From positions 62,001 to 126,000 of the forward strand of contig NZ_WNXY01000008.1 of NCBI RefSeq assembly GCF_009733815.1: 64,000 bases of DNA, written 5' to 3'. The translations under genes and the position numbers were made by a program. This DNA comes from Pseudactinotalea suaedae (GTDB taxonomy: Bacteria > Actinomycetota > Actinomycetes > Actinomycetales > Beutenbergiaceae). Under the pieces are notes generated by a model. The model was not told where the DNA came from. It worked only from the letters and a program-made list of their open reading frames with translations, and searched no databases. Below, piece after piece: positions 1 to 64,000 of the stretch (position 1 is the first letter of the stretch; each line of letters opens with the position of its first letter).

Positions 1-533
1 GCGTCCCAGCTGCTGGAGCTGAGGAAGGCGATGTCGACGTTGAGCTGGCGCATGGTGCCTGCCGCGAGGCGACCGACCGACGACCGGTTGCGGTGGTCGA
101 GCAGGCCACCGGTGTGGATGACGTCGATCTGCTCGGCGTCGACCAGCTCCAGCAGAGTGCCGAAGTCGTTGGTGACCACGGTGAGCCGCTTCCGCTGAAG
201 CAGGTGCGGCACCATCGCGAGCAGCGTGGTGCCGGCGTCGAGGTAGACCGTCATGTCCTCGGCGACCATCTCGGCGGCGACCCTGGCCATCGTCGACTTG
301 TGGGCGACGTCCACGGTCTCCTTCTCCAGGCGCGCCGGCTCGAGCCCCAGGTGGCTGGCCAGTCGCACACCCCCGGGCACCGAGTGCACCCGACCGGCGC
401 GTTCGAGCACCTCGATGTCGCGCCTGACGGTCATGTGCGAGACCCCGAGGCTCTCGGTCAGCTCACGCACCGACAGCACGTTGGTCTCACGGAGCATCCG
501 GAGCAGCTCATCACGACGTTGGTCCGGGATCAC
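1..533 (-). CDS. DeoR-family transcriptional repressor (3' end beyond window)
   Basis: The reverse strand reads from a GTG at 533 into a typical DeoR N-terminal winged helix (QRRDELLRMLRETNVLSV, then VSHMTVRRDIEVLE) within the first ~50 residues. A DeoR-C sugar-phosphate sensor domain follows, with the motifs YLDAGTT and VVTND. DeoR proteins usually repress sugar or nucleoside catabolism genes and are released by a phosphorylated intermediate. The C-terminus lies off the window, so the regulated operon cannot be seen; the next gene upstream is an unrelated acetyltransferase. The family call is firm, the ligand is unknown. Confidence 0.85.
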   Translation of the reverse strand, partial: MIPDQRRDELLRMLRETNVLSVRELTESLGVSHMTVRRDIEVLERAGRVHSVPGGVRLASHLGLEPARLEKETVDVAHKSTMARVAAEMVAEDMTVYLDAGTTLLAMVPHLLQRKRLTVVTNDFGTLLELVDAEQIDVIHTGGLLDHRNRSSVGRLAAGTMRQLNVDIAFLSSSSWD

Positions 534-627
534 CGGCCACCCCCTCGTAGTCGACGCGTTCGGCGCCAACATTACGTCACATGACTTCACACGCGACCGC
601 GGCGGTGCACCACCGCCTCCAGCCGGC

Positions 628-1962
628 TCAGTACCAGTAGCCCAGCACCGGTGCGGTGATCGGCGTGAAGGCGACGTCGAGCCAACGGGCGGTCTCGAGG
701 TCGGTCTCGATCCGGCCGGCAGCCAGGAAGGTGGAGGCGGTGACGCCACCGAGCAGCAGCGAGCTGAGCTCGCTGATCCCGAGCACGACGCGACCCTGGT
801 CGCCCTCGTTCGCTCCGCCGTCGACCTTCTCGACCACACCGGTGCCCGACGCGTCGACCCCCAGGCGCCAGGCGCCGTCGGCGATCCCGAGCGGGTCGGT
901 GACCACGAAGGTGACCGCGCCCGGGACCCGGAAGTGCCGGGCCTGCAGGCAGCGCGCCACGTCGAGAATCCGCAGCCAGTGGTGGTCCCGCTCGGTGACC
1001 TGCAGGGCGCGGTCGTTGGCGATCATCCAGCGCAGCGGGTCGTCGAGGGAGCGCAGGCCGGCGGTCACGGTGCCGATGAGGTCGTGCTCGACGGCGTAGC
1101 GCCAGATGGCGGCGTAGGCGTCGCGACCGTCGGCGAGCGCGGTGATGACGTCGAGGGTGGAGGCGGGGAAGTCTGCCTCGTTCTCCTTCACGGTGTAGAC
1201 CAGGACGCCGCGCACCACGCCCTCGGCGTCGGTGTAGCGGACGCCGCGGACCTTCGGGTCGGGCTTTCCGGGGGTGAGGCCGGCGAGCCCGGTCCACAAC
1301 CGCGGCCAGCCGTCGATCTCACCGGGGCGGCTGCCCCGGGTGGCCTCGTTGAGGGCGGCCAGGTCGCGCTCGATGTCCTCGCGCTCGATGTGGTCGAGCC
1401 GCCCCGGGTTCTCGCCCTCGGTGGGGCGCGGACCCACCCAGCCGGCGCGGCGGGTGTTGATCGTCCAGGTGCCGGTGCGGGCAGCGATCCCGAAGCCGTA
1501 GCGGCCGTAGAGGGTGGCCTCGGAGACGGTCAGGCCCGCGATCGGGAGGCCGGCATCGGCGGCTGCGCGCAGCTCACCCTCGAGCAGGGCGCGGGCGATG
1601 CCCCGACGGCGGTGCGTCGAGGACACGGTCACCGCGCTGATCGACCACATCGGCAGGAACGAGTCGGCATCGACCGTGACGTCCATGACCCAGGAGTTGA
1701 CCGTGGCCACCGGGGCGCCCGGCACAGCTCCCCGCGGGTCGTAGACGCCGACCATCCGGTTGCCGTGGAACGACTCGCGCCACCCCTGCACCTGCTCCGG
1801 CGTGGGGCGCTCGCCGAGGAAGCCTCGCCCGACCGTGGCGTTGTAGAGGTCGAACTCCTCCCCCGCCGTGGCCACGGTGCGGTACTCCAGGCCCCGGGAG
1901 GCCAGAGCTTCGGTGGATCGAGGGTCGAGCGGGACGGTCTCAGCGACGGTGCGGTCGGTCAT
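628..1962 (-). CDS. Eis-type GNAT N-acetyltransferase
   Basis: A 444-residue protein with two GNAT halves and a C-terminal SCP2-like domain, as in mycobacterial Eis. The acetyl-CoA loop RRRGIARALL follows an AVTVSSTHR strand. The motif YGRYGFG carries the tyrosine that serves as general acid in Eis, and the chain ends in the aromatic GYWY (Eis family members end near an aromatic carboxy-terminal residue). Eis proteins acetylate amines of aminoglycosides, polyamines or peptides in the cytoplasm. The ATG at 1962 is preferred; an upstream in-frame ATG at 2010 would add 16 residues of poor quality. Substrate is not predictable. Confidence 0.85.
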   Translation of the reverse strand: MTDRTVAETVPLDPRSTEALASRGLEYRTVATAGEEFDLYNATVGRGFLGERPTPEQVQGWRESFHGNRMVGVYDPRGAVPGAPVATVNSWVMDVTVDADSFLPMWSISAVTVSSTHRRRGIARALLEGELRAAADAGLPIAGLTVSEATLYGRYGFGIAARTGTWTINTRRAGWVGPRPTEGENPGRLDHIEREDIERDLAALNEATRGSRPGEIDGWPRLWTGLAGLTPGKPDPKVRGVRYTDAEGVVRGVLVYTVKENEADFPASTLDVITALADGRDAYAAIWRYAVEHDLIGTVTAGLRSLDDPLRWMIANDRALQVTERDHHWLRILDVARCLQARHFRVPGAVTFVVTDPLGIADGAWRLGVDASGTGVVEKVDGGANEGDQGRVVLGISELSSLLLGGVTASTFLAAGRIETDLETARWLDVAFTPITAPVLGYWY

Positions 1963-2080
1963 GGCCGCAACGCTAGCCGTGGGGCCCGACACTCGGCCAG
2001 GCCAATCCACCAGAAGGGGTCGACGCGTGACGGTCGCCGCCGCACGAGAGTACTTCCGTTCCTTTCGGCCGCTACCCGGC

Positions 2081-2090
2081 CTGTGGACAG
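2081..2090. repeat. DnaA-box-like CTGTCCACAG (minus orientation)
   Basis: CTGTGGACAG reads as CTGTCCACAG on the reverse strand. The same 10-mer lies inside both copies of the 41-bp repeat near 14.6 and 17.4 kb. It resembles the actinobacterial DnaA box TTGTCCACA. It sits 18 bp before the mntA-like start, so it could equally be a local promoter element. Confidence 0.35.
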
Positions 2091-2107
2091 CTCGTTACGC
2101 TGACCAT

Positions 2108-2437
2108 ATGTCCAGCGCCGCAGCGCCCCTCGGACGGCCCCTCGGAGGTCCAACAGGCCGTCTCGTCGCCGCACGACGACACGAGCTGCGCGAGGTGCTA
2201 CGCCGGCACGGCGTGAGCAATGCCCGGATCTTCGGGAGCGTTGCGCGGGGTGACGACCGGGAGGGCAGCGACCTCGACCTCCTCGTCGACCTGGACACAG
2301 GTACGAGCCTCGTCGACCTGGTCGGTATCCAGCTCGAGCTCGAGGATCTTCTCGGCATCTCGGTTGACCTGATTCCCGCCAACGGTGTGACCGAGCGCGT
2401 TCGCAGCTCCGCCGAGTCTGACCTGATGCCGCTGTGA
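2108..2437 (+). CDS. mntA: MNT-family nucleotidyltransferase antitoxin (MntA-like)
   Basis: A 109-residue minimal nucleotidyltransferase with the signature GSVARGDDREGSDLDLL, that is G-S-x10-D-x-D, which binds metal and NTP. In MntA-HepT (type VII) toxin-antitoxin systems this enzyme transfers AMP to a tyrosine of the HEPN toxin and silences it. The ATG at 2108 is chosen because translation further upstream lacks family similarity. The stop overlaps the GTG of the following HEPN gene, so the two are translationally coupled. Confidence 0.85.
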   Translation: MSSAAAPLGRPLGGPTGRLVAARRHELREVLRRHGVSNARIFGSVARGDDREGSDLDLLVDLDTGTSLVDLVGIQLELEDLLGISVDLIPANGVTERVRSSAESDLMPL

Positions 2438-2784
2438 GCCGATCGGACGCCGACCTGCTCGAGGACATCGAGAACGCGATCGGTGCGATTCGATCGCACC
2501 TGACGCACGGGCCGCTGACCGAGCCGTTGGTCATGGACGCCGTATCCATGCGGCTGCTCGAAATCGGCGAGTCGGTCAAGGCGCTCAGCGACACCGCCAA
2601 AGCTTCTGAGTCCGGGATCAAGTGGCGGCAGATCGCGGGCATGCGTGACGTCCTCGCTCATCACTACTTCGCCACGCATCCCGAAATCATCCAAGCAACG
2701 GTGGACAAGGACCTCGGTGAGCTTGCTGGTGCGGTGAGCCGGATGCGTGGGCGCCAGCAACAGCTCTCAGACGGCGGCACCTAG
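2434..2784 (+). CDS. hepT: HEPN RNase toxin (HepT-like)
   Basis: A 116-residue all-helical DUF86/HEPN protein beginning at a GTG that overlaps the antitoxin stop. It carries the active-site motif RDVLAHHY, that is R71-x4-H76-x-Y78. The Rx4H pair is the RNase centre and Tyr78 is the residue normally AMPylated by the MNT partner. All three key residues are present, so the toxin looks functional. Likely role is stress or anti-phage RNA cleavage in the cytoplasm. Confidence 0.87.
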   Translation: MSRSDADLLEDIENAIGAIRSHLTHGPLTEPLVMDAVSMRLLEIGESVKALSDTAKASESGIKWRQIAGMRDVLAHHYFATHPEIIQATVDKDLGELAGAVSRMRGRQQQLSDGGT

Positions 2785-2923
2785 GCCCATGGACGGCGGA
2801 TTCACCGTTGCCCGTCTCGTCGCACCGTCAGTCTCCGGAGGGCAAGAGCCCGCACTCGAATTGACCGCTGCCGTGTCCTCGACACCCATGTCTACAAGAC
2901 ACGTGACGTCACGGCGGGCTGCT

Positions 2924-3784
2924 TTACGCCAGCACCTCACGCAGCGTCACGGCGAACGCGGCAGGGTCGTTGCCCGGTGACCACTCGTTGGCCACGAAGC
3001 CGCCGTGGTCGCCGGGGAAGACCACCGGGTCGACCCCGAGCAGCGCGGCCAGCGCCTCGCCGCCGCGGCGGGCCATCGCTCCGGCCCCCTCGGCACCGAT
3101 CGCCGGCACGATGCGCACCCCGGTCGCCTTGAGGGCCTCGGCGTCGGGCAGGTACGGCGGCATCGCCATGTTGTAGGCGAGCAGCGGGTCCTCGCGCGAG
3201 CCGTCGTCCTCGGTGGGCATCCCGAGCTGCGCGGGGTCGGGGTCGGGCTGGTCCAGGTAGTCCGGCGTCAGCTCTCCGGTGTGCATGACCAGCCGGACGA
3301 ACTTCGCCATCGCGGGGCCGAAGCCACGCTGCCGGTAGGTCTCGACGATGTCCTCGTTGACCTTGAGCAGCACCTCGGCATCGGGCAGCAGCAGCGTGAG
3401 CGGTGGCTCGTGCGCCACCAGTGTGCGCACGTCCTGCGGGTGCGCCACCACCCAGGGCAGCGCGGCCTGCGCGCCGCCGCTGGAGCCGAACGCGTCGACC
3501 GGTCCGAGCCCGGCGGCCTCGACCACGCGGTGCAGGTCGTCGCCGTGGATCTCGACCGTGACCTCACCACCCGCGGTGAGGTGGCTGCGCTCCGCCATGC
3601 GCGGGTCATAGGTGAGCACCACCCGGTCGTCCAGGTGCCCGACCAGCTGCGCGAAGCCGGAGGCCCCCATGGGCGAGCCGAACACGAACAGCGGCGGGTG
3701 ATCGCTCGGCCCGTCCGGCTCGTGGACGTCGTAGGTCAGCACCGCGCCGGGCACCTCGAGGGTGTGGGTGGTCGTCGTGGGCAT
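2924..3784 (-). CDS. alpha/beta hydrolase
   Basis: A 286-residue alpha/beta-hydrolase. The FGSPMG segment near residue 36 fits an oxyanion loop, GSSGG near residue 101 is the nucleophile elbow, and the terminal DHGGF supplies the catalytic histidine. No signal peptide is present, so it is cytoplasmic. It is probably transcribed alone: the PBP cluster's small membrane gene ends downstream of its start on the same strand with an 86-bp gap. Substrate is unknown; esterase and C-C hydrolase are both possible. Confidence 0.75.
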   Translation of the reverse strand: MPTTTTHTLEVPGAVLTYDVHEPDGPSDHPPLFVFGSPMGASGFAQLVGHLDDRVVLTYDPRMAERSHLTAGGEVTVEIHGDDLHRVVEAAGLGPVDAFGSSGGAQAALPWVVAHPQDVRTLVAHEPPLTLLLPDAEVLLKVNEDIVETYRQRGFGPAMAKFVRLVMHTGELTPDYLDQPDPDPAQLGMPTEDDGSREDPLLAYNMAMPPYLPDAEALKATGVRIVPAIGAEGAGAMARRGGEALAALLGVDPVVFPGDHGGFVANEWSPGNDPAAFAVTLREVLA

Positions 3785-3870
3785 CGAAGGTCCTCTCGTC
3801 GTGGGTGTGACGGTAGCCAGTGGGCTCCGTCAGCACCACCGTTCGCCGGTCGGCGCAGCGACGTGTGATC

Positions 3871-4212
3871 TCACAGCAGCCCCAGCCCGAGCACGAGAGC
3901 CGCCACCACCAGCGTGACCACCGCCTCGACGAGGGCGAGCACGCGCAACCGGCTGCCTCGCCCGGCGAGGGCGAACCCGACCACCGGACCGAGCAGTCCC
4001 ACGCCGACCGCCGCCAGCGCGAGCCGCGATGCCGCCTCCTGCTGCTGCCGCGTGGGCAGCTCACCGAAGAACGGGGCGGCGGTGATGAGCGCCCCGTAGC
4101 CGAGCACCGGCCAGGAGATCCAGGCGACGAGGAGGATCCCGGCGAGCACGGTGCGCGACACCCCGAGGCGGTGACCCGTGCGCCTGCGGGACGCACCGCC
4201 GTCGGGCGTCAT
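3871..4212 (-). CDS. small membrane protein coupled to the PBP gene
   Basis: A 113-residue protein with three hydrophobic helices (about residues 19-40, 64-84 and 90-113). Its ATG overlaps the stop of the upstream penicillin-binding lipoprotein gene (ATGA), so both are made from one transcript. No family was recognised. Position suggests a role in the membrane next to the transpeptidase, but this is inference only. Confidence 0.6.
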   Translation of the reverse strand: MTPDGGASRRRTGHRLGVSRTVLAGILLVAWISWPVLGYGALITAAPFFGELPTRQQQEAASRLALAAVGVGLLGPVVGFALAGRGSRLRVLALVEAVVTLVVAALVLGLGLL

Positions 4213-6152
4213 CGGTTGACGTCCTCCAGGAAGCTCTCGACGACGGAACCCGCCGCACCCGCTCCGTGGCCGCCGCCCTGGACGAGCGCCGCGACCGCCA
4301 GATCCCCCTGGTAGGCGATCATCCAGGAGTCGACCCGGTAGTCCTCGCCCTCCCCGGCCTCGGCCGAGCCGGTCTTGGCGTGGACCGGCTCCCCGGGCAC
4401 GTCGGCCAGCAGCGTCGCGGTGCCCTCCTCGACGACCGCCCGCATGAACGCGGCGAGCGTCTGCGCCTCCTCGGCGCTCAGCGGCTGGGCGGGTGCGTCG
4501 CCGGCGGCTGCGCCGCCGTCGGCAAGGTCGTCGGGCTCGAGCACGAGCCGGGGCGTGACGACCTCGCCGGCCTGGATGGTCGCCGCGACGACGGCCATCG
4601 CCAGCGGTGAGGCGAGGATGTCTCCCTGTCCGATGAGCGAGGCCGCGAGCTCGGTGTCGGTCATCTCGGTCGGCACCGTGCCTGTGTAGGCGGGCCAGTC
4701 GACGCGCAGCGCCTGGCCGAGTCCCAGGCTCGCCGCAGCATCGGCGAGCTGCTGCGGCGTCAGCTGGTCGCGCGCGTTGATGAGCGCGGAGTTGCAGGAC
4801 TGCGCGAGCGCCTCGGTCAGCGTGATGTCGCCGACGTAGGCGCTCGGGTAGCCCGGGTAGTTCCTGATGGTCCGGCCGGACACGGTCGCCACCTGCGTGC
4901 ACGAGACGACGTCGTCGGCCGCGAAGCCCGCCCGGAGCAGCGCGAGCGCGGTCACCATCTTGAAGGTCGATCCCGGCGCGAGGGTCGCCAGCATCGCGAG
5001 GTTCTGCCCCTCGGTGCCGGGCCCGTTCGCCACCGCCAGCACCTCCCCGGTGGAGGGCCGGATCGCCACCAGCCCCGCGGGCGCCTCCTGGGTCTCGAGG
5101 GCGTGCTCGGCCGCGGTCTGCATCGCCGTGGCGAGCGTGAGCTGGAGGTCGCCGCCGTCCGTCGTCTCCTCCTCGTAGAGCACCTCGCTCTCGTCGCCGT
5201 GGCTGAACGTGACCACGAGACCGGGCGTCCCCCGCAGGTGCGCGTCGTAGGTGTGCTGCAGCCCGGAGAGACCGACGACGTCGCCCGGTCCGACGGCGCC
5301 CTCGGACGCCTCGATGATCTCGGCCGTGGCCTCGCCCGCCCGGCCCAGCAGCGGACGCGCCCAGCTCGCGGTCGGCGCGAGCGGCAGCTCGTCGGGCAGG
5401 GCGACCGCGCCGGGGATCGACTCCAGCTCCGCGAGGGGCACCTCGTCGGACTCCTGCCGGACGGTGATGATCTCGACGAACGCCCGCGGCCCGGCGGCCA
5501 TGACGCGCTCGGCGTACCCGACAGGGTCGTCGAGCCCCACGACCTCGGCGAGGGCTACGGCGGCCGCGTGGATCTCCTCGTCCTCGACGTCGTCGGGCAG
5601 CGCGGTCTTGTCGATACCGACGCGGTAGACCGGTCGGCCGGTGACGATGGGGACGCCGCCCCCGTCGCGGATGTCGCCCCGCTCCGGCTCAGGGCGGGTC
5701 AGCCGGAGCTCACCGCCCATGCCCAGCCCTTCCGCGAGCGCGGCCTCGTCGTAGGCGGCCTGCCAGTTCCCGTCCTGGTCCTCGGTCACCTGGGCCTGGG
5801 TGGTGTAGGTCCAGTCCTCGGCGCCGTCCTCGTCGAGATCCCAGGCCCACTCGAGGACGACGTCGGCGGCCCGAGGGCCGTCGTCGGCCAGCGTGCGGGG
5901 CTCGCCGATCTCGATGGCGATGACCCGCCTCGGGAGGTCGGCGAGGTTGGTCAAGGGGATGGTCAGATCGACGTCGGTCCACAGGGACTCGGTCTCCCCG
6001 CTCGCCAGCACCTCGGCGAGCCGGTGCGCGGCGCGCTCGTGCTCCGCGCGGTCGGGCTCGGTGCCTGGCTGGTTCCCGGTGCAGGCTCCCAGACCGAGAG
6101 CGGCGATCATCACGAGTGACGGGACGACAACCCGTCGGCGAAGTCGTGTCAT
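4209..6152 (-). CDS. MecA-like class B penicillin-binding lipoprotein (transpeptidase)
   Basis: A 647-residue protein with a lipoprotein signal ending in the lipobox LGAC (Cys24), an NTF2-like MecA N-terminal domain, a PBP dimerisation region and a C-terminal transpeptidase domain. The three penicillin-binding motifs are intact: S395-T-F-K398, S452-C-N454 and K593-T-G595. It should cross-link peptidoglycan outside the membrane and, by analogy with MecA-type enzymes, could be a low-affinity target protecting against beta-lactams. It is divergent from a LysR gene across 82 bp that contain a LysR operator, which suggests beta-lactam-responsive control. The start at 6152 gives the signal peptide; longer readings run into the LysR gene. 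Confidence 0.87.
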   Translation of the reverse strand: MTRLRRRVVVPSLVMIAALGLGACTGNQPGTEPDRAEHERAAHRLAEVLASGETESLWTDVDLTIPLTNLADLPRRVIAIEIGEPRTLADDGPRAADVVLEWAWDLDEDGAEDWTYTTQAQVTEDQDGNWQAAYDEAALAEGLGMGGELRLTRPEPERGDIRDGGGVPIVTGRPVYRVGIDKTALPDDVEDEEIHAAAVALAEVVGLDDPVGYAERVMAAGPRAFVEIITVRQESDEVPLAELESIPGAVALPDELPLAPTASWARPLLGRAGEATAEIIEASEGAVGPGDVVGLSGLQHTYDAHLRGTPGLVVTFSHGDESEVLYEEETTDGGDLQLTLATAMQTAAEHALETQEAPAGLVAIRPSTGEVLAVANGPGTEGQNLAMLATLAPGSTFKMVTALALLRAGFAADDVVSCTQVATVSGRTIRNYPGYPSAYVGDITLTEALAQSCNSALINARDQLTPQQLADAAASLGLGQALRVDWPAYTGTVPTEMTDTELAASLIGQGDILASPLAMAVVAATIQAGEVVTPRLVLEPDDLADGGAAAGDAPAQPLSAEEAQTLAAFMRAVVEEGTATLLADVPGEPVHAKTGSAEAGEGEDYRVDSWMIAYQGDLAVAALVQGGGHGAGAAGSVVESFLEDVNR

Positions 6153-6205
6153 GCCGGAAGTCTGTGTCGCTCGGCGAGCGATGTCGAAGACGACTACGTC
6201 ATGAA

Positions 6206-6226
6206 GGTATGCAGAGTCTGTATACC
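6206..6226. promoter_or_regulatory. LysR operator between PBP and LysR genes
   Basis: GGTAT-N11-ATACC is a textbook LysR T-N11-A site. The whole 21-bp stretch is palindromic about its centre with a single mismatched pair. It ends 8 bp before the LysR GTG and lies 54 bp upstream of the divergent PBP start. The distal half (TATACC) could serve as the -10 of a leaderless LysR transcript, which would make the site autoregulatory. Confidence 0.7.
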
Positions 6227-6234
6227 CTGACGAC

Positions 6235-7134
6235 GTGGACCTGCTGACGCACCTCCGTGCCTTCCTCGCGGTCGCCGAGGAGCACAGCTTCACGGGCGGT
6301 GCCGCGGCCACCGCGGTGGCCCAGCCGGTGCTGAGCCGACGGGTCGCGGCGCTGGAGCGCGAGCTGGGCGGGCCGCTGTTCGACCGGGTCTCGCGTGGGG
6401 TCCGGCTGACATCGCTGGGCCGCGCGGTGCTGCCGCACGCCCGTGACGTCGTCGTGCGCGCCGACCATCTGCTCGACGCCGCGCGGTCGCACGTCCTCAG
6501 CGACGTGCGCGCCGCCCTCCCCGGCTACGCCGACCCCCAGGTGCTGGCGCGGCTGCGCAAGCGTCTCAGCGGGCTCGGGATCTCGCTGGCGCTGCCCGAG
6601 CTGGCGGCGGGGGCGCGGGAGGAGGCGCTGGCGCGGGGCGTGGTGCAGCTCGCGCTGCTGCCGGCCCCGCCCGACCGCGCCGACCTCCTGGTGCCGCTCG
6701 GCGGTGCGAGCGTGCCGGGTCGGCTCCGCGGCCGGCGGCTGCACCTGGAGCAGCTGCGCGACTCCGACGACGTGCCTGGCGCAGCGCCGCGGCTGCTCAT
6801 CCAGCCCGAGGACGACGTCCCGCACGTGCGCGACCACCTCACCCAGGTTGCGCACGCGGCCGGGCTGGCGGCCGACCAAGTAATTACCGGGCTGCCGCTC
6901 TCGGAGTCGTGGACCGCGGTGCACGAGCGCGGCGACGTGCTCGTGTGCGCCGAGCCGGAGGCACGGCGGCAGGGGCTGGAGTTCCGGCCGTTGGCGCCGG
7001 CCGGCGTGCGCGGGTATCGGCTCAAGCTGGCGGCGGACCACCCGGGCGCGGCGATCCTGCTCCAGGACCGCGCCACCCTGCTGGAGCTGCTGGCCGAGGC
7101 GGTCGGCGGCGAGGTCGTGGAGGCAGGGGCGTGA
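6235..7134 (+). CDS. LysR-type regulator (BlaA/AmpR-like)
   Basis: A 299-residue LysR-family regulator. The N-terminal helix-turn-helix spans residues 1-60 (FTGGAAATAVAQPVLSRRVA, then LGGPLFDR), followed by an effector-binding domain. The GTG at 6235 has no Shine-Dalgarno sequence and sits 8 bp after the operator, consistent with leaderless translation. Its stop overlaps the GTG of the next gene, a cytoplasmic SxxK protein. The layout matches the BlaA/BlaB regulators of Streptomyces cacaoi beta-lactamase. It probably controls the divergent penicillin-binding protein. Confidence 0.85.
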   Translation: MDLLTHLRAFLAVAEEHSFTGGAAATAVAQPVLSRRVAALERELGGPLFDRVSRGVRLTSLGRAVLPHARDVVVRADHLLDAARSHVLSDVRAALPGYADPQVLARLRKRLSGLGISLALPELAAGAREEALARGVVQLALLPAPPDRADLLVPLGGASVPGRLRGRRLHLEQLRDSDDVPGAAPRLLIQPEDDVPHVRDHLTQVAHAAGLAADQVITGLPLSESWTAVHERGDVLVCAEPEARRQGLEFRPLAPAGVRGYRLKLAADHPGAAILLQDRATLLELLAEAVGGEVVEAGA

Positions 7135-8048
7135 CCGAGGTGCTGGGCGAGTCGGTCGAGGCGATGCAGGTCGCCCACGAGATCCTCGAGCGCTGGCAGC
7201 GACTCGGGCTGCGCGGAGCGCTGCTCGCCCGGAACGTCGACACCAGTGAGCAGCTGGGGTTCGCCGCCGACGAGCAGTTCCCGCTCGCCTCGGTGGTCAA
7301 GCTGCCGCAGGCGCTGGTGCTCCAGGACCGGATCGCGCACGGCCGCCTCGACGGCGCGCACCTGGTCTCCCTCGAGCCGGCCATGGCGACGCCCGGCCCG
7401 ACCGGAGCGGCCCGGTTCCGCCACCCGGCACGGATCGCCGTCGAGGACCTGATCTACCTCACGATGTCGATGAGCGACAACGCCGCCGCGGACGCACTGT
7501 TCGCGCTCGTCCCCGAGGACGAGGTCACCGCGCAGCTGCGCGCGTGGGGCTATGAGGACATCGTCATCCGGCACCCGATGCGGGCGCTGTACGACGCCGT
7601 CGCCCGGTGGTCGGACAACGACATGCGGATGGCGCTGCGGATGGCCGCTGCTGCCACCACCTCCGGTGGCGGGCACACGCTGCCCGTGCTCGACGTCTCC
7701 TCGGGCAACGTGGGCACGGCCCGCGCGCTGGTCACCCTGGTGAGCGACATCTGGACCGACACGGTGTCCGTGCCCGCCGCCACCGCCCGGGTCCGCGAGC
7801 TGATGAGCACGCCGGTCACCCGGCACCGGCTCGGCGCCGAGCTCGCCTCCGACAGCGTCACGGTGAGCTCGAAGACCGGGACGTTCCTGCACGCCCGGCA
7901 CGAGGTCGGGCTGGTCCAGACCGCCACAGGGGACCGCATCGCGATCGCCGCGCTGACCGAGTCGAGCGTGCCCGCCGAGGTGCAGCCCGAGGTCGACCGC
8001 GCCATCGGGCGCGCGGCCCGGCTCGCGGTGGAGGTGCTCCGGGACTAG
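7131..8048 (+). CDS. cytoplasmic class A beta-lactamase-like serine protein (BlaB-like sensor)
   Basis: A 305-residue class A-fold protein with S54-V-V-K57, S115-D-N117 and K248-T-G250, in correct order and spacing. There is no signal peptide or lipobox, so it stays in the cytoplasm. No omega-loop ExxLN motif (the Glu166 deacylation residue) is visible, so it should be acylated by beta-lactams but turn over slowly. The GTG start overlaps the LysR stop. In S. cacaoi such a protein (BlaB) is needed with a LysR activator for beta-lactamase induction, so a ligand-sensing role is inferred. Confidence 0.75.
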   Translation: MTEVLGESVEAMQVAHEILERWQRLGLRGALLARNVDTSEQLGFAADEQFPLASVVKLPQALVLQDRIAHGRLDGAHLVSLEPAMATPGPTGAARFRHPARIAVEDLIYLTMSMSDNAAADALFALVPEDEVTAQLRAWGYEDIVIRHPMRALYDAVARWSDNDMRMALRMAAAATTSGGGHTLPVLDVSSGNVGTARALVTLVSDIWTDTVSVPAATARVRELMSTPVTRHRLGAELASDSVTVSSKTGTFLHARHEVGLVQTATGDRIAIAALTESSVPAEVQPEVDRAIGRAARLAVEVLRD

Positions 8049-8098
8049 CTGGGCCCAGCCCCCGAACTACGACTGCACGTCGTTCGGCGTCGGCAAGG

Positions 8099-8833
8099 TC
8101 ACGCGAGGTTCCCGCTCGTTGCTGCCGTGATGATGACGGCTGCGACCTCGTATGGATGAGTCACCATCGAGAGGTGTCCGGTCTCCAGCTGTGTCACCGC
8201 GGAGCCGGCACGATCGGCCATCTGCAGCTGGAGCGGCAGCGGGATGCTGCCGTCGCGGGAGCCTGCGACGTACCAGGACGGGACCGTCTGCCACCCCTGC
8301 TCCGCCGCAGCCGGAGCTCCGACGGCACTGAAGGTGATCGGGCGCTGCTTGGCGTAGAACGCGTCCTGCTCCTCCGCGGACAGGCCGGTCGCGAACGCCG
8401 GCTCGAACGGTCCGCGCTGGATGTAGAGGTCGAGGTCTCCCTCAGGTGCGCCCGGGTACGCGACCATGTCGAAGAGCTGGGTCGGGTCGACCGGGCCGGC
8501 GCTGTTGAGCAGGTCCAGCAGGCTCTCGCCCTCGGCCGGGACGAACGCATTGACGTAGACGAGTGCGCGGACGCGGGGCTCGGAGACGGCGGCTGCTCCG
8601 ATCAGCGCGCCACCGTAGGAGTGGCCCACGAGCACGACAGGTCCGCTCGTGCGTTGGTGGAGGAAGGCGGCGAGATAGTCCGTGTCTCCGGAGAGCGATC
8701 GCAGCGGGTTCGCGAACTCGAGGACGGCGTATCCGTGCTGGGTGAGGGTCTGCTGCACCGCGGTGAAAGAGCTCGCATCGGTCCACGCCCCGTGGACGAT
8801 GACGATGGTGGGCTTCGGGGCAAGGTCCGTCAT
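8099..8833 (-). CDS. alpha/beta hydrolase (EstC-like)
   Basis: A 244-residue alpha/beta-hydrolase of the salicylate/pyrethroid-esterase-like group. VHGAW forms the oxyanion hole, GHSYGG is the nucleophile elbow, AGSRDGSI supplies the acid and TGHLSM the histidine. No signal peptide. It is the last gene of a TetR-led operon, 52 bp after the GyrI-like gene. The start at 8833 follows an AAGG-rich ribosome site; earlier in-frame codons lie inside the upstream gene. Confidence 0.8.
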   Translation of the reverse strand: MTDLAPKPTIVIVHGAWTDASSFTAVQQTLTQHGYAVLEFANPLRSLSGDTDYLAAFLHQRTSGPVVLVGHSYGGALIGAAAVSEPRVRALVYVNAFVPAEGESLLDLLNSAGPVDPTQLFDMVAYPGAPEGDLDLYIQRGPFEPAFATGLSAEEQDAFYAKQRPITFSAVGAPAAAEQGWQTVPSWYVAGSRDGSIPLPLQLQMADRAGSAVTQLETGHLSMVTHPYEVAAVIITAATSGNLA

Positions 8834-8885
8834 GGTGTTGCCTTTCGATGAGGATGCGAAGTGAGGGGGCAATCGATCCGTGGCA

Positions 8886-9461
8886 TCACGCCACGGCATC
8901 GCGCAGGATGGTGCGCAGGGTGTCCTGCGGGGTGTCGCGGGTGAACCCGTCGAGGTGGACCTCGTGGTGGGGACCGCTTCGGTGCGCGCCCCGCTGCTGC
9001 GCGAATGCACCGAGGCGTTCGAGAGTTGCGAACTCCTCGGCGAACGGCCCGTGGTGCATGATCTGGACGACGTCCTGCTCGGGCGTCGTGTGGAGCTCGA
9101 TCAGCTCATCGCGCCGATCGGCACCGCTTGATGCGCGGGCACGCGCGGCAGCCAGGTCCTCGTTCGTGCTGCTGTCGGGGACGACGGCGAGCACGCGGTA
9201 AAGCAGCGAGGGCACGGGGTTGACGGTGTAGAAGTCCGCGATCTCGACCGGGATCGAGCCGTCGGGGTACCAGTACTGGATCTCGATGACAGGGCTCGGG
9301 TCCCCGGTGACCTCACGTGCGATGTCTCCGATGAGGGTCATCTTGCGGTAGAACTCGTCGGTTCCAGGTGCTCCGGAGCCGGCGACCGAGACGTAGGTAA
9401 CGGCCGGAACGCGGACGAGCTCAGGGGCGTCCGGGGCGTCGAGATGTGGTGTCGTCGTCAC
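8886..9461 (-). CDS. GyrI-like small-molecule-binding domain protein
   Basis: A 191-residue protein of the GyrI-like/SHS2 effector-binding family. The diagnostic blocks are a mid-protein IEIQYWYPDG strand, VVQIMHHGPFAEEF and the terminal HHEVHLDGF strand. Such stand-alone domains bind or hydrolyse small lipophilic compounds. It begins at a GTG preceded by AAAGGA. It lies fourth in the TetR operon with an SDR and a hydrolase, consistent with handling a xenobiotic or fatty compound. Confidence 0.78.
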   Translation of the reverse strand: MTTTPHLDAPDAPELVRVPAVTYVSVAGSGAPGTDEFYRKMTLIGDIAREVTGDPSPVIEIQYWYPDGSIPVEIADFYTVNPVPSLLYRVLAVVPDSSTNEDLAAARARASSGADRRDELIELHTTPEQDVVQIMHHGPFAEEFATLERLGAFAQQRGAHRSGPHHEVHLDGFTRDTPQDTLRTILRDAVA

Positions 9462-9555
9462 AGGTCTGTCCTTTCAGGTCTGGGACCGAGGCGGGCCCAG
9501 AGGTTGGTAATGTCGCGGTGTCGGAGCGGTCATCAGCGGAAGCCAGGACGGCGGA

Positions 9556-10344
9556 TCAGGCGCCGTATCCGCCGTCGATGTCGAGGGACGCGCCGTTGAT
9601 GAAGGCGCCCTCCTCACCGGCGAGGTAGGAGACGAGCGAGGCGACCTCGTCGACGCGGCCGAACCGTCCGACGGGGATGGTTGCGCGCAGCGTGTCTCCG
9701 ACGGGTCCGTCGGCGGGGTTGGCCGGCGTGCTGACAGGGCCGGGCTGCACGTTGTTGATGGTGATCCCGCGTGGACCCAGCTCACGGGACATGCCCCGCA
9801 CGAGGCTCGCCACCGCACCCTTGGTCATGCCGTAGATCGACGTGACGTCATCCGGGAAGTGATGCGCGCTGACGCTGCCGATCACGACGATCCGGCCGCC
9901 CTCGCGCAGGTGTGGAGCGCTGAACCGAACGGTGTCGAGCGTGCCGCGGATGTTGACGTCGATCATGCGGTCGATCTCGTCGTCGGAGAGCTTCTCGACG
10001 CGCTTCTTCGTGCCACCGCCGGCATTGGCCACGACGACGTCGAGGCGCCCCTCCCGGGCGACGACGTCGGCGATCACCTCACGGACCTGTGCGCGATCGG
10101 CGCTGTTCGACCGAACCGCGGTGGCTTGACCCCCGGATGCGGTGACGGCCGACACGAGCGCGTCAGCCTCGTGCGTGGCCGAGACGTAGGTGAAGGTCAC
10201 GCGTGCACCTTCAGCTGCGAGACGGGTGACGATGCCGGCGCCGATGCCACGGGCACCGCCCGTCACGAGGGCGACCGTTCCTGCATGACGGCGGACCGCG
10301 ACGTGGTTTTCGCGGCTGTGATGGATCGTGGCGCTGTGATTCAT
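9556..10344 (-). CDS. short-chain dehydrogenase/reductase
   Basis: A 262-residue classical SDR: TGGARGIG cofactor loop near residue 28, NAGG after strand 4, and the catalytic YGMTK with an upstream serine. The C-terminal INGASLDIDGGYGA is typical of FabG-like members. Early basic residues suggest NADP(H). It is the third gene of the TetR operon, 16 bp after the MazG-like gene. Substrate is not predictable. Confidence 0.85.
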   Translation of the reverse strand: MNHSATIHHSRENHVAVRRHAGTVALVTGGARGIGAGIVTRLAAEGARVTFTYVSATHEADALVSAVTASGGQATAVRSNSADRAQVREVIADVVAREGRLDVVVANAGGGTKKRVEKLSDDEIDRMIDVNIRGTLDTVRFSAPHLREGGRIVVIGSVSAHHFPDDVTSIYGMTKGAVASLVRGMSRELGPRGITINNVQPGPVSTPANPADGPVGDTLRATIPVGRFGRVDEVASLVSYLAGEEGAFINGASLDIDGGYGA

Positions 10345-10360
10345 GGAGTCCTCGCCGGTC

Positions 10361-10726
10361 TCAGCGTGAAGGATCGGTCGGTTGAGTGCGGGCGATCGTC
10401 TCGTTCAGTCCGGCGCGGATCCTCGTCATCGTGTCCGTGAAGGCCGTGTCGATGTCGATGTCGAGCTTGTCGGCGAGAACGAAGACCCACCACAGGCTCT
10501 CGGCGAGCTTGTGCTTCAGCTCGGCCTCGCTGTCACCGTCGATCGCCCACGTGCCGTCATGGGCGAGAAGGAGGCGTCCGATATACCCCACATCGTTGGA
10601 GAACCCGAGCATGAGCTCGTGGAGGGACCACGGACGTCCGTTGAAGCGCTGCTCGAGGATCTCGTAGAGGCGACGGACATAGAGTGCTTCGTCCCGCGCC
10701 GACCTGAGGGAGGCTGACTCGGTCAT
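10361..10726 (-). CDS. MazG-like nucleotide pyrophosphohydrolase-family protein
   Basis: A 121-residue helical protein. The block ELKHKLAESLWWVFVLADK resembles the conserved MazG/HisE helix in which Glu and Asp bind magnesium. Family members hydrolyse non-canonical NTPs, but the first ExxE helix is weakly conserved here, so activity is uncertain. The ATG overlaps the stop of the TetR gene, so they are co-translated. Confidence 0.6.
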   Translation of the reverse strand: MTESASLRSARDEALYVRRLYEILEQRFNGRPWSLHELMLGFSNDVGYIGRLLLAHDGTWAIDGDSEAELKHKLAESLWWVFVLADKLDIDIDTAFTDTMTRIRAGLNETIARTQPTDPSR

Positions 10727-11358
10727 GAGTCACGCCGAGGTGAGGGCAGGGCAGCCTTCCGATGCTCTGCGGACCCGGGTTGCGCGAAGACAACGACGGC
10801 GCGATGAGCGAGGGCGAGCAGTGCGTGCCGGGGTTCGCCGTCGGCCGCACGGATGGCGAAGCCGGTGGTGAGCGTGATCAGGAACCGGGCGAGCTCCTCG
10901 GCGTCCTCGTCGGGTGGGAGGTCGCGGTCATCGATCGCACGGCGAAAGCGGTCGGTGAGGCGGCCCTGGATGGCGCGACGGTTCTCCGCGAGCAGCGAGA
11001 AGACGTCGGCTTCATCGGTGACCATCGCCTGGACGGACAGGCACCCGGGCGGCCGGCCCGGAGCTGTCACGGCCTCGGCGTTGCCGGTCAGGAACGCCTC
11101 GGCCACCTCGCGCGCGGTGGGCATCGCCAAGGCGTTCTCCACGTACCCCATGTTGCGTTCGATGTAGCGCTCCAGCGCTGTGCGGAACAGCTGGGTCTTG
11201 TCCCCGAAGAAGCGGTAGAGCGCAGGTCGGCTGATGCCCATCGCCTCCGTGAGCTCGGCGAGCCCCGCAGCCTCGTACCCGTGCCGCCAGAACGTCTCGA
11301 CGGCGGCGTCCAGAGCCACCTCTGGCTCGAACGCGCGCGGTCGTCCTCCTGGTGCCAT
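10723..11358 (-). CDS. TetR-family repressor of its own operon
   Basis: A 211-residue TetR regulator. The N-terminal HTH includes AGLAELTEAMGISRPALYRF, and the C-terminal ligand domain resembles TetR_C members of the AcrR group. A strong GGAGG lies before the ATG at 11358. A 24-bp near-palindrome just upstream is the likely operator. It heads a five-gene cluster (MazG-like, SDR, GyrI-like, hydrolase) that it probably controls. Confidence 0.87.
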   Translation of the reverse strand: MAPGGRPRAFEPEVALDAAVETFWRHGYEAAGLAELTEAMGISRPALYRFFGDKTQLFRTALERYIERNMGYVENALAMPTAREVAEAFLTGNAEAVTAPGRPPGCLSVQAMVTDEADVFSLLAENRRAIQGRLTDRFRRAIDDRDLPPDEDAEELARFLITLTTGFAIRAADGEPRHALLALAHRAVVVFAQPGSAEHRKAALPSPRRDS

Positions 11359-11372
11359 GAGCCACCTCCTCA

Positions 11373-11396
11373 GTAACGTATCGATCGGTACGTAAC
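11373..11396. promoter_or_regulatory. TetR operator candidate
   Basis: A 24-bp inverted repeat centred on CGATCG, with 20 of 24 positions symmetric and arms GTaACGTA/TACGTaAC. It starts 15 bp upstream of the TetR start codon, where an autoregulatory site is expected. Confidence 0.6.
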
Positions 11397-11625
11397 CAAA
11401 GTAGCACACGCCTCGGTGATCGCGGGCGCGACCCATAGGGGCGGCGTCGTGACGTTCGTCTACGACCTCGTCGACCGCGCCACCTCTTGGGACGAGACCC
11501 AACATGGTGGCGTCTCTCGCCTCGCCGCTGGCTTCTGCACGAATGTGGCCGCTGTGCACGTCGACGATGGGTACCTCGACTCGAGCATCCCGTATCGACG
11601 CCGCCCAGGAGCGAATGCAGGGCGT

Positions 11626-12462
11626 CTAGCTCAGCACGTCCTTGGTGCTGAACCGGCCGTAGGCGAGCGCCCCGAAGAACGCGACGTAGGCGGCCTGGAG
11701 CAGCACGTTCTCCGTGAAGGAGGTCCACACGATCGGTGCACGGAGCAGGTCGGCGAACGAGAGCCAGTGGTGGGTGAACAGCCACGGGTGCAGCCACGCG
11801 AGCTGCTCCAGCTGGCCGAGCACCTGCGCCACGATCGTGAGCACGGCGACGGCGGCCATCGCACCCACCCCGGCGTCGGTCAGGGTCGAGATGAACAGCC
11901 CGACGGCGGCCAGCCCCAGCATGCAGATCGTCACGTGCGCGCCGACCAGCAGCGAGCGGACCACGGCGTCGCCCACGCCGATCGTGTCGCCCGAGAGCAG
12001 CGTCGCTTCACCGGTGCCGAACAGCGCGGAGCCGATCCCCCAGCCGACCAGCAGCACCGTGCCGCTCGCGGCCACGCAGAACACGCACGCCGAGACGTAC
12101 TTGACCACGAGCAGCCGCAACCGCCCGGCCGGCGCCACCAGCAGGTAGCGCAGCGTGCCCAGGCCCGCCTCGCCGGCGATGGTGTCGCCCGAGACGACCG
12201 CGATCGTCAGCGGCAGGAACAACGGCGTGGTCACCACGAGCGCGGTGACCGCCACGAACATGCCGTTGTTGGTCACCTGGTCCAGGAACGGCGGCCCCTC
12301 GCCGGGGCCGGGCGGCTCGGAGGAGAGCCGGACCACCACGGCCATGAGGATCGGGATCGTGGCGAGCGCGGCCAGCATCGCCCAGGTGCGCCAGCGGCGG
12401 AACAGCACCCGGACCTCGGAGCCGAGCAGGGCGCCGCCGTGCGTGCGTGTGTCAGCGGGCAA
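11626..12462 (-). CDS. ABC-2 type exporter permease
   Basis: A 278-residue membrane protein with about six helices. The first is near residues 28-45, followed by a short extracytoplasmic loop and paired helices after the GEAGLGTLRYLL segment, a hallmark of ABC-2 permeases. It starts inside the end of the ATPase gene (11-bp overlap), so the two are coupled. With the LolA-like gene it forms a three-gene unit. Substrate unknown. Confidence 0.85.
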   Translation of the reverse strand: MPADTRTHGGALLGSEVRVLFRRWRTWAMLAALATIPILMAVVVRLSSEPPGPGEGPPFLDQVTNNGMFVAVTALVVTTPLFLPLTIAVVSGDTIAGEAGLGTLRYLLVAPAGRLRLLVVKYVSACVFCVAASGTVLLVGWGIGSALFGTGEATLLSGDTIGVGDAVVRSLLVGAHVTICMLGLAAVGLFISTLTDAGVGAMAAVAVLTIVAQVLGQLEQLAWLHPWLFTHHWLSFADLLRAPIVWTSFTENVLLQAAYVAFFGALAYGRFSTKDVLS

Positions 12463-13468
12463 CGTCGAACCCCTCTCCGGTGAGCGCGACGAAGCGGTCC
12501 TCGAGGCTGGGGCGGTCCACGTCGAAGGAGCGCACCCGCACCCCCGCGCGCACCAGCGCGGCCACGATGTCCTCGGCGGCGGGGCCGTCGTCGGCGAGCG
12601 GGGCCTCGACGGCGACCTCGTCCGTGGTCGGCTCGGTCACCTCACCCACTGGCCCGGTCGCCTCGAGACCGAGGCGAGCGAGCTCGACCCGGCACAGGTC
12701 GCCGTCCGGCGTGGTGATCCGGACCACCCGCGCTCCGGTGCCCCGGAGGTCGTCGAGGCTGCCCTGCGCCACGAGCGAGCCGACGTGCATGACGGCGGCG
12801 TGCGTGCAGATCTGCGCGACCTCGGCGAGCAGGTGGCTGGAGACGAACACCGTGGTGCCCTCGGCGGCGACCGCCCGGATGAGCGAGCGCACCTCGCGGG
12901 TGCCCTGCGGGTCGAGGCCGTTGGTGGGTTCGTCGAGGACGAGCAGGTCGCGCGGCGTGAGCAGCGCGGCGGCGATCCCGAGGCGCTGCTTCATGCCGAG
13001 GGAGTAGGCGCGCGCCTTCTTCTTCGCGGCGTGGGTGAGGCCGACCCGCTCGAGCGCGCGAGCCACCCGCTGGTCACGTGTGGCGGGGTCGGCGTAGCGG
13101 TCGGCGGAGTCGAGACGGCGGAGGTTGTCGGCGCCGGAGAGGAACGGGTAGAACGCGGGGCCCTCGATCAGCGCGCCGACCCGTGGCAGGGCCTGCGCGA
13201 GCTCGGTGGGCACGTCGTGGCCGAGCAGCCGGGCGGAGCCGCCGGTGGCCGCAGCCAGGCCGAGCAGCACGCGGATCGTGGTGGTCTTGCCGGAGCCGTT
13301 GGGGCCGAGGAAGCCGAACACCGAGCCGCGCGGAACCGCTAGGTCGATGCCGTTGACGGCGGTCTGGTGCCCGAACCTCTTGGTGAGCCCGGTGGTGGCG
13401 ATCGCGAGGTCGGCGGGGTCGATGTCCGCCTCGTCGGCCTCGTCCGCCAGGGTGGCGGTCTCGGTCAC
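12452..13468 (-). CDS. ABC transporter ATP-binding protein
   Basis: A 338-residue ATPase of the DrrA/CcmA-like exporter group. Walker A is GPNGSGKTT near residue 55, the signature is YSLGMKQRLG, and Walker B is LLVLDEPTNGLDP followed by the SSH switch. A C-terminal extension of about 110 residues may bind the permease or regulate it. The gene overlaps both neighbours by a few bases. Confidence 0.9.
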   Translation of the reverse strand: MTETATLADEADEADIDPADLAIATTGLTKRFGHQTAVNGIDLAVPRGSVFGFLGPNGSGKTTTIRVLLGLAAATGGSARLLGHDVPTELAQALPRVGALIEGPAFYPFLSGADNLRRLDSADRYADPATRDQRVARALERVGLTHAAKKKARAYSLGMKQRLGIAAALLTPRDLLVLDEPTNGLDPQGTREVRSLIRAVAAEGTTVFVSSHLLAEVAQICTHAAVMHVGSLVAQGSLDDLRGTGARVVRITTPDGDLCRVELARLGLEATGPVGEVTEPTTDEVAVEAPLADDGPAAEDIVAALVRAGVRVRSFDVDRPSLEDRFVALTGEGFDVAR

Positions 13469-14511
13469 TCAGCGGCGGCGGCCTGCAGCCGCTCCAGCGG
13501 CACCGCGCCGACGAGGACGCGCCCGTCGTCGGTGATCAGGACGTTGACGAGCTCGGTCCCGAGGAGACGACCGCCGTCGACGGCGGTGGTCAGCTGGGCG
13601 AGCAGCGGCTGGCTGGTGAGGTCGGTCGCCGAGGCGTCGATGACGGCCACGGACTCCCAGCCGGTCCCGAGCACGGTGGGCTTGGGGTGGTCGGCGGTGT
13701 CGACGCCCTGGGGCGCGGTCGGCGGGGCGACCTCCTCGACCTCGGCGCCGGCGGGCGGCGTGAAGGCGAACAGGTCGGCGTCGGGGGCGCTCAGGTCGAG
13801 CGAGGTGTAGCCGATCTGGAAGGCGGGGGTGCTCTCGCCCTGGGCAGTCACGGTGACCTGGAGGGGTTGGCCGGTCTCGCCGTCGACGGCGATCGCGACC
13901 TCGCCCACGAGGGTGGCGTCGGTGCGCGGGGTGAGGACCAGGTCGTAGGCGGCGCGGCCGGCGACCTCGACGTCCTCGCGGACGCTCAGCTCGGTGGTGG
14001 GTCCGGCGGCCTCGACGATGCGGTCGGCCACGGCGTCCGGGGTGAGCTGCTGGTCGGGGGCGGTGCGGCTGGTCGCCTCGTCGGGGAGGGTGACGTGGGT
14101 GGCGGCGTTCTCGCCGGAGTCGTACGCCCAGACCTCGGGGCCGTTGACGATGAGGTCGCGCTCGCCGAAGGAGTCGAAGACCTGCAGGCGGGCCTGGTCC
14201 TCCTCACCCACGAAGACGCGTCCGTTGTGGTCGCTGGTGAGCGCCTCGAGCGCGGCGGTGACGGCGGCGGCGTCGCCCGCGCCCGCCGGCAGGTCCACCC
14301 CGCCGGGCAGCGAGGGGAGGCCGAGGTCGGAGGTCTGCTCGAACTCGCCGGAGTAGGGCTGGTGGTCCCGGTCGGCGAGGAGCGTGAGGATGTCCTCGGG
14401 GGTGCGTTCGGGGAGGTCGTCGGCTCCGGCCGCGGAGGCCAGCGCGACCGATCCGACGATGACGAGCGGGACCGCAGCGGCGGGTAGCCAGCGGGTCAAG
14501 GTGCGTGCCAT
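13465..14511 (-). CDS. LolA-like secreted or lipid-carrier protein
   Basis: A 348-residue protein with an N-terminal signal peptide or anchor (RWLPAAAVPLVIVGSVALAS). The body matches actinobacterial LolA/DUF2092-type proteins: the GEFEQTSDLGLP segment, VWAYDSGENAATHVTLP, then a long beta-rich domain. The ATG at 14511 gives the signal sequence. Its stop overlaps the ATPase start, so the carrier and the ABC exporter are one operon, possibly exporting a lipid or lipoprotein. Confidence 0.75.
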   Translation of the reverse strand: MARTLTRWLPAAAVPLVIVGSVALASAAGADDLPERTPEDILTLLADRDHQPYSGEFEQTSDLGLPSLPGGVDLPAGAGDAAAVTAALEALTSDHNGRVFVGEEDQARLQVFDSFGERDLIVNGPEVWAYDSGENAATHVTLPDEATSRTAPDQQLTPDAVADRIVEAAGPTTELSVREDVEVAGRAAYDLVLTPRTDATLVGEVAIAVDGETGQPLQVTVTAQGESTPAFQIGYTSLDLSAPDADLFAFTPPAGAEVEEVAPPTAPQGVDTADHPKPTVLGTGWESVAVIDASATDLTSQPLLAQLTTAVDGGRLLGTELVNVLITDDGRVLVGAVPLERLQAAAAE

Positions 14512-14606
14512 GGAAGTCACTCCCCAAGGTGGTGGTGTCGTTCTCGACGGTACGTCGCGTTTTCGGCGCTGACTACCCCTCCTGAGGGGGATCTCTGTGG
14601 AGATCT

Positions 14607-14647
14607 TGTCTGTCCACAGGTGGACGTTGTCCACAGAAACTGCCGAT
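14607..14647. repeat. 41-bp direct repeat, copy 1
   Basis: Matches 17354-17394 at 40 of 41 positions. It contains CTGTCCACAG and TTGTCCACAG in the same direction, both resembling actinobacterial DnaA boxes, and the palindrome GTCCAC-AG-GTGGAC. It lies 51 bp before the gene at 14698. The two copies enclose a 2.7-kb block with a tandem unknown pair and a pRiA4b ORF-3 gene. Confidence 0.85.
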
Positions 14648-14697
14648 TCGAGGGGTCGGCTCAGCGGGGATGGGCGCGGTCTCGGCACGCTGCAGCG

Positions 14698-15369
14698 ATG
14701 ACGACGACCCGCACGGCACCCACGTCCCTCGAACCCGGCTGGCTGGGCCGCGCGTGGTTCCGACATCTCGAGGCGGAGGCCCTGGCGGGCGTCTCCCGGC
14801 CGAGCCGGCACGAGTACATGTGCTCGAGCGGGATGGCGGAGGTGGTGGAGCCGTTCGTGAGGCCGTTCGGTGACGGCGGCGCCGACCTCGATGACCGGAT
14901 CCTGCCGTTCGACGGGGTCGACGGCGCCGCGGCCGCCGAGCTGCTGGAGGCGCTGCCGGAGGTGGCGCTGGAGCAGGAGTACAGCTCGTATGCGCCCGCT
15001 CCTCGACGGATGTTGACGGCGGTGGTCGAGAGCGGTGGCACGGTGACGTGCGGCGGTGACCTGATCACGCCGGCGCTGCCCTCGGGCGGGATGCGGGTGC
15101 TGAGCCTGACTGTGCGGGAGCCGGACGTTCTCGACGTCGAACCCGATCTCGTCGCGGGCGAGCTCCCGGACTGGCTGGAGGAGCTGCCTGCCGCTGCGCG
15201 TCGTCGATACGTGGGAGGTCGGCAGCAGTGCGTCGATCACGGGATCACGCGGCAGGTCTGGATGCTGGTGTCGAACCGGTACGGGATCGACGACGCGCGC
15301 ATGTTCCCGCGCGCCAGGTTCCTCATCGACGATGACGGTGCCCGGATCGGCGTGAGGTTCCAGTGGTGA
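14698..15369 (+). CDS. unknown protein, tandem paralogue 1
   Basis: A 223-residue soluble protein of unknown family. Its C-terminal third aligns by eye with the next gene: each has an acidic strand with PD, a helix with a conserved Cys (QQCV here, LGCV in the next), then RYGIDDA and a final aromatic strand. The start at 14698 is preferred; a longer reading would translate the 41-bp repeat. Codon use is like its neighbours. No function is proposed. Confidence 0.6.
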   Translation: MTTTRTAPTSLEPGWLGRAWFRHLEAEALAGVSRPSRHEYMCSSGMAEVVEPFVRPFGDGGADLDDRILPFDGVDGAAAAELLEALPEVALEQEYSSYAPAPRRMLTAVVESGGTVTCGGDLITPALPSGGMRVLSLTVREPDVLDVEPDLVAGELPDWLEELPAAARRRYVGGRQQCVDHGITRQVWMLVSNRYGIDDARMFPRARFLIDDDGARIGVRFQW

Positions 15370-15896
15370 GCGCGCGGTGGGAGACGTCGCCCGAGCTGGC
15401 CGCGGTGATGCTCGAACCGGACTCGCAGATGCCCTTCTACTCCTCCGACGGCATCGACGCCGAGGACGCCACACGGCTGCTCAAGGAGATCCCGAAGACG
15501 CGGCTCCGCGACCGGTGGAACAGCTCGCCCACCGTGGGGACGTTCCTGCGGAGTATCGCCGCCCACCCGCAGGTGCGGGGCAACCGACCAGCCTCGGCCG
15601 GGCCGGTCACCGAGGTCGGGATCTCCGGCGTGCTGATCGACGACCCCGAGCTGCTGACGCTCGCACCCGACGTGGAGCTCGGGACGATGCCCACCTTCCT
15701 GGACGAGTGCACCGTCGAGCAGAAGACGGAGTACTACCGACACCTGCTCGGCTGTGTGCGGGAGAGCGTGCGGCGCCAGCAGTGGTTCGCCGTACAGCAC
15801 CGCTACGGCATCGACGACGCGCTCGCCCCACCGGACGAGATCGACCCTGTTCCTGGTCTCGGCGGCAGGCTCCTGCTGCACTTCTGGTGGGACTGA
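15363..15896 (+). CDS. unknown protein, tandem paralogue 2
   Basis: A 177-residue protein, shorter at the N-terminus than its upstream paralogue. Shared landmarks are GID(A) followed by a leucine-rich helix, the mid-protein acidic strand, the CVRE helix and HRYGIDDA before an aromatic tail (HFWWD). GTG starts are possible at 15363 or 15366, overlapping the previous gene. The pair looks like an old tandem duplication. No function is proposed. Confidence 0.6.
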   Translation: MVSARWETSPELAAVMLEPDSQMPFYSSDGIDAEDATRLLKEIPKTRLRDRWNSSPTVGTFLRSIAAHPQVRGNRPASAGPVTEVGISGVLIDDPELLTLAPDVELGTMPTFLDECTVEQKTEYYRHLLGCVRESVRRQQWFAVQHRYGIDDALAPPDEIDPVPGLGGRLLLHFWWD

Positions 15897-15921
15897 CGCG
15901 GGGGGTCGGCGCGACCGTCAC

Positions 15922-17286
15922 TCACAGAGGGATCGACTCGCCTCGGAGCACTCTCCTCAGGAACCCGGTCCCAGCGATGGTGGGGGACCACCGGTGCCCT
16001 CGCGGACCTTCGCGGAGGCAGCCACAGCGCTCGAGGAACGCGATGGTCTGCCGGGTTGACTCCAGCACGTGCCACTCCGACACGGGCTCCCTACCTGCGC
16101 GCCATCCACGAGCATGCAGGATGGCTGCGCACCGGGCCATCGTGGCGCTGCGCGAGGACTGACCACCGAGGAGGTCGAGCACGACGAGCAGGCTCGCCTG
16201 GCGGCCGAAATCGTCTCGGCCGATCGGCATCCGGTCGGCGATGTGCGCCAGCAACCGCACCGAGTCCGCGCGCAGCGTCGCGCCCACCTTGGTCATCAGG
16301 AGCCGGCCCTTGGTCTTGCGGATGAGGCCCAGGCTGCCAGCGAGACCTCGGAAGTGCGCCACTCCCGGGGTCTGGTCCTCTCGATTCATGCTGCCGATCC
16401 ACTCGCGGTCAAGGCGCAGCTGCTGGGACACCTGCTGCACGACGGCGGGGCGTAGGTAGCCGGCACTCGTGAGGGCCAGACCCTCATGACCGACGAGGTC
16501 GAGGAACCACCGCAGGTTCTCGGTGAGTCGATCCGCGTCCTCAACCGTCAAAGGTGCGTCCGAACCCAGCGCAGCGGCCTGCACCATGCGGCGCAACGAG
16601 CCTGGGCCGACGCCCGGCAGCTCCGAGAGGATCTCGGCTAGCACGGGGTGCACCGCCGGCTGCGGCTGCCCGACCGTTGCCACCTGGGCCTGGTACTCCG
16701 CGAGATCGAACGTCAGGGCCGCACGGATCTCTGGGACATCCAGCGTCCCGAACGCCCACCTCACCACCTGCTCGGGCCACTCCTCGAGCGGTTCGCCGCG
16801 CTCCAACGCCGCGACGTGCTCCAGAAGTTCGTCGTAACCAGGAATGCCGCCGACGTCTTCGGGCGGGCATACGCCCGCCCCGTCGGTGAGCACGGGAGAG
16901 GTCAGGTCGGCGACGGCCGAGGCGCCGCCGTCGGGCGACTCGAGCGCCGTGAGCAGGTGCTCCCAGTCGTCCCCGAAGTCGTAGAGGTAGGTGGCCTGGT
17001 CGCCGGGATGCTCGAGGAGAGTGCCGAGGGTGGCCTCGGTCTCGGGGAGCTCGCCGCGGTACTCGTCGATGCCCTCATCCGGGATGTCCATCACCCAACG
17101 TGGCCGGGACGTCCAGTGCGTCTGCCCACTGCGCGCGAACGAGTGCAGATGCGAGTTCTGCCAGCCCATCGCGGCCTGGAGAACCTGGTGCAGCTCCGGC
17201 AGCGGCAACTCGGTCGGAAGGAGCAGCTCTCGCCAGATCGCGGGCGACGCGTCTTCGAGGTCGACGCGGACTCGGAGCCATGTCAC
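15922..17286 (-). CDS. plasmid pRiA4b ORF-3 family protein
   Basis: A 454-residue protein. The first ~190 residues match the pRiA4b ORF-3 family: LPLPELHQVLQAAMGW, HLHSF and the diagnostic YDFGDDWEH. The C-terminal 260 residues form a second, mostly helical region with a winged-helix look. The family is spread by plasmids and mobile elements; its biochemistry is not established. It starts at a GTG (17286) that lies inside a duplicated piece of a DUF5615 gene. Confidence 0.8.
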   Translation of the reverse strand: MTWLRVRVDLEDASPAIWRELLLPTELPLPELHQVLQAAMGWQNSHLHSFARSGQTHWTSRPRWVMDIPDEGIDEYRGELPETEATLGTLLEHPGDQATYLYDFGDDWEHLLTALESPDGGASAVADLTSPVLTDGAGVCPPEDVGGIPGYDELLEHVAALERGEPLEEWPEQVVRWAFGTLDVPEIRAALTFDLAEYQAQVATVGQPQPAVHPVLAEILSELPGVGPGSLRRMVQAAALGSDAPLTVEDADRLTENLRWFLDLVGHEGLALTSAGYLRPAVVQQVSQQLRLDREWIGSMNREDQTPGVAHFRGLAGSLGLIRKTKGRLLMTKVGATLRADSVRLLAHIADRMPIGRDDFGRQASLLVVLDLLGGQSSRSATMARCAAILHARGWRAGREPVSEWHVLESTRQTIAFLERCGCLREGPRGHRWSPTIAGTGFLRRVLRGESIPL

Positions 17287-17331
17287 CGGTCGATCGTGTC
17301 ATGGACCGGTGCTGCGTAGCTCGATGAGCTT
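17282..17331. repeat. fragment of a DUF5615 gene 3' end
   Basis: Closely similar to 18944-18994, which is the last codons and downstream flank of the intact DUF5615 gene. Here the reverse strand still encodes KLIELR but reads on past it, with no toxin gene attached. It looks like the scar of a deleted or recombined toxin-antitoxin locus. Confidence 0.65.
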
Positions 17332-17353
17332 GTCTCGCTCGCCCACCCGAAGC

Positions 17354-17394
17354 TGTCTGTCCACAGGTGGACGTTGTCCACAGAAAGTGCCGAT
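17354..17394. repeat. 41-bp direct repeat, copy 2
   Basis: Second copy of the repeat at 14607-14647, one mismatch. It lies 29 bp before the VapC start codon and carries the same pair of TGTCCACAG boxes. Confidence 0.85.
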
Positions 17395-17423
17395 CTGAGC
17401 CTGGGCTGGCGGGCCGAAGGGCT

Positions 17424-17819
17424 GTGACGGCTGGCCTGCTCGACACCTCGGTGGTCGTGGACTGGCACGACCCGGCGGTCGCGACCGCGCTGCCGGACGA
17501 GCTGGCGATCTCGGCCATCACGGTGGCCGAGCTGACGGCCGGTACCCACCTGGCGCGTGGGCCCGTCCAGGCGTCGCAACGCCAGGCACGGCTCCAGGAG
17601 GTCGAGGCGCGCTTCGAGCCGATCCCTTTCGACGGGGCTGCCGCCGTCAGCTACGGGCTCGTCGCGGCGGCCGCGGTCGCTGCCGGGAGGACCACCCGAC
17701 GGCGGTTCGCGGACCTGCTCATCGCCGCCACCGCGCACGCGAGCTCGCTGCCGCTCTACACGCGCAACCCGGACGACTTCGCCGGGCTCGAGGATCTCGT
17801 CGAGCTCGTCGGCATCTGA
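17424..17819 (+). CDS. VapC-like PIN-domain ribonuclease, orphan
   Basis: A 131-residue PIN protein with the acidic metal-binding residues of the family: LLDTSVVVD at the N-terminus, VAELTAG, and FADLLIAATA, then TRNPDDFAGLEDL at the end. Such proteins cleave RNA, usually tRNA. The start is a GTG at 17424. No VapB antitoxin gene is found in the 137 bp upstream, which instead hold the 41-bp repeat and the DUF5615 fragment. It may be an orphan, or its antitoxin has been lost. Confidence 0.8.
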   Translation: MTAGLLDTSVVVDWHDPAVATALPDELAISAITVAELTAGTHLARGPVQASQRQARLQEVEARFEPIPFDGAAAVSYGLVAAAAVAAGRTTRRRFADLLIAATAHASSLPLYTRNPDDFAGLEDLVELVGI

Positions 17820-17957
17820 GAGCGAAGGACCTACGCGCAGCCGACGCCGTCACAGTCGCGCCGTCGGCATACCGGTATCCCCGAGCAGCACCACACCCCC
17901 GTGTGCCACCCGCACCAGGTTCCCCTCCTCGAGCACGAACCATGTCACTGTGAACGC

Positions 17958-18890
17958 ATGAGACCCGATGCAGGAACCTACGACCTCGAGGATCTGCGGC
18001 GGCGGGTCATGCAGACACAGGGCGGGGCGGTCGACGAGAGCATCCCCGAGCTCGCGGACGCGGACCCCGAGCTGTGCGCGCTGGCACTGGCGCTTCCGGA
18101 CGGGACGGTCCGCGCCACCGCGCAGGCGGACGCGCCGTTCAGCGTGCAGTCGGCGGTCAAGCCGTTCCTGTTCGCGATGGCCCTGCGTGACACCGACGGC
18201 GACGCCCTCGACAGCATCGGGATCGAACCGACCGGCGAGGCGTTCGACGCGATCAAGCTCGAGAGCGGGACCGGCCGCCCACCGAACCCGATGGTCAACG
18301 CCGGAGCGCTGCTCACGGCGTCGCTCATCGACGGCAGCGACGTCGACGAACGCGACGAGCGGATACTCCGAGGCCTCTCGGCCTTCGCCGGGCGCCGGCT
18401 CGAGGTCGATGAGAGCGTCGCCCGCAACGAGCACCTCCTCGGCGACCGCAACCACGCGCTCGCCCACCTCATGCGGGCCGAGGGAACCCTGCACGTCGGT
18501 GCCGACGACGCCGTCGCCGTCTACGCCCGCGCGTGCGCCGTCCTGGTCGACGCGGAGGCGCTCGCGGTGATGGGTGCGACGCTCGCCTGCGGCGGGGTGA
18601 ACCCGGTGACGGAGGAACGCGTCGTCTCGCCGACCGTGGCTCGCGACGTCATCTCCGTGATGGCGACCTGCGGTGTGTACGACGGCTCCGGACGATGGAT
18701 GCGGGCGATCGGCATCCCGGCGAAGTCCAGCGTGTCAGGAGCGATCGTGCTCTCCGCCCCGGGGCGACTCGGTGCCGCCGTCGTCAGTCCCCCTCTGGAC
18801 GGTCACGGAACCAGCGTGCGCGGAAAGGTCGCCTGCGACGCGCTGAGCATCGAGCTCGACCTGCACGCGTTCGGAACAGCGGCGTGCTGA
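17958..18890 (+). CDS. glsA: glutaminase A
   Basis: A 310-residue serine-dependent glutaminase. The catalytic S65-A-V-K68 motif sits in FSVQSAVKPF, followed by NPMVNAGA, CGVYDGSG and GIPAKSSVSG, all diagnostic for the family. It hydrolyses L-glutamine to glutamate and ammonia in the cytoplasm. The ATG at 17958 is the start expected for family length. Transcribed alone. Confidence 0.92.
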   Translation: MRPDAGTYDLEDLRRRVMQTQGGAVDESIPELADADPELCALALALPDGTVRATAQADAPFSVQSAVKPFLFAMALRDTDGDALDSIGIEPTGEAFDAIKLESGTGRPPNPMVNAGALLTASLIDGSDVDERDERILRGLSAFAGRRLEVDESVARNEHLLGDRNHALAHLMRAEGTLHVGADDAVAVYARACAVLVDAEALAVMGATLACGGVNPVTEERVVSPTVARDVISVMATCGVYDGSGRWMRAIGIPAKSSVSGAIVLSAPGRLGAAVVSPPLDGHGTSVRGKVACDALSIELDLHAFGTAAC

Positions 18891-18943
18891 CGAGGTCGGT
18901 GTGCGCCAGGTCCGACCGCAGACGCCGCGGCTGCCCGACGCCA

Positions 18944-18994
18944 GTCACCACTCGACCGTGTCACGGACCGGTGCTATCGCAGCTCGATGAGCTT
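18944..18994. repeat. DUF5615 gene 3' end and flank, source copy of the 17282 fragment
   Basis: Covers the last codons (KLIELR, stop) and about 30 bp downstream of the DUF5615 gene. It is the intact counterpart of 17282-17331. Confidence 0.65.
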
Positions 18995-19303
18995 CTGCCC
19001 GCTGTCGACCAGTTCGACGATGTGCTCGAGCAAAGGACCGAACCACGACAGGAGCGCTGCACTGCGCGTATTGCCGATCCTGACCCAGACGATGGCGGGT
19101 GCCTCGCCGCGCATACCGAGCATCAGCGAGAAGTCCTCGTCCTTGGTAACGATGACTGCGTCTCTATCGAGCGCCAGCCGCCAAAGCTCTCGATCTGAGA
19201 CGTTGTGAGGACCGATGTCGTGGACATGTTCCGCTTCGTGGCCGTGGTCGCGGAGATATTGCGCCAGCGCCGGAGGCGGCTGGGCATCCACCAGAAACCG
19301 CAT
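18974..19303 (-). CDS. DUF5615 PIN-like toxin
   Basis: A 109-residue Mut7-C/DUF5615 protein: MRFLVDAQ at the start, then an HDIG-like turn and VIVTKDEDF. These carry the conserved acidic residues of the PIN-like fold. It starts 2 bp after the DUF433 stop and is co-expressed with it. DUF433/DUF5615 pairs are predicted toxin-antitoxin modules in which the PIN-like partner is the RNase toxin. Confidence 0.85.
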   Translation of the reverse strand: MRFLVDAQPPPALAQYLRDHGHEAEHVHDIGPHNVSDRELWRLALDRDAVIVTKDEDFSLMLGMRGEAPAIVWVRIGNTRSAALLSWFGPLLEHIVELVDSGQKLIELR

Positions 19304-19305
19304 CC

Positions 19306-19530
19306 TCAGGACGCGGTCAGGATCGCGTGATCTGCCTGGGCTGCGGCGTACTGCAGGGACGCCCTGATGTCGTCGGCCTCCAGGTAGGGATAGTCCTCGA
19401 GGATCTCTGCCTCGCTTGCGCCGGCCGCCAGCAATGAGAGCACATCACTGACTCGCATCCGAGTGTCCCGGATCGCCGGGCGGCCATGGACCACGGCCGG
19501 GTCGATCGAGATGCGGTCGAGGAGCGACAT
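19306..19530 (-). CDS. DUF433 antitoxin
   Basis: A 74-residue DUF433 protein with the typical IDPAVVHGRPAIRDTRMRV start and an HTH-like second half (SDVLSLLAAGASEAEILEDY). It should bind DNA at its own promoter and neutralise the DUF5615 partner encoded immediately downstream. Confidence 0.88.
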   Translation of the reverse strand: MSLLDRISIDPAVVHGRPAIRDTRMRVSDVLSLLAAGASEAEILEDYPYLEADDIRASLQYAAAQADHAILTAS

Positions 19531-19580
19531 ATAAGAATGCTAGTGCGCTGCGGGCTGCCGTGTTCGGTTCCTGTGCTGTG

Positions 19581-19637
19581 GCGGTCGACGGCGATCGCGG
19601 ACCTGCTCCTCGACTCGTCGAGGTCGCCGGCATCTGA
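19581..19637 (+). pseudogene. vestige of a VapC PIN-domain gene
   Basis: GCGGACCTGCTC matches the intact VapC ADLL codons, and the following bases through GGCATCTGAG match the last codons and stop of the same gene at 17783-17820. The part between is missing and the frame is broken. It looks like an internally deleted VapC remnant beside the DUF433/DUF5615 pair. Confidence 0.5.
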
Positions 19638-19652
19638 GCTGATGGAGGTCCG

Positions 19653-20951
19653 TCAGGCCTCGACGGCGTGGGTCTCCTCGTGCGTGGTGACCCAGAACCG
19701 CGCGGCGACAAGGAGGCCGATCGCGAGCAAGGCGGAGGTCAGCATGAACGGCCAGGTACGGTCCATGCCGGAGAGCCACCCGCTGATCCATCCGAAGGGT
19801 GCCGTGACGAGCATGACGGCGGTGCGCTGGATCGCCATCACCCGGGAGCGCTCGTGCCGGTCCACGTGGAGCGCGACCAACGACTCGGACAGCATGAACA
19901 GCATCCCGGCACCGAAGGCGTCCAGCACCAGGCAGACGGCGAGGAGCAGGTAGGTCGAGGTGACCGCGGCACCGCCAGGGTCCGGGATCGTCACCAGCAG
20001 CACCTGCCCCACGAGGTACACCGAGAACCCGATCACGGTGGGGGCCTTGAGGTGCCGGGCGTGGGTGAGCAGCGGGATCAGCGTGAAGAAGAACAGCACC
20101 GACAGCAGCGACCGCACCATCGGGAAGAACGGCAGCAGTGCGTCGGGCACGCCGAGGCGCTGGTTGATCACCACCTGCCAGAAGGTGGCGTTGATCAGCG
20201 TGACGGCGCCCACGAGGGCTGAGACCACCAGCGCGAAGATCGTGCCCTTGGAGCGGATGATCAGCCCGAGCACGCTGCGGTACTCCCACAGCGACTTCCA
20301 GATGCTGACGCCGCGGGTCTGCTCCATCCGGACCAGCCCGGTCCTGGTCTCGGTGGTGTACCGGTACAGGAGCCAGATCTTCAGCGCCATGATGACGAAG
20401 GCGTTGATGTAGAGGATCCGCACCGCGAGCTCGAGGCCGAGGTTGGAGACCAGCAGCGCCGCGATCGGGGCGAACAGCGCCGAGAAGTCCCCGGCGACCT
20501 TGACGAGCGAGTAGACCTTGGGGATCTCGGCGCGGTCCACGTCCTCCACGAGCAGGCAGTCCCAGGAGTTCTGGGTCACCTGCCAGGCACCGTTGATCAC
20601 CGCCGCGACCAGGAACCACCAGAAGTTCTGCGCAAACGCCCACACCAGGCAGGGGATCGCCCAGGCGACGATGTCGAACATCGCGGTGGTCCGCCGTCGG
20701 CCCAGCTTGTCGGTGATGACCCCGCTGAGCAGACCGAAGACCACCTGGGAGAGCATCGAGATGGTCGCCAGCAGCCCGATCTGGGTGTCCCGGACCCCCA
20801 GGGCCAGCATGAACACCGACGCGTACGGCAGCACCAGCATCATCGACAAGCCCCACATGGGCTCGGTGTAGACGGAGGCGCGACCGTTGCCCCGCAGGTT
20901 CAGCAGGGTGGCGATCATCGGGTTGCGGGGGCGCGGCACCGCAGGAGTCAA
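19653..20951 (-). CDS. MFS transporter
   Basis: A 432-residue major facilitator with 12 predicted helices, the cytoplasmic loop GVITDKLGRRRT between helices 2 and 3 and a long central loop. It reads from a TTG at 20951, with a possible ATG at 20918. It is divergent from an SDR gene, with a perfect inverted repeat (20982-20996) between them. Substrate unknown. Confidence 0.83.
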   Translation of the reverse strand: MTPAVPRPRNPMIATLLNLRGNGRASVYTEPMWGLSMMLVLPYASVFMLALGVRDTQIGLLATISMLSQVVFGLLSGVITDKLGRRRTTAMFDIVAWAIPCLVWAFAQNFWWFLVAAVINGAWQVTQNSWDCLLVEDVDRAEIPKVYSLVKVAGDFSALFAPIAALLVSNLGLELAVRILYINAFVIMALKIWLLYRYTTETRTGLVRMEQTRGVSIWKSLWEYRSVLGLIIRSKGTIFALVVSALVGAVTLINATFWQVVINQRLGVPDALLPFFPMVRSLLSVLFFFTLIPLLTHARHLKAPTVIGFSVYLVGQVLLVTIPDPGGAAVTSTYLLLAVCLVLDAFGAGMLFMLSESLVALHVDRHERSRVMAIQRTAVMLVTAPFGWISGWLSGMDRTWPFMLTSALLAIGLLVAARFWVTTHEETHAVEA

Positions 20952-20981
20952 GCCCTACTGGCGCGGATTGTCCACTTGGTT

Positions 20982-20996
20982 AGAACCGGTGGTTCT
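20982..20996. promoter_or_regulatory. palindromic operator candidate
   Basis: AGAACC-GGT-GGTTCT is a perfect inverted repeat in the 178-bp divergent region between the MFS and SDR genes. No regulator gene is adjacent, so the binding protein is unknown. Confidence 0.45.
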
Positions 20997-21129
20997 GACG
21001 GCCACCCGCGAGGTCCCGACCTTGGTCCCAGGAAGTGGCGAGGGTCCGACGTGACAATGGACGCACGGAGCTCGCACTGATGCGGTGCGGCTCGACCGAA
21101 CAGCGTTGGACTGGAGGCGGGTGAGTGAG

Positions 21130-21936
21130 ATGCAGGTCAAGGGCAAGGTGTTCGTCGTCACCGGTGGTGGCAACGGGATCGGCCGGGCGGTCGTGCTCGA
21201 GCTGCTCCGCCGCGGCGCCCGGGTTGCGGCCGTGGACCTCCGCGGGGAGGGTCTGGCCGAGACCGCGGCGCTGGCCGCGGCTGGCGACCGGCTGAGCACG
21301 CATGCGGTGGACGTGACCGACCGGGACGCCGTCGAGCGGCTGCCCGAGCTGGTGACCCGGGCGCACGGCACGATCGATGGCCTGCTCAACGTCGCTGGCG
21401 TGATCCAGAAGTTCGTCCCGTTCTCCGAGCTCGGCTACCCGGAGATGGAGCGGGTGGTTGCCGTCAACCTGTGGGGCGTGGTCAACACCTGCCATGCGTT
21501 CCTCCCGGTGCTGCTGGAGCGGCCGCGCGCGAGCATTGTCAACGTCTCCAGCATGGGCGGCCTGGCACCGGTGCCCGGCCAGACGATGTACGGCGCCAGC
21601 AAGGCCGCCGTCAAGCTCTTCAGCGAGGGCCTCTACGCCGAGATGCAGGGCACGAACGTCGCGGTCACGACCGTGTTCCCGGGTGGCGTCGCCACGGGTA
21701 TCGCCGAGAACTCAGGCGCCTCGAGGCCCGGGCAGGCCGAGCGCGCCGGTGAGACGGCCTCGACGCTGACGACGGCGGCCTCTGCCGCTTCGCAGATCGT
21801 CGACGGCATCGAGAAGGGTGCCTTCCGCATCGTGGTCGGCCGCGACGCCACGATGGTGGACCGGCTGTCCCGGCTGGCGCCACGCAAGGCCGTGGAGATG
21901 ATCGCGTCGAGGATGAAGTCGCTGACGGCTCACTGA
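21130..21936 (+). CDS. short-chain dehydrogenase/reductase
   Basis: A 268-residue SDR with TGGGNGIG, NVAG and the catalytic YGASK preceded by VSS. The C-terminus is extended with a basic helix, as in SDRs acting on lipids or aldehydes. A GGAGG at 21113-21117 lies 12 bp before the ATG and 3 bp before an in-frame GTG at 21121, so the start is ambiguous by three codons. Divergent from the MFS gene. Confidence 0.85.
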   Translation: MQVKGKVFVVTGGGNGIGRAVVLELLRRGARVAAVDLRGEGLAETAALAAAGDRLSTHAVDVTDRDAVERLPELVTRAHGTIDGLLNVAGVIQKFVPFSELGYPEMERVVAVNLWGVVNTCHAFLPVLLERPRASIVNVSSMGGLAPVPGQTMYGASKAAVKLFSEGLYAEMQGTNVAVTTVFPGGVATGIAENSGASRPGQAERAGETASTLTTAASAASQIVDGIEKGAFRIVVGRDATMVDRLSRLAPRKAVEMIASRMKSLTAH

Positions 21937-21961
21937 CACGCAGCCGGCCGAGCCGGTCGGC

Positions 21962-23008
21962 TCACCAGCGGGTCGAGTCCTGGTCCGTACGACGGCGATC
22001 ACCGCCGTCGATCTCGGGAGCAGAAGGCACCAGGCCGAGCCCGAACGCGGCGAACGCCTCGGCACCGAGGAAGCAGTGGATGCCGGCGATCCGTCCATCC
22101 CGCACGCGCAGGACGTCGATCGACAGCGCGTGGGCCTCCGGGTCGCCGGGTCCCTGGACGTAGTTCGCGACGGCGGGCGACCCGTTCGCGCGGGTCGACA
22201 CCAGCGTCCAGGTGCCTGGCCCGGTCGGCCCGAGCAGGTGCGCGAAGAGCGCCTCGGCCTGCGCCAGCCCGCGGCTCGGCGCCTCTGGGGGCATGCTCAC
22301 CCGCACGTCCTCGCTGAGCAGCGCGAGGATGCCCGCGACGTCGCCGCGGTGGTGGGCGTCGACGTAGGCGCGGACGATCTCGTCCTCGTCCCCGGTCGCC
22401 GCCGGCGCGCTCACGTCCTCGATGCGGGCGCCAAGTTCGCGCAGGCGCGCGTGGGCGCGCTGGAGCAGACTGTTGACGGCGGTCACGGTGGTCTCGAGGA
22501 CCGCCGCGCTGGTCACCGCGTCGAGGTCGAGCAGGTCCCGCGTGACCACGGCCGCTCGCTGTCGCGGGGGCAGGTGCAGCAGCGCGGCTGTCAGGTAGAG
22601 ATCGGTGGTCTCGGCCTGCGACACGATCGCGGCGGGGTCATCGTCGTCGGGAAACGGGTCGATCCCGCTCTCGTGCTCGAGCGTCTCGACGATCGAGTCG
22701 CTGGGCTGCGCGCGCCGCGCGTGGTTCTTGAGGAAGTCGAGGCAGGCGTTGGTCGCGATCCGGTAGAGCCATGTCCGCGCCGACGCCGCACCGCGGAACC
22801 CGTCTCGGTTCCGCCAGGCCCGCAGGAACGCCTCCTGCGTGAGCTCCTCCGCGTCGGCGAGCGAGCCGGTCATCCGGTAGCAGTGGGCGAGCAGCTCGCG
22901 GCGGTGGGAGCCGACCAGCGCGGTGAAGTCCTCCTCGCCGGCGGCGCCGCCCGGGGTGCGCAGGTGGGTGCTCGGCACGGGCGCCTCCACCTCCTCCAGC
23001 ACGCTCAT
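21962..23008 (-). CDS. SigG-like ECF sigma factor with SnoaL domain
   Basis: A 348-residue sigma factor of the SigG/TIGR02960 group. Region 2 carries HCYRMTGSLADAEELTQEAF, region 4 spans roughly residues 145-195, and a SnoaL/NTF2-like domain occupies the rest. The SnoaL tail is thought to replace an anti-sigma factor by sensing a ligand. Its ATG at 23008 overlaps the stop of the SnoaL gene upstream, so they form one unit. Confidence 0.87.
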   Translation of the reverse strand: MSVLEEVEAPVPSTHLRTPGGAAGEEDFTALVGSHRRELLAHCYRMTGSLADAEELTQEAFLRAWRNRDGFRGAASARTWLYRIATNACLDFLKNHARRAQPSDSIVETLEHESGIDPFPDDDDPAAIVSQAETTDLYLTAALLHLPPRQRAAVVTRDLLDLDAVTSAAVLETTVTAVNSLLQRAHARLRELGARIEDVSAPAATGDEDEIVRAYVDAHHRGDVAGILALLSEDVRVSMPPEAPSRGLAQAEALFAHLLGPTGPGTWTLVSTRANGSPAVANYVQGPGDPEAHALSIDVLRVRDGRIAGIHCFLGAEAFAAFGLGLVPSAPEIDGGDRRRTDQDSTRW

Positions 23009-23445
23009 GGCACCAGGCCGGTCGCCGCGGCGCCGGTCGCGTTGTCGACCGGGAACGAGACGTGCTGATGGATCATCCTCCACGCGCCGTCGACGCGGCG
23101 GAAGATGCGCGTGCCGCGCGACCACATGACGACGTCGGTGCCGCCGGGGTTACGGCCCGCCATCCGGTTCAGCCCCCACGTGACGGCGACGTCGTCCCGG
23201 ATGATCACCCGCAGGTCCGGGACCGTCCACTCGAAGTCCTCGGGCTGGTGGTCGAAACCGCGGCGGCACTCCTCGCGCAGCCCCGCCACGTCCGTGTGCT
23301 GCAGCGGTGCGGAGTGCTCGTAGGACACGATCTCCGGCGAGATCGGCGCCATCGACGCGTCGAGGTCCTTGCGCCGGCTCGCGGCGAACCACGCCTGGTA
23401 CAGCTCACGGATCTCCTGCTCGGCGATGGCCTGGTCGGTACTCAT
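23005..23445 (-). CDS. SnoaL-like (NTF2-fold) protein
   Basis: A 146-residue SnoaL/ketosteroid-isomerase-like protein: an N-terminal helix pair (ELYQAWFAASRRKDLDASM), then a beta sheet ending in WRMIHQHVSFP. Such proteins bind or isomerise small hydrophobic molecules. It is co-transcribed with the SigG-like sigma factor, which has the same fold at its C-terminus. Confidence 0.85.
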   Translation of the reverse strand: MSTDQAIAEQEIRELYQAWFAASRRKDLDASMAPISPEIVSYEHSAPLQHTDVAGLREECRRGFDHQPEDFEWTVPDLRVIIRDDVAVTWGLNRMAGRNPGGTDVVMWSRGTRIFRRVDGAWRMIHQHVSFPVDNATGAAATGLVP

Positions 23446-23524
23446 GTCGCTCCTGCTCGGTGAGGGTGTGTTGTCACCGATACAGACGAGCGAGGACGCC
23501 GGACTCATCGCCCGACGGCGGCCC

Positions 23525-24319
23525 TCACCCCATGCCGGCCATCGTCCGGCCGGTCTCGACGTAGGTCTTCAACGCCGAGATCACCAGGGAGTTGCCGCCG
23601 TCGACCTGCTGCTCGGTGGCGCTGCCGACGGGCACGTCGGAGTGCGTGATCGTCACCCGGGTGAGGTTCTCGCCCATGGACTCCAGCGTCCACTCGTAGG
23701 TGGAGACCGGGTCGGCTGCGGTCTCCGGCGACCACGTGGCGCTGAAGGTGTGGGCCAGCCGCACCCCCGGCTCGATCGCGGTGATCTCGCCGGCGATCAG
23801 CGAGCTGCCTTCGGCGTCGACCCACTCGATCGGGCCGCCGACCTGCCAGTCGCTGCGGACGACCCCGCCGAAGAACCAGCGGCGGGACTGCTCGGGGTCG
23901 ACGATCGCCTGCCACACCTTCTCAGCGGTGGCCTCGATGACGGCGGTGGCGACCAGGGTTCGGGTGGTGGACATGGGTTCTCCTTGCCTCGTGCGCCCGG
24001 GTTCGAGGTGATCGCGCAGCCGGGCGAGCGCGAGCCCGGCGAACGCGGAGTAGTCGTCGAGCCAGCGGCGCGCCAGATCGACGATCGGGGTGGGGTTGAG
24101 ATGGACGAACCTGCTGCGGCCCACCTTGCGGGTGATGACGAGCTCGGCGGCCTCCAGGGCCCGCAGGTGCTTGAGCACCGCGTGCCGGCCCAGCTCAGGC
24201 AGGACCCCCTCGAGATCGCGGACCGCCTGCCCGTCGCGCGCGCGCAGGGTGTCCAGCAGCGCACGCCGATGCGGGTCCGCGAGCGCGCGGATCGTGCGAT
24301 CGAGGTCGGGTGCGGGCAC
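23525..24319 (-). CDS. ArsR-type HTH fused to SRPBCC (AHSA1) domain
   Basis: A 264-residue protein with an ArsR winged helix (about residues 1-105, DPHRRALLDTL and GRHAVLKHLRALE) and an AHSA1/START-like domain (about 117-264, WQAIVDPEQSRRWFF). In most actinobacteria these are two adjacent genes. Here they share one reading frame, yet AAGGAG precedes an internal ATG at 23974, so the second domain may also be made alone. Starts at a GTG. A perfect operator lies 12 bp upstream. Confidence 0.82.
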   Translation of the reverse strand: MPAPDLDRTIRALADPHRRALLDTLRARDGQAVRDLEGVLPELGRHAVLKHLRALEAAELVITRKVGRSRFVHLNPTPIVDLARRWLDDYSAFAGLALARLRDHLEPGRTRQGEPMSTTRTLVATAVIEATAEKVWQAIVDPEQSRRWFFGGVVRSDWQVGGPIEWVDAEGSSLIAGEITAIEPGVRLAHTFSATWSPETAADPVSTYEWTLESMGENLTRVTITHSDVPVGSATEQQVDGGNSLVISALKTYVETGRTMAGMG

Positions 24320-24330
24320 GCGTGGACTTT

Positions 24331-24350
24331 AGGTGACCAAACGGTCACCT
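24331..24350. promoter_or_regulatory. ArsR operator
   Basis: AGGTGACC-N4-GGTCACCT is a perfect 8-bp-arm inverted repeat, 12 bp before the ArsR-SRPBCC start. The form is typical of this ArsR subfamily's autoregulatory sites. Confidence 0.7.
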
Positions 24351-24387
24351 GTCAATGCTTAGCACTCAGAACCAGACGTTGCTTCGT

Positions 24388-24410
24388 TATGAGTACTAGA
24401 GTTACTCATA
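24388..24410. promoter_or_regulatory. Fic gene operator candidate
   Basis: TATGAGTA-N7-TACTCATA is a perfect inverted repeat ending 20 bp before the Fic ATG. The Fic protein has a C-terminal winged helix, so autoregulation is plausible. The site is degenerate in the duplicated copy near 28.29 kb. Confidence 0.6.
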
Positions 24411-24429
24411 CAACGAGAGGGCCTCCCGT

Positions 24430-25623
24430 ATGAGTGACGCGATCCGGGGCGCTGGCTCGACGTGGCCGGCGGTCCAGCCGGTCGCGCAGATCTGGCACCC
24501 GACTGCCACGCTGGGGCGGGATGCGGGCAAGCCGTACGAGGCATCGCTCTCAGCGCGAATCGCCGCCCTCACTCCGAGGCTGGCTCCGGAGACCGCAGCA
24601 CTCGCGCGCGATGCGACGGCTGAGCTGACGCGATTCGACGCCGAGCTCGGTCATCGCGTAGAGACGTTCGCACCGCTGCTGCTCAGATCGGAGGCGTCGT
24701 CGTCGTCCCAGATCGAGGATCTGACGGCCAGCGCTCGGTCGATCCTGACCGCCGAAGCTGGGGGCAAGGGCAGTCGCAACGCCGCCGAGATCGTTGCCAA
24801 CACCCGAGCGCTGACGGCGGCGATCGACCTCGCCGGCCCGATCGCGACCGAGCACATGCTGCGCATGCACGCCGTCCTGATGCACGACCAGCCGCAGCAC
24901 ACGCCGGGTGAATGGCGTGCGGAGCCGGTCTGGATCGGCACGCGATCGGACTCGCCGATCGGAGCCGAGTACGTGGCAGCGCCTGCCGAGGCGATCCCGG
25001 ATCTGATCGACGACCTCGTCGCGTTCACCGCCCGGTCGGACCTGGACCCGTTCGTCCAGGTCGCGATCGCGCACGCTCAGTTCGAGACGATCCACCCGTT
25101 CCCCGACGGCAACGGCAGGGTTGGCCGTGCACTCGCGCAATCGATGCTGCGGCACGCCGGCATCACCCGGTCCGTCGCCGTGCCGGTCTCTGCCGGGTTG
25201 CTCGCCGACCTCGACGGCTACCACGGAGGTTTGACGGCCTACCGGTCGGGCGACATCGAGCCGATCGTCTCCTCGTTCGCGCACGCGGCCTCACGCGCCG
25301 TAGCAAACTCTCGACAGCTGGTGACCGAGCTCGACGACATCCACCGGGACTGGTCCGCTCGGCTCACGGCCCGCAGGTCGAGCAATGCATGGCGACTGCT
25401 CGATCTCCTCATCTCTCGCCCCGTGGTCACGGCAGCGACGGCGGCGGAGGAGCTCGGCGTCAGTCGACCCAACATCTATCCTTCGCTGCGACAGCTGGAG
25501 GAAGCAGGCATCGTCCAGTCCCGGCGCGAGCACGGCTTGGGTGACTTCCTCTGGCGAGCCGACGACGTCCTCGAGGCACTCGATCGCTTCGCCGCGCGAG
25601 CAGGGCGGCGTGCTCGCGGCTGA
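24430..25623 (+). CDS. Fic-family AMP transferase with winged-helix tail
   Basis: A 397-residue Fic protein. The catalytic motif H222-PFPDGNGR is complete. An N-terminal SSSSQIED segment (about residues 89-96) resembles the (S/T)xxxE inhibitory helix of class II Fic enzymes, with Asp after the Glu. Residues ~310-370 form a winged helix (VSRPNIYPSLRQLEEAG). It should AMPylate a protein target and probably represses its own promoter. Confidence 0.88.
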   Translation: MSDAIRGAGSTWPAVQPVAQIWHPTATLGRDAGKPYEASLSARIAALTPRLAPETAALARDATAELTRFDAELGHRVETFAPLLLRSEASSSSQIEDLTASARSILTAEAGGKGSRNAAEIVANTRALTAAIDLAGPIATEHMLRMHAVLMHDQPQHTPGEWRAEPVWIGTRSDSPIGAEYVAAPAEAIPDLIDDLVAFTARSDLDPFVQVAIAHAQFETIHPFPDGNGRVGRALAQSMLRHAGITRSVAVPVSAGLLADLDGYHGGLTAYRSGDIEPIVSSFAHAASRAVANSRQLVTELDDIHRDWSARLTARRSSNAWRLLDLLISRPVVTAATAAEELGVSRPNIYPSLRQLEEAGIVQSRREHGLGDFLWRADDVLEALDRFAARAGRRARG

Positions 25624-25680
25624 GTCGGCCGACATGCCGATGAGAGGCGATGGGCCACCGCCAGGTCGGTGCCGCTCAGC

Positions 25681-25890
25681 TCACCGGGACCGCGTGAGCT
25701 GGTCCCGGCGGCGGGTGAGGTAGGCGGTCTCGGCGGCGTTGCCACCGAGCGCGATCGCGGCGTCGTAGGCGGCGCGGGACTCGGCGCTGCGACCGAGCCG
25801 GCGCAGCAGGTCGGCGTGGGTGGCGTGGAAGGCGCGGTAGCCGGTCAGGGCGTCGGCGAGGCGATCGACGGCGGCGAGCGCCACGTCCGG
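25681..25890 (-). pseudogene. C-terminal fragment of ECF42 sigma-factor gene
   Basis: The reverse strand encodes about 68 residues nearly identical to the end of the sigma factor at 29560-30795, including FHATHADLLRRLGRSAESRA. The rest of the gene is absent because a low-GC insert begins at about 25895. It is a by-product of the tandem duplication and cannot make a sigma factor. Confidence 0.85.
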
Positions 25891-25919
25891 TCCGACTGGA
25901 CATGTTCACTCGATGCTGG

Positions 25920-26624
25920 TCAATCAGCAACGCCGTCAAGTGTACGGAAGAAGCGTTGAGCATACTTCTCGGCCTGATCGCTCACCCAGGAATCGCTGAT
26001 TGCGAACAGCCATGTCAACAATGCTGCCAGGTTGACAACGGCCAGCCCAGCTCCGACGGCCGGCATCTCGAACAAAGATGCTAGTACTACTGTACCTATT
26101 AGCGACAGAAGCGAGATTAGGATCCCCAACTTCCGCCCAGCGCGCAAATTCCGCCGGAACCCGTATGCAATATTCTCTATCTGAAGAAGGCGCGATCCTT
26201 GCTCCCCAGTACGAACGCGGTCGATACACAGGCTTACCGCGTGCGCATATTCTTCGCGCGCGTCGGCTGGGTGTGCACGCTCCCGTCGCGCGCTCGGCAA
26301 TGAGACGCCCGCGACTCGTTCAACGTTGGCGCGCCTCCGAGACCGCAAGGCAGGAGAATCGGTGCCGTCGTGTAAAAGGAGGAGGGTAGTAGGGAAGCCA
26401 CCCCACTCTTTCAACAGGCGGAGCTCGGTAGCGCGACCGCTGTAAAGCAGCAGTTGTGCACAAAGTGCTGACACGCCAAGAAACATTAGACTAGACACGG
26501 ACCCCACAATTGGCTCTGCTGCGACGAAAGGCGCTAGGGTCAGTAGTGGTGCTCCTACCAGCATTGCCGGAAAAACGCGCGCCTTTAGGTTGTACTCGTC
26601 GAAAACAGGGGCCGCCTTAGTCAC
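25920..26624 (-). CDS. four-helix membrane protein coupled to MBL hydrolase
   Basis: A 234-residue protein with two N-terminal helices (about 17-35 and 40-61), a ~105-residue cytoplasmic, charged middle part, and two C-terminal helices (about 167-186 and 190-208). The topology resembles membrane effectors linked to nucleotide- or nuclease-type conflict systems. It starts at a GTG overlapping the MBL stop, so both are made together. Base composition is visibly lower in GC than the flanks. No family was recognised. Confidence 0.65.
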   Translation of the reverse strand: MTKAAPVFDEYNLKARVFPAMLVGAPLLTLAPFVAAEPIVGSVSSLMFLGVSALCAQLLLYSGRATELRLLKEWGGFPTTLLLLHDGTDSPALRSRRRANVERVAGVSLPSARRERAHPADAREEYAHAVSLCIDRVRTGEQGSRLLQIENIAYGFRRNLRAGRKLGILISLLSLIGTVVLASLFEMPAVGAGLAVVNLAALLTWLFAISDSWVSDQAEKYAQRFFRTLDGVAD

Positions 26625-27670
26625 ACGTCATCGTCTTCCATAAGCGGTCCAACGGGCGTGCAGGGGGTATATCCGGGACGGCTACTTTCGCCGTGATGAA
26701 TATTTTTCCCTTCCGTCGCGATCACAGTGGCGCCGCGCCGGCCTAAAGCGTTGGTCACTTTTGGAGACGGGTGCTTGTCTGAAGCTTTCGCGCTCGAGAT
26801 AAAGGCTGACACTTCCGCGTAGGCCGCGCCGCGCTGGCCCAGAATCCTATCCAGGATGGCCGGGCCAAGGTTGTGCTTGCTGCCGTGGTGCGGGGCCTGA
26901 AAGAAAGCGAGGGGAAACGCGCCGAATGGCCCGACAGTCCCTTCGTAAACGTCAGCGGCAGCAGCGAGCGCGGCGATACCGGCGTCCCCGGTCAGCATCA
27001 TCCGGCGGTCAGGCGTCGTCACGAGCGTCACAACGCTCGTTTGATTGCGGGGCCCCGTGTCATCGACATCGTCGAGAGTCTCGACCGGGAAGTAGCTGAG
27101 ACTTTTTTCGAGGAGTTGTTTCCCGGCTGCAAGTAGGGCGCTGAGCATGGACTGCGTCACCCGGGTGGAGGCAGCACCAGTTTCAACTTCGTCGATGGCC
27201 GCTCGCAGTTGCGCCTCGTAGAAGGTCCTCGTTGGGCCCAGAACTGTGAGCGCACCTGAGAATCTCTCAATACCTGCAAACGGTTCTGTGATTCTTGTTC
27301 CGCGCCGAGCAGCGGCTTTTTGAAGATCTACGATACGCTCGTAGTTTCCCATCTTGTGCGCTCTTATATCATGTTCCCAAGGCAGGTGTAGCATCAATTC
27401 ACCTACGTTGAGAGTCTCAATGACAGTCTGGAGCCCGTTGAGGTGGTCACTGTCCGGGTGCGTCGATATGACTAGGTCGACAGCGTCAGAGCCGTACCAG
27501 TTGCGGAACTTGTTCACAACGGTTTGCCCTGTAGCCGCGAATCCTGCGTCAACGATGACCCGGCGCTGCACGCTCGTGACACGATCAGGTATATTCACGA
27601 TGATGGCGTCGCCACTTTTCGTTCCGTCGCGCGTCTCGTTCTCTACCGCCAGAAAGTCAACGTCGTACAT
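26621..27670 (-). CDS. MBL-fold metallo-hydrolase (ComEC/Rec2-like)
   Basis: A 349-residue metallo-beta-lactamase-fold protein without membrane helices. H71-P-D-S-D-H76 is the dinuclear metal motif, and VDAG, LTGDAG and PHHGS supply the other conserved positions. This branch includes the nuclease-like domain of ComEC and stand-alone hydrolases of nucleic acids or nucleotides. The ATG at 27670 has GAGG 8 bp upstream; a GTG at 27736 would add 22 residues. It overlaps the four-helix membrane gene. Confidence 0.8.
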   Translation of the reverse strand: MYDVDFLAVENETRDGTKSGDAIIVNIPDRVTSVQRRVIVDAGFAATGQTVVNKFRNWYGSDAVDLVISTHPDSDHLNGLQTVIETLNVGELMLHLPWEHDIRAHKMGNYERIVDLQKAAARRGTRITEPFAGIERFSGALTVLGPTRTFYEAQLRAAIDEVETGAASTRVTQSMLSALLAAGKQLLEKSLSYFPVETLDDVDDTGPRNQTSVVTLVTTPDRRMMLTGDAGIAALAAAADVYEGTVGPFGAFPLAFFQAPHHGSKHNLGPAILDRILGQRGAAYAEVSAFISSAKASDKHPSPKVTNALGRRGATVIATEGKNIHHGESSRPGYTPCTPVGPLMEDDDV

Positions 27671-28263
27671 CTTCCCATCCTCGTGATCTGGCAGCGAAGC
27701 AGCATGAGCTCGGTATTCAGAATTCACACTCGACACTGGGCGGAAATGGTGAGCATACGCTTAACGGGTGATTACCAAGGCTACACTACGCTGATTGATC
27801 TAGGCTAGTAGTTGTACCCTCCGCCTCTGAACTAGGCACCATCCTGGCCTGACGTGGACGCCGGGGCGCGCCAAGGCGTACTGGATTGGTTCGCGGTGAC
27901 ACGGCTTGCTTCTCGCTCGCGGCCGCCTGCAGGAACGAGCGGCACTCGCCTCATTGAAGCCGGTGTTATCCAGGTGGCGGGGTCGGGACCTACAACGTTC
28001 CGCCCTTTCCCCATGTCGTCTCGGGTGTTCGACTCTGACCGAGGGTCCGGGCAGTCGGACACCTACCGCGGTACCGGTGACGCGGTAGCGGTCCGAGTAC
28101 TTCACGCGCGGTGCCCGTGCCGCTCGGCCGCTCTCGAGGTTGGCGGCCTGGCTGCCAATCACCGCGACGTAGGCCTCGGATGGCGGTCCGTGTACGACCC
28201 GTCACCGCTGGCGGCGCACGTGCGCGGGGCTGGTCCCGGCGTCAGCTGTAGTGGCGTCTCGAA
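27671..28263. other. intergenic part of the inserted segment
   Basis: About 590 bp between the MBL start and the second duplication copy. It should contain the promoter of the MBL/membrane operon. Open frames on both strands lack family similarity and ribosome sites. No tRNA, transposase or terminal repeat was recognised. Confidence 0.5.
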
Positions 28264-29773
28264 ACTCAGAACGGGACGCCCAATCGCTCTGAGTACTCGA
28301 GCACTGGAGTGCCAACGCTCGAAGGAAGGCCTCTGTACCAGCAGCGGATCCGGAACTCTGGCGCGCGCCACCTGGCCAGCTGTGCAGCCAGTGGCGCAGA
28401 TCTGGCGCGCAACGGCCCTGCGGCGAGGTAGGCGAGCCAAACCAGATGAGGCGTCGATATCGGCGCGGATCGGCACCTCGATCCACGCTCGCTCCGGAGA
28501 TCTCAGCACCCGCACGGGACGTGACGACCTAGCTCACGCGCTTCGACGCCGAGCTCGGTCATCACGTGCAGGCGTTCGGGCCCCTGCAGCTGAGATTGGA
28601 GGCCTCCTCGTCGTTCCAGATCGATCATCTGAACCCTCGGTCGGTCCTGAGCGAACGGCAGCGATCGGCCTCGCCCGAGCGATCTCGATCGAGCACGTGC
28701 TGGGCATCCACGCTGTCCCAATGGGGCAGTCAGCACACGCTGGGCGAGTGCGTGCGAGCCGATCTGGATCGCCCTGCGATCGGATTCGCTCATCGGGGCT
28801 GGGTACGTGCCGCCTCCCGTTGACGCGATCCCAGATCTGATCGACGATCTCATCACCTTCGCCGCCCGATCTGCCCTCGCACCGTTCGTCCAGGTCGCGA
28901 TTGCGCACGCTCAGTTCGAGACGATCCAGACGTTCTCCGACGGCGACGGGCGAGTCGGCCGTGCGCTCGCGCAGTCGATGCTCCGGCACATCGGGATCAC
29001 CCGATCCGTTGCTGCGCGCGCCTATGCCGGGCCCCTCGCCGACGTCGACGACTACCACCAGACGTTGATGACGTACCGGTCGTGCGACATCGAACCGATC
29101 GTCTCGTCGTTCGCGCACGCGGCCTCTCGGCAGTCACCAGCGCACGGGAGCTTGCATCGGAGCTCGACGAGATCCAGCTGCTGGTTCGCTCGATTGACCG
29201 CCCAGCAACGCGTGGCGCTTGCTCGACGGCGTGGTATTTCGGACCGTCGTCACGGCAGCGACAGCGGCCGAGAAGCTCGGCGTCAGTGTCAACCCAACGT
29301 CTACCTGCCGTTGCGCCAGATGGAGGAAGGAGCCATCGTGCAGCCACGGCGCAAGATCGGCGTGGGCGAGACGCTCAGGCGGGCCGACGACGTCCTGGAG
29401 GCACTCGATTGCTCGCCACGCGCAGGGTGACGGGCTCGCGGTTGAGCCAGTCGACGGCTCGACGGAGCCAGGCCAGATTCGCGTGCAGGCCCTGCGGCTG
29501 CGCCGTGATCGGGAGCGGGCGAGTCATCGGCATGCGCCCGCGTTTCCGAGCTGTCCGGCTCACCGGGGTGGCGCCAACCGGTCCCGGCGGCGGCTGAGGT
29601 AGGCGGTCTCGGCGGCGTTGCCGCCGAGGGCGATCGCGGCGTCGTAGGCGGCACGGGACTCGGCGCTGCGACCGAGCCTGCGCAGCAGGTCGGCGCGGGT
29701 GGCGTGGAAGGCGCGGTAGCCGGTCAGGGCGTCGGCGAGGCGGTCGACGGCGGCGAGCGCCACGTCAGGTCCG
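28264..29773. repeat. tandem duplication copy B
   Basis: Second copy of the Fic-plus-sigma-3'-end unit. It contains the decayed Fic gene and runs into the intact sigma factor. Divergence from copy A is substantial (many substitutions and indels), so the event is old or the copies came from different strains. Confidence 0.75.
28335..29430 (+). pseudogene. decayed Fic gene
   Basis: Aligned along its length with the intact Fic gene at 24430 but with several frameshifts and in-frame stops. The position of the start codon now reads GTA. The catalytic motif has become QTFSDGDGR: the essential His is Gln and the phosphate-binding Asn is Asp, so even a repaired reading frame would be inactive. Confidence 0.85.
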
Positions 29774-30795
29774 TCGACCTCCGCCACCGCGACCGCCCGG
29801 TTGAGCGCCACCACCGGTGAGGGGTCCAGCCGCACCAGCTGGTCGTAGAGCGCGACGACCTGCGACCAGTCGGCGTCGCGCACGTCGCGGGCGTCGGTGT
29901 GCACGGCGTTGATCGCGGCGAGGAGCTGGTACCGCCCCGGCGGCCGCCCGGAGGCGAGCCGCTCCCGGACCAGCCGATGGCCTTCGGCGATCAGGTCGGC
30001 GTGCCACGCGCCGCGGTCCTGCTCGGCGAGGCTGACCAGCTCGCCGTCGGCCGACACACGCGCCGGCCGCCTGGCCTCGGTGAGCAGCATCAGCGCGAGC
30101 AACCCGGCGACCTCGCCGTCGTCGGGCAGCAGCTCGCGCAGCAGCCGGGTGAGGCGGATCGCCTCGGCGGTCAGGTCCGGGCGGAGCGGGTCGGCGTCCG
30201 GGCCCGAGGCGAGGTAACCCTCGTTGAGCACGAGGTAGAGAACGGCCAGGACGCCGTCGACCCGCTGAGGCAGGTCCTGCGCCGTCGGCACCCGATAGGG
30301 GATGTGAGCGGCCGCGATCTTGGCTTTGGCGCGCGTGATGCGGCGCGCCATCGCGACCTCCTGGACGAGGAAGGCGCGGGCGATCTCGGCGACCGTGAGG
30401 CCGCCGACCATGCGCAGGGTGAGCGCGACGCGCGCCTCCATCGCGAGCGCCGGGTGGGCGCAGACGAAGATCAGACGCAACCGGTCGTCGTCGACCGGCC
30501 CGAGGGGTTCGGGTGGGGAGTCGTCATGCACCACGAGCGCCTCCTGGTGCTTGCCGTCGCGCTTGCGCTCGCGCCGGAGCCGGTCGATGGCCTTCCGGGA
30601 GGCGGTGGTGGTGAGCCAGCCGCCCGGGTTGGGTGGGACGCCGTCGGTGGGCCATGTCTCGACGGCGGTCGCGAACGCCTCGGCCGCGGCGTCCTCGGCC
30701 AGGTCGAGGTCGCCGAACCGGCGCGTGAGCGATCCGACCACCCGGGCCCACTCCTGCTGGTGGGCCCGGGTGAGCGCCTCGGCGGCGCTGGTCAC
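29560..30795 (-). CDS. ECF42 RNA polymerase sigma factor (DUF6596)
   Basis: A 411-residue sigma factor. Region 2 (FGDLDLAEDAAAEAFATAVE) and region 4 fill the N-terminal ~180 residues. A long DUF6596/TPR-like C-terminal domain follows, with the WHADLIAEGHRLV and LLAAINAVH blocks, as in group ECF42. The GTG at 30795 overlaps the stop of the DGPF gene, the usual ECF42 partner. The C-terminal domain replaces an anti-sigma factor in this group. Confidence 0.9.
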   Translation of the reverse strand: MTSAAEALTRAHQQEWARVVGSLTRRFGDLDLAEDAAAEAFATAVETWPTDGVPPNPGGWLTTTASRKAIDRLRRERKRDGKHQEALVVHDDSPPEPLGPVDDDRLRLIFVCAHPALAMEARVALTLRMVGGLTVAEIARAFLVQEVAMARRITRAKAKIAAAHIPYRVPTAQDLPQRVDGVLAVLYLVLNEGYLASGPDADPLRPDLTAEAIRLTRLLRELLPDDGEVAGLLALMLLTEARRPARVSADGELVSLAEQDRGAWHADLIAEGHRLVRERLASGRPPGRYQLLAAINAVHTDARDVRDADWSQVVALYDQLVRLDPSPVVALNRAVAVAEVDGPDVALAAVDRLADALTGYRAFHATRADLLRRLGRSAESRAAYDAAIALGGNAAETAYLSRRRDRLAPPR

Positions 30796-31115
30796 CGGAT
30801 GGGCCGCACCTCGAGCTTGCGGTTGCACGCGCGTGAGCCTTCGGCGGCGAGCTGAAGGACCGCGTCGAGGTCGGGGGCTTCCATGATCCAGAAGCCGATC
30901 ACGAACTCCTTGGTCTCCAGGAACGGGCCGTCGGTGAGCACCGGCGACTCGCCGCGGTTGTCGATCACGGTGGAGGCCTCCGGCGCGGCGAGCCCGCCGG
31001 CGAAGACCCAGCTGCCCTGGGCCTGCAGCTTGTCGTTGAAGGCGTCGATCGCCGCCATCTCGTCGGAGTCGGCGAGGGCGTCGCTGTCATGGATCACAGA
31101 CACGAGGTACTGCAT
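30792..31115 (-). CDS. YCII-related DGPF-domain protein
   Basis: A 107-residue DGPF/YCII protein with the signature TDGPFLETKEFVIGFWI. These small ferredoxin-like-fold proteins accompany ECF42 sigma factors and are often their targets or modulators. Translationally coupled to the downstream sigma gene by a GTGA overlap. Confidence 0.9.
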   Translation of the reverse strand: MQYLVSVIHDSDALADSDEMAAIDAFNDKLQAQGSWVFAGGLAAPEASTVIDNRGESPVLTDGPFLETKEFVIGFWIMEAPDLDAVLQLAAEGSRACNRKLEVRPIR

Positions 31116-31298
31116 CGCTGCTCATCTCCTGGGGTCGTGGCCGCCCCTGGTGGGCTGCTCATCTCCTCCACGAACAGGTGTACCCGGATCGGACAGGTCA
31201 GGGCGAGGAATCTGCGCCGCTCTCGCATGCGGGGGCAGGGTGGCTCGCGTACGCTGCGGAGATGAGAGGCGTCTGCCTCCCATCACCGGGAGGTCATC

Positions 31299-31433
31299 AT
31301 GACGGATAAGTCCCCGCGCAAGACTGGTCAGAAGACCGTCGCCGCGAAGTCCCTCAAGGAGAAGCGCGCGGACAAGAAGTCCAAGTCCGACGCGAAGAAC
31401 AACGCGAACTCGATCGATCTCAGCAAGCGCTGA
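31299..31433 (+). CDS. small lysine-rich protein (44 aa)
   Basis: A 44-residue basic protein beginning MTDKSPRKTGQK and ending SIDLSKR, with about a quarter lysine. GGGAGG precedes the ATG by 5 bp. Similar short Lys-rich proteins are common in actinobacteria, with unknown function; nucleic acid binding is possible. It converges on the GH1 gene, whose stop is 3 bp away. Confidence 0.7.
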   Translation: MTDKSPRKTGQKTVAAKSLKEKRADKKSKSDAKNNANSIDLSKR

Positions 31434-31436
31434 CCT

Positions 31437-32702
31437 TCACGCTCCCGGCGACCCGCCGTCCGACCATCGACGGGCGTGCTCGGCGAACCGCTCGGCGACG
31501 GGATTCTTGATCCGCTGCAGGATCCCTGCACCGTCACGGCGCAGGTCCCACAGGCCCATCGGCAGCTGGTAGTCGTCGAGGCTGCCGCGGCCGTCGCGGT
31601 AGGGCCACTCGTACATGTCGAACAGCGACCACCACGTGTACCCGAGCACGGGGACGCCGCGGTCCCGAAGCTCCTCGACGCACGCCACCGAGGCGTCGAG
31701 CCACGCGATGCGCTCGGCGTGGGTGCCGGTCCAGCACGTCTCGGTGAGGAACACGGGGCGCTCGTAGCGCTGGGCGAAGGACGTGAGGACATCCTCCAGG
31801 CCCTCCGTCCAGGCGCTGGTGCGGGGCCGCGGATCGCGAGGGCCGCCGTCGTGGGGGTCCTCGGCCGCCACGAGCTCGGTCGACAGCGCCGGGTAGTAGT
31901 TCACGCCCATCACGTCCGGATGGGCAGGCCGGGCGAGGAAGGACTCGACGTCGGCGTCGGTGAACCCGTGCTGCTGCAGGTAGCCGAGCAGCGGGTGACC
32001 CTCACCGACCCGGCCGGTGACCAGGTCCTGGATCAGGTACGCCCGCTCACGCAGGAAGCCCAGGCGCTCCTCGTCGGTGCCGTCGGGTGACGGCGCGAAC
32101 CGGAACGACGCCTCGACGTGCACGAAGCTCGCCTCGCTGGACTCCGCCGCGATCGCGTGCTGCGACCTGACGATGCCCTGGCCGAGAGCTCGCACGAGCT
32201 GGACGAGCCCGTCATTCCCGCGCAGGTACGGCGGCCAGTACCCGGACTCGCCGCAGTAGATCGCGTTGAGCATCGGCTCGTTCAGGGGGGTGAAGACGTC
32301 GAACACACCGCGGTACCGCGCGGCGACCTGAGCCGCGTACTCGGCCACGCGGTTCGGGTAGTCCTGGTGGACGAACTCGTTCTCCAGCCAGGTGGGCGTC
32401 CCGTAGTGCATGAGGTCGACGATGCAGGTCAGGCCCAGCTCCTGGAACCGTGCGGCCACCCGGTCGAGCCAGCTCCAGTCCCACTGACCAGGCGCCGGGT
32501 TCACCCGGTACCAGGGCACGCCCCACCGGACCATGCTCGCCCCGGCCTCGACCGCCAGGGCGAGGTCGGAGTGCCAGAAGTGGTAGTGCTGGGTCATCTC
32601 GTACTCGTCCAGGCCCCGCTCGCCGAACGGCGTCTGGGGGATGAACGTGTCCTCGATGCCGACGGCGAAGCGCAGCCTCGTGTCGTCGTCGTACCAGGGC
32701 AT
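31437..32702 (-). CDS. GH1-family glycosidase
   Basis: A 421-residue (beta/alpha)8 enzyme of the GH1/GH-A clan. TPLNEP holds the acid/base E142, and LTETCW holds the nucleophile E321 (the usual GH1 form is ITENG). No signal peptide, so it hydrolyses imported sugars in the cytoplasm. It is the last gene of an ABC-importer operon, 21 bp after the second permease. Substrate is probably a beta-linked disaccharide, but this is inferred from context. Confidence 0.82.
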   Translation of the reverse strand: MPWYDDDTRLRFAVGIEDTFIPQTPFGERGLDEYEMTQHYHFWHSDLALAVEAGASMVRWGVPWYRVNPAPGQWDWSWLDRVAARFQELGLTCIVDLMHYGTPTWLENEFVHQDYPNRVAEYAAQVAARYRGVFDVFTPLNEPMLNAIYCGESGYWPPYLRGNDGLVQLVRALGQGIVRSQHAIAAESSEASFVHVEASFRFAPSPDGTDEERLGFLRERAYLIQDLVTGRVGEGHPLLGYLQQHGFTDADVESFLARPAHPDVMGVNYYPALSTELVAAEDPHDGGPRDPRPRTSAWTEGLEDVLTSFAQRYERPVFLTETCWTGTHAERIAWLDASVACVEELRDRGVPVLGYTWWSLFDMYEWPYRDGRGSLDDYQLPMGLWDLRRDGAGILQRIKNPVAERFAEHARRWSDGGSPGA

Positions 32703-32723
32703 GGTGGTCCTCTCGATGTGTGG

Positions 32724-33566
32724 CTACTTGAGCCCGGTCGTGGCGATGCCTTCGATGAACCTGCGTTGCACGACGAAGAACAGGGCGAGCATCGGCAGCA
32801 GGGCCAGCACCGACCCCGCCATCAGCAGCCCGTAGTCGCTGACGTGCTCACCCTTGAAGAGGGCGAGCCCGGCCGGCAGCGTCCGCATGTCCGTCTGGGT
32901 GGTGACCACGAGCGGCCACAGCAGGTCGTTCCAGTTGTTGAGCAGGTTGAACAGCCCGACCGTGAGCAGCGCAGGCCATGCCAGCGGCAGCATCACCCGG
33001 CCGTAGATCCGCAGCTCTGACGCGCCGTCGACACGACCGGCGTCCTCCAGGTCGCGCGGCAGCGCAAGGAAGAACTGCCGCATGAAGAAGATGCCGAACG
33101 CGTCTGCGGCGCGCGGGACGATCAGGCCTTGGTAGGTGTTGACCCAACCCAGGTCCACCAGCACCCCGTAGAGCGGCACGAGCGTCACCTGTGGCGGCAG
33201 CATCAGCATCGCGATCACGGCCACCAGCACCACGGTGCGGCCGCGGAAGGCGAACCGTGCCAGCGCGTAGCCGGCCATCGAGTCCAGCGTCACCGAGATC
33301 ACCGCGACCGAGCCGGCGAACAGTGCCGTGTTGCCGAGCTGCCGGCCGAACGGGATCTGCTCCCAGATCGCCCGGTAGTTGTCCCACGTCCAGATGCCGG
33401 GGACCAGCGACGTGGGGTTCGCGATCAGGTCGCCGCGCGGCCGCAGCGAGGCACTGAGCATCCAGACGAACGGCAGCAGCGCGACCGCCACCGCAACCGC
33501 GAGGAGAGCGGCCAGCAGCACGGCGGCGACGAGCCGGCGCCCCGAAAGCGCACGCAACCGGTGCAT
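32724..33566 (-). CDS. sugar ABC transporter permease (MalG-like)
   Basis: A 280-residue permease with six helices and the EAA-type loop (LEDAGRVDGASELRIYGRVMLPL), which contacts the ATPase. The first helix is near residues 13-35. The start overlaps the stop of the other permease gene (TGATG). No ATPase gene lies in the operon, as is common when a shared MsiK-type ATPase is used. Confidence 0.9.
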   Translation of the reverse strand: MHRLRALSGRRLVAAVLLAALLAVAVAVALLPFVWMLSASLRPRGDLIANPTSLVPGIWTWDNYRAIWEQIPFGRQLGNTALFAGSVAVISVTLDSMAGYALARFAFRGRTVVLVAVIAMLMLPPQVTLVPLYGVLVDLGWVNTYQGLIVPRAADAFGIFFMRQFFLALPRDLEDAGRVDGASELRIYGRVMLPLAWPALLTVGLFNLLNNWNDLLWPLVVTTQTDMRTLPAGLALFKGEHVSDYGLLMAGSVLALLPMLALFFVVQRRFIEGIATTGLK

Positions 33567-34474
33567 CAGTACCTCACCTCGCGGCGTCGGAAGTAGGCGA
33601 GCTGAAGGAGGCTGATCAGCATGACGATCGCGACGAGCACCCAGGAGATCGCGGTGGCCGACCCCATGTCGTAGTCCTCGAAGCCGCGGCTGTAGATGAG
33701 CATGACGAGGGTCTCGGACCGGAAGAACGGCCCGCCGCCGGTCATGACGTACATCTGGTCGAAGGCCTGGAAGCTGAAGATGGCGGCGATGACGGTGACG
33801 AACATCGTGGTGTTCGACAGCAGCGGCAGCGTGATCGTGTGGAAGCGGCGCCAGGCCCCCGCGCCGTCGACGACCGCTGCTTCGCGGATCTCCTTCGGGA
33901 TCGACTGGAGCCCCGCGATGAACATCACCATGAAGAAGCCGACGTTGCGCCAGACCCCCACGAACATGACGGCCGGCAACGCGAACCTCGGGTCCCGGAG
34001 CCCGTTCCCGGTGTCGAGTCCGAGCGCCTCGAGCCACGAGATGACGGCGCCCACCTGGGCGTCCAGCAGGAACGACCAGGCGATCGCGGTGATCGACAGC
34101 GACGCGACGAACGGCAGGAACATGGCCGAGCGCACCACCCCGCGCAGCGGGACGGCACGGTTCAGCGCCACCGCGAGGGCCAGCGCGAGCGCCACCGAGA
34201 CCGGGGTGGTGACGAGCGCGTAGACGATCGTGTTCTGCAGGGCGCCGAGGAAGCGGTCGTCGTCGAGCAGGTCCCGGTAGTTCTGCAGCCCCACCCAGTC
34301 GCCGCCGCCGATCAGCCGGGCGTCGGTCAACGAGGTCGCAGCCGCGTTCAGCATCGGCCAGATGACGAACAGCAGCAGCACCACGCCGGCCGGTGCGAGG
34401 AACATCCAGGCGGTCCGTGCCCGACGCCGTTCGACGGCGCCGGGCCGCACCCGGGTGCTGGTCGCCGCGGTCAA
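33566..34474 (-). CDS. sugar ABC transporter permease (MalF-like)
   Basis: A 302-residue six-helix permease with an EAA loop (IREAAVVDGAGAWRRFHTI). It starts at a TTG that overlaps the stop of the binding-protein gene; a GTG eight codons in is the alternative. Pairs with the MalG-like permease. Confidence 0.87.
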   Translation of the reverse strand: MTAATSTRVRPGAVERRRARTAWMFLAPAGVVLLLFVIWPMLNAAATSLTDARLIGGGDWVGLQNYRDLLDDDRFLGALQNTIVYALVTTPVSVALALALAVALNRAVPLRGVVRSAMFLPFVASLSITAIAWSFLLDAQVGAVISWLEALGLDTGNGLRDPRFALPAVMFVGVWRNVGFFMVMFIAGLQSIPKEIREAAVVDGAGAWRRFHTITLPLLSNTTMFVTVIAAIFSFQAFDQMYVMTGGGPFFRSETLVMLIYSRGFEDYDMGSATAISWVLVAIVMLISLLQLAYFRRREVRY

Positions 34475-35718
34475 GGCGCGAGCAGCTCGTCGATCTGGTC
34501 GGACGCGGGCGGCATCAGCTCGGCGGCGGTCCCCTCGCCCGCGGTGATGCGCTGGATGGTCGGGACCACCACGTCCGAGTCGATCTGCGCCGCGGCCATC
34601 AGACCGCCGAGGTAGAAGCGCGAGCCGGTCTCGGCCGCGAACGCCTGGGCGGTCGGGTTCTCGGCGAGGGTCGCCGGGTCGACGTCGGACCGGTTCGGCG
34701 GGTAGCCGGTGTTGAGCGCCCAGTAGGTCTGGGACTCGGGCGAGTTCCAGAACGCCATGAACGCGTAGGCGCCCGCCCGCTCGTCGTCGTCGGCGTCCGC
34801 GTTGAGGTGCACGTTCGTGCTGATCGCCACAGCGCTCTGGGTGGCGGAGCCGGCGGGCACCGGTGCGATGCCGTAGTCCAGCCCGGCCTCCGTGAAGCCG
34901 GCCGAGACCCACGGGCCGTTGATCAGCATCGCGGCGTCGCCGGCACCGAACAGGGTGTCGGCGTCGACGCCGTTCAACCCCACCGGTGAGATCCCGCCGT
35001 CGATCATGAGATCGCTCCATCGGGTGACGGCGGCGATCGACTCCTCGCTGCCGAAGACCGACTGGGTGCGGTCCTCGCTGACGACACCACCGCCGTCGGC
35101 CCACAGGAGCTGGGCCCAGACGCTGGGAGCCTCGCGGTCGGGGATCGCGATGCCGTAGACGCCGGCCGCGGGGTCGGTGATCGCGACGGCGGCGTCGGCC
35201 ATCTCGTCCATCGTGGTCGGGGGGCCTTCGACTCCGGCCGCCGCGAACAGCTCCTTGTTCCAGTAGAGCATCGTGGGCGTGGCCCCGAACGGGATGCCCC
35301 ACTGCTGGTCCTCGTACGTGGTGGCTGTCAGGCTGGCCTCCGGCAGCAGGGCGGCGTCGACGTCACCCTCGTAGAAGTCGTCGACCGGCTGGAACACACC
35401 CATGTCGACGTAGGACGGCACGAGAGAGGCGTCGAGCGCGACGATCGTGGGGCCCTGCCCAGCCTGGTAGGCGGGGAGCAGGGTGTCGCTGAGCACGTCG
35501 TTCGGCTGGATCGTCATCTCGACGACGACGTCCTCCTGCGAGTCGTTGAACTGCTCGACCAGCGCTTCGACCGCCGGGCGGTCGGACGCGGTGTAGGAGT
35601 TCCAGAAGGTGATGGTCAGCGGCCCGTCGCCGCCGCCGGCGTCGGTGTCCGATCCGCAGGCGGCCAGCGCCAGCGCCGCTGCGAGTCCCCCGACGACGAT
35701 GCTGTTCCTGGTGCGCAT
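34471..35718 (-). CDS. sugar ABC transporter substrate-binding lipoprotein
   Basis: A 415-residue extracellular family 1 solute-binding protein. The signal peptide ends in the lipobox LAAC (Cys21), followed by a GSDTDAGGGDG linker and ITFWNSYT. It captures a sugar outside the membrane and delivers it to the two permeases. First gene of the operon, with LacI-type operators in the 90 bp upstream. Confidence 0.9.
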   Translation of the reverse strand: MRTRNSIVVGGLAAALALAACGSDTDAGGGDGPLTITFWNSYTASDRPAVEALVEQFNDSQEDVVVEMTIQPNDVLSDTLLPAYQAGQGPTIVALDASLVPSYVDMGVFQPVDDFYEGDVDAALLPEASLTATTYEDQQWGIPFGATPTMLYWNKELFAAAGVEGPPTTMDEMADAAVAITDPAAGVYGIAIPDREAPSVWAQLLWADGGGVVSEDRTQSVFGSEESIAAVTRWSDLMIDGGISPVGLNGVDADTLFGAGDAAMLINGPWVSAGFTEAGLDYGIAPVPAGSATQSAVAISTNVHLNADADDDERAGAYAFMAFWNSPESQTYWALNTGYPPNRSDVDPATLAENPTAQAFAAETGSRFYLGGLMAAAQIDSDVVVPTIQRITAGEGTAAELMPPASDQIDELLAP

Positions 35719-35748
35719 GGGTCTCTCCTTCGAGTCGCGCTTCCGATT

Positions 35749-35760
35749 TACTACGTAGTA
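35749..35760. promoter_or_regulatory. LacI operator for the sugar operon
   Basis: TACTACGTAGTA is a perfect palindrome with the even spacing LacI proteins prefer. A second half-site (ACGTAGTA) follows at 35766-35773. Both lie between the LacI stop and the binding-protein start, the expected promoter. Confidence 0.65.
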
Positions 35761-35808
35761 GTGCGACGTAGTAGATCGGACCTGCGCACCGCTGTCAAGG
35801 GCCTGCTG

Positions 35809-36825
35809 CTACCAGCCGGTGGACTCGCGGACCACAAGCCGATACCCGGCCGATGTCGCTCGCGCAGGCACGCGTCCGGCGAGCCGGTCGGCGAGCATCG
35901 TGACGGCGGCGTCCGCCATGCCCTTGCTTCCCGGGGCGACCGAGCTGAGTGACGGGGTGGCGTAGGAGGCCGCTTCGATGTCGTCGAAGCCGATGAGGGC
36001 GACGTCGTCGGGGATGCGCCTGCCCGAGGCCAGCACCGTGCGCATGGCGCCGAGGGCGAGCGCGTCGTTGAAGCAGAAGATCGCGTCGACGCCGTCGGCG
36101 AGCGTGAGCAGCTGTGCGGCTGCGTCCGCCCCCTCTCGGCGGTGCCAGAGGGTGGTCGGGGCGATCCGGCGTCGGTCGAGCTCGAGGCCGGCGTCGAGCA
36201 GCGCCGCGCTGTAGCCCTGCAGCCGGGCGACGGCGCTCCCCTCCAGCTCCTGAGGGTGCGCACCGATGGCGGCGATCGCGGTGCGCCCGCCGGCGATGAG
36301 GTGCTGGGTGGCTGCGTAGGAGCCCTCGTAGTGAGCCATCGCGACGCTGTCGACGGCGTCGCCGAGGCTGTTCTCGTTCAGCAGCACCACGGGGAACTCG
36401 TCGGCGAGCAGTGCGGCGTCGGGCTCCGCGAGCGTGGTGGGCGCCATGATCAGTCCGTCCAGGCCGCTACGGAAGCCGGTGAGCACCTCGAGCTCGCGCT
36501 CGCGCAGACCGCCGGTCTGCTCGATGAGCACCCGCCATCCGTGCTTCTTGGCCGCGTCGATCACGGCGTCGGCGAGCTCAGCGAAGTACTCCGCCTGCAG
36601 ATAGGGCAAAGCACACCCGATCACGCCGTGCCGACCGGTGCGCAGGGTCCGGGCGCTCGTGTTCATCCGGTAGCCGAGCTCCTCGACGGCGGCCATCACC
36701 CGCTCCCGTGTCGAGCTCCGGACGTAGGCGTAGTCGTTGAGCACGTTCGACACGGTCTTCTGCGACACCCCCGCGAGGCGCGCGACATCGTGCATCGTCG
36801 GCCTCGCCGACCCCGCCGTCGTCAT
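35809..36825 (-). CDS. LacI-family repressor
   Basis: A 338-residue LacI regulator. The N-terminal HTH reads MHDVARLAGVSQKTVSNVLN, and a periplasmic-binding-like sugar domain follows. GGGGAGG precedes the ATG at 36825. It sits directly upstream of the binding protein/permease/GH1 operon and should repress it until the imported sugar binds. Confidence 0.9.
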   Translation of the reverse strand: MTTAGSARPTMHDVARLAGVSQKTVSNVLNDYAYVRSSTRERVMAAVEELGYRMNTSARTLRTGRHGVIGCALPYLQAEYFAELADAVIDAAKKHGWRVLIEQTGGLRERELEVLTGFRSGLDGLIMAPTTLAEPDAALLADEFPVVLLNENSLGDAVDSVAMAHYEGSYAATQHLIAGGRTAIAAIGAHPQELEGSAVARLQGYSAALLDAGLELDRRRIAPTTLWHRREGADAAAQLLTLADGVDAIFCFNDALALGAMRTVLASGRRIPDDVALIGFDDIEAASYATPSLSSVAPGSKGMADAAVTMLADRLAGRVPARATSAGYRLVVRESTGW

Positions 36826-37096
36826 CGTCGCCTCCCCATCGGGGTCAGCGTAGGCGTGGGTAGGAGCGCGTGGTCTCAGCGCCCCGTCGATCGTGACCGG
36901 AGCGCACTCGATTCCGCTGGCTACTGGTCGACCGGCTGCCGATAGCCAGGTCAGCCGGCGGTCGGCGCCTCCCGTGATCCGCAGCCTCACCCGCTGGGCG
37001 CATCGGCTGGGGTTGCACGGCCATACTGAGCGACATGCCCAGGGCGAGCATCGTGCGGACCCCGCTCCGCCGTCGGACCTCGAACAGGTGCCGGGC

Positions 37097-38470
37097 ATGC
37101 GCACCCTGACCGAGCTCTGGACCCTCGCCCGCGACACCGCCGCCCTCTGGTGGTGCACCTATCCGCGCCTGCTGCTGTGGTTCTGCGTCGGGTTCGGCGT
37201 GCATCACCTCGGGCAGCAGGCGTCCGCTGTCGTCGGCAGTGCCCACCAGCTCCTCGCCACGATGCTGTTCGTGCTCGGCGTCCTCGGCTGGCTGGCCTGC
37301 CTGGTGATGATGCTCCACTCGGTCAAGCAGGCCCCGTGGACCCCGCAGCATCTCGAACCCGGCGCGGCCCTCGACCACGTGCCGCACCCGCTCGTCACCC
37401 GCGAGCGCGGCATGGACGTCCTCGCCCTGGCGCTCGGTCCGTTCCTCGCCGTCTACTCCGTGTGGGGGCTGGTGGAGGACGAGGTGTCCGACCTCTTCTT
37501 CGCCAACATCAGCCGCGAGGGTCTCACCGAGCCCGACAGCTGGTCGATCAGCTTCGCCCCCGAACGCCTCGGCTTCTACGCCGCCCTCACCGTGGGCGCC
37601 TGGCTCACCGGCAAGCTGATCACCCTGCTCCGCGCCCGGGTGCGCGCTCGCGACGGCGTCCAGCTCGGGCTGCGCATCGTCTCGATCGTCGCCGACGGCA
37701 CCGCCGTGTTCGGTCTGTTCGTCGCGCTCGGCATCGGCGCCGGCCAGGTCCGTGACTGGTGGCAGGGGCGGATGGTCTCGGTGTGGATCGGGCAGGCGTG
37801 GCGTGGCGTGCTCGACCGGCTCCCCGACTGGCAGCTCTGGTTCGGCGAGAGCCTGCCCGATGCCCTGCGCGGCGCCGTCACCTGGTTCTGGACCACGCTG
37901 CTGCCCGCGACGTCCGAGCGCGTGCTGCTGCCGCTGATGTGGCTCGCGCTGGCCGCCACTGTGTTCGGCTGGCGAGAGCTCCGCGGCCGCGACGTTCTGG
38001 CCGGGACCCGCCTGGAGGCTGCCGCCGGTCGTCTCGACTCCGTGACGGGGCGCACCGGCGTGCAGGCGGGCGCCGTGCCCACGCTGATCGCGCTCGCGAC
38101 CGACGACCTCCGCCACAAGTACCTGCCGGTCGCCAACGCACTGCGCCTCGTCTGGCGCGCCGGCCCGCGGTTCGTGGGCGTCTACCTGGTGCTCGCCACC
38201 GTGCTGTGGGCGGGTGAGGTGTGGGCGTCCGAGGGGCTGGTGCGGCTGGCCGGTCCGCAGCCCGACGACGTCACGTTCGCGCTCGAGCCGTTCTTCGCCC
38301 TCGTGCTCGGCGCGGTGTTCCTCACCGCGTCGGTGGCGCTGTACGCGGCGGCCTTCGACCGCGCGGTCGTCAAGGTCGCGGGCGTGCGGCAAGGGTCCGG
38401 CCGGGCGCTCGACGACGGCCCGACGGCGGAGCCGCCTCAGCCCGTCAACCGCACCATCCCGCCCTCGTAG
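37097..38470 (+). CDS. polytopic membrane protein of unknown function
   Basis: A 457-residue protein from the ATG at 37097 (longer in-frame readings to 36893 are possible but look non-coding). It has eight or nine hydrophobic helices with a hydrophilic loop near the middle. No domain was recognised. Its end overlaps by 34 bp the convergent first gene of the anchored-protein triad, which may be functionally linked. Confidence 0.65.
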   Translation: MRTLTELWTLARDTAALWWCTYPRLLLWFCVGFGVHHLGQQASAVVGSAHQLLATMLFVLGVLGWLACLVMMLHSVKQAPWTPQHLEPGAALDHVPHPLVTRERGMDVLALALGPFLAVYSVWGLVEDEVSDLFFANISREGLTEPDSWSISFAPERLGFYAALTVGAWLTGKLITLLRARVRARDGVQLGLRIVSIVADGTAVFGLFVALGIGAGQVRDWWQGRMVSVWIGQAWRGVLDRLPDWQLWFGESLPDALRGAVTWFWTTLLPATSERVLLPLMWLALAATVFGWRELRGRDVLAGTRLEAAAGRLDSVTGRTGVQAGAVPTLIALATDDLRHKYLPVANALRLVWRAGPRFVGVYLVLATVLWAGEVWASEGLVRLAGPQPDDVTFALEPFFALVLGAVFLTASVALYAAAFDRAVVKVAGVRQGSGRALDDGPTAEPPQPVNRTIPPS

Positions 38471-38979
38471 CCGAGCTGCAGGTCCACGTACAGGTCCTCC
38501 ACGGCGTCGGCCGGCATCACGAAGACGAACCCGACGGCGAGCGGCTCGCCCGGGCGGATCGGCTCCTCGCTGGTGCCGTGGCAGGAGTGGGCCGCCGGTC
38601 CGGCCACGGTGTAGCCGAGGCTGTCCGGGCGCCAGGATCGGCCGGCCTCGTCGTACGCGGTCGCGTCGCAGTAGTGGCTGGCGGGATCGACGTCGCTGCC
38701 GACGATCTCGGTGGTGATGACGACCTGGACGAGCAGCGCACCCGGGGGCGCCTCGACCGGAGCTTGGTCGTCTTCCATCGCCGGTAGCTGCGGGACGGCG
38801 TCGATGCTGTCGAGCCGGAACGTGGAGCCGTCCACCTCGGCGGTCTCGCCGAGGCCTATGGTTGCGTCGGGTACCGGGTTGCGGGCGGACCAGTGCAGCG
38901 CGGCCTGCCATCCGGCCACCGCGAGCGCGAACAGCACCGCGGCGGCGAGCGCGAGCCGGAACCGCCGGACCGCCGTCAT
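38437..38979 (-). CDS. single-helix anchored protein, triad member 3
   Basis: A 180-residue protein with one N-terminal helix (about 8-27) and an extracytoplasmic beta-rich domain of DUF4352/Telokin-like appearance. Two cysteines (SHYCDATAYD and SCHG) may form a disulfide. Its ATG overlaps the stop of triad member 2. Confidence 0.65.
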   Translation of the reverse strand: MTAVRRFRLALAAAVLFALAVAGWQAALHWSARNPVPDATIGLGETAEVDGSTFRLDSIDAVPQLPAMEDDQAPVEAPPGALLVQVVITTEIVGSDVDPASHYCDATAYDEAGRSWRPDSLGYTVAGPAAHSCHGTSEEPIRPGEPLAVGFVFVMPADAVEDLYVDLQLGYEGGMVRLTG

Positions 38980-39545
38980 CGCGTCGCCTCCGTGCTGGGA
39001 GATGGCAGCATCACTGGCTCGAGCAGCAACGGGGTGTCGTCGGTGAGGCCCAGGTCGACCCGCACCGTGACGTCATAGGTGAGGAAGAGCGGGGTGGGTG
39101 GCTCCACCAGCAGCCGTGCGCCGTCGAGGCGGTCGGCCGGCACCTGGAAGACGTAGGTGCCGGTCGCGGTGAAGCCGGGTTCGATGGACGGCGGATGGCC
39201 GCGGCTGAACTCCGGTCGCGGACCGTAGCGGTGCCCGGTCGTGGTGAGGAGCCAGACGTCACCGCTGAACGAGACGTCGTCGGTGCGGGCGTCGGCAGTG
39301 AGGTCGACGACGACGAACCGGGCTGCCGTGGTGAGCGGTTCGGAGTACTCGTCGCGCAGCACCGCCTGAGTGACCCGCACGTCGAGGACATGTGCGTCGA
39401 AGTCGGTGGAGCTTCCGGCCTCACCGACCGCGACGTCGGCGTAGCTGACGGGCACCGACACCTCGCGGTCCGCGGTGATGATCGTGAGCGCCGCGACCCC
39501 GGCGAGGCAGCACACGAGCGCCGACCATCCGCGCCAGCGGCTCAC
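38976..39545 (-). CDS. single-helix anchored protein, triad member 2
   Basis: A 189-residue protein with the same layout as its neighbours: an N-terminal helix (SALVCCLAGVAALTII) and an outside beta domain. It starts at a GTG overlapping the stop of member 1, so the three genes are translated as a chain. Confidence 0.65.
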   Translation of the reverse strand: MSRWRGWSALVCCLAGVAALTIITADREVSVPVSYADVAVGEAGSSTDFDAHVLDVRVTQAVLRDEYSEPLTTAARFVVVDLTADARTDDVSFSGDVWLLTTTGHRYGPRPEFSRGHPPSIEPGFTATGTYVFQVPADRLDGARLLVEPPTPLFLTYDVTVRVDLGLTDDTPLLLEPVMLPSPSTEATR

Positions 39546-40159
39546 GGCTCGACCCGGTTGTCGGTGACGGGGACGCTGACGACGGCGGCGACGTCGCCCA
39601 GTCCCCACTCCCACCCGAACAGCGGACCCTCGTCGTAGGTCTCGTCCCGGACCACCACGGCAACGGTGTCCGGAACCGCGGCGACGGCCTCCTGCTCGCC
39701 GTCCTCGCCGGGCGCGGGCCAGGGGTGGTCGAGCACGTAGGTGCGGGCGACATCGGGGTCGAGCTGGTTGGCCCACACGTCGCCAGCCTCGAACCCCGCG
39801 CTGGGGGCCGGGCCGCCCGGGACCACGACGCTCACGAGCCCGGTGGGGAGCGCGAACTGGGACTCCTCGCCGGTGAGGGTGACGGTCAGGTGCACGCGCA
39901 GTGCGGTGTCGGTGGGCGAGCCAGCAGCCGTGGTGTTGACCAGCTCGACCTCGCGCACGGTGACGTGCCACCGGGCGAGGCTGATCTGCTCGCCCGGCTC
40001 TGCGGCTGGCCCGGCGTCACCGCGGGCCTCTCGGAACCCGCCGGCGAGTGCGACCACGGCGGCCAGGAGCGCGGCGGCGGCCAGCGGCAGCAGCCAGCGC
40101 GTCAGCACTTCCCGGCGCCGCGTACGCATGAGGTCACGGTAGCTCTCGGCTTCCACCAC
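39542..40159 (-). CDS. single-helix anchored protein, triad member 1
   Basis: A 205-residue protein with an N-terminal helix (about residues 20-42) and a beta-rich extracytoplasmic domain. GTG start at 40159, with an ATG ten codons later as alternative. It leads three overlapping genes of similar size and layout, probably diverged copies. Confidence 0.65.
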   Translation of the reverse strand: MVEAESYRDLMRTRRREVLTRWLLPLAAAALLAAVVALAGGFREARGDAGPAAEPGEQISLARWHVTVREVELVNTTAAGSPTDTALRVHLTVTLTGEESQFALPTGLVSVVVPGGPAPSAGFEAGDVWANQLDPDVARTYVLDHPWPAPGEDGEQEAVAAVPDTVAVVVRDETYDEGPLFGWEWGLGDVAAVVSVPVTDNRVEP

Positions 40160-40491
40160 CCGGGTGGATGGTCACCGCTGATCGATCAGGACGACGTCAA
40201 GGCAGTTGCGACACGTCTGCGCAGCGGTTGAACTGGTCGACCGGGTCATCGACGCTGCCGGTCGGGGACTCAGCACCTCGCGTTAGAGGGGGCCTCGGCC
40301 CTCCGAGCAGGAGGTGGACAATGATGGGGGGTAAGGGCCGTGCTACCCACGCCCCCAAGTTCCCATTTGAGCAACAACGTCCGGCGGCGCTTTGCCGACC
40401 TGGTCACTTGTCCAGGCGAAGGCAAGGATCTGGCAGCCGACTGTTGTGACGCTCGCGGGCGACGGCAGATGGCTGAGCTTCCCAATGCGCC
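40160..40491. other. intergenic stretch
   Basis: No convincing gene. It marks the transition from ordinary genes to the defence island. Confidence 0.5.
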
Positions 40492-40894
40492 TCAAGTCGC
40501 CGGCTGCCGCACCAGCACAGCGGCCGCAGCGCGGGCCGGTCCGGCATCCGAACCGACGTACGAGGCGAACGACTCGACGGCCGTAACCACCCCTTCCATC
40601 ACCGCCCCTACGATCTTCAGCAGGCCCCAGCCACGCCAAACGCACCTGCTCGTCCTCGAGCAGCCGCGCCGCACCTCGCAGGGCATCCGACAGCATTCCC
40701 ACCTGCGCGTACAACTGGATCGCCAGGAGCACCGAGAGGTCAAGCTTCCCGAACGTGAGCCCGCCCTCGAAGAGGTCCACGCGACACTGACCAGAGACCC
40801 GCACATCACCCGCCACCGGGTCGAACACCGGCCGCACCTTTGACACGGCGATCGCGACCGCTCGCAACTGCCGACCCGCCGACGCCACGTACAT
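40492..40894 (-). pseudogene. frameshifted unknown gene
   Basis: From the ATG at 40894 a plausible helical protein reads through GMLSDALRGAARLLEDEQVR to about 40630, then turns into low-complexity Arg/Gly. The +1 frame continues well from the GGGG run (LLKIVGAVMEGVVTAVESFA) to a stop at 40492. A single-base insertion in that run explains both. It could be a real pseudogene or a sequencing error. Reconstructed length is about 133 residues; no family recognised. Confidence 0.55.
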
Positions 40895-41613
40895 GGTCGG
40901 ACGCTACCCACACGAGGCAACCAATGGGCAAGGTTCACTCTAAATCGGCCCGGCGGACTTTCGCAGACCCAGACCATCAACGGAGCCCGCCGCCTTTCAC
41001 TGCTCAGTAGCCGGGCAGCGGGCAGGCCCGCCGCCTAGGCGACTCAACACGACCGTCACCCTGGCCGAGCGAAAGACAGCAGAAGCAGGATCTTGGCGCG
41101 GCACCACAGCGCTCGGATCTCGTCCGTATTCGCGTGCATTTTCAGGATGCGTTCATCGTCGGTTCGATCCATATCACGCTCCATCTCTAGTTGAACGCGA
41201 GCTTCATCGACAGAAGTTCAACTCAACGGTTGGCGCTCAAGTGACCAGCGCGATCATCCGAGCCGAAGTGATCGCAACTACGCCGCGGTAGCACTTCAAC
41301 CTCACGACTTCGCAGATGCGTCCCCACTCTTCCGGGACCACGAACTGATATTTAGGCGATCACGGAAAGGGACAAGTCGGGTGTCCAATTAATGGCTCAG
41401 CTGGAGCGTTATGTCTCTTGGACGCTTAGTCGGCGATAGAGAGCCTGCCGCAGGGCGGGCGCGCCGCCAGACTGGTCCGCGTCGCTTGGGACGTCCGACA
41501 AGGAGCCGGAACAACCGAATCACGAGCTCCGAAGTAAAAGGAGAAGCAAGAGCAAAGAGTTCATTTCTCGTCCGATTCGCTACTGCTGCCACATCACTAC
41601 ACTGGCGCGACCC
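40895..41613. other. long intergenic stretch
   Basis: About 720 bp of lower-GC sequence with no supported gene. It includes short open frames without ribosome sites. No repeat, tRNA or integrase remnant was recognised. Confidence 0.5.
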
Positions 41614-43326
41614 CTACGGCGATGTCGTTGCGTAGTGGCGCAGGACTTGCTCCGTAAAGGGGAGCGTCCGGATGCGGTCTCGCGACAGGTCTCCCTGTGC
41701 GAGCACGTCGATAGTCTGGGCTGCTGCCCGGAAGACACCTTCTGCCTTGGGCGCGTTCCAGTACAGGTCAATGAGCCGAGAGGCCCACCGATCAGCTTCC
41801 GACCCATTCAGCATTTTTGGGACCTTAGGCTCAGCTATCAGGCGACTAGCCAGCAGTAGATGGTACTTGGCCGGAGTGAAGCGGCGGTCCAGCGCTCCGT
41901 TGCGGAACAAGAATTCCAACCTGTAGAGCGCTGAGGCAGCGGCCATGTACACAGCGGGCCGATGGTTCGGATTCAGGATGTCTTGGGGAATGCGCTCGAG
42001 CAATTGACGGTAATTCCTCGTTGCCCGATGCGGGTCGTCTAGGATGACGGAAGCAAACGCTCGCACCAAGTTGTTGAAGGGAACGACACGCGTCCGCTCT
42101 ACCGGCGCGTTTGCGTGTTGCTTTGACCTCCGCTCGAGAAACAGTCGCCGGTCCGTGGGTGTGCTATCAAAGAAGAGCTCGAGCTGCTTCAGGTAGTCAC
42201 TGGTCGCGAAGAACTGCTCTTCCTTGACTTCGGTCTGCCGGTTGGTAGCGCGGATGATAGCAACGATTACATCCTCGTCGTCTGTACTGATAAGGCGTAG
42301 CGGAACGAGCACCGTCGGATCGAGGGCGTCCCGGTTCGTCCAGAGCACATTGCACGTCTGGCAGCCGTTGACCACCTGAAAGTCTTGAATTACAAATCTA
42401 GTGCCTACTTGGCGTACCGATTTTGCAATGATCGTGACACCATTGTTCAATAATGGGAACTGACCGCGACTATCGCTTCCAAGGGTCTTAGCAATCTCGG
42501 CGTTGACTGCGTTGGACTCGCCCTGGAAATCGCGAACGTTTTCGTAGAACGCTGTAGACATCAGGTTGCCGTCCTCGTCTCCAAGAACGGTCAAGAGGTC
42601 GGCTGCGGGGATATACCCGAGGTGGGCTTCTGCTACTCCCTGTATGTCAGGTAAGGCAATTCTATTCTGGAATGTGAACTCCTTCTCAACCCCGGTTCGC
42701 AAACTTTGGTACCGGCGCTGCATCTCCCTAGCTCCGAGAGGAGTGAACTGGACGGCTGAAAACAGGTTGAGCTCATCGATATCACTCCGCGCGGCCGCAA
42801 CGCGAACCGACAGATCATTATCGTCGGTCCATCTGCCCGAAGTTACATAGTAGACAGAACAGGTCGGGTTCCCATTTCTGAAGAGGCGGGCATTCGAGAG
42901 GATCTGACGAGAGACTTCCGAAGCATTCTTAACAATGTCATTTTGTGCGAGGCTTGGAACTTCGGCGAAGAAGTCCTTGACGCCAAAAGCGATCTGTCCG
43001 ATCTTAGCTGTGGAGAACGAGGTTGCTGTCTCCGTCTGAATGAATATGTATGTCACATCAAGGGTAGATCCGGAAGCCGACAGAGCTTCTACATCATCGA
43101 TGTCGGAGACTAGCTCTCCGTTCACAACTATTCCGACCGCATCGAGTCCTGTGTCACCGCCCGATCCGCACATCACGTTTGTGTAGTCGACCGCTGCGTC
43201 GATGTGGGGGCTGAGAAGAACGAAGGCGGCGAATCGCTCGTAATCGGTAGGTTCGCCCTGCGAAGGCATGTTGGCTTCGTTCAAATACTCATCAACAAGC
43301 GCCTTGGTGATCTGGTCCAGTGCCAT
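41614..43326 (-). CDS. AIPR-family abortive-infection protein
   Basis: A 570-residue AIPR protein. The diagnostic blocks FPLLNNGVTIIA and IQDFQVVNGCQTCNVLW lie near residues 290-325, and NRQTEVKEEQF follows. AIPR proteins are found in abortive-infection and restriction loci; their molecular activity is not fixed. GC is lower than in the operon it diverges from, so it was probably acquired separately. The ATG at 43326 fits; ten extra upstream residues look non-coding. Confidence 0.85.
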   Translation of the reverse strand: MALDQITKALVDEYLNEANMPSQGEPTDYERFAAFVLLSPHIDAAVDYTNVMCGSGGDTGLDAVGIVVNGELVSDIDDVEALSASGSTLDVTYIFIQTETATSFSTAKIGQIAFGVKDFFAEVPSLAQNDIVKNASEVSRQILSNARLFRNGNPTCSVYYVTSGRWTDDNDLSVRVAAARSDIDELNLFSAVQFTPLGAREMQRRYQSLRTGVEKEFTFQNRIALPDIQGVAEAHLGYIPAADLLTVLGDEDGNLMSTAFYENVRDFQGESNAVNAEIAKTLGSDSRGQFPLLNNGVTIIAKSVRQVGTRFVIQDFQVVNGCQTCNVLWTNRDALDPTVLVPLRLISTDDEDVIVAIIRATNRQTEVKEEQFFATSDYLKQLELFFDSTPTDRRLFLERRSKQHANAPVERTRVVPFNNLVRAFASVILDDPHRATRNYRQLLERIPQDILNPNHRPAVYMAAASALYRLEFLFRNGALDRRFTPAKYHLLLASRLIAEPKVPKMLNGSEADRWASRLIDLYWNAPKAEGVFRAAAQTIDVLAQGDLSRDRIRTLPFTEQVLRHYATTSP

Positions 43327-43626
43327 GATGCGTCCCTCCGAAGTTCGGCCTGGCACCTACTCCAGGACCTCTCAACCCTAGTCGCTTGCGAGGGGCGTAA
43401 GCTCCTACGCCTGCGTCCGGCGCGGCAGAGATCTCATCGAATCTTGCGCCGACACCCGGCAACCTTGACCTCCGAGACTCGCCGGTTCCTCATCCGAAGT
43501 CTCGATCGTTTTCCGCGGCGCGCTGGCCGGAGGATCTCCGTGTATGAGCTTGCAGGTCCGTCAGCTGCGAGAGAATCCGCGGCCGCCGCTACGCTCCAAT
43601 CGAGGCAACGGACCAAGGGGTGAGAG
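43327..43626. promoter_or_regulatory. divergent promoter region of the defence island
   Basis: 300 bp between the AIPR and SNF2 helicase starts. It must hold promoters in both directions. No clear -35/-10 pair or palindrome was found. AAGGGG, six bases before the TTG at 43627, is the helicase ribosome site. Confidence 0.5.
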
Positions 43627-46545
43627 TTGACAGTCGACGGCAACCTCCGCGATAGGGCCGAGCCCGCACGCAGGAGCACCACCTTCAACGCCGCCCCCGG
43701 ATCCACGGTCGTGATCCGAGACGAGGAGTGGCTCGTCACAGGCGCCGACCGAACCACCGACGGCTGGTTCGTCCACGTCTACGGCCTGACCGGCATCACG
43801 AAGGACACCACCGCCACTTTCTCCACCGCGATCGACACGGTCGTCGAGTCAGACCCGCGCCTCACCAAGGTCCAAGCCGATGACTCTCCCGGTTTCCGTC
43901 GAAGCCGTATCTGGCTCGAGGCGATGCTCCGCAAGACGCCGGTCCCGATCGACCAGCGAGAGCTCACGGTCGCCCACCGCGCCCTCGCCGACCCACTCGA
44001 ATACCAGCTCAAGGCCGTCCGCCAGGCCCTGGACCCCGCCAACCTGCGCCCGCGGATCCTCCTAGCGGACGCCGTCGGGCTCGGCAAGACCCTCGAGATC
44101 GGCATGATCCTCGCGGAGCTGGTTCGTCGTGGCCGCGGTGACCGCATCCTCGTCGTCACGCCCCGGCACGTCTTGGAGCAGATGCAGTTCGAGCTCTGGA
44201 CCCGGTTCGCCCTCCCGTTCGTCCGCCTGGACTCGAACGGCATCCAGCGCATCCGTCAGCTGCTCCCGGCGACCCGCAACCCGTTCACCTACTTCAAGCG
44301 CGTCATCATCTCCATCGACACCCTGAAGTCGGACACCTACATCAACCACCTGCGCCGTCACCGCTGGGACGCCGTCGTCATCGACGAGTCCCACAACGTC
44401 ACCAACAGCGCCACCCTCAACAACCGGCTCGCCACCCTGCTCTCCCGGCAGACCGACGCCCTCATCCTCGCCTCCGCCACCCCGCACAACGGCCGCGCCG
44501 AGTCCTTCGCCGAGCTCATCCGCATGCTCGAGCCGAGCGCTGTGACGCCCCAGGGCGACCTCATCGAGAGCGAGGTCAAGCGGCTCGTCATCCGCCGGCA
44601 CCGGCACTCCCCGGATGTCGCCAGCGTCGTTGGTTCGGACTGGGCCGAACGCCTTCCCCCGGACCTCCGCATCGTCGACCCGTCCCCCGGCGAGGACGCC
44701 ATCGCCGAGGAGCTCGAGCACACCTGGCTGTGGCCGACCGGCAGCGGCCCGTACTCCGGCTCGGGCAGCACCCTCTTCGCCTGGACCCTCGCCAAGGCGT
44801 TCCTCTCCTCACCCGCGGCTCTCCTCGCCACGGTCACCGACCGACAGTCACGCATATCCGCCAACGACACCCAGGCCGCCGCTCGCGAGCGCGCCGCCCT
44901 CGACACCCTCAAGGACCTCGCACAGCAAGCCCTCGAGCAGCCCTCCGCCAAGTACCAGGAGCTCCTCAAGCACCTCCGCGAGATCGGCGTCGGCAACAAC
45001 GGCGACACCCGCGCCGTCGTGTTCGCCGAGCGCATCGCCACCCTCACCTGGCTCCAGGGAAACCTCCAGCGCGACCTCGGCCTCGCCGACGGTCAGGTCA
45101 AGCTGATGCACGGCGGCCTCTCCGACGTCGAGCAGCAGGACACCGTCGAGGACTTCAAGCTCGCCTCCTCTCGCGCGCGCGTCCTCGTGACCGGCGACGT
45201 CGCATCCGAGGGTGTCAACCTCCATACCCAGTGCCATCACCTCATCCACTTCGACATCCCGTGGAGCCTCATCCGCATCGAGCAGCGCAACGGTCGTATC
45301 GACCGGTACGGGCAACGAAAGCAACCCCGCCTCACCACGCTGCTGCTCTCGCCCAGCACCGAACGCTTTGGCGGCGACATCCGCGTGCTGACCCGCCTCG
45401 TCGAGCGCGAGCACGAGGCGCACACCGCGCTCGGCGACACCGCCTCGCTCATGGGCACCTACGACGTCAAGGCCGAGGAGGATGCGATCCGCGACGTCAT
45501 CCGCGGCGCCCGCTCCTTCGAGGAGACCGTCCGCACCGTCGACGAGGTCGTCGACGCCGACGGCGTCGACGGCTTCCTCGCCCGCCTTCTCAGCCTCGGG
45601 ATGGACGACGACGACGCAGTTCCCCACCCGAGTCCCTCGCCGCAGAGCGTGGCCGGGTCGGGCCTGTTCGACGGCGAGGTCGCCTTCCTGGACTCGGCCC
45701 TGCACCAGGCCTTCAAGACACCAGGTCTCCCCCCGGAGAACGGCGTGGAGTGGAAGACCGAGCCCACCCACGCCATCGCGACCCTCACCCCGCCTCCCGA
45801 TCTGCGGCAGCGGCTGCAGGTGCTCCCGCAGTCGTACCTGCGGGACCGACAAGTGACCGACCGGCTGCGTCTGGCCACCACGGTCGAACGGGGCAAGACC
45901 GTGCTCGCCCAAGCAGTCGCCGCCGAGTCCACCTCCGCGTGGCCAGAGGCCCACTACCTCGCACCCCTCCACCCGGTCCTCGACTGGGCCGCTGACCGTG
46001 CCCTGGCCGAGTTAGGCCGCGGCCACGTGTTCGCCGTCCGCGGGGACGTCGACGCCCCGACAGTGCTGCTGCAAGCCACACTCACCAACGCCCGCGGCCA
46101 GGTGGTTGCGGCCTCCTATCTGCACGCCACCTTCCTCTCGGGTAACCCGACCGCCCGACCTCTGGTGACCCCGTTCGCCTCGGCGAGCGACGCCGTCGGG
46201 GCGCTAGACCTCCTCGACACCAACACCGGGTCGGTCCCGCGCCTCGACCACCTGAACGAGTTCATTTCTCCCGCCGTCGACGCTGCCGCGGTTCAGGTGG
46301 GAGACCAGATCGAAGCCATCGGACACGAGACGAAAAGGCGTGTCGATGCCTGGATCGCCCGATCCGAGCAGTGGACGCGCGCGGCCGAAGCCCTGATCCA
46401 GCGGGAGGCGATCAAGCAGCGGACGCGGGATGTCTCCGAGGAGACCGAGATCGCGCAGGCGATGCGGCCTGAGCGCACCTTGCTGCGCCCGCTGCTCGTG
46501 GTGGTGCCGGACGAACCCGGGTGGACCACGGGAGGGGCAGCCTGA
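43627..46545 (+). CDS. SNF2-family helicase (DrmD-like)
   Basis: A 972-residue SF2 helicase/translocase. Walker A is VGLGK154T, motif II is D253-ESH, motif III is ASATPH, and motif VI is Q553-RNGRIDR. A C-terminal third without motifs follows. Domain order and neighbours match DrmD, which marks class 1 DISARM. It should track along DNA and cooperate with the methyltransferase encoded next, whose ATG overlaps its stop. TTG start with AAGGGG six bases before. Confidence 0.87.
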   Translation: MTVDGNLRDRAEPARRSTTFNAAPGSTVVIRDEEWLVTGADRTTDGWFVHVYGLTGITKDTTATFSTAIDTVVESDPRLTKVQADDSPGFRRSRIWLEAMLRKTPVPIDQRELTVAHRALADPLEYQLKAVRQALDPANLRPRILLADAVGLGKTLEIGMILAELVRRGRGDRILVVTPRHVLEQMQFELWTRFALPFVRLDSNGIQRIRQLLPATRNPFTYFKRVIISIDTLKSDTYINHLRRHRWDAVVIDESHNVTNSATLNNRLATLLSRQTDALILASATPHNGRAESFAELIRMLEPSAVTPQGDLIESEVKRLVIRRHRHSPDVASVVGSDWAERLPPDLRIVDPSPGEDAIAEELEHTWLWPTGSGPYSGSGSTLFAWTLAKAFLSSPAALLATVTDRQSRISANDTQAAARERAALDTLKDLAQQALEQPSAKYQELLKHLREIGVGNNGDTRAVVFAERIATLTWLQGNLQRDLGLADGQVKLMHGGLSDVEQQDTVEDFKLASSRARVLVTGDVASEGVNLHTQCHHLIHFDIPWSLIRIEQRNGRIDRYGQRKQPRLTTLLLSPSTERFGGDIRVLTRLVEREHEAHTALGDTASLMGTYDVKAEEDAIRDVIRGARSFEETVRTVDEVVDADGVDGFLARLLSLGMDDDDAVPHPSPSPQSVAGSGLFDGEVAFLDSALHQAFKTPGLPPENGVEWKTEPTHAIATLTPPPDLRQRLQVLPQSYLRDRQVTDRLRLATTVERGKTVLAQAVAAESTSAWPEAHYLAPLHPVLDWAADRALAELGRGHVFAVRGDVDAPTVLLQATLTNARGQVVAASYLHATFLSGNPTARPLVTPFASASDAVGALDLLDTNTGSVPRLDHLNEFISPAVDAAAVQVGDQIEAIGHETKRRVDAWIARSEQWTRAAEALIQREAIKQRTRDVSEETEIAQAMRPERTLLRPLLVVVPDEPGWTTGGAA

Positions 46546-49500
46546 TGGCGGCGAGCGACGCGATCGTCGTCGGCGAGAGCTGGATCAGCGAGCACTTCAT
46601 GACCACCGACTCCCGCAAGGAGTCGTTCCGCGCCAAGGTGCTCGAGCGTCGCAAGGTGTGGGACGAGGCTCGCGCCGAGGGGCACGACAGCACCCGCCAG
46701 CGCTACCTCGACGCCCGCCGCGATCTGCTGTCCGCACTGAGCACCCTCACCGAAGACGGCGAACAGGCCGAGCTCCCGGCCCTCTACGAGAGACTGCGAG
46801 AGGTCCTCGGCTACACGCGTATCGGATTGAGCCAAGAGCGCCACGGCCCGGTCGTCGCTCTGTCGACCGCCGGGCTCACCGGCGCCGCACCGCTGGTCAT
46901 CGTCGAGGCCGTCGCGGTCTCCGAGGTGGACGACCTGCTGGCTAAGGACGCAGCCACGCTGCTGACCCCCTACGACGTCGATGAGAAGACCCGGATCGTC
47001 TCGGTCGCACGGCTGCTCTCGCACCTGTTCGTCGACGACGACGCACCCGCCTTCGCGCTCGTCCTCGCCGGCGGCGTCGCGCTCGTTGCGGAGCGAACCC
47101 GCTGGCCCGAGGGCCGCTACCTGGCCGTCGACATGCAGCTGGTCGCCGAGCGCGCGGACGACACCAGGGGTGGTGAGACCGACACCGCGCTCACCTGCCT
47201 GGATGCTGCCTCGCTCGCACCCGACGCCGAGGGCGCCATCTGGTGGACCGGCACACTCGAGGAGTCGATCAAGCACACCGTCGGGGTCTCGAAGGACCTG
47301 CGCGAGGGCGTGCGGCTGTCGATCGAGATCATCGCGAACGAGGTGGTGCTGCGTCGCAGGGCGCAGGGGCTGGCGCCGCTGCCGCAGAGTGAGGCGCAGC
47401 CGCTGGCGAAGCAGTCGCTGCGGTTCCTGTACCGGATCCTGTTCCTGCTGTATGCGGAGGCGTCCCCGGAGCTGGGGGTGCTGCCCTCGGGTGTCCCGGC
47501 GTACGAGGCCGGCTACAGCCTGGACCGGCTGCGTGACCTGGTCCAGGTCGAGCTCGCCTCACCGCGCAAGCAGAGCGGCACTCACCTGTACGCCTCGCTC
47601 GCCGCGTTGTTCCGTCTGGTCGATGAAGGGCACGACGGCGGCGCTCACGAGGGCGATGACGGCACCATCGGGGACGGGCTCACCTTCCGCGCGCTGCGCG
47701 CCGACCTGTTCGAGCACAGGGCTACGGCTCACATCGACGAGGTCGGCCTCGGCAACGCAGCGCTCCAGCAGGTGCTGCAGCACCTGCTGCTGAGCAAGGC
47801 GTCGCGCGGCAAGGACCGGGGCTTCATCTCCTACGCCGAGCTCGGCATCAACCAGCTGGGTGCGGTGTACGAGGGCCTCATGAGCTACACCGGCTTCTTC
47901 GCGGAGGACGACCTGTACGAGGTCGCCAAGGGTGGCGACTCGGAGAAAGGTTCGTGGGTGGTCCCCACCCACCGGGCGGACTCGATCGACGAGAAGGACT
48001 TCGTCCGCACCGAGGACCCCGTGACGGGTGAGCCGAAGCGTGTGCTGCACAGGCGCGGCACGTTCGTGTTCCGGCTCTCCGGTCGGGAGCGGCAGCAGTC
48101 GGCGTCGTACTACACGCCGGAGGTGCTGACCCGGTTCACGGTGGGACAGGCGCTCGAGGAGCTGCTGGACCAGGACGACACCACGACCCCCGCCCGCGAC
48201 ATCCTCGACCTCACCGTCTGCGAGCCGGCACTCGGGTCCGGAGCGTTCGCGATCGAAGCGGTGCGTCAGCTTGCGGAGCAATACCTACGGCGGCGGCAGG
48301 AGGAGCTAGGTCAACGGATCGACCCCGACGACTACCCACGCGAACTGCAGAAGGTCAAGGCCTACCTCGCCCTGCACAACGTGTACGGCGTCGACCTCAA
48401 CGCGACTGCGGTGGAACTGGCAGAGATCTCGCTTTGGCTCGACACCATGGGCGAAGGACTGAAGGCACCCTGGTTCGGCCTGCACCTCAAACGCGGCAAC
48501 TCCCTCATCGGATGCCGCCGCACGACGTTCCGGCGCGATCAGGTCGCCGACAAGTCCTGGCTCAAGGCCATCCCGACCGACCAGCCGCTCGACGGCGAGT
48601 CCTTCTCCGGCATCCACCACTTCCTGCTGCCAGCCCGGGGCTGGGGGTCCTCTGAAGAACTCAACGAGGCGAGAGTGATCGCAGATCTCAACCCTGAGAG
48701 CCGAGCTGCCCTCAAGACGTGGCGCAGGAACGTGCAGCAGAGGCCGTCAAAGAAGCAAGTCGAGCAGCTCGCCAGCCTTGCGAACCGCGCCGAGCGCCTC
48801 TGGGACTTCGCGCTCCGGCGCCTGACGATTGCCGAGCAGCAGATCCGCCGACCCATCGAAGTCTGGGGCGCCGAAGACCTGCCAGTGGGTGGCACGGTCA
48901 CCCGTGAGGAGATCGAGGAGTCTCTAGCCGACGCGCGTGGGGCATATCGGCGGCTTCGCACCGTGATGGACGCGTGGAATGCGCTGTGGTTCTGGCCGCT
49001 CAACGGTGAGCTGACCACGCAGACGACCGTCTGCGAGGACGGCGAGTCGCAGGTCGAGCGCATCGATCCGCCGACCCTCGAGCAGTGGATCGATGCCGTC
49101 CGCGGATTGCTCGGCTGGCAGGGCGATGGCGCCTCGACTGGGTCCGGCAGGAAGTGGCGTGGCGGCGACGAGACTCTTGCATCTGGTGCCGACTGGGCCG
49201 AGCTCGGAGTTGCCGAGGAGACCGACCTCGGGTTCGCCGGAGCGTTGAACCCGGAGGCTGTACGCAAGACGCATCCGTGGCTCGATGTGTGCGCAACGGT
49301 CGCAGAGCAGCAAGGGTTCTTCCACTGGGAGCTCGACTTCGCCCCTGTCTTCGCGCGCCGCGGCGGATTCGATCTCCAATTGGGTAACCCGCCCTGGGTG
49401 CGTCCACGTACTGACCTCAACGCACTGCTCGCTGAGAACGACCCATGGTGGCAACTCACAATCAGGCCGCCGCAGTCAGAGGTCCGCGCGAAACTCGAAA

Positions 49501-51269
49501 GCGCACTCGCCCGCCCGGCTGGCGCAGCAATCGTAATTGAGGGAATAGCCTCGATGTCTGCGACGATCTCGTTTCTCGGGGCTCGACCAAACTACCCACG
49601 CCTTGATGGCCTGCAGCCCGATCTGTACCGCTGCTTCATGGAAGCGACTTGGCGCCACCGTTCGCGCCACGGCGCCATCGGTCTTATCCACCCCGAGTCG
49701 CATTTCACCGACGAGAGAGCGCGCCTCCTGCGGGCGTCAGCGTACGAGCGGTTGCGTCGTCACTGGCACTTCGTGAATGAGCTGGTGCTCTTCGAGGTTG
49801 ATCATCACAACAACTACGGCGTCCACATATACGCGTCGCCCCGGCAGCCCTCCTTCTTGCAGGCAACATCGCTATACCATCCGGAGACAGCCGTTCGGTC
49901 GCTGGTTCACGACGGCACTGGCGAAGAACCAGGCTTAAAGGATCCCGCTGGAAACTGGGATGTTCGCCCACACTCTAGACGTATCATGAACGTGGATATC
50001 GGTGTCCTCTCGGTGTGGCATAGCGTTCTCGAGACCGCACCGATCCCCGTATCGCAATCGCGGATGGTGTATGCAGTCAACCGGTCGACGTCAATGGTGG
50101 TCGAGAAGCTAGCCCGTGCTGGCCGAGTCGGTGACTTCTTCTTCTCAGAGGGGTGGCACGAGAGCCGCGACCGGCGGGCGGGGTACATCGCCACCGAGTG
50201 GGGCGCACCAAACTCGTGGATGGACGCGATTGTTCAAGGCCCACACATTCACGTTGCAACGCCCTTCTACAAGCAGCCTAACAAGACCATGTTGCACAAC
50301 CTGGACTGGTCGGTCACAGACTTTGAGGCACTCGCGCCGACAGCAATACCGATTACCCAGTACAAGCCAGGAGGTGCCCGTTCGCGCTACGACGCGGCAT
50401 ATACGCACTGGAAGCAGTCCGTCGACACGGACGATCCAGCCGACGCCGAAGGTCTGCGTCAAGAGGCAGAGACAGTTTCGGCACGTGACTTCTACCGTAT
50501 CGCCTGGCGCAATATGGCGGCAAACTCGGGAGAGCGAACCTTCACACCTGCCTTGATCCCTCCCGGAGCAGCGCATATTCATGGCGTAAGCTCGCTCGCA
50601 CTACCGAGTCAACAGGGAAAGACGGCAGTAATCGCTGGCTTCGCGGCCTCACTTGTGCATGACTTCGCTGTGCGTGTGGCGCCAAAGTCCACGATCTCTG
50701 CAACCACCGTGGGACGGCTTCCATACGTGGACGCGGCGCTAAGCGGTGAGGTCGTCCTGCGTGCGCTTCGCCTGAACGCGTTGACTGAGGTCTACGCGCG
50801 GCTTTGGACGGACTGCTTCGACGCAGACTTCAGGCGCGACTCTTGGACTTGCGTTCCCGAGCGCTCGGGCTGGGCCGACCTCGGCGACGTCGGCCCCGAG
50901 TGGACACCGGACACGCCGCTACGGGTGGCGGAGGACCGCCGGCAAGCGTTACTCGAGATCGACGCGCTGGTCGCGCTGTCGCTCGGCCTCACGGCCGATG
51001 AGCTGTGCACGATCTACCGCACCCAGTTTCCGGTCCTCTACGGCTACGACCGCAACACATACTTCTACGACGAGAACGGTCGCCTGGTCCCCAACTCTGT
51101 GCTCTCGGTGTGGCGGAAGAAGGGTGACGCGATCACCGAGGAGGAACGCACCGCTGTCCACCCGGGTAGCGGCATCGCCTATACCTACGAGCTCCCCTTC
51201 GTCACCCTCGACCGCGAGGCCGACATGCGCAAGGCGTACGCCGTCTTCGAGCAGCGGCTGAAGGGTTGA
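46545..51269 (+). CDS. large N6-adenine DNA methyltransferase (DrmMI/PglX/type IIG-like)
   Basis: A 1574-residue protein. An N-terminal region of about 520 residues precedes SASYYTPEVLTRFTV, motif I (C559-EPALGSGAF), GVDLNATAVELAEISLWL and the catalytic N948-PPW. A target-recognition region fills the rest. This layout is shared by PglX, type IIG enzymes and the class 1 DISARM methylase. It should mark host DNA as self. No nuclease motif was found at its N-terminus, unlike type IIG enzymes. Overlaps the helicase stop (TGATG), with GGAGGGG upstream. Confidence 0.87.
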   Translation: MAASDAIVVGESWISEHFMTTDSRKESFRAKVLERRKVWDEARAEGHDSTRQRYLDARRDLLSALSTLTEDGEQAELPALYERLREVLGYTRIGLSQERHGPVVALSTAGLTGAAPLVIVEAVAVSEVDDLLAKDAATLLTPYDVDEKTRIVSVARLLSHLFVDDDAPAFALVLAGGVALVAERTRWPEGRYLAVDMQLVAERADDTRGGETDTALTCLDAASLAPDAEGAIWWTGTLEESIKHTVGVSKDLREGVRLSIEIIANEVVLRRRAQGLAPLPQSEAQPLAKQSLRFLYRILFLLYAEASPELGVLPSGVPAYEAGYSLDRLRDLVQVELASPRKQSGTHLYASLAALFRLVDEGHDGGAHEGDDGTIGDGLTFRALRADLFEHRATAHIDEVGLGNAALQQVLQHLLLSKASRGKDRGFISYAELGINQLGAVYEGLMSYTGFFAEDDLYEVAKGGDSEKGSWVVPTHRADSIDEKDFVRTEDPVTGEPKRVLHRRGTFVFRLSGRERQQSASYYTPEVLTRFTVGQALEELLDQDDTTTPARDILDLTVCEPALGSGAFAIEAVRQLAEQYLRRRQEELGQRIDPDDYPRELQKVKAYLALHNVYGVDLNATAVELAEISLWLDTMGEGLKAPWFGLHLKRGNSLIGCRRTTFRRDQVADKSWLKAIPTDQPLDGESFSGIHHFLLPARGWGSSEELNEARVIADLNPESRAALKTWRRNVQQRPSKKQVEQLASLANRAERLWDFALRRLTIAEQQIRRPIEVWGAEDLPVGGTVTREEIEESLADARGAYRRLRTVMDAWNALWFWPLNGELTTQTTVCEDGESQVERIDPPTLEQWIDAVRGLLGWQGDGASTGSGRKWRGGDETLASGADWAELGVAEETDLGFAGALNPEAVRKTHPWLDVCATVAEQQGFFHWELDFAPVFARRGGFDLQLGNPPWVRPRTDLNALLAENDPWWQLTIRPPQSEVRAKLESALARPAGAAIVIEGIASMSATISFLGARPNYPRLDGLQPDLYRCFMEATWRHRSRHGAIGLIHPESHFTDERARLLRASAYERLRRHWHFVNELVLFEVDHHNNYGVHIYASPRQPSFLQATSLYHPETAVRSLVHDGTGEEPGLKDPAGNWDVRPHSRRIMNVDIGVLSVWHSVLETAPIPVSQSRMVYAVNRSTSMVVEKLARAGRVGDFFFSEGWHESRDRRAGYIATEWGAPNSWMDAIVQGPHIHVATPFYKQPNKTMLHNLDWSVTDFEALAPTAIPITQYKPGGARSRYDAAYTHWKQSVDTDDPADAEGLRQEAETVSARDFYRIAWRNMAANSGERTFTPALIPPGAAHIHGVSSLALPSQQGKTAVIAGFAASLVHDFAVRVAPKSTISATTVGRLPYVDAALSGEVVLRALRLNALTEVYARLWTDCFDADFRRDSWTCVPERSGWADLGDVGPEWTPDTPLRVAEDRRQALLEIDALVALSLGLTADELCTIYRTQFPVLYGYDRNTYFYDENGRLVPNSVLSVWRKKGDAITEEERTAVHPGSGIAYTYELPFVTLDREADMRKAYAVFEQRLKG

Positions 51270-51270
51270 G

Positions 51271-51720
51271 ATGCTCGCCGCCGCGTGGTACCCGGACCCC
51301 ATGCACCCAGGACAGTTCCGCTACTGGGACGGCGACAGGTGGACAGAGCATGTCTCGGCTCGTGTGGGACACGTCCCGGTGCGCAAGCCCAAGCGGCATG
51401 CGATCCCCGACTGGTACGTCGCGGAGAGCGGCGACGGCATCCAGTACTGGAACGGCGTCGCCTGGGTAGGCGATGTCACCGGACGCCGAGATCGCGAGGA
51501 AGCACCGCGCCAACACCTCTCACCGATCGAGGTCAGCAGCATCAAGACGATTGGTGAGATGGAAGCAACGGCCTTCGGACGACGGCCTTGGCGCGCTATC
51601 GCGACGGTGGGCGGCTACAGGTACACCGCGTGGGGCGGCACTCGGGCCCAAGCGGAGCGCATCGCCGTCAGGGGCGTCCGGCGCATGGCGAAGACGGACC
51701 GCACTAGGACGATCGGATGA
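51271..51720 (+). CDS. small double-DUF2510 protein
   Basis: A 149-residue soluble protein with two DUF2510-like repeats: WYPDPMHPGQFRYWDGDRWT (about residues 6-25) and DWYVAESGDGIQYWNGVAW (about 47-65). A basic C-terminal half follows. DUF2510 usually sits at the N-terminus of membrane proteins, but there is no helix here. It starts 1 bp after the methylase stop and ends 4 bp before the big helicase, so it belongs to the defence operon. Confidence 0.75.
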   Translation: MLAAAWYPDPMHPGQFRYWDGDRWTEHVSARVGHVPVRKPKRHAIPDWYVAESGDGIQYWNGVAWVGDVTGRRDREEAPRQHLSPIEVSSIKTIGEMEATAFGRRPWRAIATVGGYRYTAWGGTRAQAERIAVRGVRRMAKTDRTRTIG

Positions 51721-51724
51721 CTCT

Positions 51725-54700
51725 ATGAGCGAACTCATCCCCGTCACCCAGGCAGCGTCGCAACGCAGCAGCCTGCTCGAGTACCTCGGCACCACGTTTT
51801 CGCTCAACGATGTCGGCACCCGGCTCGCTCTAACGGAGTTTCTCGACAACCCCACATCGGGCATGTTCCGCGGCCCCTACGTCCGGCTTCGACTGCCGTT
51901 CGCCCGTGCCGCAGAGGGATGGCGTGAGCACTTCGAGTGGTACGAGGGATTCCGGCCCTACGGGCATCAGGCCGCCACCTTCGCGCGGTTGTCGAGCCTG
52001 ACCAACCCAAGGCCGCTGCCGACGCTCGTCACGACCGGGACCGGGTCCGGCAAGACGGAGTCGTTCCTGATGCCGATCCTTGACCACGTCAGTCGCGCCA
52101 AGCGGCAGGGCATCGACGGGATGAAGGCGATCATCCTCTACCCGATGAACGCACTGGCGAACGACCAGGCCGGCCGACTCACCACTCTGCTCACCCAGCA
52201 CGCCGACCTCGACGGCATCACCGCCGCCCTCTACACCGGCCAGGGCGGACCGGAACGCTCCAAGGTCACCGTGGATGGCCTCATCACGAGCCGCGAGATT
52301 ATCCGCGACACCCCGCCCGACATCCTGCTCACCAACTACAAGATGCTCGACCAGCTCCTGCTCCGGGAGAAGGACGCCAAGCTCTGGCGGGAGTCAGCAA
52401 CCAGCCTCACCTACCTCGTCATCGACGAGTTCCACACCTACGACGGCGCCCAGGGCACCGACGTCTCCATGCTGCTGCGCCGCCTCGGCATCGCGCTCAA
52501 GTCCTACTGGAGCGACGACGACCCCACCATCACGCCCGCGGACCGCGCCCGCCCGCTCGGCCGGATCACCCCCGTCGCCACCTCCGCCACGCTCGGGAGC
52601 AGCGAGGACGCCACCGGTACCGCCGCTCTGCTCGAGTTCGCCACCACCGTCACCGGCGAGACCTTTGGTCCCGACGCGGTGATCACCGAGTCGCGCATCG
52701 CGATCGAGGACTGGGTCGGCGAAGCGCCGCGCTGGGCCCGCGCCCACCGATGGCTGCCGCTGGATCTCCCCGACGCGGCATCCGACCTTGCCGCTCTCGC
52801 CGGGCAGCGGCTCGACGCCGAGGCACTCACGCGCGCCGCCCTGGCAGCTCTGTTCCGCGTCGCGCCAGCTGATGTCGACCTCACACGTGAGGTGGGCGCC
52901 GTCGCGCCCGCAGCCTCAGCTGACTGGGCATTGCCGGACCTGTCCACACTCGACGAGCAGGATCTTCTGGAGCTCGCCAAGGCCCATCCCGTGATCGCCG
53001 ACCTCGGCGACCTCACCGGGGACGCCCTCGATCTCACTGAGCTCGCGACCGCGCTGACGCCCCGCCGTGCGGACGCCGAGTATGACCCGATCACGGTCGT
53101 CTCGACGATCCTCACAGCGCTGTCTCACCTGCGCGCGCGCGTCGGCCGTGACGCCGTGTCGGTGGACGTCCACCTCTGGGTCCGCGAGCTCACCCGCGTC
53201 GACCGGATCGCCGGCTCATCGCCACAGTTCCGGTGGAGCGACGACGGCGTGGTCATCACCTCGCACGGCGAGGAGGACAGCCCCGGGTTCCCTGCGATCT
53301 ACTGCCGTCACTGCGGACGCTCCGGTTGGGGTGTCGCCCTCGCCCCGACCGGCACCGACCTGGACACCTCGGACGCCGACATCCGCGGCCGGCACCTGCG
53401 ACGCGACGAACGGTTCCGGCCACTCATCCACGCACCCGGCGAGGCCGAGACCGTGGGAGACGGCGCACCAACCGATGCCGAGCACAGGAACTTCATCTGG
53501 TTCCACGTGCCCGAGCGTCGGCTCGTGCTGCGCCGCGACGACGCCGCCCATCAAGAAGGCGACCTGCTGCCCGTGCTCACCCACCGCGGTGACGATGCCG
53601 GGAAGCGCTCGACGGACGACGTCTGCCCCTCCTGCGAAGAGCCCGACGCGATCCGGTTCCTCGGCTCAGCGATCGCGACCCTCCTCTCCGTGGCTCTCAC
53701 CGGTCTCTTCGGGACGCCCAACCTCGACGCTGCCGAGAAGAAGGCGCTCGTCTTCACCGACAGCGTCCAGGACGCTGCCCACCGAGCAGGCTTCGTCCAG
53801 GCCCGCTCGCACGCCTTGACCCTGCGCGGGGTGATGCACCAGGCGATGGATGGAGGCGCCGTCGACCTCACTCAGCTCGTCGAGAACATGATCCGCAGCG
53901 CCGACGACCCCCACCAGCGCTACCTCCTGCTCCCTCCGGATCTCGCCGACCGGAGCGCCTTCCGGCGGTTCTGGGAGGCGAAGCGTCTCCGGGACGTGCC
54001 GAACGCCGTGATTCGTCGCGTCCGCAAGCGACTCATGCTCGACGTGCAGCTCGAGTTCGGGCTGCGCTCGGCCGTCGGGCGCACGCTCGAGGCCACCGGC
54101 TCCGTCGTGGCTGATGTCGACGTCGACGACGCCGTGCTGCTCGCCGCAGCCCGGGAGGCATTGGAGACGCCGGGGGCGACCGACCTGCTCGACGGCCTAG
54201 GCCCTGACGACACCCAGCTCGTGCGCTGGGTCCGCGGTGTCCTACATCGCATGCGCACTCGCGGTGCCGTGCAGCACGAATGGTTCGACACGTTCCGCGC
54301 CGAGGATGGGCGCCGTTGGTCCATCTGGGGCGGCCGGCCGCGCCACGACGGGATGCCCGCCTTCCCGCGAGGCGCGTCAGCCCCCGGATACCCACGGCTC
54401 GGCGGCAGCGCCACCGACTCCGATCTCGAGCCGGCCACCTCGCCGCGCGGCTGGTACTCGGGATGGACGTCGAAGACGATGGGCGTCGACCGCACCGGTG
54501 GTGCCCACCTGACGCGGGCGTTGCTGACCGCTCTGGCCAAGAGGACCGTGGTCGGCACCAGGCAGTCCGGGTCCGGTGCCACGACCTTCCACCTCAGCCC
54601 GGACAACGTCACGGTGCTGCGTGCTGATGTCGCAGCGCTCGAGCGGGGTGATCTTGCGCTCGCCTGTGACACCTGCGGGGAGAAGGTACACGCGGCGGTG

Positions 54701-57700
54701 GCACGCGTCGCGGTGCTCGACGGCGGACCGTGCTTGGTGGATCGATGCGCCGGGCACCTGCATCGACAGCCGCTGACGGACAACTTCTACCGGCGCATGT
54801 ATGCAGCGCCCGACGTGCGACGGGTCGTGGCGCGCGAGCACACGAGCCTGCTTCCGGATGACGTGCGGCTGGAGTACGAGACCCAGTTCAAGGCATCCGA
54901 CCCGGCACCCGATGCCCCCAACGTGCTGGTAGCCACACCGACGCTGGAGATGGGCGTCGACATCGGCGACCTGTCCGCCGTCATGCTCTCGTCGCTGCCG
55001 AAGTCGGTGGCGTCCTACCTGCAGCGGGTGGGACGCGCGGGGCGACTCACCGGCAACTCGCTGACCCTGGCGTTCGTCACCGGTCGAGCAGAGCAGCTGC
55101 CGCGGTTCACCTCCCCGCTGCAGACGATCAACGGTGAGGTGAGGCCGCCGGCCACCTACCTGGCTGCCGAGGAGATCCTCCAGCGGCAGTACATCGCCTC
55201 GATCGCCGACGCCCTCGCGCGCCGCTCCGACGCACCTCACCCGGCCACCAGTCCCGAAGCGATCGGCTCCGTCGAGCCGGGCAGCTATCTTCGGGCGCTC
55301 GTCGACGAGGCGGAGGAGGATTCCGGCGTCCACCTCGATGCGTTCCTCGACGCGTTCGCCGACCTGCCCGAAGCGGCCGTCACGTTGCTGCGGGGGTGGG
55401 CAACCCGGCCCGACGGCGTCACACCGATGACGAGCGGACTCGCCGCTCGCTGCCTGGCCGCGAGCGCCGCCTGGCGAACGCGGGTGGAGGAGCTCGACTT
55501 CCGCCGTCAGGAGATCGAGAAGGCGATCCCCGAGTTGCAGCAGCTGGCTGAGAGCCCTGCGGCCTCCTCGGAGGACAAGGACAACCTGCGGACCGCGAGG
55601 GCCGCCTATGGCCTCGGAGGGAAGCAGCTCAGCGAACTGCGGGGGGAGTACTGGGTCTCCACGCTGGAGGAGTTCGGGCTGCTGCCGAACTACACGCTGC
55701 TGGATGACTCCGTGACCCTCGAGGTCTCGCTCTCGTGGATCGACCCGGAGACGCAGGAGTACCGCGACGAGCCGATCGTGGTCGAGCGCGGCTCAGCCCA
55801 GGCGCTGCGGGACTTCGCTCCCGGGGCCACGTTCTATGCACGCGGGTACGCGATCGAGATCGACGCGGTCGAGCTCGGCCCGGACTCCGTGCGCACCTGG
55901 ATCTGCTGCCCCGCATGCGGCTACGTGCAGGAGGAAGAGCCGGCGCCGTCGACCTGTCCGCGTTGTCGCGCCACCGGGATTGCGGACGTGGCGCAGCGGC
56001 TGCCCGTCGTGGAGATGAAACGGGTCTCCTCGGCGATGCGCCGCGAGGAGGCGGTCATCGATGGGGAGCGCGATGAGCGGCTGCGCGAGCAGTACCAGGT
56101 AGCGACGCTCGCCGACATCGACCCCGAGCGGGTGGTGCGGCGCTGGTTCGTGGACTCGTATGGTTTCGGCGCCACCTACGTCCGAGACATGACAGTGCGC
56201 TGGGCCAACCTCGGCAAGGGCAGCGCTCGGGGGGCATCGAGAACGCTGGCGAACGAGGAGAGCACCGCACCCTTGTTCCGGCTGTGCTCAGCTTGCGGAA
56301 AGCTCGACACCACGACCGGAGCAAACCGAGCGAGCGAGCACCGACCCTGGTGTCGACTTCGGCGCGCCACCGAGGAAGAGGCCACGAGCATCGCGCTCAC
56401 CAGGTCGCTGCGGACCGAGGGTTTGGTGCTGCGGCTGCCGTCGTCGGTGACGCTGGGGGATCGGTTCGCCATCCCGAGCTTGTCCGCGGCTGTGCTGCTG
56501 GCGCTACGGGAACGGCACGGTGGGTCACCGGACCACCTCGCCATCGCGCCGATCGTGGACCCCTCCCCGCGCGATGAGGAGAATCCGGACGCGCTGCTGC
56601 TCCACGACATCGTGCCCGGGGGTACCGGATATCTGGCCGAGCTGGCCGACCCGGAGGCGGTGTGGGCGATGCTCCGCCGGGCGTGGTACGTGCTGCGGGA
56701 GTGCCCCTGCCGGTTCGAAGGACGGCTGGCCTGCGAGCGATGCCTGCTCCCGTTCGCACACGGCGCCGCCGTGGAACGGACCTCGCGGGCGGTTGCTGAG
56801 CGGGCCCTGCGAGCACTGCTGTTCTCGGGCTCGGCACCCACGGGTGTTGACGAACTACTCGAGGTGGCCGAGGACATGCGGTGGTTAGTGACCGCCGAGG
56901 AGCCCACGGCACCGGATCGGGAGTCCCAGCTCGAGCAGCTGTTCCGGATGGTGCTGCGACAGCGGTTGGAGACCCTTGGCGCAACGATCACCGAGCAGCC
57001 AGGCACCGAGGGCACCGCCTGGCAGATCGTGCTCGGCGGCGGAAGACGATGGCGGCTGGAGCCGCAGCAGTTCGTCGCCGGCTCCAAGCCCGACTTCGTG
57101 CTCACCAGCAACCACCCGGAGATTCCACCAACCGCGATCTTCACCGATGGTTGGCGCTACCACGCCTCTCCGATCATGAACCGGATCGCCGACGACGCTG
57201 CCAAGCGTGAAAACCTCCGGATCGCCGGCTATCAGGTGCTCGCCTTCACATGGGAGGACCTCGACGCCGCTCGCACGCCGTCGACGGGCTCGGTCACGGT
57301 TCCGTGGCTAGCTCCCGGGGCGACCCAGGTCGTCCTCGCACAGGCTAAGGATGGGCTCTCGCCGGCCACGCTCGACCTGGTGACACGACCTCCGTTCGAG
57401 CTGCTGATCGACTGGATCGGCAACCCGGCGCCGGATCGACGCACGGCCCTGGCTCGGTGGCTGCCGCTGCTGGTGCTCCCCAAGGCCAGAGGCCAAGGCC
57501 TCGACGGTGAGGTTCCTCTCGCCGAAGCTGGGGTGCGGGCGCTCGACGGCGACCCGGTGCCGACTGGTGCGACGGTCGGCGGCGTGTGGCGGTACGACAC
57601 GCTCGCCGTCGCCGTCCGCGTCACCGACCGAACGAGCTTCGCATGCGAGATCGCGACCGTGCTCGACGACCGGACCGACGCCGTCGGACAGGATCACAAG

Positions 57701-58111
57701 GATGCCTGGAGAGAGTGGCTGAGGCTGGCGAATCTGCTGTCGTTCAGCGAGGGCGGGATGCGGATCACCGCAGCGTCGATCACGAAGGCGGGCCCCGCCG
57801 TCGAGCCCGAGGATCACACTGCCGCTGACGAGCAGGACATCTCACCTGCCTGGGCGCCCCTGATCCACGAGGCGATGCCGGAGGAGCGGGAGTTGCTCTA
57901 CTCGCTGGCGGATCTCTCCTTCGTTGCCCCGGCGCCGGTGCTCGGCGAGGAGGCTGGAGATGGCATCCCAATCACGTTGTCGTGGCCCGCTGTCAAGGTG
58001 GCGGTCGACATGGGTGAACTTGCAGAGGCAGACCGCGAGTCGCTCCGGACACAGGGTTGGCGGCTCGTGCCTGCTGACGTCGCAGAGCTGAGAAAGGCAC
58101 TGGAGGACTGA
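51725..58111 (+). CDS. giant DUF1998 DEAD/DEAH helicase with nuclease-like tail (DrmA/DruE-like)
   Basis: A 2128-residue protein. Walker A is TGTGSGK110T, motif II D234-EFH, motif III TSATLG, motif VI Q1100-RVGRAGR. Zinc-binding cysteines include C1395-x2-C1398 and the DUF1998 block (H1627-D, then C1660-x-C1662 and C1670-x2-C1673). The tail has KPD1790-F and FTD1808-GWRYH, resembling a PD-(D/E)xK or Vsr-like nuclease. DruE and DrmA/DrmB are the closest known types. The ATG at 51725 is preferred; its stop overlaps the next start. Confidence 0.85.
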   Translation: MSELIPVTQAASQRSSLLEYLGTTFSLNDVGTRLALTEFLDNPTSGMFRGPYVRLRLPFARAAEGWREHFEWYEGFRPYGHQAATFARLSSLTNPRPLPTLVTTGTGSGKTESFLMPILDHVSRAKRQGIDGMKAIILYPMNALANDQAGRLTTLLTQHADLDGITAALYTGQGGPERSKVTVDGLITSREIIRDTPPDILLTNYKMLDQLLLREKDAKLWRESATSLTYLVIDEFHTYDGAQGTDVSMLLRRLGIALKSYWSDDDPTITPADRARPLGRITPVATSATLGSSEDATGTAALLEFATTVTGETFGPDAVITESRIAIEDWVGEAPRWARAHRWLPLDLPDAASDLAALAGQRLDAEALTRAALAALFRVAPADVDLTREVGAVAPAASADWALPDLSTLDEQDLLELAKAHPVIADLGDLTGDALDLTELATALTPRRADAEYDPITVVSTILTALSHLRARVGRDAVSVDVHLWVRELTRVDRIAGSSPQFRWSDDGVVITSHGEEDSPGFPAIYCRHCGRSGWGVALAPTGTDLDTSDADIRGRHLRRDERFRPLIHAPGEAETVGDGAPTDAEHRNFIWFHVPERRLVLRRDDAAHQEGDLLPVLTHRGDDAGKRSTDDVCPSCEEPDAIRFLGSAIATLLSVALTGLFGTPNLDAAEKKALVFTDSVQDAAHRAGFVQARSHALTLRGVMHQAMDGGAVDLTQLVENMIRSADDPHQRYLLLPPDLADRSAFRRFWEAKRLRDVPNAVIRRVRKRLMLDVQLEFGLRSAVGRTLEATGSVVADVDVDDAVLLAAAREALETPGATDLLDGLGPDDTQLVRWVRGVLHRMRTRGAVQHEWFDTFRAEDGRRWSIWGGRPRHDGMPAFPRGASAPGYPRLGGSATDSDLEPATSPRGWYSGWTSKTMGVDRTGGAHLTRALLTALAKRTVVGTRQSGSGATTFHLSPDNVTVLRADVAALERGDLALACDTCGEKVHAAVARVAVLDGGPCLVDRCAGHLHRQPLTDNFYRRMYAAPDVRRVVAREHTSLLPDDVRLEYETQFKASDPAPDAPNVLVATPTLEMGVDIGDLSAVMLSSLPKSVASYLQRVGRAGRLTGNSLTLAFVTGRAEQLPRFTSPLQTINGEVRPPATYLAAEEILQRQYIASIADALARRSDAPHPATSPEAIGSVEPGSYLRALVDEAEEDSGVHLDAFLDAFADLPEAAVTLLRGWATRPDGVTPMTSGLAARCLAASAAWRTRVEELDFRRQEIEKAIPELQQLAESPAASSEDKDNLRTARAAYGLGGKQLSELRGEYWVSTLEEFGLLPNYTLLDDSVTLEVSLSWIDPETQEYRDEPIVVERGSAQALRDFAPGATFYARGYAIEIDAVELGPDSVRTWICCPACGYVQEEEPAPSTCPRCRATGIADVAQRLPVVEMKRVSSAMRREEAVIDGERDERLREQYQVATLADIDPERVVRRWFVDSYGFGATYVRDMTVRWANLGKGSARGASRTLANEESTAPLFRLCSACGKLDTTTGANRASEHRPWCRLRRATEEEATSIALTRSLRTEGLVLRLPSSVTLGDRFAIPSLSAAVLLALRERHGGSPDHLAIAPIVDPSPRDEENPDALLLHDIVPGGTGYLAELADPEAVWAMLRRAWYVLRECPCRFEGRLACERCLLPFAHGAAVERTSRAVAERALRALLFSGSAPTGVDELLEVAEDMRWLVTAEEPTAPDRESQLEQLFRMVLRQRLETLGATITEQPGTEGTAWQIVLGGGRRWRLEPQQFVAGSKPDFVLTSNHPEIPPTAIFTDGWRYHASPIMNRIADDAAKRENLRIAGYQVLAFTWEDLDAARTPSTGSVTVPWLAPGATQVVLAQAKDGLSPATLDLVTRPPFELLIDWIGNPAPDRRTALARWLPLLVLPKARGQGLDGEVPLAEAGVRALDGDPVPTGATVGGVWRYDTLAVAVRVTDRTSFACEIATVLDDRTDAVGQDHKDAWREWLRLANLLSFSEGGMRITAASITKAGPAVEPEDHTAADEQDISPAWAPLIHEAMPEERELLYSLADLSFVAPAPVLGEEAGDGIPITLSWPAVKVAVDMGELAEADRESLRTQGWRLVPADVAELRKALED

Positions 58112-60387
58112 TGCCCCACGTCATCATGCAGGCCGGGAAGCAGAAGCTCGACGGCAGCGTCAAGAAGTCCGTCTTCGAGTTCTTGGAGAAGCTCGGCGAG
58201 GACGACGCGCTGCCCGGCCTGCACATCGAGCCCATCACCGGGACCCTCGATGCGCGAGTGCGGACGGGGCGGGTCAACGACTTCTGGCGCGCGGTGCTGT
58301 TCAAGCTGCAGGGAGAGGCCGATCCGGAGCCGCACTATCTATATGTGGGCACGTTTCCGCACGACGAAGCGATCACCTATGCGAAGAAGGTGCGGCTGCG
58401 GGTCAACCCCGTCAACGGCATCGCCGAGCTGATCCAGGAGACGGAGCCGACTCTCCATAAGACGCCAGAGTGGACGCAGTCCGCGCCGAAGGCACCTGAG
58501 CCGGTGATCTCGTACCCGATGCTCGAGACCCAGGGGATCTCAGAGCAGGATCTGCTCGCCCTGGGTATCGAGGCGGCCTTCGCGGCTGCGGCCGTGGCCG
58601 TGACGAACGAAGAGGCCCTGCTGGCACTGGCCGAGGAGGCGCCGGCCCAGTGGCAGGGTGTCGCGGTCCTCGACCTGGCATTCGGCAAGAAGCTCGACCA
58701 GGTGAAGATGACCATCGGGCTGATTCCCGATCCTGAGGACGAGGAGTCGGCGGTTGAGGGGCCTGCGGTTGAGCCGCCGGCGCCCAAGACTGAGGACGAC
58801 GAGCTCTTGGCGGCCATGCGTCGCAAGGGTGCACAGCTGCAGTTCCGGTTCATCGAGGACGACGAGGAGCTGCGCGCGGCGGTCGAGGGCGACTTCGCCG
58901 CGTGGCGGGTTTTCCTGCACCCCGAGCAGCGGGCCTATGCGACGAGGAAGCGGAACGGCGCGTTCCGGCTCTCTGGCGGGGCGGGGACTGGAAAGACGGT
59001 CGTGCTACTGCACCGGGCGCGGCACCTGGTCCGTTCGGATCCCGCTACGCGGGTTGTGCTGACGACGTTCAACCGAACGCTGGCGGACTCGCTGTCTGAT
59101 CAGTTGGCGGTGCTGGATCCGAAGGTGCCCACGGTCTCGCTCGGTGGCTCGGGTGTGACAGTGGCGTCTGTGGACGCACTGGTGCGAAAGGTGCTAACGG
59201 CGCCGGATGCCGGCCTGGCATCGACCGAAGGCGCGATGGGCGCCGTCGAACGCGTGCTCGGGCCACGGACGATCGAGGTGGTGTCGCAAACAGCCCAAGG
59301 CGCCTGGCAGGCCGCCATCGACAGAGTGACCGAGCTCCCGCCGCACCTGCGCAGCGTGACGTTCTTCGAGGCGGAGTACGCGACGGTGGTGCTGCCGAAC
59401 CTCGTGCGTACAGAGGCGGACTACCTAACCGTGCGGCGACCCGGCCGTGGCGTGCCGCTGGCGCGGGCAGCACGGAAGGCGGTATGGGAGGTCATCGCCG
59501 CATACCGGGCGGCGGCTGCTATCGCGGGCACCACCGACTGGGACGAGAAGGCCATGATCGCGGCTATGTCGCTGGACGATCGGGTGCGGCGAGGGCTCGA
59601 GCGGCCTGCCGACAGCATGCTGGTGGATGAGGCGCAGGATCTGACGCCGTCTCGGTTGCGGTTCCTGCGGGCGTTGGTAGATCAGGGACCGAACGACCTG
59701 TTCCTGGCCGAGGACGCTCACCAGCGGATCTACGGGCAGAAGGTGGTGCTGGCGCGGTACGGCATCAACATCCGTGGGCGTTCGCGGCGACTGACGCTCA
59801 ACTACCGGACGACGGCGCAGAACCTGAGCTTCGCCGTCGACGTGCTCTCGGGTGCGGAGTACTCGGATCTGAGCGACGAATCGGCGAGCGTCGAGGGCTA
59901 CCGGTCGTCGCGCTCCGGACCGCAGCCGCAGCTGCGACGCTACGACTCGTTGGCGGCGGAGTACGCCGGAGCGGCGACGACCGTACAGGCCTGGATCGAC
60001 GACGGCGCCGCACCTCACACGATCGGCGTGCTGACGCGAACACGCCACACGGCCGAATCCGTGGAGCGGGAGCTCCGGGACGCGGGAGTCCCCGTGCGCT
60101 TCGTGGAACGGGACACGTCGAGCTCATCGAACGGCTCGGTGCAGGTCATGACGATGCACCGCGCGAAGGGCATGGAGTTCTCGAAGGTCGTGCTCTTCGA
60201 GATGAGCGCTGGTGCCGTCCCGTCCGCGTTCGCGCTCGGGAACGTACCTGAGGGCGAGATCGCGGATGCCATGCTTCGCGAGCGTTCGCTCGTCTACGTT
60301 GCCGCGACTCGGGCACGTGACGAGCTCGTCGTGGTGTGGAGCGGCGAACGAAGCCAGCTTCTTCCTGCAGACCGTGTTGGAGCCTGA
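58111..60387 (+). CDS. UvrD-family helicase with RelE/ParE-like N-terminus
   Basis: A 758-residue protein. Residues 1-105 look like a RelE/ParE fold (DFWRAVLFKL, then YLYVGTFPHDEAI). A linker region with acidic stretch leads to an SF1 helicase: GGAGTGK295T, D506-EAQDL, MTMHRAKGMEF and VAATRARDEL. The ATG overlaps the giant helicase stop. The RelE-like part could bind the ribosome or RNA, or act only as a scaffold; its catalytic state cannot be judged from sequence alone. Confidence 0.83.
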   Translation: MPHVIMQAGKQKLDGSVKKSVFEFLEKLGEDDALPGLHIEPITGTLDARVRTGRVNDFWRAVLFKLQGEADPEPHYLYVGTFPHDEAITYAKKVRLRVNPVNGIAELIQETEPTLHKTPEWTQSAPKAPEPVISYPMLETQGISEQDLLALGIEAAFAAAAVAVTNEEALLALAEEAPAQWQGVAVLDLAFGKKLDQVKMTIGLIPDPEDEESAVEGPAVEPPAPKTEDDELLAAMRRKGAQLQFRFIEDDEELRAAVEGDFAAWRVFLHPEQRAYATRKRNGAFRLSGGAGTGKTVVLLHRARHLVRSDPATRVVLTTFNRTLADSLSDQLAVLDPKVPTVSLGGSGVTVASVDALVRKVLTAPDAGLASTEGAMGAVERVLGPRTIEVVSQTAQGAWQAAIDRVTELPPHLRSVTFFEAEYATVVLPNLVRTEADYLTVRRPGRGVPLARAARKAVWEVIAAYRAAAAIAGTTDWDEKAMIAAMSLDDRVRRGLERPADSMLVDEAQDLTPSRLRFLRALVDQGPNDLFLAEDAHQRIYGQKVVLARYGINIRGRSRRLTLNYRTTAQNLSFAVDVLSGAEYSDLSDESASVEGYRSSRSGPQPQLRRYDSLAAEYAGAATTVQAWIDDGAAPHTIGVLTRTRHTAESVERELRDAGVPVRFVERDTSSSSNGSVQVMTMHRAKGMEFSKVVLFEMSAGAVPSAFALGNVPEGEIADAMLRERSLVYVAATRARDELVVVWSGERSQLLPADRVGA

Positions 60388-60389
60388 TA

Positions 60390-61124
60390 ATGACGGAGTT
60401 GGCAGAGCAGCCTGAGACGCTGGCGCGTCGCTTCCTTGATGCTGTGTCGCGAATCGAAGCCGCAATCAAGCGTCGTCATCCCGACGCATCACGGAGTGGC
60501 GGATTAGGCACTCTCGTGCGTTCCCTCGATCGTCGGGACAAGGTAATCCGCACCTATCATCGGGAACTCACCGACTTTGCCGAATTGCGCAACGCGATCG
60601 TCCACAACCCGTACGACGGTGGCATCCCCATTGCAGTTCCGTTGGTCACGACAGTGACGCGGATCGAGACGATAGCCCTGCAGATCGAGAACCCTGTCAC
60701 TGTTGAGACGGCACTGCGCGGCTTCCCACCGCTCCGAACCGTGAGTCGGGCGTCACGGATCCACACGCTCATGCGGGACATGCTCGAGTACGACTACTCA
60801 CAACTCGTCGTCTACGACCCTGACCAACCCGCAACCCTTCTGACGACCAACACGATCGCCCGCTGGGTCGCGTCCGTCATTGACGACGAGGGTGAGGGCG
60901 TTCTGCTGGCAGCGACGGTAGGCGAGCTGCTTCAGCTTGCAGAAGAGGAGGTGGTATCTGCCGTGAAGCCGCGAACACCCATCGCCGACGTCATCGCCAA
61001 GTTTGCGTCCGAATTCGTGCCCCGGGCCGTGCTGGTCACGCGGACCGGGACCAGGACCTCGGACCCAGTCGGCATCTTTGTCACAGCTGACCTACCTCGA
61101 CTCAACCGCCTTCTCGACACTTAG
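60390..61124 (+). CDS. HEPN-like protein with CBS-like repeats
   Basis: A 244-residue protein. The N-terminal helical part has R67-NAIV-H72, the Rx4-6H motif of HEPN RNases. The C-terminal part looks like a CBS pair (SRIHTLMRDMLEYDYSQLVV and VIAKFASEFVPRAVLV), which in other proteins binds adenine nucleotides. It starts 2 bp after the UvrD stop and is the last gene of the operon. An RNase effector gated by a nucleotide is the natural guess, but this is inferred. Confidence 0.65.
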   Translation: MTELAEQPETLARRFLDAVSRIEAAIKRRHPDASRSGGLGTLVRSLDRRDKVIRTYHRELTDFAELRNAIVHNPYDGGIPIAVPLVTTVTRIETIALQIENPVTVETALRGFPPLRTVSRASRIHTLMRDMLEYDYSQLVVYDPDQPATLLTTNTIARWVASVIDDEGEGVLLAATVGELLQLAEEEVVSAVKPRTPIADVIAKFASEFVPRAVLVTRTGTRTSDPVGIFVTADLPRLNRLLDT

Positions 61125-61183
61125 CGGTCGCCCGGCGGGTGGTCGTCGACAGTCCGACGATCGCCTCATCCAACTGCTCTCAC

Positions 61184-61870
61184 TCAGGCGCGGCTGAGCT
61201 CGAAGATCTCGAGCTCGACCTGTGCAGGAGTGCGCGGCGACGGCGCGCCGGTGCCCCAGTGCGTGAGGAGCTCGATGTACGCCTCGTAGTCCGTCGTGTT
61301 GTAAGGGCTGAGGTCGGGGCGGCCGTCCGTGTTGTTGCGGATCCAGTCGCGGACGCGCTTGTCAAGGATCGGCGCGACGCCCTCACCATCGAGCGAGTTC
61401 GCGGCCGACGCGAAGTAAAGCCACTTGGTGAAGAACGCGCCGCGAAGGTAGGGGATGCGGCCCTGGTTGTTCAGCAGGAAGAAGGCCTGCACCGGACCGT
61501 CGCGCCTGAGTTTGATGACGGCAGCTTCCAGGCGATCCGCAACCGTGGGATCGACAGGAGCGGTCACCTGTGCCTTGCTCCGCCGTCCGGTGAGGATGGA
61601 CCGCGTCCTCGACGCGCCGTAGCCGCCAGGTCCTCCCCAGATCATCACGGGAATGAACGCCGACAACACCTCGCCCGCCGCAAGTCGGTCGTGGACCACA
61701 CGTCGTACAGCTTCCCGTTCGAGCTGCCGCGGCAACTCCCGCACGGTCGCATCGACTGCCGGCAGGTCCTCGAGCACGGCCCGCCACCGGGCGAGGTCGA
61801 ACGAGAACGCCCGCTGGGGTTCAGGAGCATTCGCAAGTCGTGTGGCGAGGGGAGCGGGGGTAGTGGTCAT
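61184..61870 (-). CDS. OGG-fold DNA glycosylase-like protein
   Basis: A 228-residue protein. WGGPGGYGASRTRSIL and GRIPYLRGAFFTKWLYF (helix-hairpin-helix) match the 8-oxoguanine DNA glycosylase OGG-fold family. GGAGG precedes the ATG at 61870. It lies on the opposite strand to the helicase operon. Base excision against modified phage DNA is a possible role in this setting; housekeeping repair is the alternative. Confidence 0.7.
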   Translation of the reverse strand: MTTTPAPLATRLANAPEPQRAFSFDLARWRAVLEDLPAVDATVRELPRQLEREAVRRVVHDRLAAGEVLSAFIPVMIWGGPGGYGASRTRSILTGRRSKAQVTAPVDPTVADRLEAAVIKLRRDGPVQAFFLLNNQGRIPYLRGAFFTKWLYFASAANSLDGEGVAPILDKRVRDWIRNNTDGRPDLSPYNTTDYEAYIELLTHWGTGAPSPRTPAQVELEIFELSRA

Positions 61871-62081
61871 GCGTCCTCCAGTGGTTGAGATCAGCGTGCA
61901 AGTGCGGGGCGAGGTGGATGAGGATCGGGTCGTCCGGGTCGAGCTGGGCATCGCGACGGTTCTAGCGCTCGATGCGGTCGAGGATCGAGGGGGAAATGCC
62001 CAGCGTGCGAGCCACAGCGGCCCTCCCGAGACCGGGGGCCGTGAGGCATCGGGCTGCTCCCGACCGTTCAACTTCATTCAT
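61866..62081 (-). pseudogene. HTH gene interrupted by a stop
   Basis: From the ATG at 62081 a short HTH protein reads GLGRAAVARTLGISPSILDR, then a TAG at 61962-61964. Beyond it the same frame continues as plausible protein (DPDDPILIHLAPHLHADLNHW) up to the glycosylase start. It is either a 39-residue protein or a regulator gene broken by a nonsense mutation. Confidence 0.45.
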
Positions 62082-62169
62082 GCTCCGCCCACCCCCCTGC
62101 GGCTCGGCGGAACCCAGCAGATGGCAAGTCTCCACGGGTGAGATGGCGCCCTCCCGGATCACAGTCCAC

Positions 62170-62393
62170 TCATGGCTGCTCGTAGTGCCGCCGGATGGCC
62201 GTGGACATGAGCCGTCGTCGTTCGATCACGAACTCGCAAGAGGAGCCGGCGTCCACCTCAGCCAGCCTCGCGGCACGGCGCTCTCGCGGACGTTTCGCAG
62301 CAGCTCTGCTTCTGTGGCGATCTCGCCAAGGCTAGGCAGATCGGTTGGTCGCCCATTCGTGGAGCAGAGCAAAAGCCGACGTACGTCTTCCAC
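62170..62393 (-). pseudogene. possible frameshifted small gene
   Basis: A GTG at 62393 opens a frame with protein-like content (LPSLGEIATEAELLRNVRES) that stops at 62226. The -1/+1 neighbour frame continues it to a stop at 62170. Short and unrecognised; weak evidence. Confidence 0.25.
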
Positions 62394-62458
62394 CGGGGGC
62401 GGGTGCAGCGATCGTTCAAGGCTGCCCCATCGCTGGCAGCAAATGCCAGGATGTGCTC

Positions 62459-63802
62459 ATGCCCAGCCCCCTTATGCTCAGCGTCCTCAATGTAGGGGAT
62501 GGCGCCTGCTCAGTCATAGCCGATAACGAGGGCGAGCATCTGGTATTGGACTGTGGGTCGTGGCGCTCGGGCGGCGCCCTGCAGGCACAGATCCTCGCTT
62601 ACTCCCTAGGTCGGCGGCTGTCAAAGGTAACCACGCTTGTGGTGTCCCACTTCGACGCCGACCACTGGAAGGGGCTTAGAGCGCTGCCGACCGTGGCTCA
62701 GAGGGCGCACCTGCCAAAGCAGATCGCGATCCGGTATCCCGGCCTGTCCCGGGTCGGCCGGGAGACGACAGCGGCCTTCATGGCTCTGCGGATGGTCGAC
62801 GACGGCGTCAGCCTTCGTGCTCAGGACCTGATTGGCGCCTGGCGCCCAGTGGCCGAGGTCGATGCGCAGCCGATGTTCGCCGGCGAGCAGCTCGAGCTGG
62901 GAGATCAGACCTTCGATGTTGTTTGGCCACCACGCATTCTGCCCGACTCTTGGTCGCGGGCCGCGCGCCGGACGTTGGAGGAACTGTCAGCGCTTGCGGA
63001 AGACTTACCTGAACTCAAGCGAGCGCTCAACGAGGCCTATGAGGACGCATGGTCGGGTGCTGTCGGAGACGAGACTACCGACGGTCCAACCGGCGGCGGA
63101 CCCAACCAGGTATTCGAGGAGCCTTTTGAACATGAAGGGCACGACGGGTATCTGGGCGGACTAAATGAGGCCCAGCGCGCGCGGGTCGAGGGGGACGTCG
63201 CCTGGGACCTCGCCGCCAACGGGGTTTGGGGCGAGGCGCCGTTGCCAGAGTGGCCTCACGGCTCTGAACTGCCCGAGCATAATGCGAAAGGCGGCATGGA
63301 TCGGATTGACCTCGATGGGCAGGCAAACGGTTTGGCCTCGGACTACATGGCACCGGAGTTCTCGGTCGACGAGGAGTCGATCCCAGAGCCGCGCAGCGGC
63401 CTCGGTCAGACGGGGCACACCGAGTTGTTCGGCCCGGGCTCTGCCTTTACCGAGCACCGCGATAGGCTTCGCGACCTGGCTCGCAGGTTGGGCGTGCTCA
63501 ACAACCACCTGAGCTTGGTGCTGATTCACCAGGAAGCCGGTTTCGTCGCCCTCGGAGATGTTAAGGGGTGGTCGCTGCAGCACGTGTCGGGTCAACTACG
63601 CAAGATCGGTCCGATGTACAGTTTGGCCCTGGCTCCGCATCACGGCACCGTGAGGATGCCGTCCGACTTCCCGCACGTATGCATGTGCGTTCTGCAGTGT
63701 GGGCCGTCGCACGCCCTTAGATCCGATCGCCATGTGAACAGTCACCAGTGCGAAGCCTTCTTTGCGACCGAGGTGAGCGGGAACCTGTACAGATGCCTCT
63801 AA
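62459..63802 (+). CDS. MBL-fold metallo-hydrolase with large acidic insert
   Basis: A 447-residue ComEC-like MBL protein. VLNVGDGACSVI and VLDCGSW open the fold, H64-FDAD-H69 is the metal motif, and PHHGT comes near the end. Between them, about residues 160-320, lies a long acidic, Gly-rich insert absent from the MBL protein at 26621. No membrane helices. Last intact gene of the island. ATG at 62459, or 62474. Confidence 0.75.
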   Translation: MPSPLMLSVLNVGDGACSVIADNEGEHLVLDCGSWRSGGALQAQILAYSLGRRLSKVTTLVVSHFDADHWKGLRALPTVAQRAHLPKQIAIRYPGLSRVGRETTAAFMALRMVDDGVSLRAQDLIGAWRPVAEVDAQPMFAGEQLELGDQTFDVVWPPRILPDSWSRAARRTLEELSALAEDLPELKRALNEAYEDAWSGAVGDETTDGPTGGGPNQVFEEPFEHEGHDGYLGGLNEAQRARVEGDVAWDLAANGVWGEAPLPEWPHGSELPEHNAKGGMDRIDLDGQANGLASDYMAPEFSVDEESIPEPRSGLGQTGHTELFGPGSAFTEHRDRLRDLARRLGVLNNHLSLVLIHQEAGFVALGDVKGWSLQHVSGQLRKIGPMYSLALAPHHGTVRMPSDFPHVCMCVLQCGPSHALRSDRHVNSHQCEAFFATEVSGNLYRCL

Positions 63803-63812
63803 TAGGGACTCG

Positions 63813-64000
63813 CGCGGTCTCGTCGTGCCTGGGTACGGCTGGCGCCACCATCCCGCCGTCAAGATGTGGGCCGCTCGCCTCGGGGCCCTTGGCCGCTACG
63901 GAATCACCTGCTGCGAGGTCTGGCTGGCCCGCGGCTACGCCGACACCTGCGCGGCCACCATCGCCGCCGACGTCGCCTCCGCTGGCGTCGCCACGATCCG
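63813..64000 (+). pseudogene. 5'-truncated MSMEG_6728-type gene
   Basis: The + strand encodes RGLVVPGYGWRHHPAVKMW, then RYGITCCEVW and DTCAAT, which match the body of MSMEG_6728-family proteins (distant pyrimidine-dimer glycosylase relatives). The ~40 N-terminal residues of the family, with the LGKQRVE block, are missing: upstream is the MBL gene. The frame runs off the window. Confidence 0.7.

Follow-up and report, generated by a model that had tools for sequence, protein, structure and literature searches.

The six co-directional genes between positions 43627 and 61124 of the window, the whole 64,000-nucleotide stretch of Pseudactinotalea suaedae DNA analyzed here, almost certainly form a complete ARMADA type II operon of an actinobacterium, in which a DUF2510 gene has been inserted and a HEPN-CBS gene appended (Table 1). 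ARMADA type II is defined by BrxHII-like, PglX-like, YprA-like, and RelE-GajB-like genes in strict order and was described in E. coli NCTC 12900 and ATCC 8739 (Bell et al. 2025, PMC12458937). The first-pass annotation had placed the operon possibly near the DISARM-related array type, and the analysis assigns it to that very type: all four core genes are there and follow the published order. The further suggestion of a new or poorly described system holds for the two add-on genes and not for the core, for which phage tests in E. coli have already been published (PMC12458937), and the operon is mainly a fresh example of a known system. What is new here is the concentration of extra DNA at the ArmB-ArmC junction.

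Table 1. Genes of the operon and of its flanks in the window
Gene and product	Coordinates	Strand	Evidence
AIPR/AbiU-type defense gene, 580 aa, outside ARMADA, divergent	41614..43356	-	AIPR E 8.2e-39; PADLOC AbiU E 2.5e-110
ArmA, SNF2/RapA (BrxHII-like) helicase, 972 aa	43627..46545	+	Pfam SNF2-rel_dom, Helicase_C
ArmB, PglX-like adenine methyltransferase	46545..51269	+	Pfam Eco57I methylase
Add-on gene 1, DUF2510 protein, 149 aa	51271..51720	+	Pfam DUF2510 E 8.9e-14
ArmC, YprA-family DEAD helicase, DUF1998/MZB, predicted C-terminal nuclease region, 2128 aa	51725..58111	+	Pfam DEAD, Helicase_C, MZB
ArmD, predicted RelE-superfamily domain plus GajB-like UvrD helicase, 758 aa	58111..60387	+	Pfam UvrD
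Add-on gene 2, HEPN-CBS protein, 244 aa	60390..61124	+	RNxxxH motif, family profile
OGG-like glycosylase family gene, downstream, bounds operon	61184..62077	-	Pfam OGG E 4.5e-38

The junctions, read from the sequence, agree with the earlier description of six genes joined by overlaps or gaps of 1 to 4 bp. The ArmA stop TGA (46543-46545) shares a base with the ArmB ATG (46545), and the ArmC stop and ArmD ATG overlap at 58111; the remaining gaps measure 1 nt (ArmB stop 51269 to the DUF2510 gene at 51271), 4 nt (DUF2510 gene to the ArmC ATG at 51725), and 2 nt (ArmD stop 60387 to the HEPN-CBS ATG at 60390), leaving the operon nearly gapless. The ArmA start codon is uncertain, 43627 being the upstream-most TTG, and ArmB has an alternative in-frame GTG at 46521. 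No RNA families or tRNAs were found in the window, which thus shows no tRNA that could mark an insertion site.

Alignments of the core proteins with their E. coli ATCC 8739 counterparts span 81-97% of each protein, with identities of 36, 33, 29, and 31% and scores of 442, 706, 593, and 300 bits for ArmA, ArmB, ArmC, and ArmD, respectively. ArmA is a BrxHII/RapA-like SNF2 helicase with the Walker A and B K and D conserved, and ArmB a PglX-like methyltransferase with conserved NPPW and GxG residues; the initial SNF2 helicase and adenine methyltransferase calls were upheld by the Pfam matches. All eight residues mutated in the ARMADA paper are conserved; in E. coli, two of those mutations caused a partial loss only (PMC12458937). 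From the gene content, order, homology, and catalytic residues observed here we infer antiphage activity, as well as any cooperation between add-ons and core; the activity is not proven, since the proteins are no more than 29-36% identical to those of the E. coli system that was tested. In that system, all four genes are needed, ArmD included, and infected cells stay intact, although some lyse when the phage dose is highest (PMC12458937).

The third core protein is, as annotated, a 2128-residue YprA-like helicase with DUF1998 (the Pfam MZB domain) when read from the ATG at 51725; a longer ORF of 2212 aa starts within the DUF2510 gene. In a tree, it falls together with the 39 other ArmC sequences, that of E. 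coli among them, and apart from DruE, which sits on a long branch. Nineteen cysteines, including zinc-binding CxxC motifs, are kept in 39-40 of the 40 sequences, and the nuclease-type residues E1737, D1790, D1808, and H1813 are invariant in all 40 aligned. The region after DUF1998, which aligns with E. coli ArmC and gave no Vsr match in Pfam, is predicted to be a Vsr-like nuclease. The type II definition further expects a BrxA-like domain behind RecA1 of ArmC. A scan of genome contigs with ArmC returned only two relatives, since a single-protein query finds close relatives only, and none were found among viral contigs.

ArmD carries a RelE domain fused to a GajB-like UvrD helicase, as expected of the fourth ARMADA II gene, and its PADLOC matches include GajB profiles. 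The UvrD part of the earlier RelE-UvrD call is recognized by Pfam; the RelE part, which Pfam did not find, is supported by a structure model, in which the N-terminus (residues ~1-110, pLDDT 77) matches YoeB/ParE 6n90 (E 5.3e-4, probability 1.00) and probably adopts a YoeB/ParE-type toxin fold of the RelE superfamily. The RelE-UvrD and HEPN-CBS pair had been called unfamiliar in either DISARM or Druantia; RelE-UvrD is no foreign element here, ArmD being the defining fourth gene of ARMADA II.

The conservation of the core and of the add-ons differs. An ArmD match at E<=1e-40 occurs in 46 of 396 genomes of the order and the HEPN-CBS gene in 7 of 396, window genome included; besides the window genome, both occur only in G006, ~2.5 Mb apart along the contig. 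From 48 ArmD places, 40 stretches were fetched, leaving out the window's and the six weakest (G107, G186, G373, G391, G158, and G330), while the second ArmD of G285 is covered by the stretch taken around the first. ArmC is also present in 35 of these 40 stretches (one apparently the same contig as L003), whereas none of the 43 other ArmD loci has a HEPN-CBS homologue. Both HEPN-CBS and DUF2510 are add-ons, not co-conserved with the ARMADA core, and the idea of six genes conserved as one system fails on these counts. After ArmD, six of eight relatives scanned have a gene of clear family (KAP NTPase, DarT-like, NOV_C twice, UvrD helicase, and DNA ligase) and two do not, with no shared fifth gene found among the eight.

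Against the strict-order definition, the window operon has a gene lodged between ArmB and ArmC, and 12 of 36 other loci likewise hold extra DNA there, of 1.0-13.2 kb. This count excludes L025, L036, L037, L055, and L056 (without ArmC) and L040 and L052 (no visible upstream ArmB); the survey also dropped L038 (apparently the same contig as L003) and L007 (without ArmC). The other junctions contained no extra DNA (ArmC-ArmD, 0/38 loci; ArmA-ArmB, 0/27). The contents vary between loci, the modules seen comprising DUF2510, FRG+PIN, TIR+SLATT, GmrSD, Schlafen, and YhcG nuclease, among others; the genes scanned with Pfam (14 of the 25 insert ORFs listed plus one of L071; some unscanned ORFs may not be genes) belong mostly to defense-related families. 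Furthermore, two loci (L022 and L071) have an inverted extra armB 3' end, in one of them beside a tyrosine recombinase. In the window, the inserted protein had been called a double-DUF2510 protein, of which one repeat is scored by Pfam and the second is seen by eye only. No paper joining DUF2510 with phage was found in our literature search.

The appended gene encodes a predicted nucleotide-gated RNase. Its motif RNAIVH lies at residues 67-72, and 10 of the 12 family members aligned carry RNxxxH; the CBS match is weak in the window protein alone (E 0.017, below the cut-off) and clear in the family profile, in line with the original domain call. Confirmation of the HEPN fold by structure prediction was rejected: the model, built from only two usable rows, had a mean pLDDT of 54, and the best 50 of 311 Foldseek matches were weak and, by title, CBS-containing proteins. 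Because the fold model is poor, the HEPN assignment is based on the motif and the family. Among viral contigs, the HEPN-CBS protein of the window found one relative and two other HEPN-CBS queries none. A HEPN-CBS relative, 28-30% identical, also occurs in each of two phage records.

The relation between the add-ons and the core admits several explanations. The gaps of 1, 4, and 2 nt tie both add-ons into the operon, as would be expected of a new integrated six-gene system in which they are obligate, for example, with HEPN-CBS as an effector triggered by the core. A link of HEPN-CBS to methylase systems is conceivable because its relatives in two further genomes (L060 and L065) adjoin type ISP enzymes and annotated methyltransferase genes lie <=7 kb away on four of five plasmids, a raw count in which L011 and L012 share neighbors and are not independent, and L005 has no methyltransferase in view. 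However, the near-absence of HEPN-CBS from other ArmD-bearing genomes and loci and the sufficiency of four genes in E. coli (PMC12458937) make an obligate six-gene system very unlikely. The add-ons could instead be neutral passengers that landed in a transcribed defense operon to which their function is unrelated. Both lack conservation with the system, and relatives elsewhere stand alone or beside other systems, which renders this reading quite plausible, although we lean against it given the near-gapless spacing and an ArmB-ArmC junction that alone recurrently holds extra DNA, with mostly defense-related genes among those scanned. These recurrent inserts suggest selection for co-expression. 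A more far-reaching reading, slightly less likely than not, is that actinobacterial ARMADA II has a dedicated armB/armC exchange site for varied back-up modules, that the inverted second armB 3' end of at least two genomes is a switchable target-recognition module, and that the window operon is one state of this layered system.

The core itself had been described as related to DISARM and Druantia and matching neither, and both gene content and scores agree. A variant of class 1 DISARM in which drmA and drmB are fused would explain the SNF2 helicase and methylase, the best PADLOC matches of ArmA (DrmD, 291 bits; DrmA profile, 206 bits), and that of ArmB to DrmMI (185 bits). Nevertheless, ArmA scores 318 bits against NCBIfam DrmD, whose cut-off is 610, ArmB does far better on the full-length type IIG model (REase_MTase_IIG, 1420 bits), and the best PADLOC matches of ArmC are DruE, with DrmA weak. 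The separate drmB and PLD nuclease drmC are missing, as first noted; a single fused helicase is present instead, Pfam found no PLD domain in the six operon proteins, and the PLD-helicase matches of ArmA (PADLOC, NCBIfam) cover its helicase part. With ArmD present and the ArmC comparison contradicting it, DISARM membership was rejected, and the fused variant has practically no probability. Druantia membership was also rejected: no DruH was seen among the best 25 matches of each of the eight proteins scanned, and ArmC scores 593 bits to E. coli ArmC versus 127 to E. coli DruE. Druantia III was not found beside the operon among the window proteins scanned.

In the likely mechanism, ArmB would recognize and methylate a DNA sequence, a mark of self that we infer and that does not come from the ARMADA paper. 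The ArmA translocase and ArmC helicase-nuclease would act on phage DNA, which the predicted Vsr-like region of ArmC would cut. ArmD, the GajB-like helicase with its RelE-type domain, is required in E. coli. HEPN-CBS most likely works independently as a back-up RNase under the control of an adenine-type ligand on the CBS pair, shutting down the cell when the first line has failed.

As a distant (~30% identity) actinobacterial ARMADA II with all tested residues, the operon is useful for structure work. It is also useful for defense annotation, as its genes receive the labels DrmD, DrmMI, type IIG, and DruE from the versions of PADLOC and NCBIfam searched, with no ARMADA model among the best 25 matches per protein. 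The armB/armC insertion point, if true in a wider census, would show where the family gains its back-up effectors, and the inverted armB copies point to a DNA specificity that inversion can switch.

Compared with E. coli ARMADA II, the four core genes, their order, predicted domain fusions, mutated residues, and invariant nuclease-type residues are the same; the differences include the DUF2510 gene between armB and armC and the HEPN-CBS gene after armD. Class 1 DISARM shares the SNF2 helicase, methylase, and YprA-type helicase but has split drmA/drmB and PLD drmC, neither found here, and this operon has ArmD; Druantia type III shares the large DUF1998 helicase-nuclease. The HEPN-CBS gene resembles, by domains only, DS-11, a validated single-gene defense (DefensePredictor, PMC13092281): both combine HEPN and CBS in one protein (in the window protein HEPN is called by motif, its fold model being too poor to confirm it), and DS-11 acts as a single protein, whereas the window gene is the last of an operon. 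In PMC12839542, whose main text does not contain the term ARMADA, back-up effectors sit within BREX and BREX-related loci. These loci similarly place accessory nucleases (HEPN, Schlafen, GmrSD) in a core methylase defense operon, whereas the inserts described here concentrate at one junction.

The operon is ARMADA type II, another member of a published antiphage system, with a modular junction worth a census. Translation of the window sequence revealed six ORFs, and the claim of the first-pass annotation that six genes are joined was borne out, as all junctions are overlaps or gaps of at most 4 nt (table). Pfam assigned SNF2-rel_dom/Helicase_C to ArmA, an Eco57I methylase to ArmB, DUF2510 to the protein encoded between armB and armC, DEAD/Helicase_C/MZB (DUF1998) to ArmC, and UvrD to ArmD; the CBS match of the HEPN-CBS protein encoded after armD was sub-threshold. 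Bell et al. (2025, PMC12458937) describe, in strict gene order, a BrxHII/RapA-like helicase (ArmA), a PglX-like methyltransferase (ArmB), a YprA-like helicase to which a Vsr-type nuclease is fused (ArmC), and a GajB-like UvrD helicase joined to RelE (ArmD), all four genes being required for protection in E. coli. Compared with the ARMADA II locus of E. coli ATCC 8739, the window proteins showed identities of 36% (ArmA; 442 bits, 81% of the window protein), 33% (ArmB; 706 bits, 93%), 29% (ArmC; 593 bits, 88%), and 31% (ArmD; 300 bits, 97%). In contrast, the Druantia helicase DruE from the same ATCC 8739 island reached only 127 bits against the window ArmC. Furthermore, 8/8 residues mutated in the ARMADA paper are conserved in the window proteins when aligned with ATCC 8739, whose letters agree at those numbers of the NCTC 12900 numbering; the mutant results given there include only partial loss in E. 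coli for ArmD D454 and ArmB G605.

Features of the window operon, its neighbors, and loci of relatives (L0xx)
Feature	Location	Strand	Detail
Six-ORF operon	43627-61124	+	
armA/armB junction	overlap at 46545	+	25 nt if armB begins at upstream GTG
armB/DUF2510 gene junction	1 nt	+	read from sequence
DUF2510 gene/armC junction	4 nt, armC from 51725	+	read from sequence
armC/armD junction	overlap at 58111	+	read from sequence
armD/HEPN-CBS gene junction	2 nt, HEPN-CBS gene from 60390	+	read from sequence
AIPR/AbiU-type defense gene	41614-43356	-	divergent; begins 270 nt from armA; lower-GC stretch, about 58%
Metallo-beta-lactamase-fold protein	62345-63802		
Metallo-beta-lactamase-fold protein	26621-27736		58% GC dip; window mostly near 70% GC
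armB-armC extra DNA	L018-L022, L035, L041-L043, L045, L046, L054		
Insert, FRG and PIN	L021		
Insert, ThsB-type TIR and SLATT	L045		
Insert, GmrSD	L018, L019, L041		
Insert, Schlafen AlbA_2	L041, L054		
Insert, YhcG nuclease	L035		
Insert, AAA_15	L054		
Insert, DEAD helicase	L043		
Insert, phage integrase	L022		
Insert, AAA	L071		
Inverted armB copy	L022:3746-8180		genome G011, window's family
Inverted armB copy	L071:7667-11355		genome G285
HEPN-CBS relative and type ISP enzyme	L060:7965-12231		adjoining

The N-terminal 124 residues of ArmD, modeled with two relatives (pLDDT 77), match YoeB/ParE-type RelE toxins (6n90, E 5.3e-4, probability 1.00). ArmC residues E1737, D1790, D1808, and H1813 are invariant in 40/40 aligned sequences and fall past DUF1998, where the domain description in PMC12458937 puts the Vsr-type nuclease; additionally, 19 cysteines are conserved in 39 to 40 of the 40. 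In a tree of 44 rows, the window ArmC groups with 39 others, including that of E. coli, and DruE and three distant YprA-like proteins lie outside, although this was a quick tree in which long branches lead to DruE and several other rows, so that the outer placing is unsure. Inside the ArmC group, L018-L022, L027, and the window form a set of seven that is well supported.

Among 396 genomes of the order, ArmD matched at E<=1e-40 in 46. Fetched stretches covered 40 of 48 ArmD places, and ArmC was also present in 35 of them (L038 is apparently the same contig as L003); it was not found in L025, L036, L037, L055, and L056. In L037, L055, and L056, ArmD-like genes lie near ArmA/ArmB-like genes of only distant similarity, and a distant YprA-like ORF comes first in L037 and L056, as in the ARMADA type I order. 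ArmC is followed by two adjacent ArmD or UvrD-type genes in L020 and L006.

The armB-armC junction holds 1.0 to 13.2 kb of extra DNA in 12/36 other loci, whereas gaps of at least 300 nt occur at 0/38 armC-armD and 0/27 armA-armB junctions (Fisher, 5.7e-5 and 6.5e-4, respectively, with loci treated as unrelated; a single genus contributes five of the 12, and a second genus two). Lengths were taken from ORF to ORF, or from ArmB match ends for L018, L019, L020, and L046. The scanned insert genes belong mostly to defense-related families, according to Pfam results for 14/25 insert ORFs plus one of L071; a 1264-aa protein in L042 had no Pfam match. Six of the window's set of seven carry something in this junction, L027 alone being empty, and the window's own content is the DUF2510 gene.

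In L022, the DNA after armB repeats the armB 3' end in inverted orientation, with arms 92-99% complementary, and then encodes a tyrosine integrase, an arrangement that is likely an invertible specificity switch of ARMADA II. Among the papers turned up on ARMADA/DISARM and on PglX/BREX phase variation, none was noted to report such a switch. L071 has an inverted armB 3' copy (963 nt, 81% identity) 1.8 kb from armB, with an AAA-type ATPase ORF between them, and L040 has a piece of an inverted copy at the contig edge, at the start of the stretch.

The HEPN-CBS and DUF2510 genes are outside the conserved system, and the six-gene conservation that the first pass proposed to check did not hold for either. 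The HEPN-CBS family profile found no member in 43 other ArmD loci (five with <1 kb of sequence after ArmD). Matches at E<=1e-6 occur in 7/396 genomes, the window's own included, and only G006 among the others also has ArmD, about 2.5 Mb apart along the contig. The DUF2510 protein matched at E<=1e-5 in 75/396 genomes, mostly over little beyond the roughly 30-residue domain, and only one other ARMADA operon (L019/L068) was seen with DUF2510.

In L060 and L065, which represent two genera, HEPN-CBS relatives directly adjoin type ISP enzymes of restriction-modification type, a hint that HEPN-CBS may be linked recurrently with methylase systems. An annotated methyltransferase lies within 7 kb in 4/5 plasmid relatives, a raw count that includes the related plasmids L011 and L012. 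In L063, a relative lies <2 kb from a YobI-type ATPase on the opposite strand. The RNxxxH motif is present in 10/12 aligned members, L064 having RExxxH and L010 being without the region. Relatives with 28-30% identity over at least 88% of the query also occur in OR846607.1 and OR849199.1, named Enterococcus and Listeria phages.

The core would act as published for E. coli, as a methylase-linked helicase-nuclease machine giving the block that the authors, in their account of mechanism, term direct and non-abortive (PMC12458937); it would cut phage DNA, with ArmB methylation marking self DNA, and the exact step of ArmD is one that we infer. The HEPN-CBS protein is most likely to work as an RNase in its own right, which an adenine-type ligand would switch and which would serve as a second line of defense. 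A role of the DUF2510 protein as an adaptor is a guess held with low confidence. HEPN-CBS fusions were already noted in a 2013 study (PMC3710099), and DS-11, a single-gene HEPN-CBS fusion, has been shown to give protection from phage, with HEPN and CBS residues both needed (PMC13092281). The words HEPN, CBS, DUF2510, accessory, and AIPR are absent from the main text of the ARMADA paper (PMC12458937). In BREX-type loci, embedded back-up effectors are known (PMC12839542).
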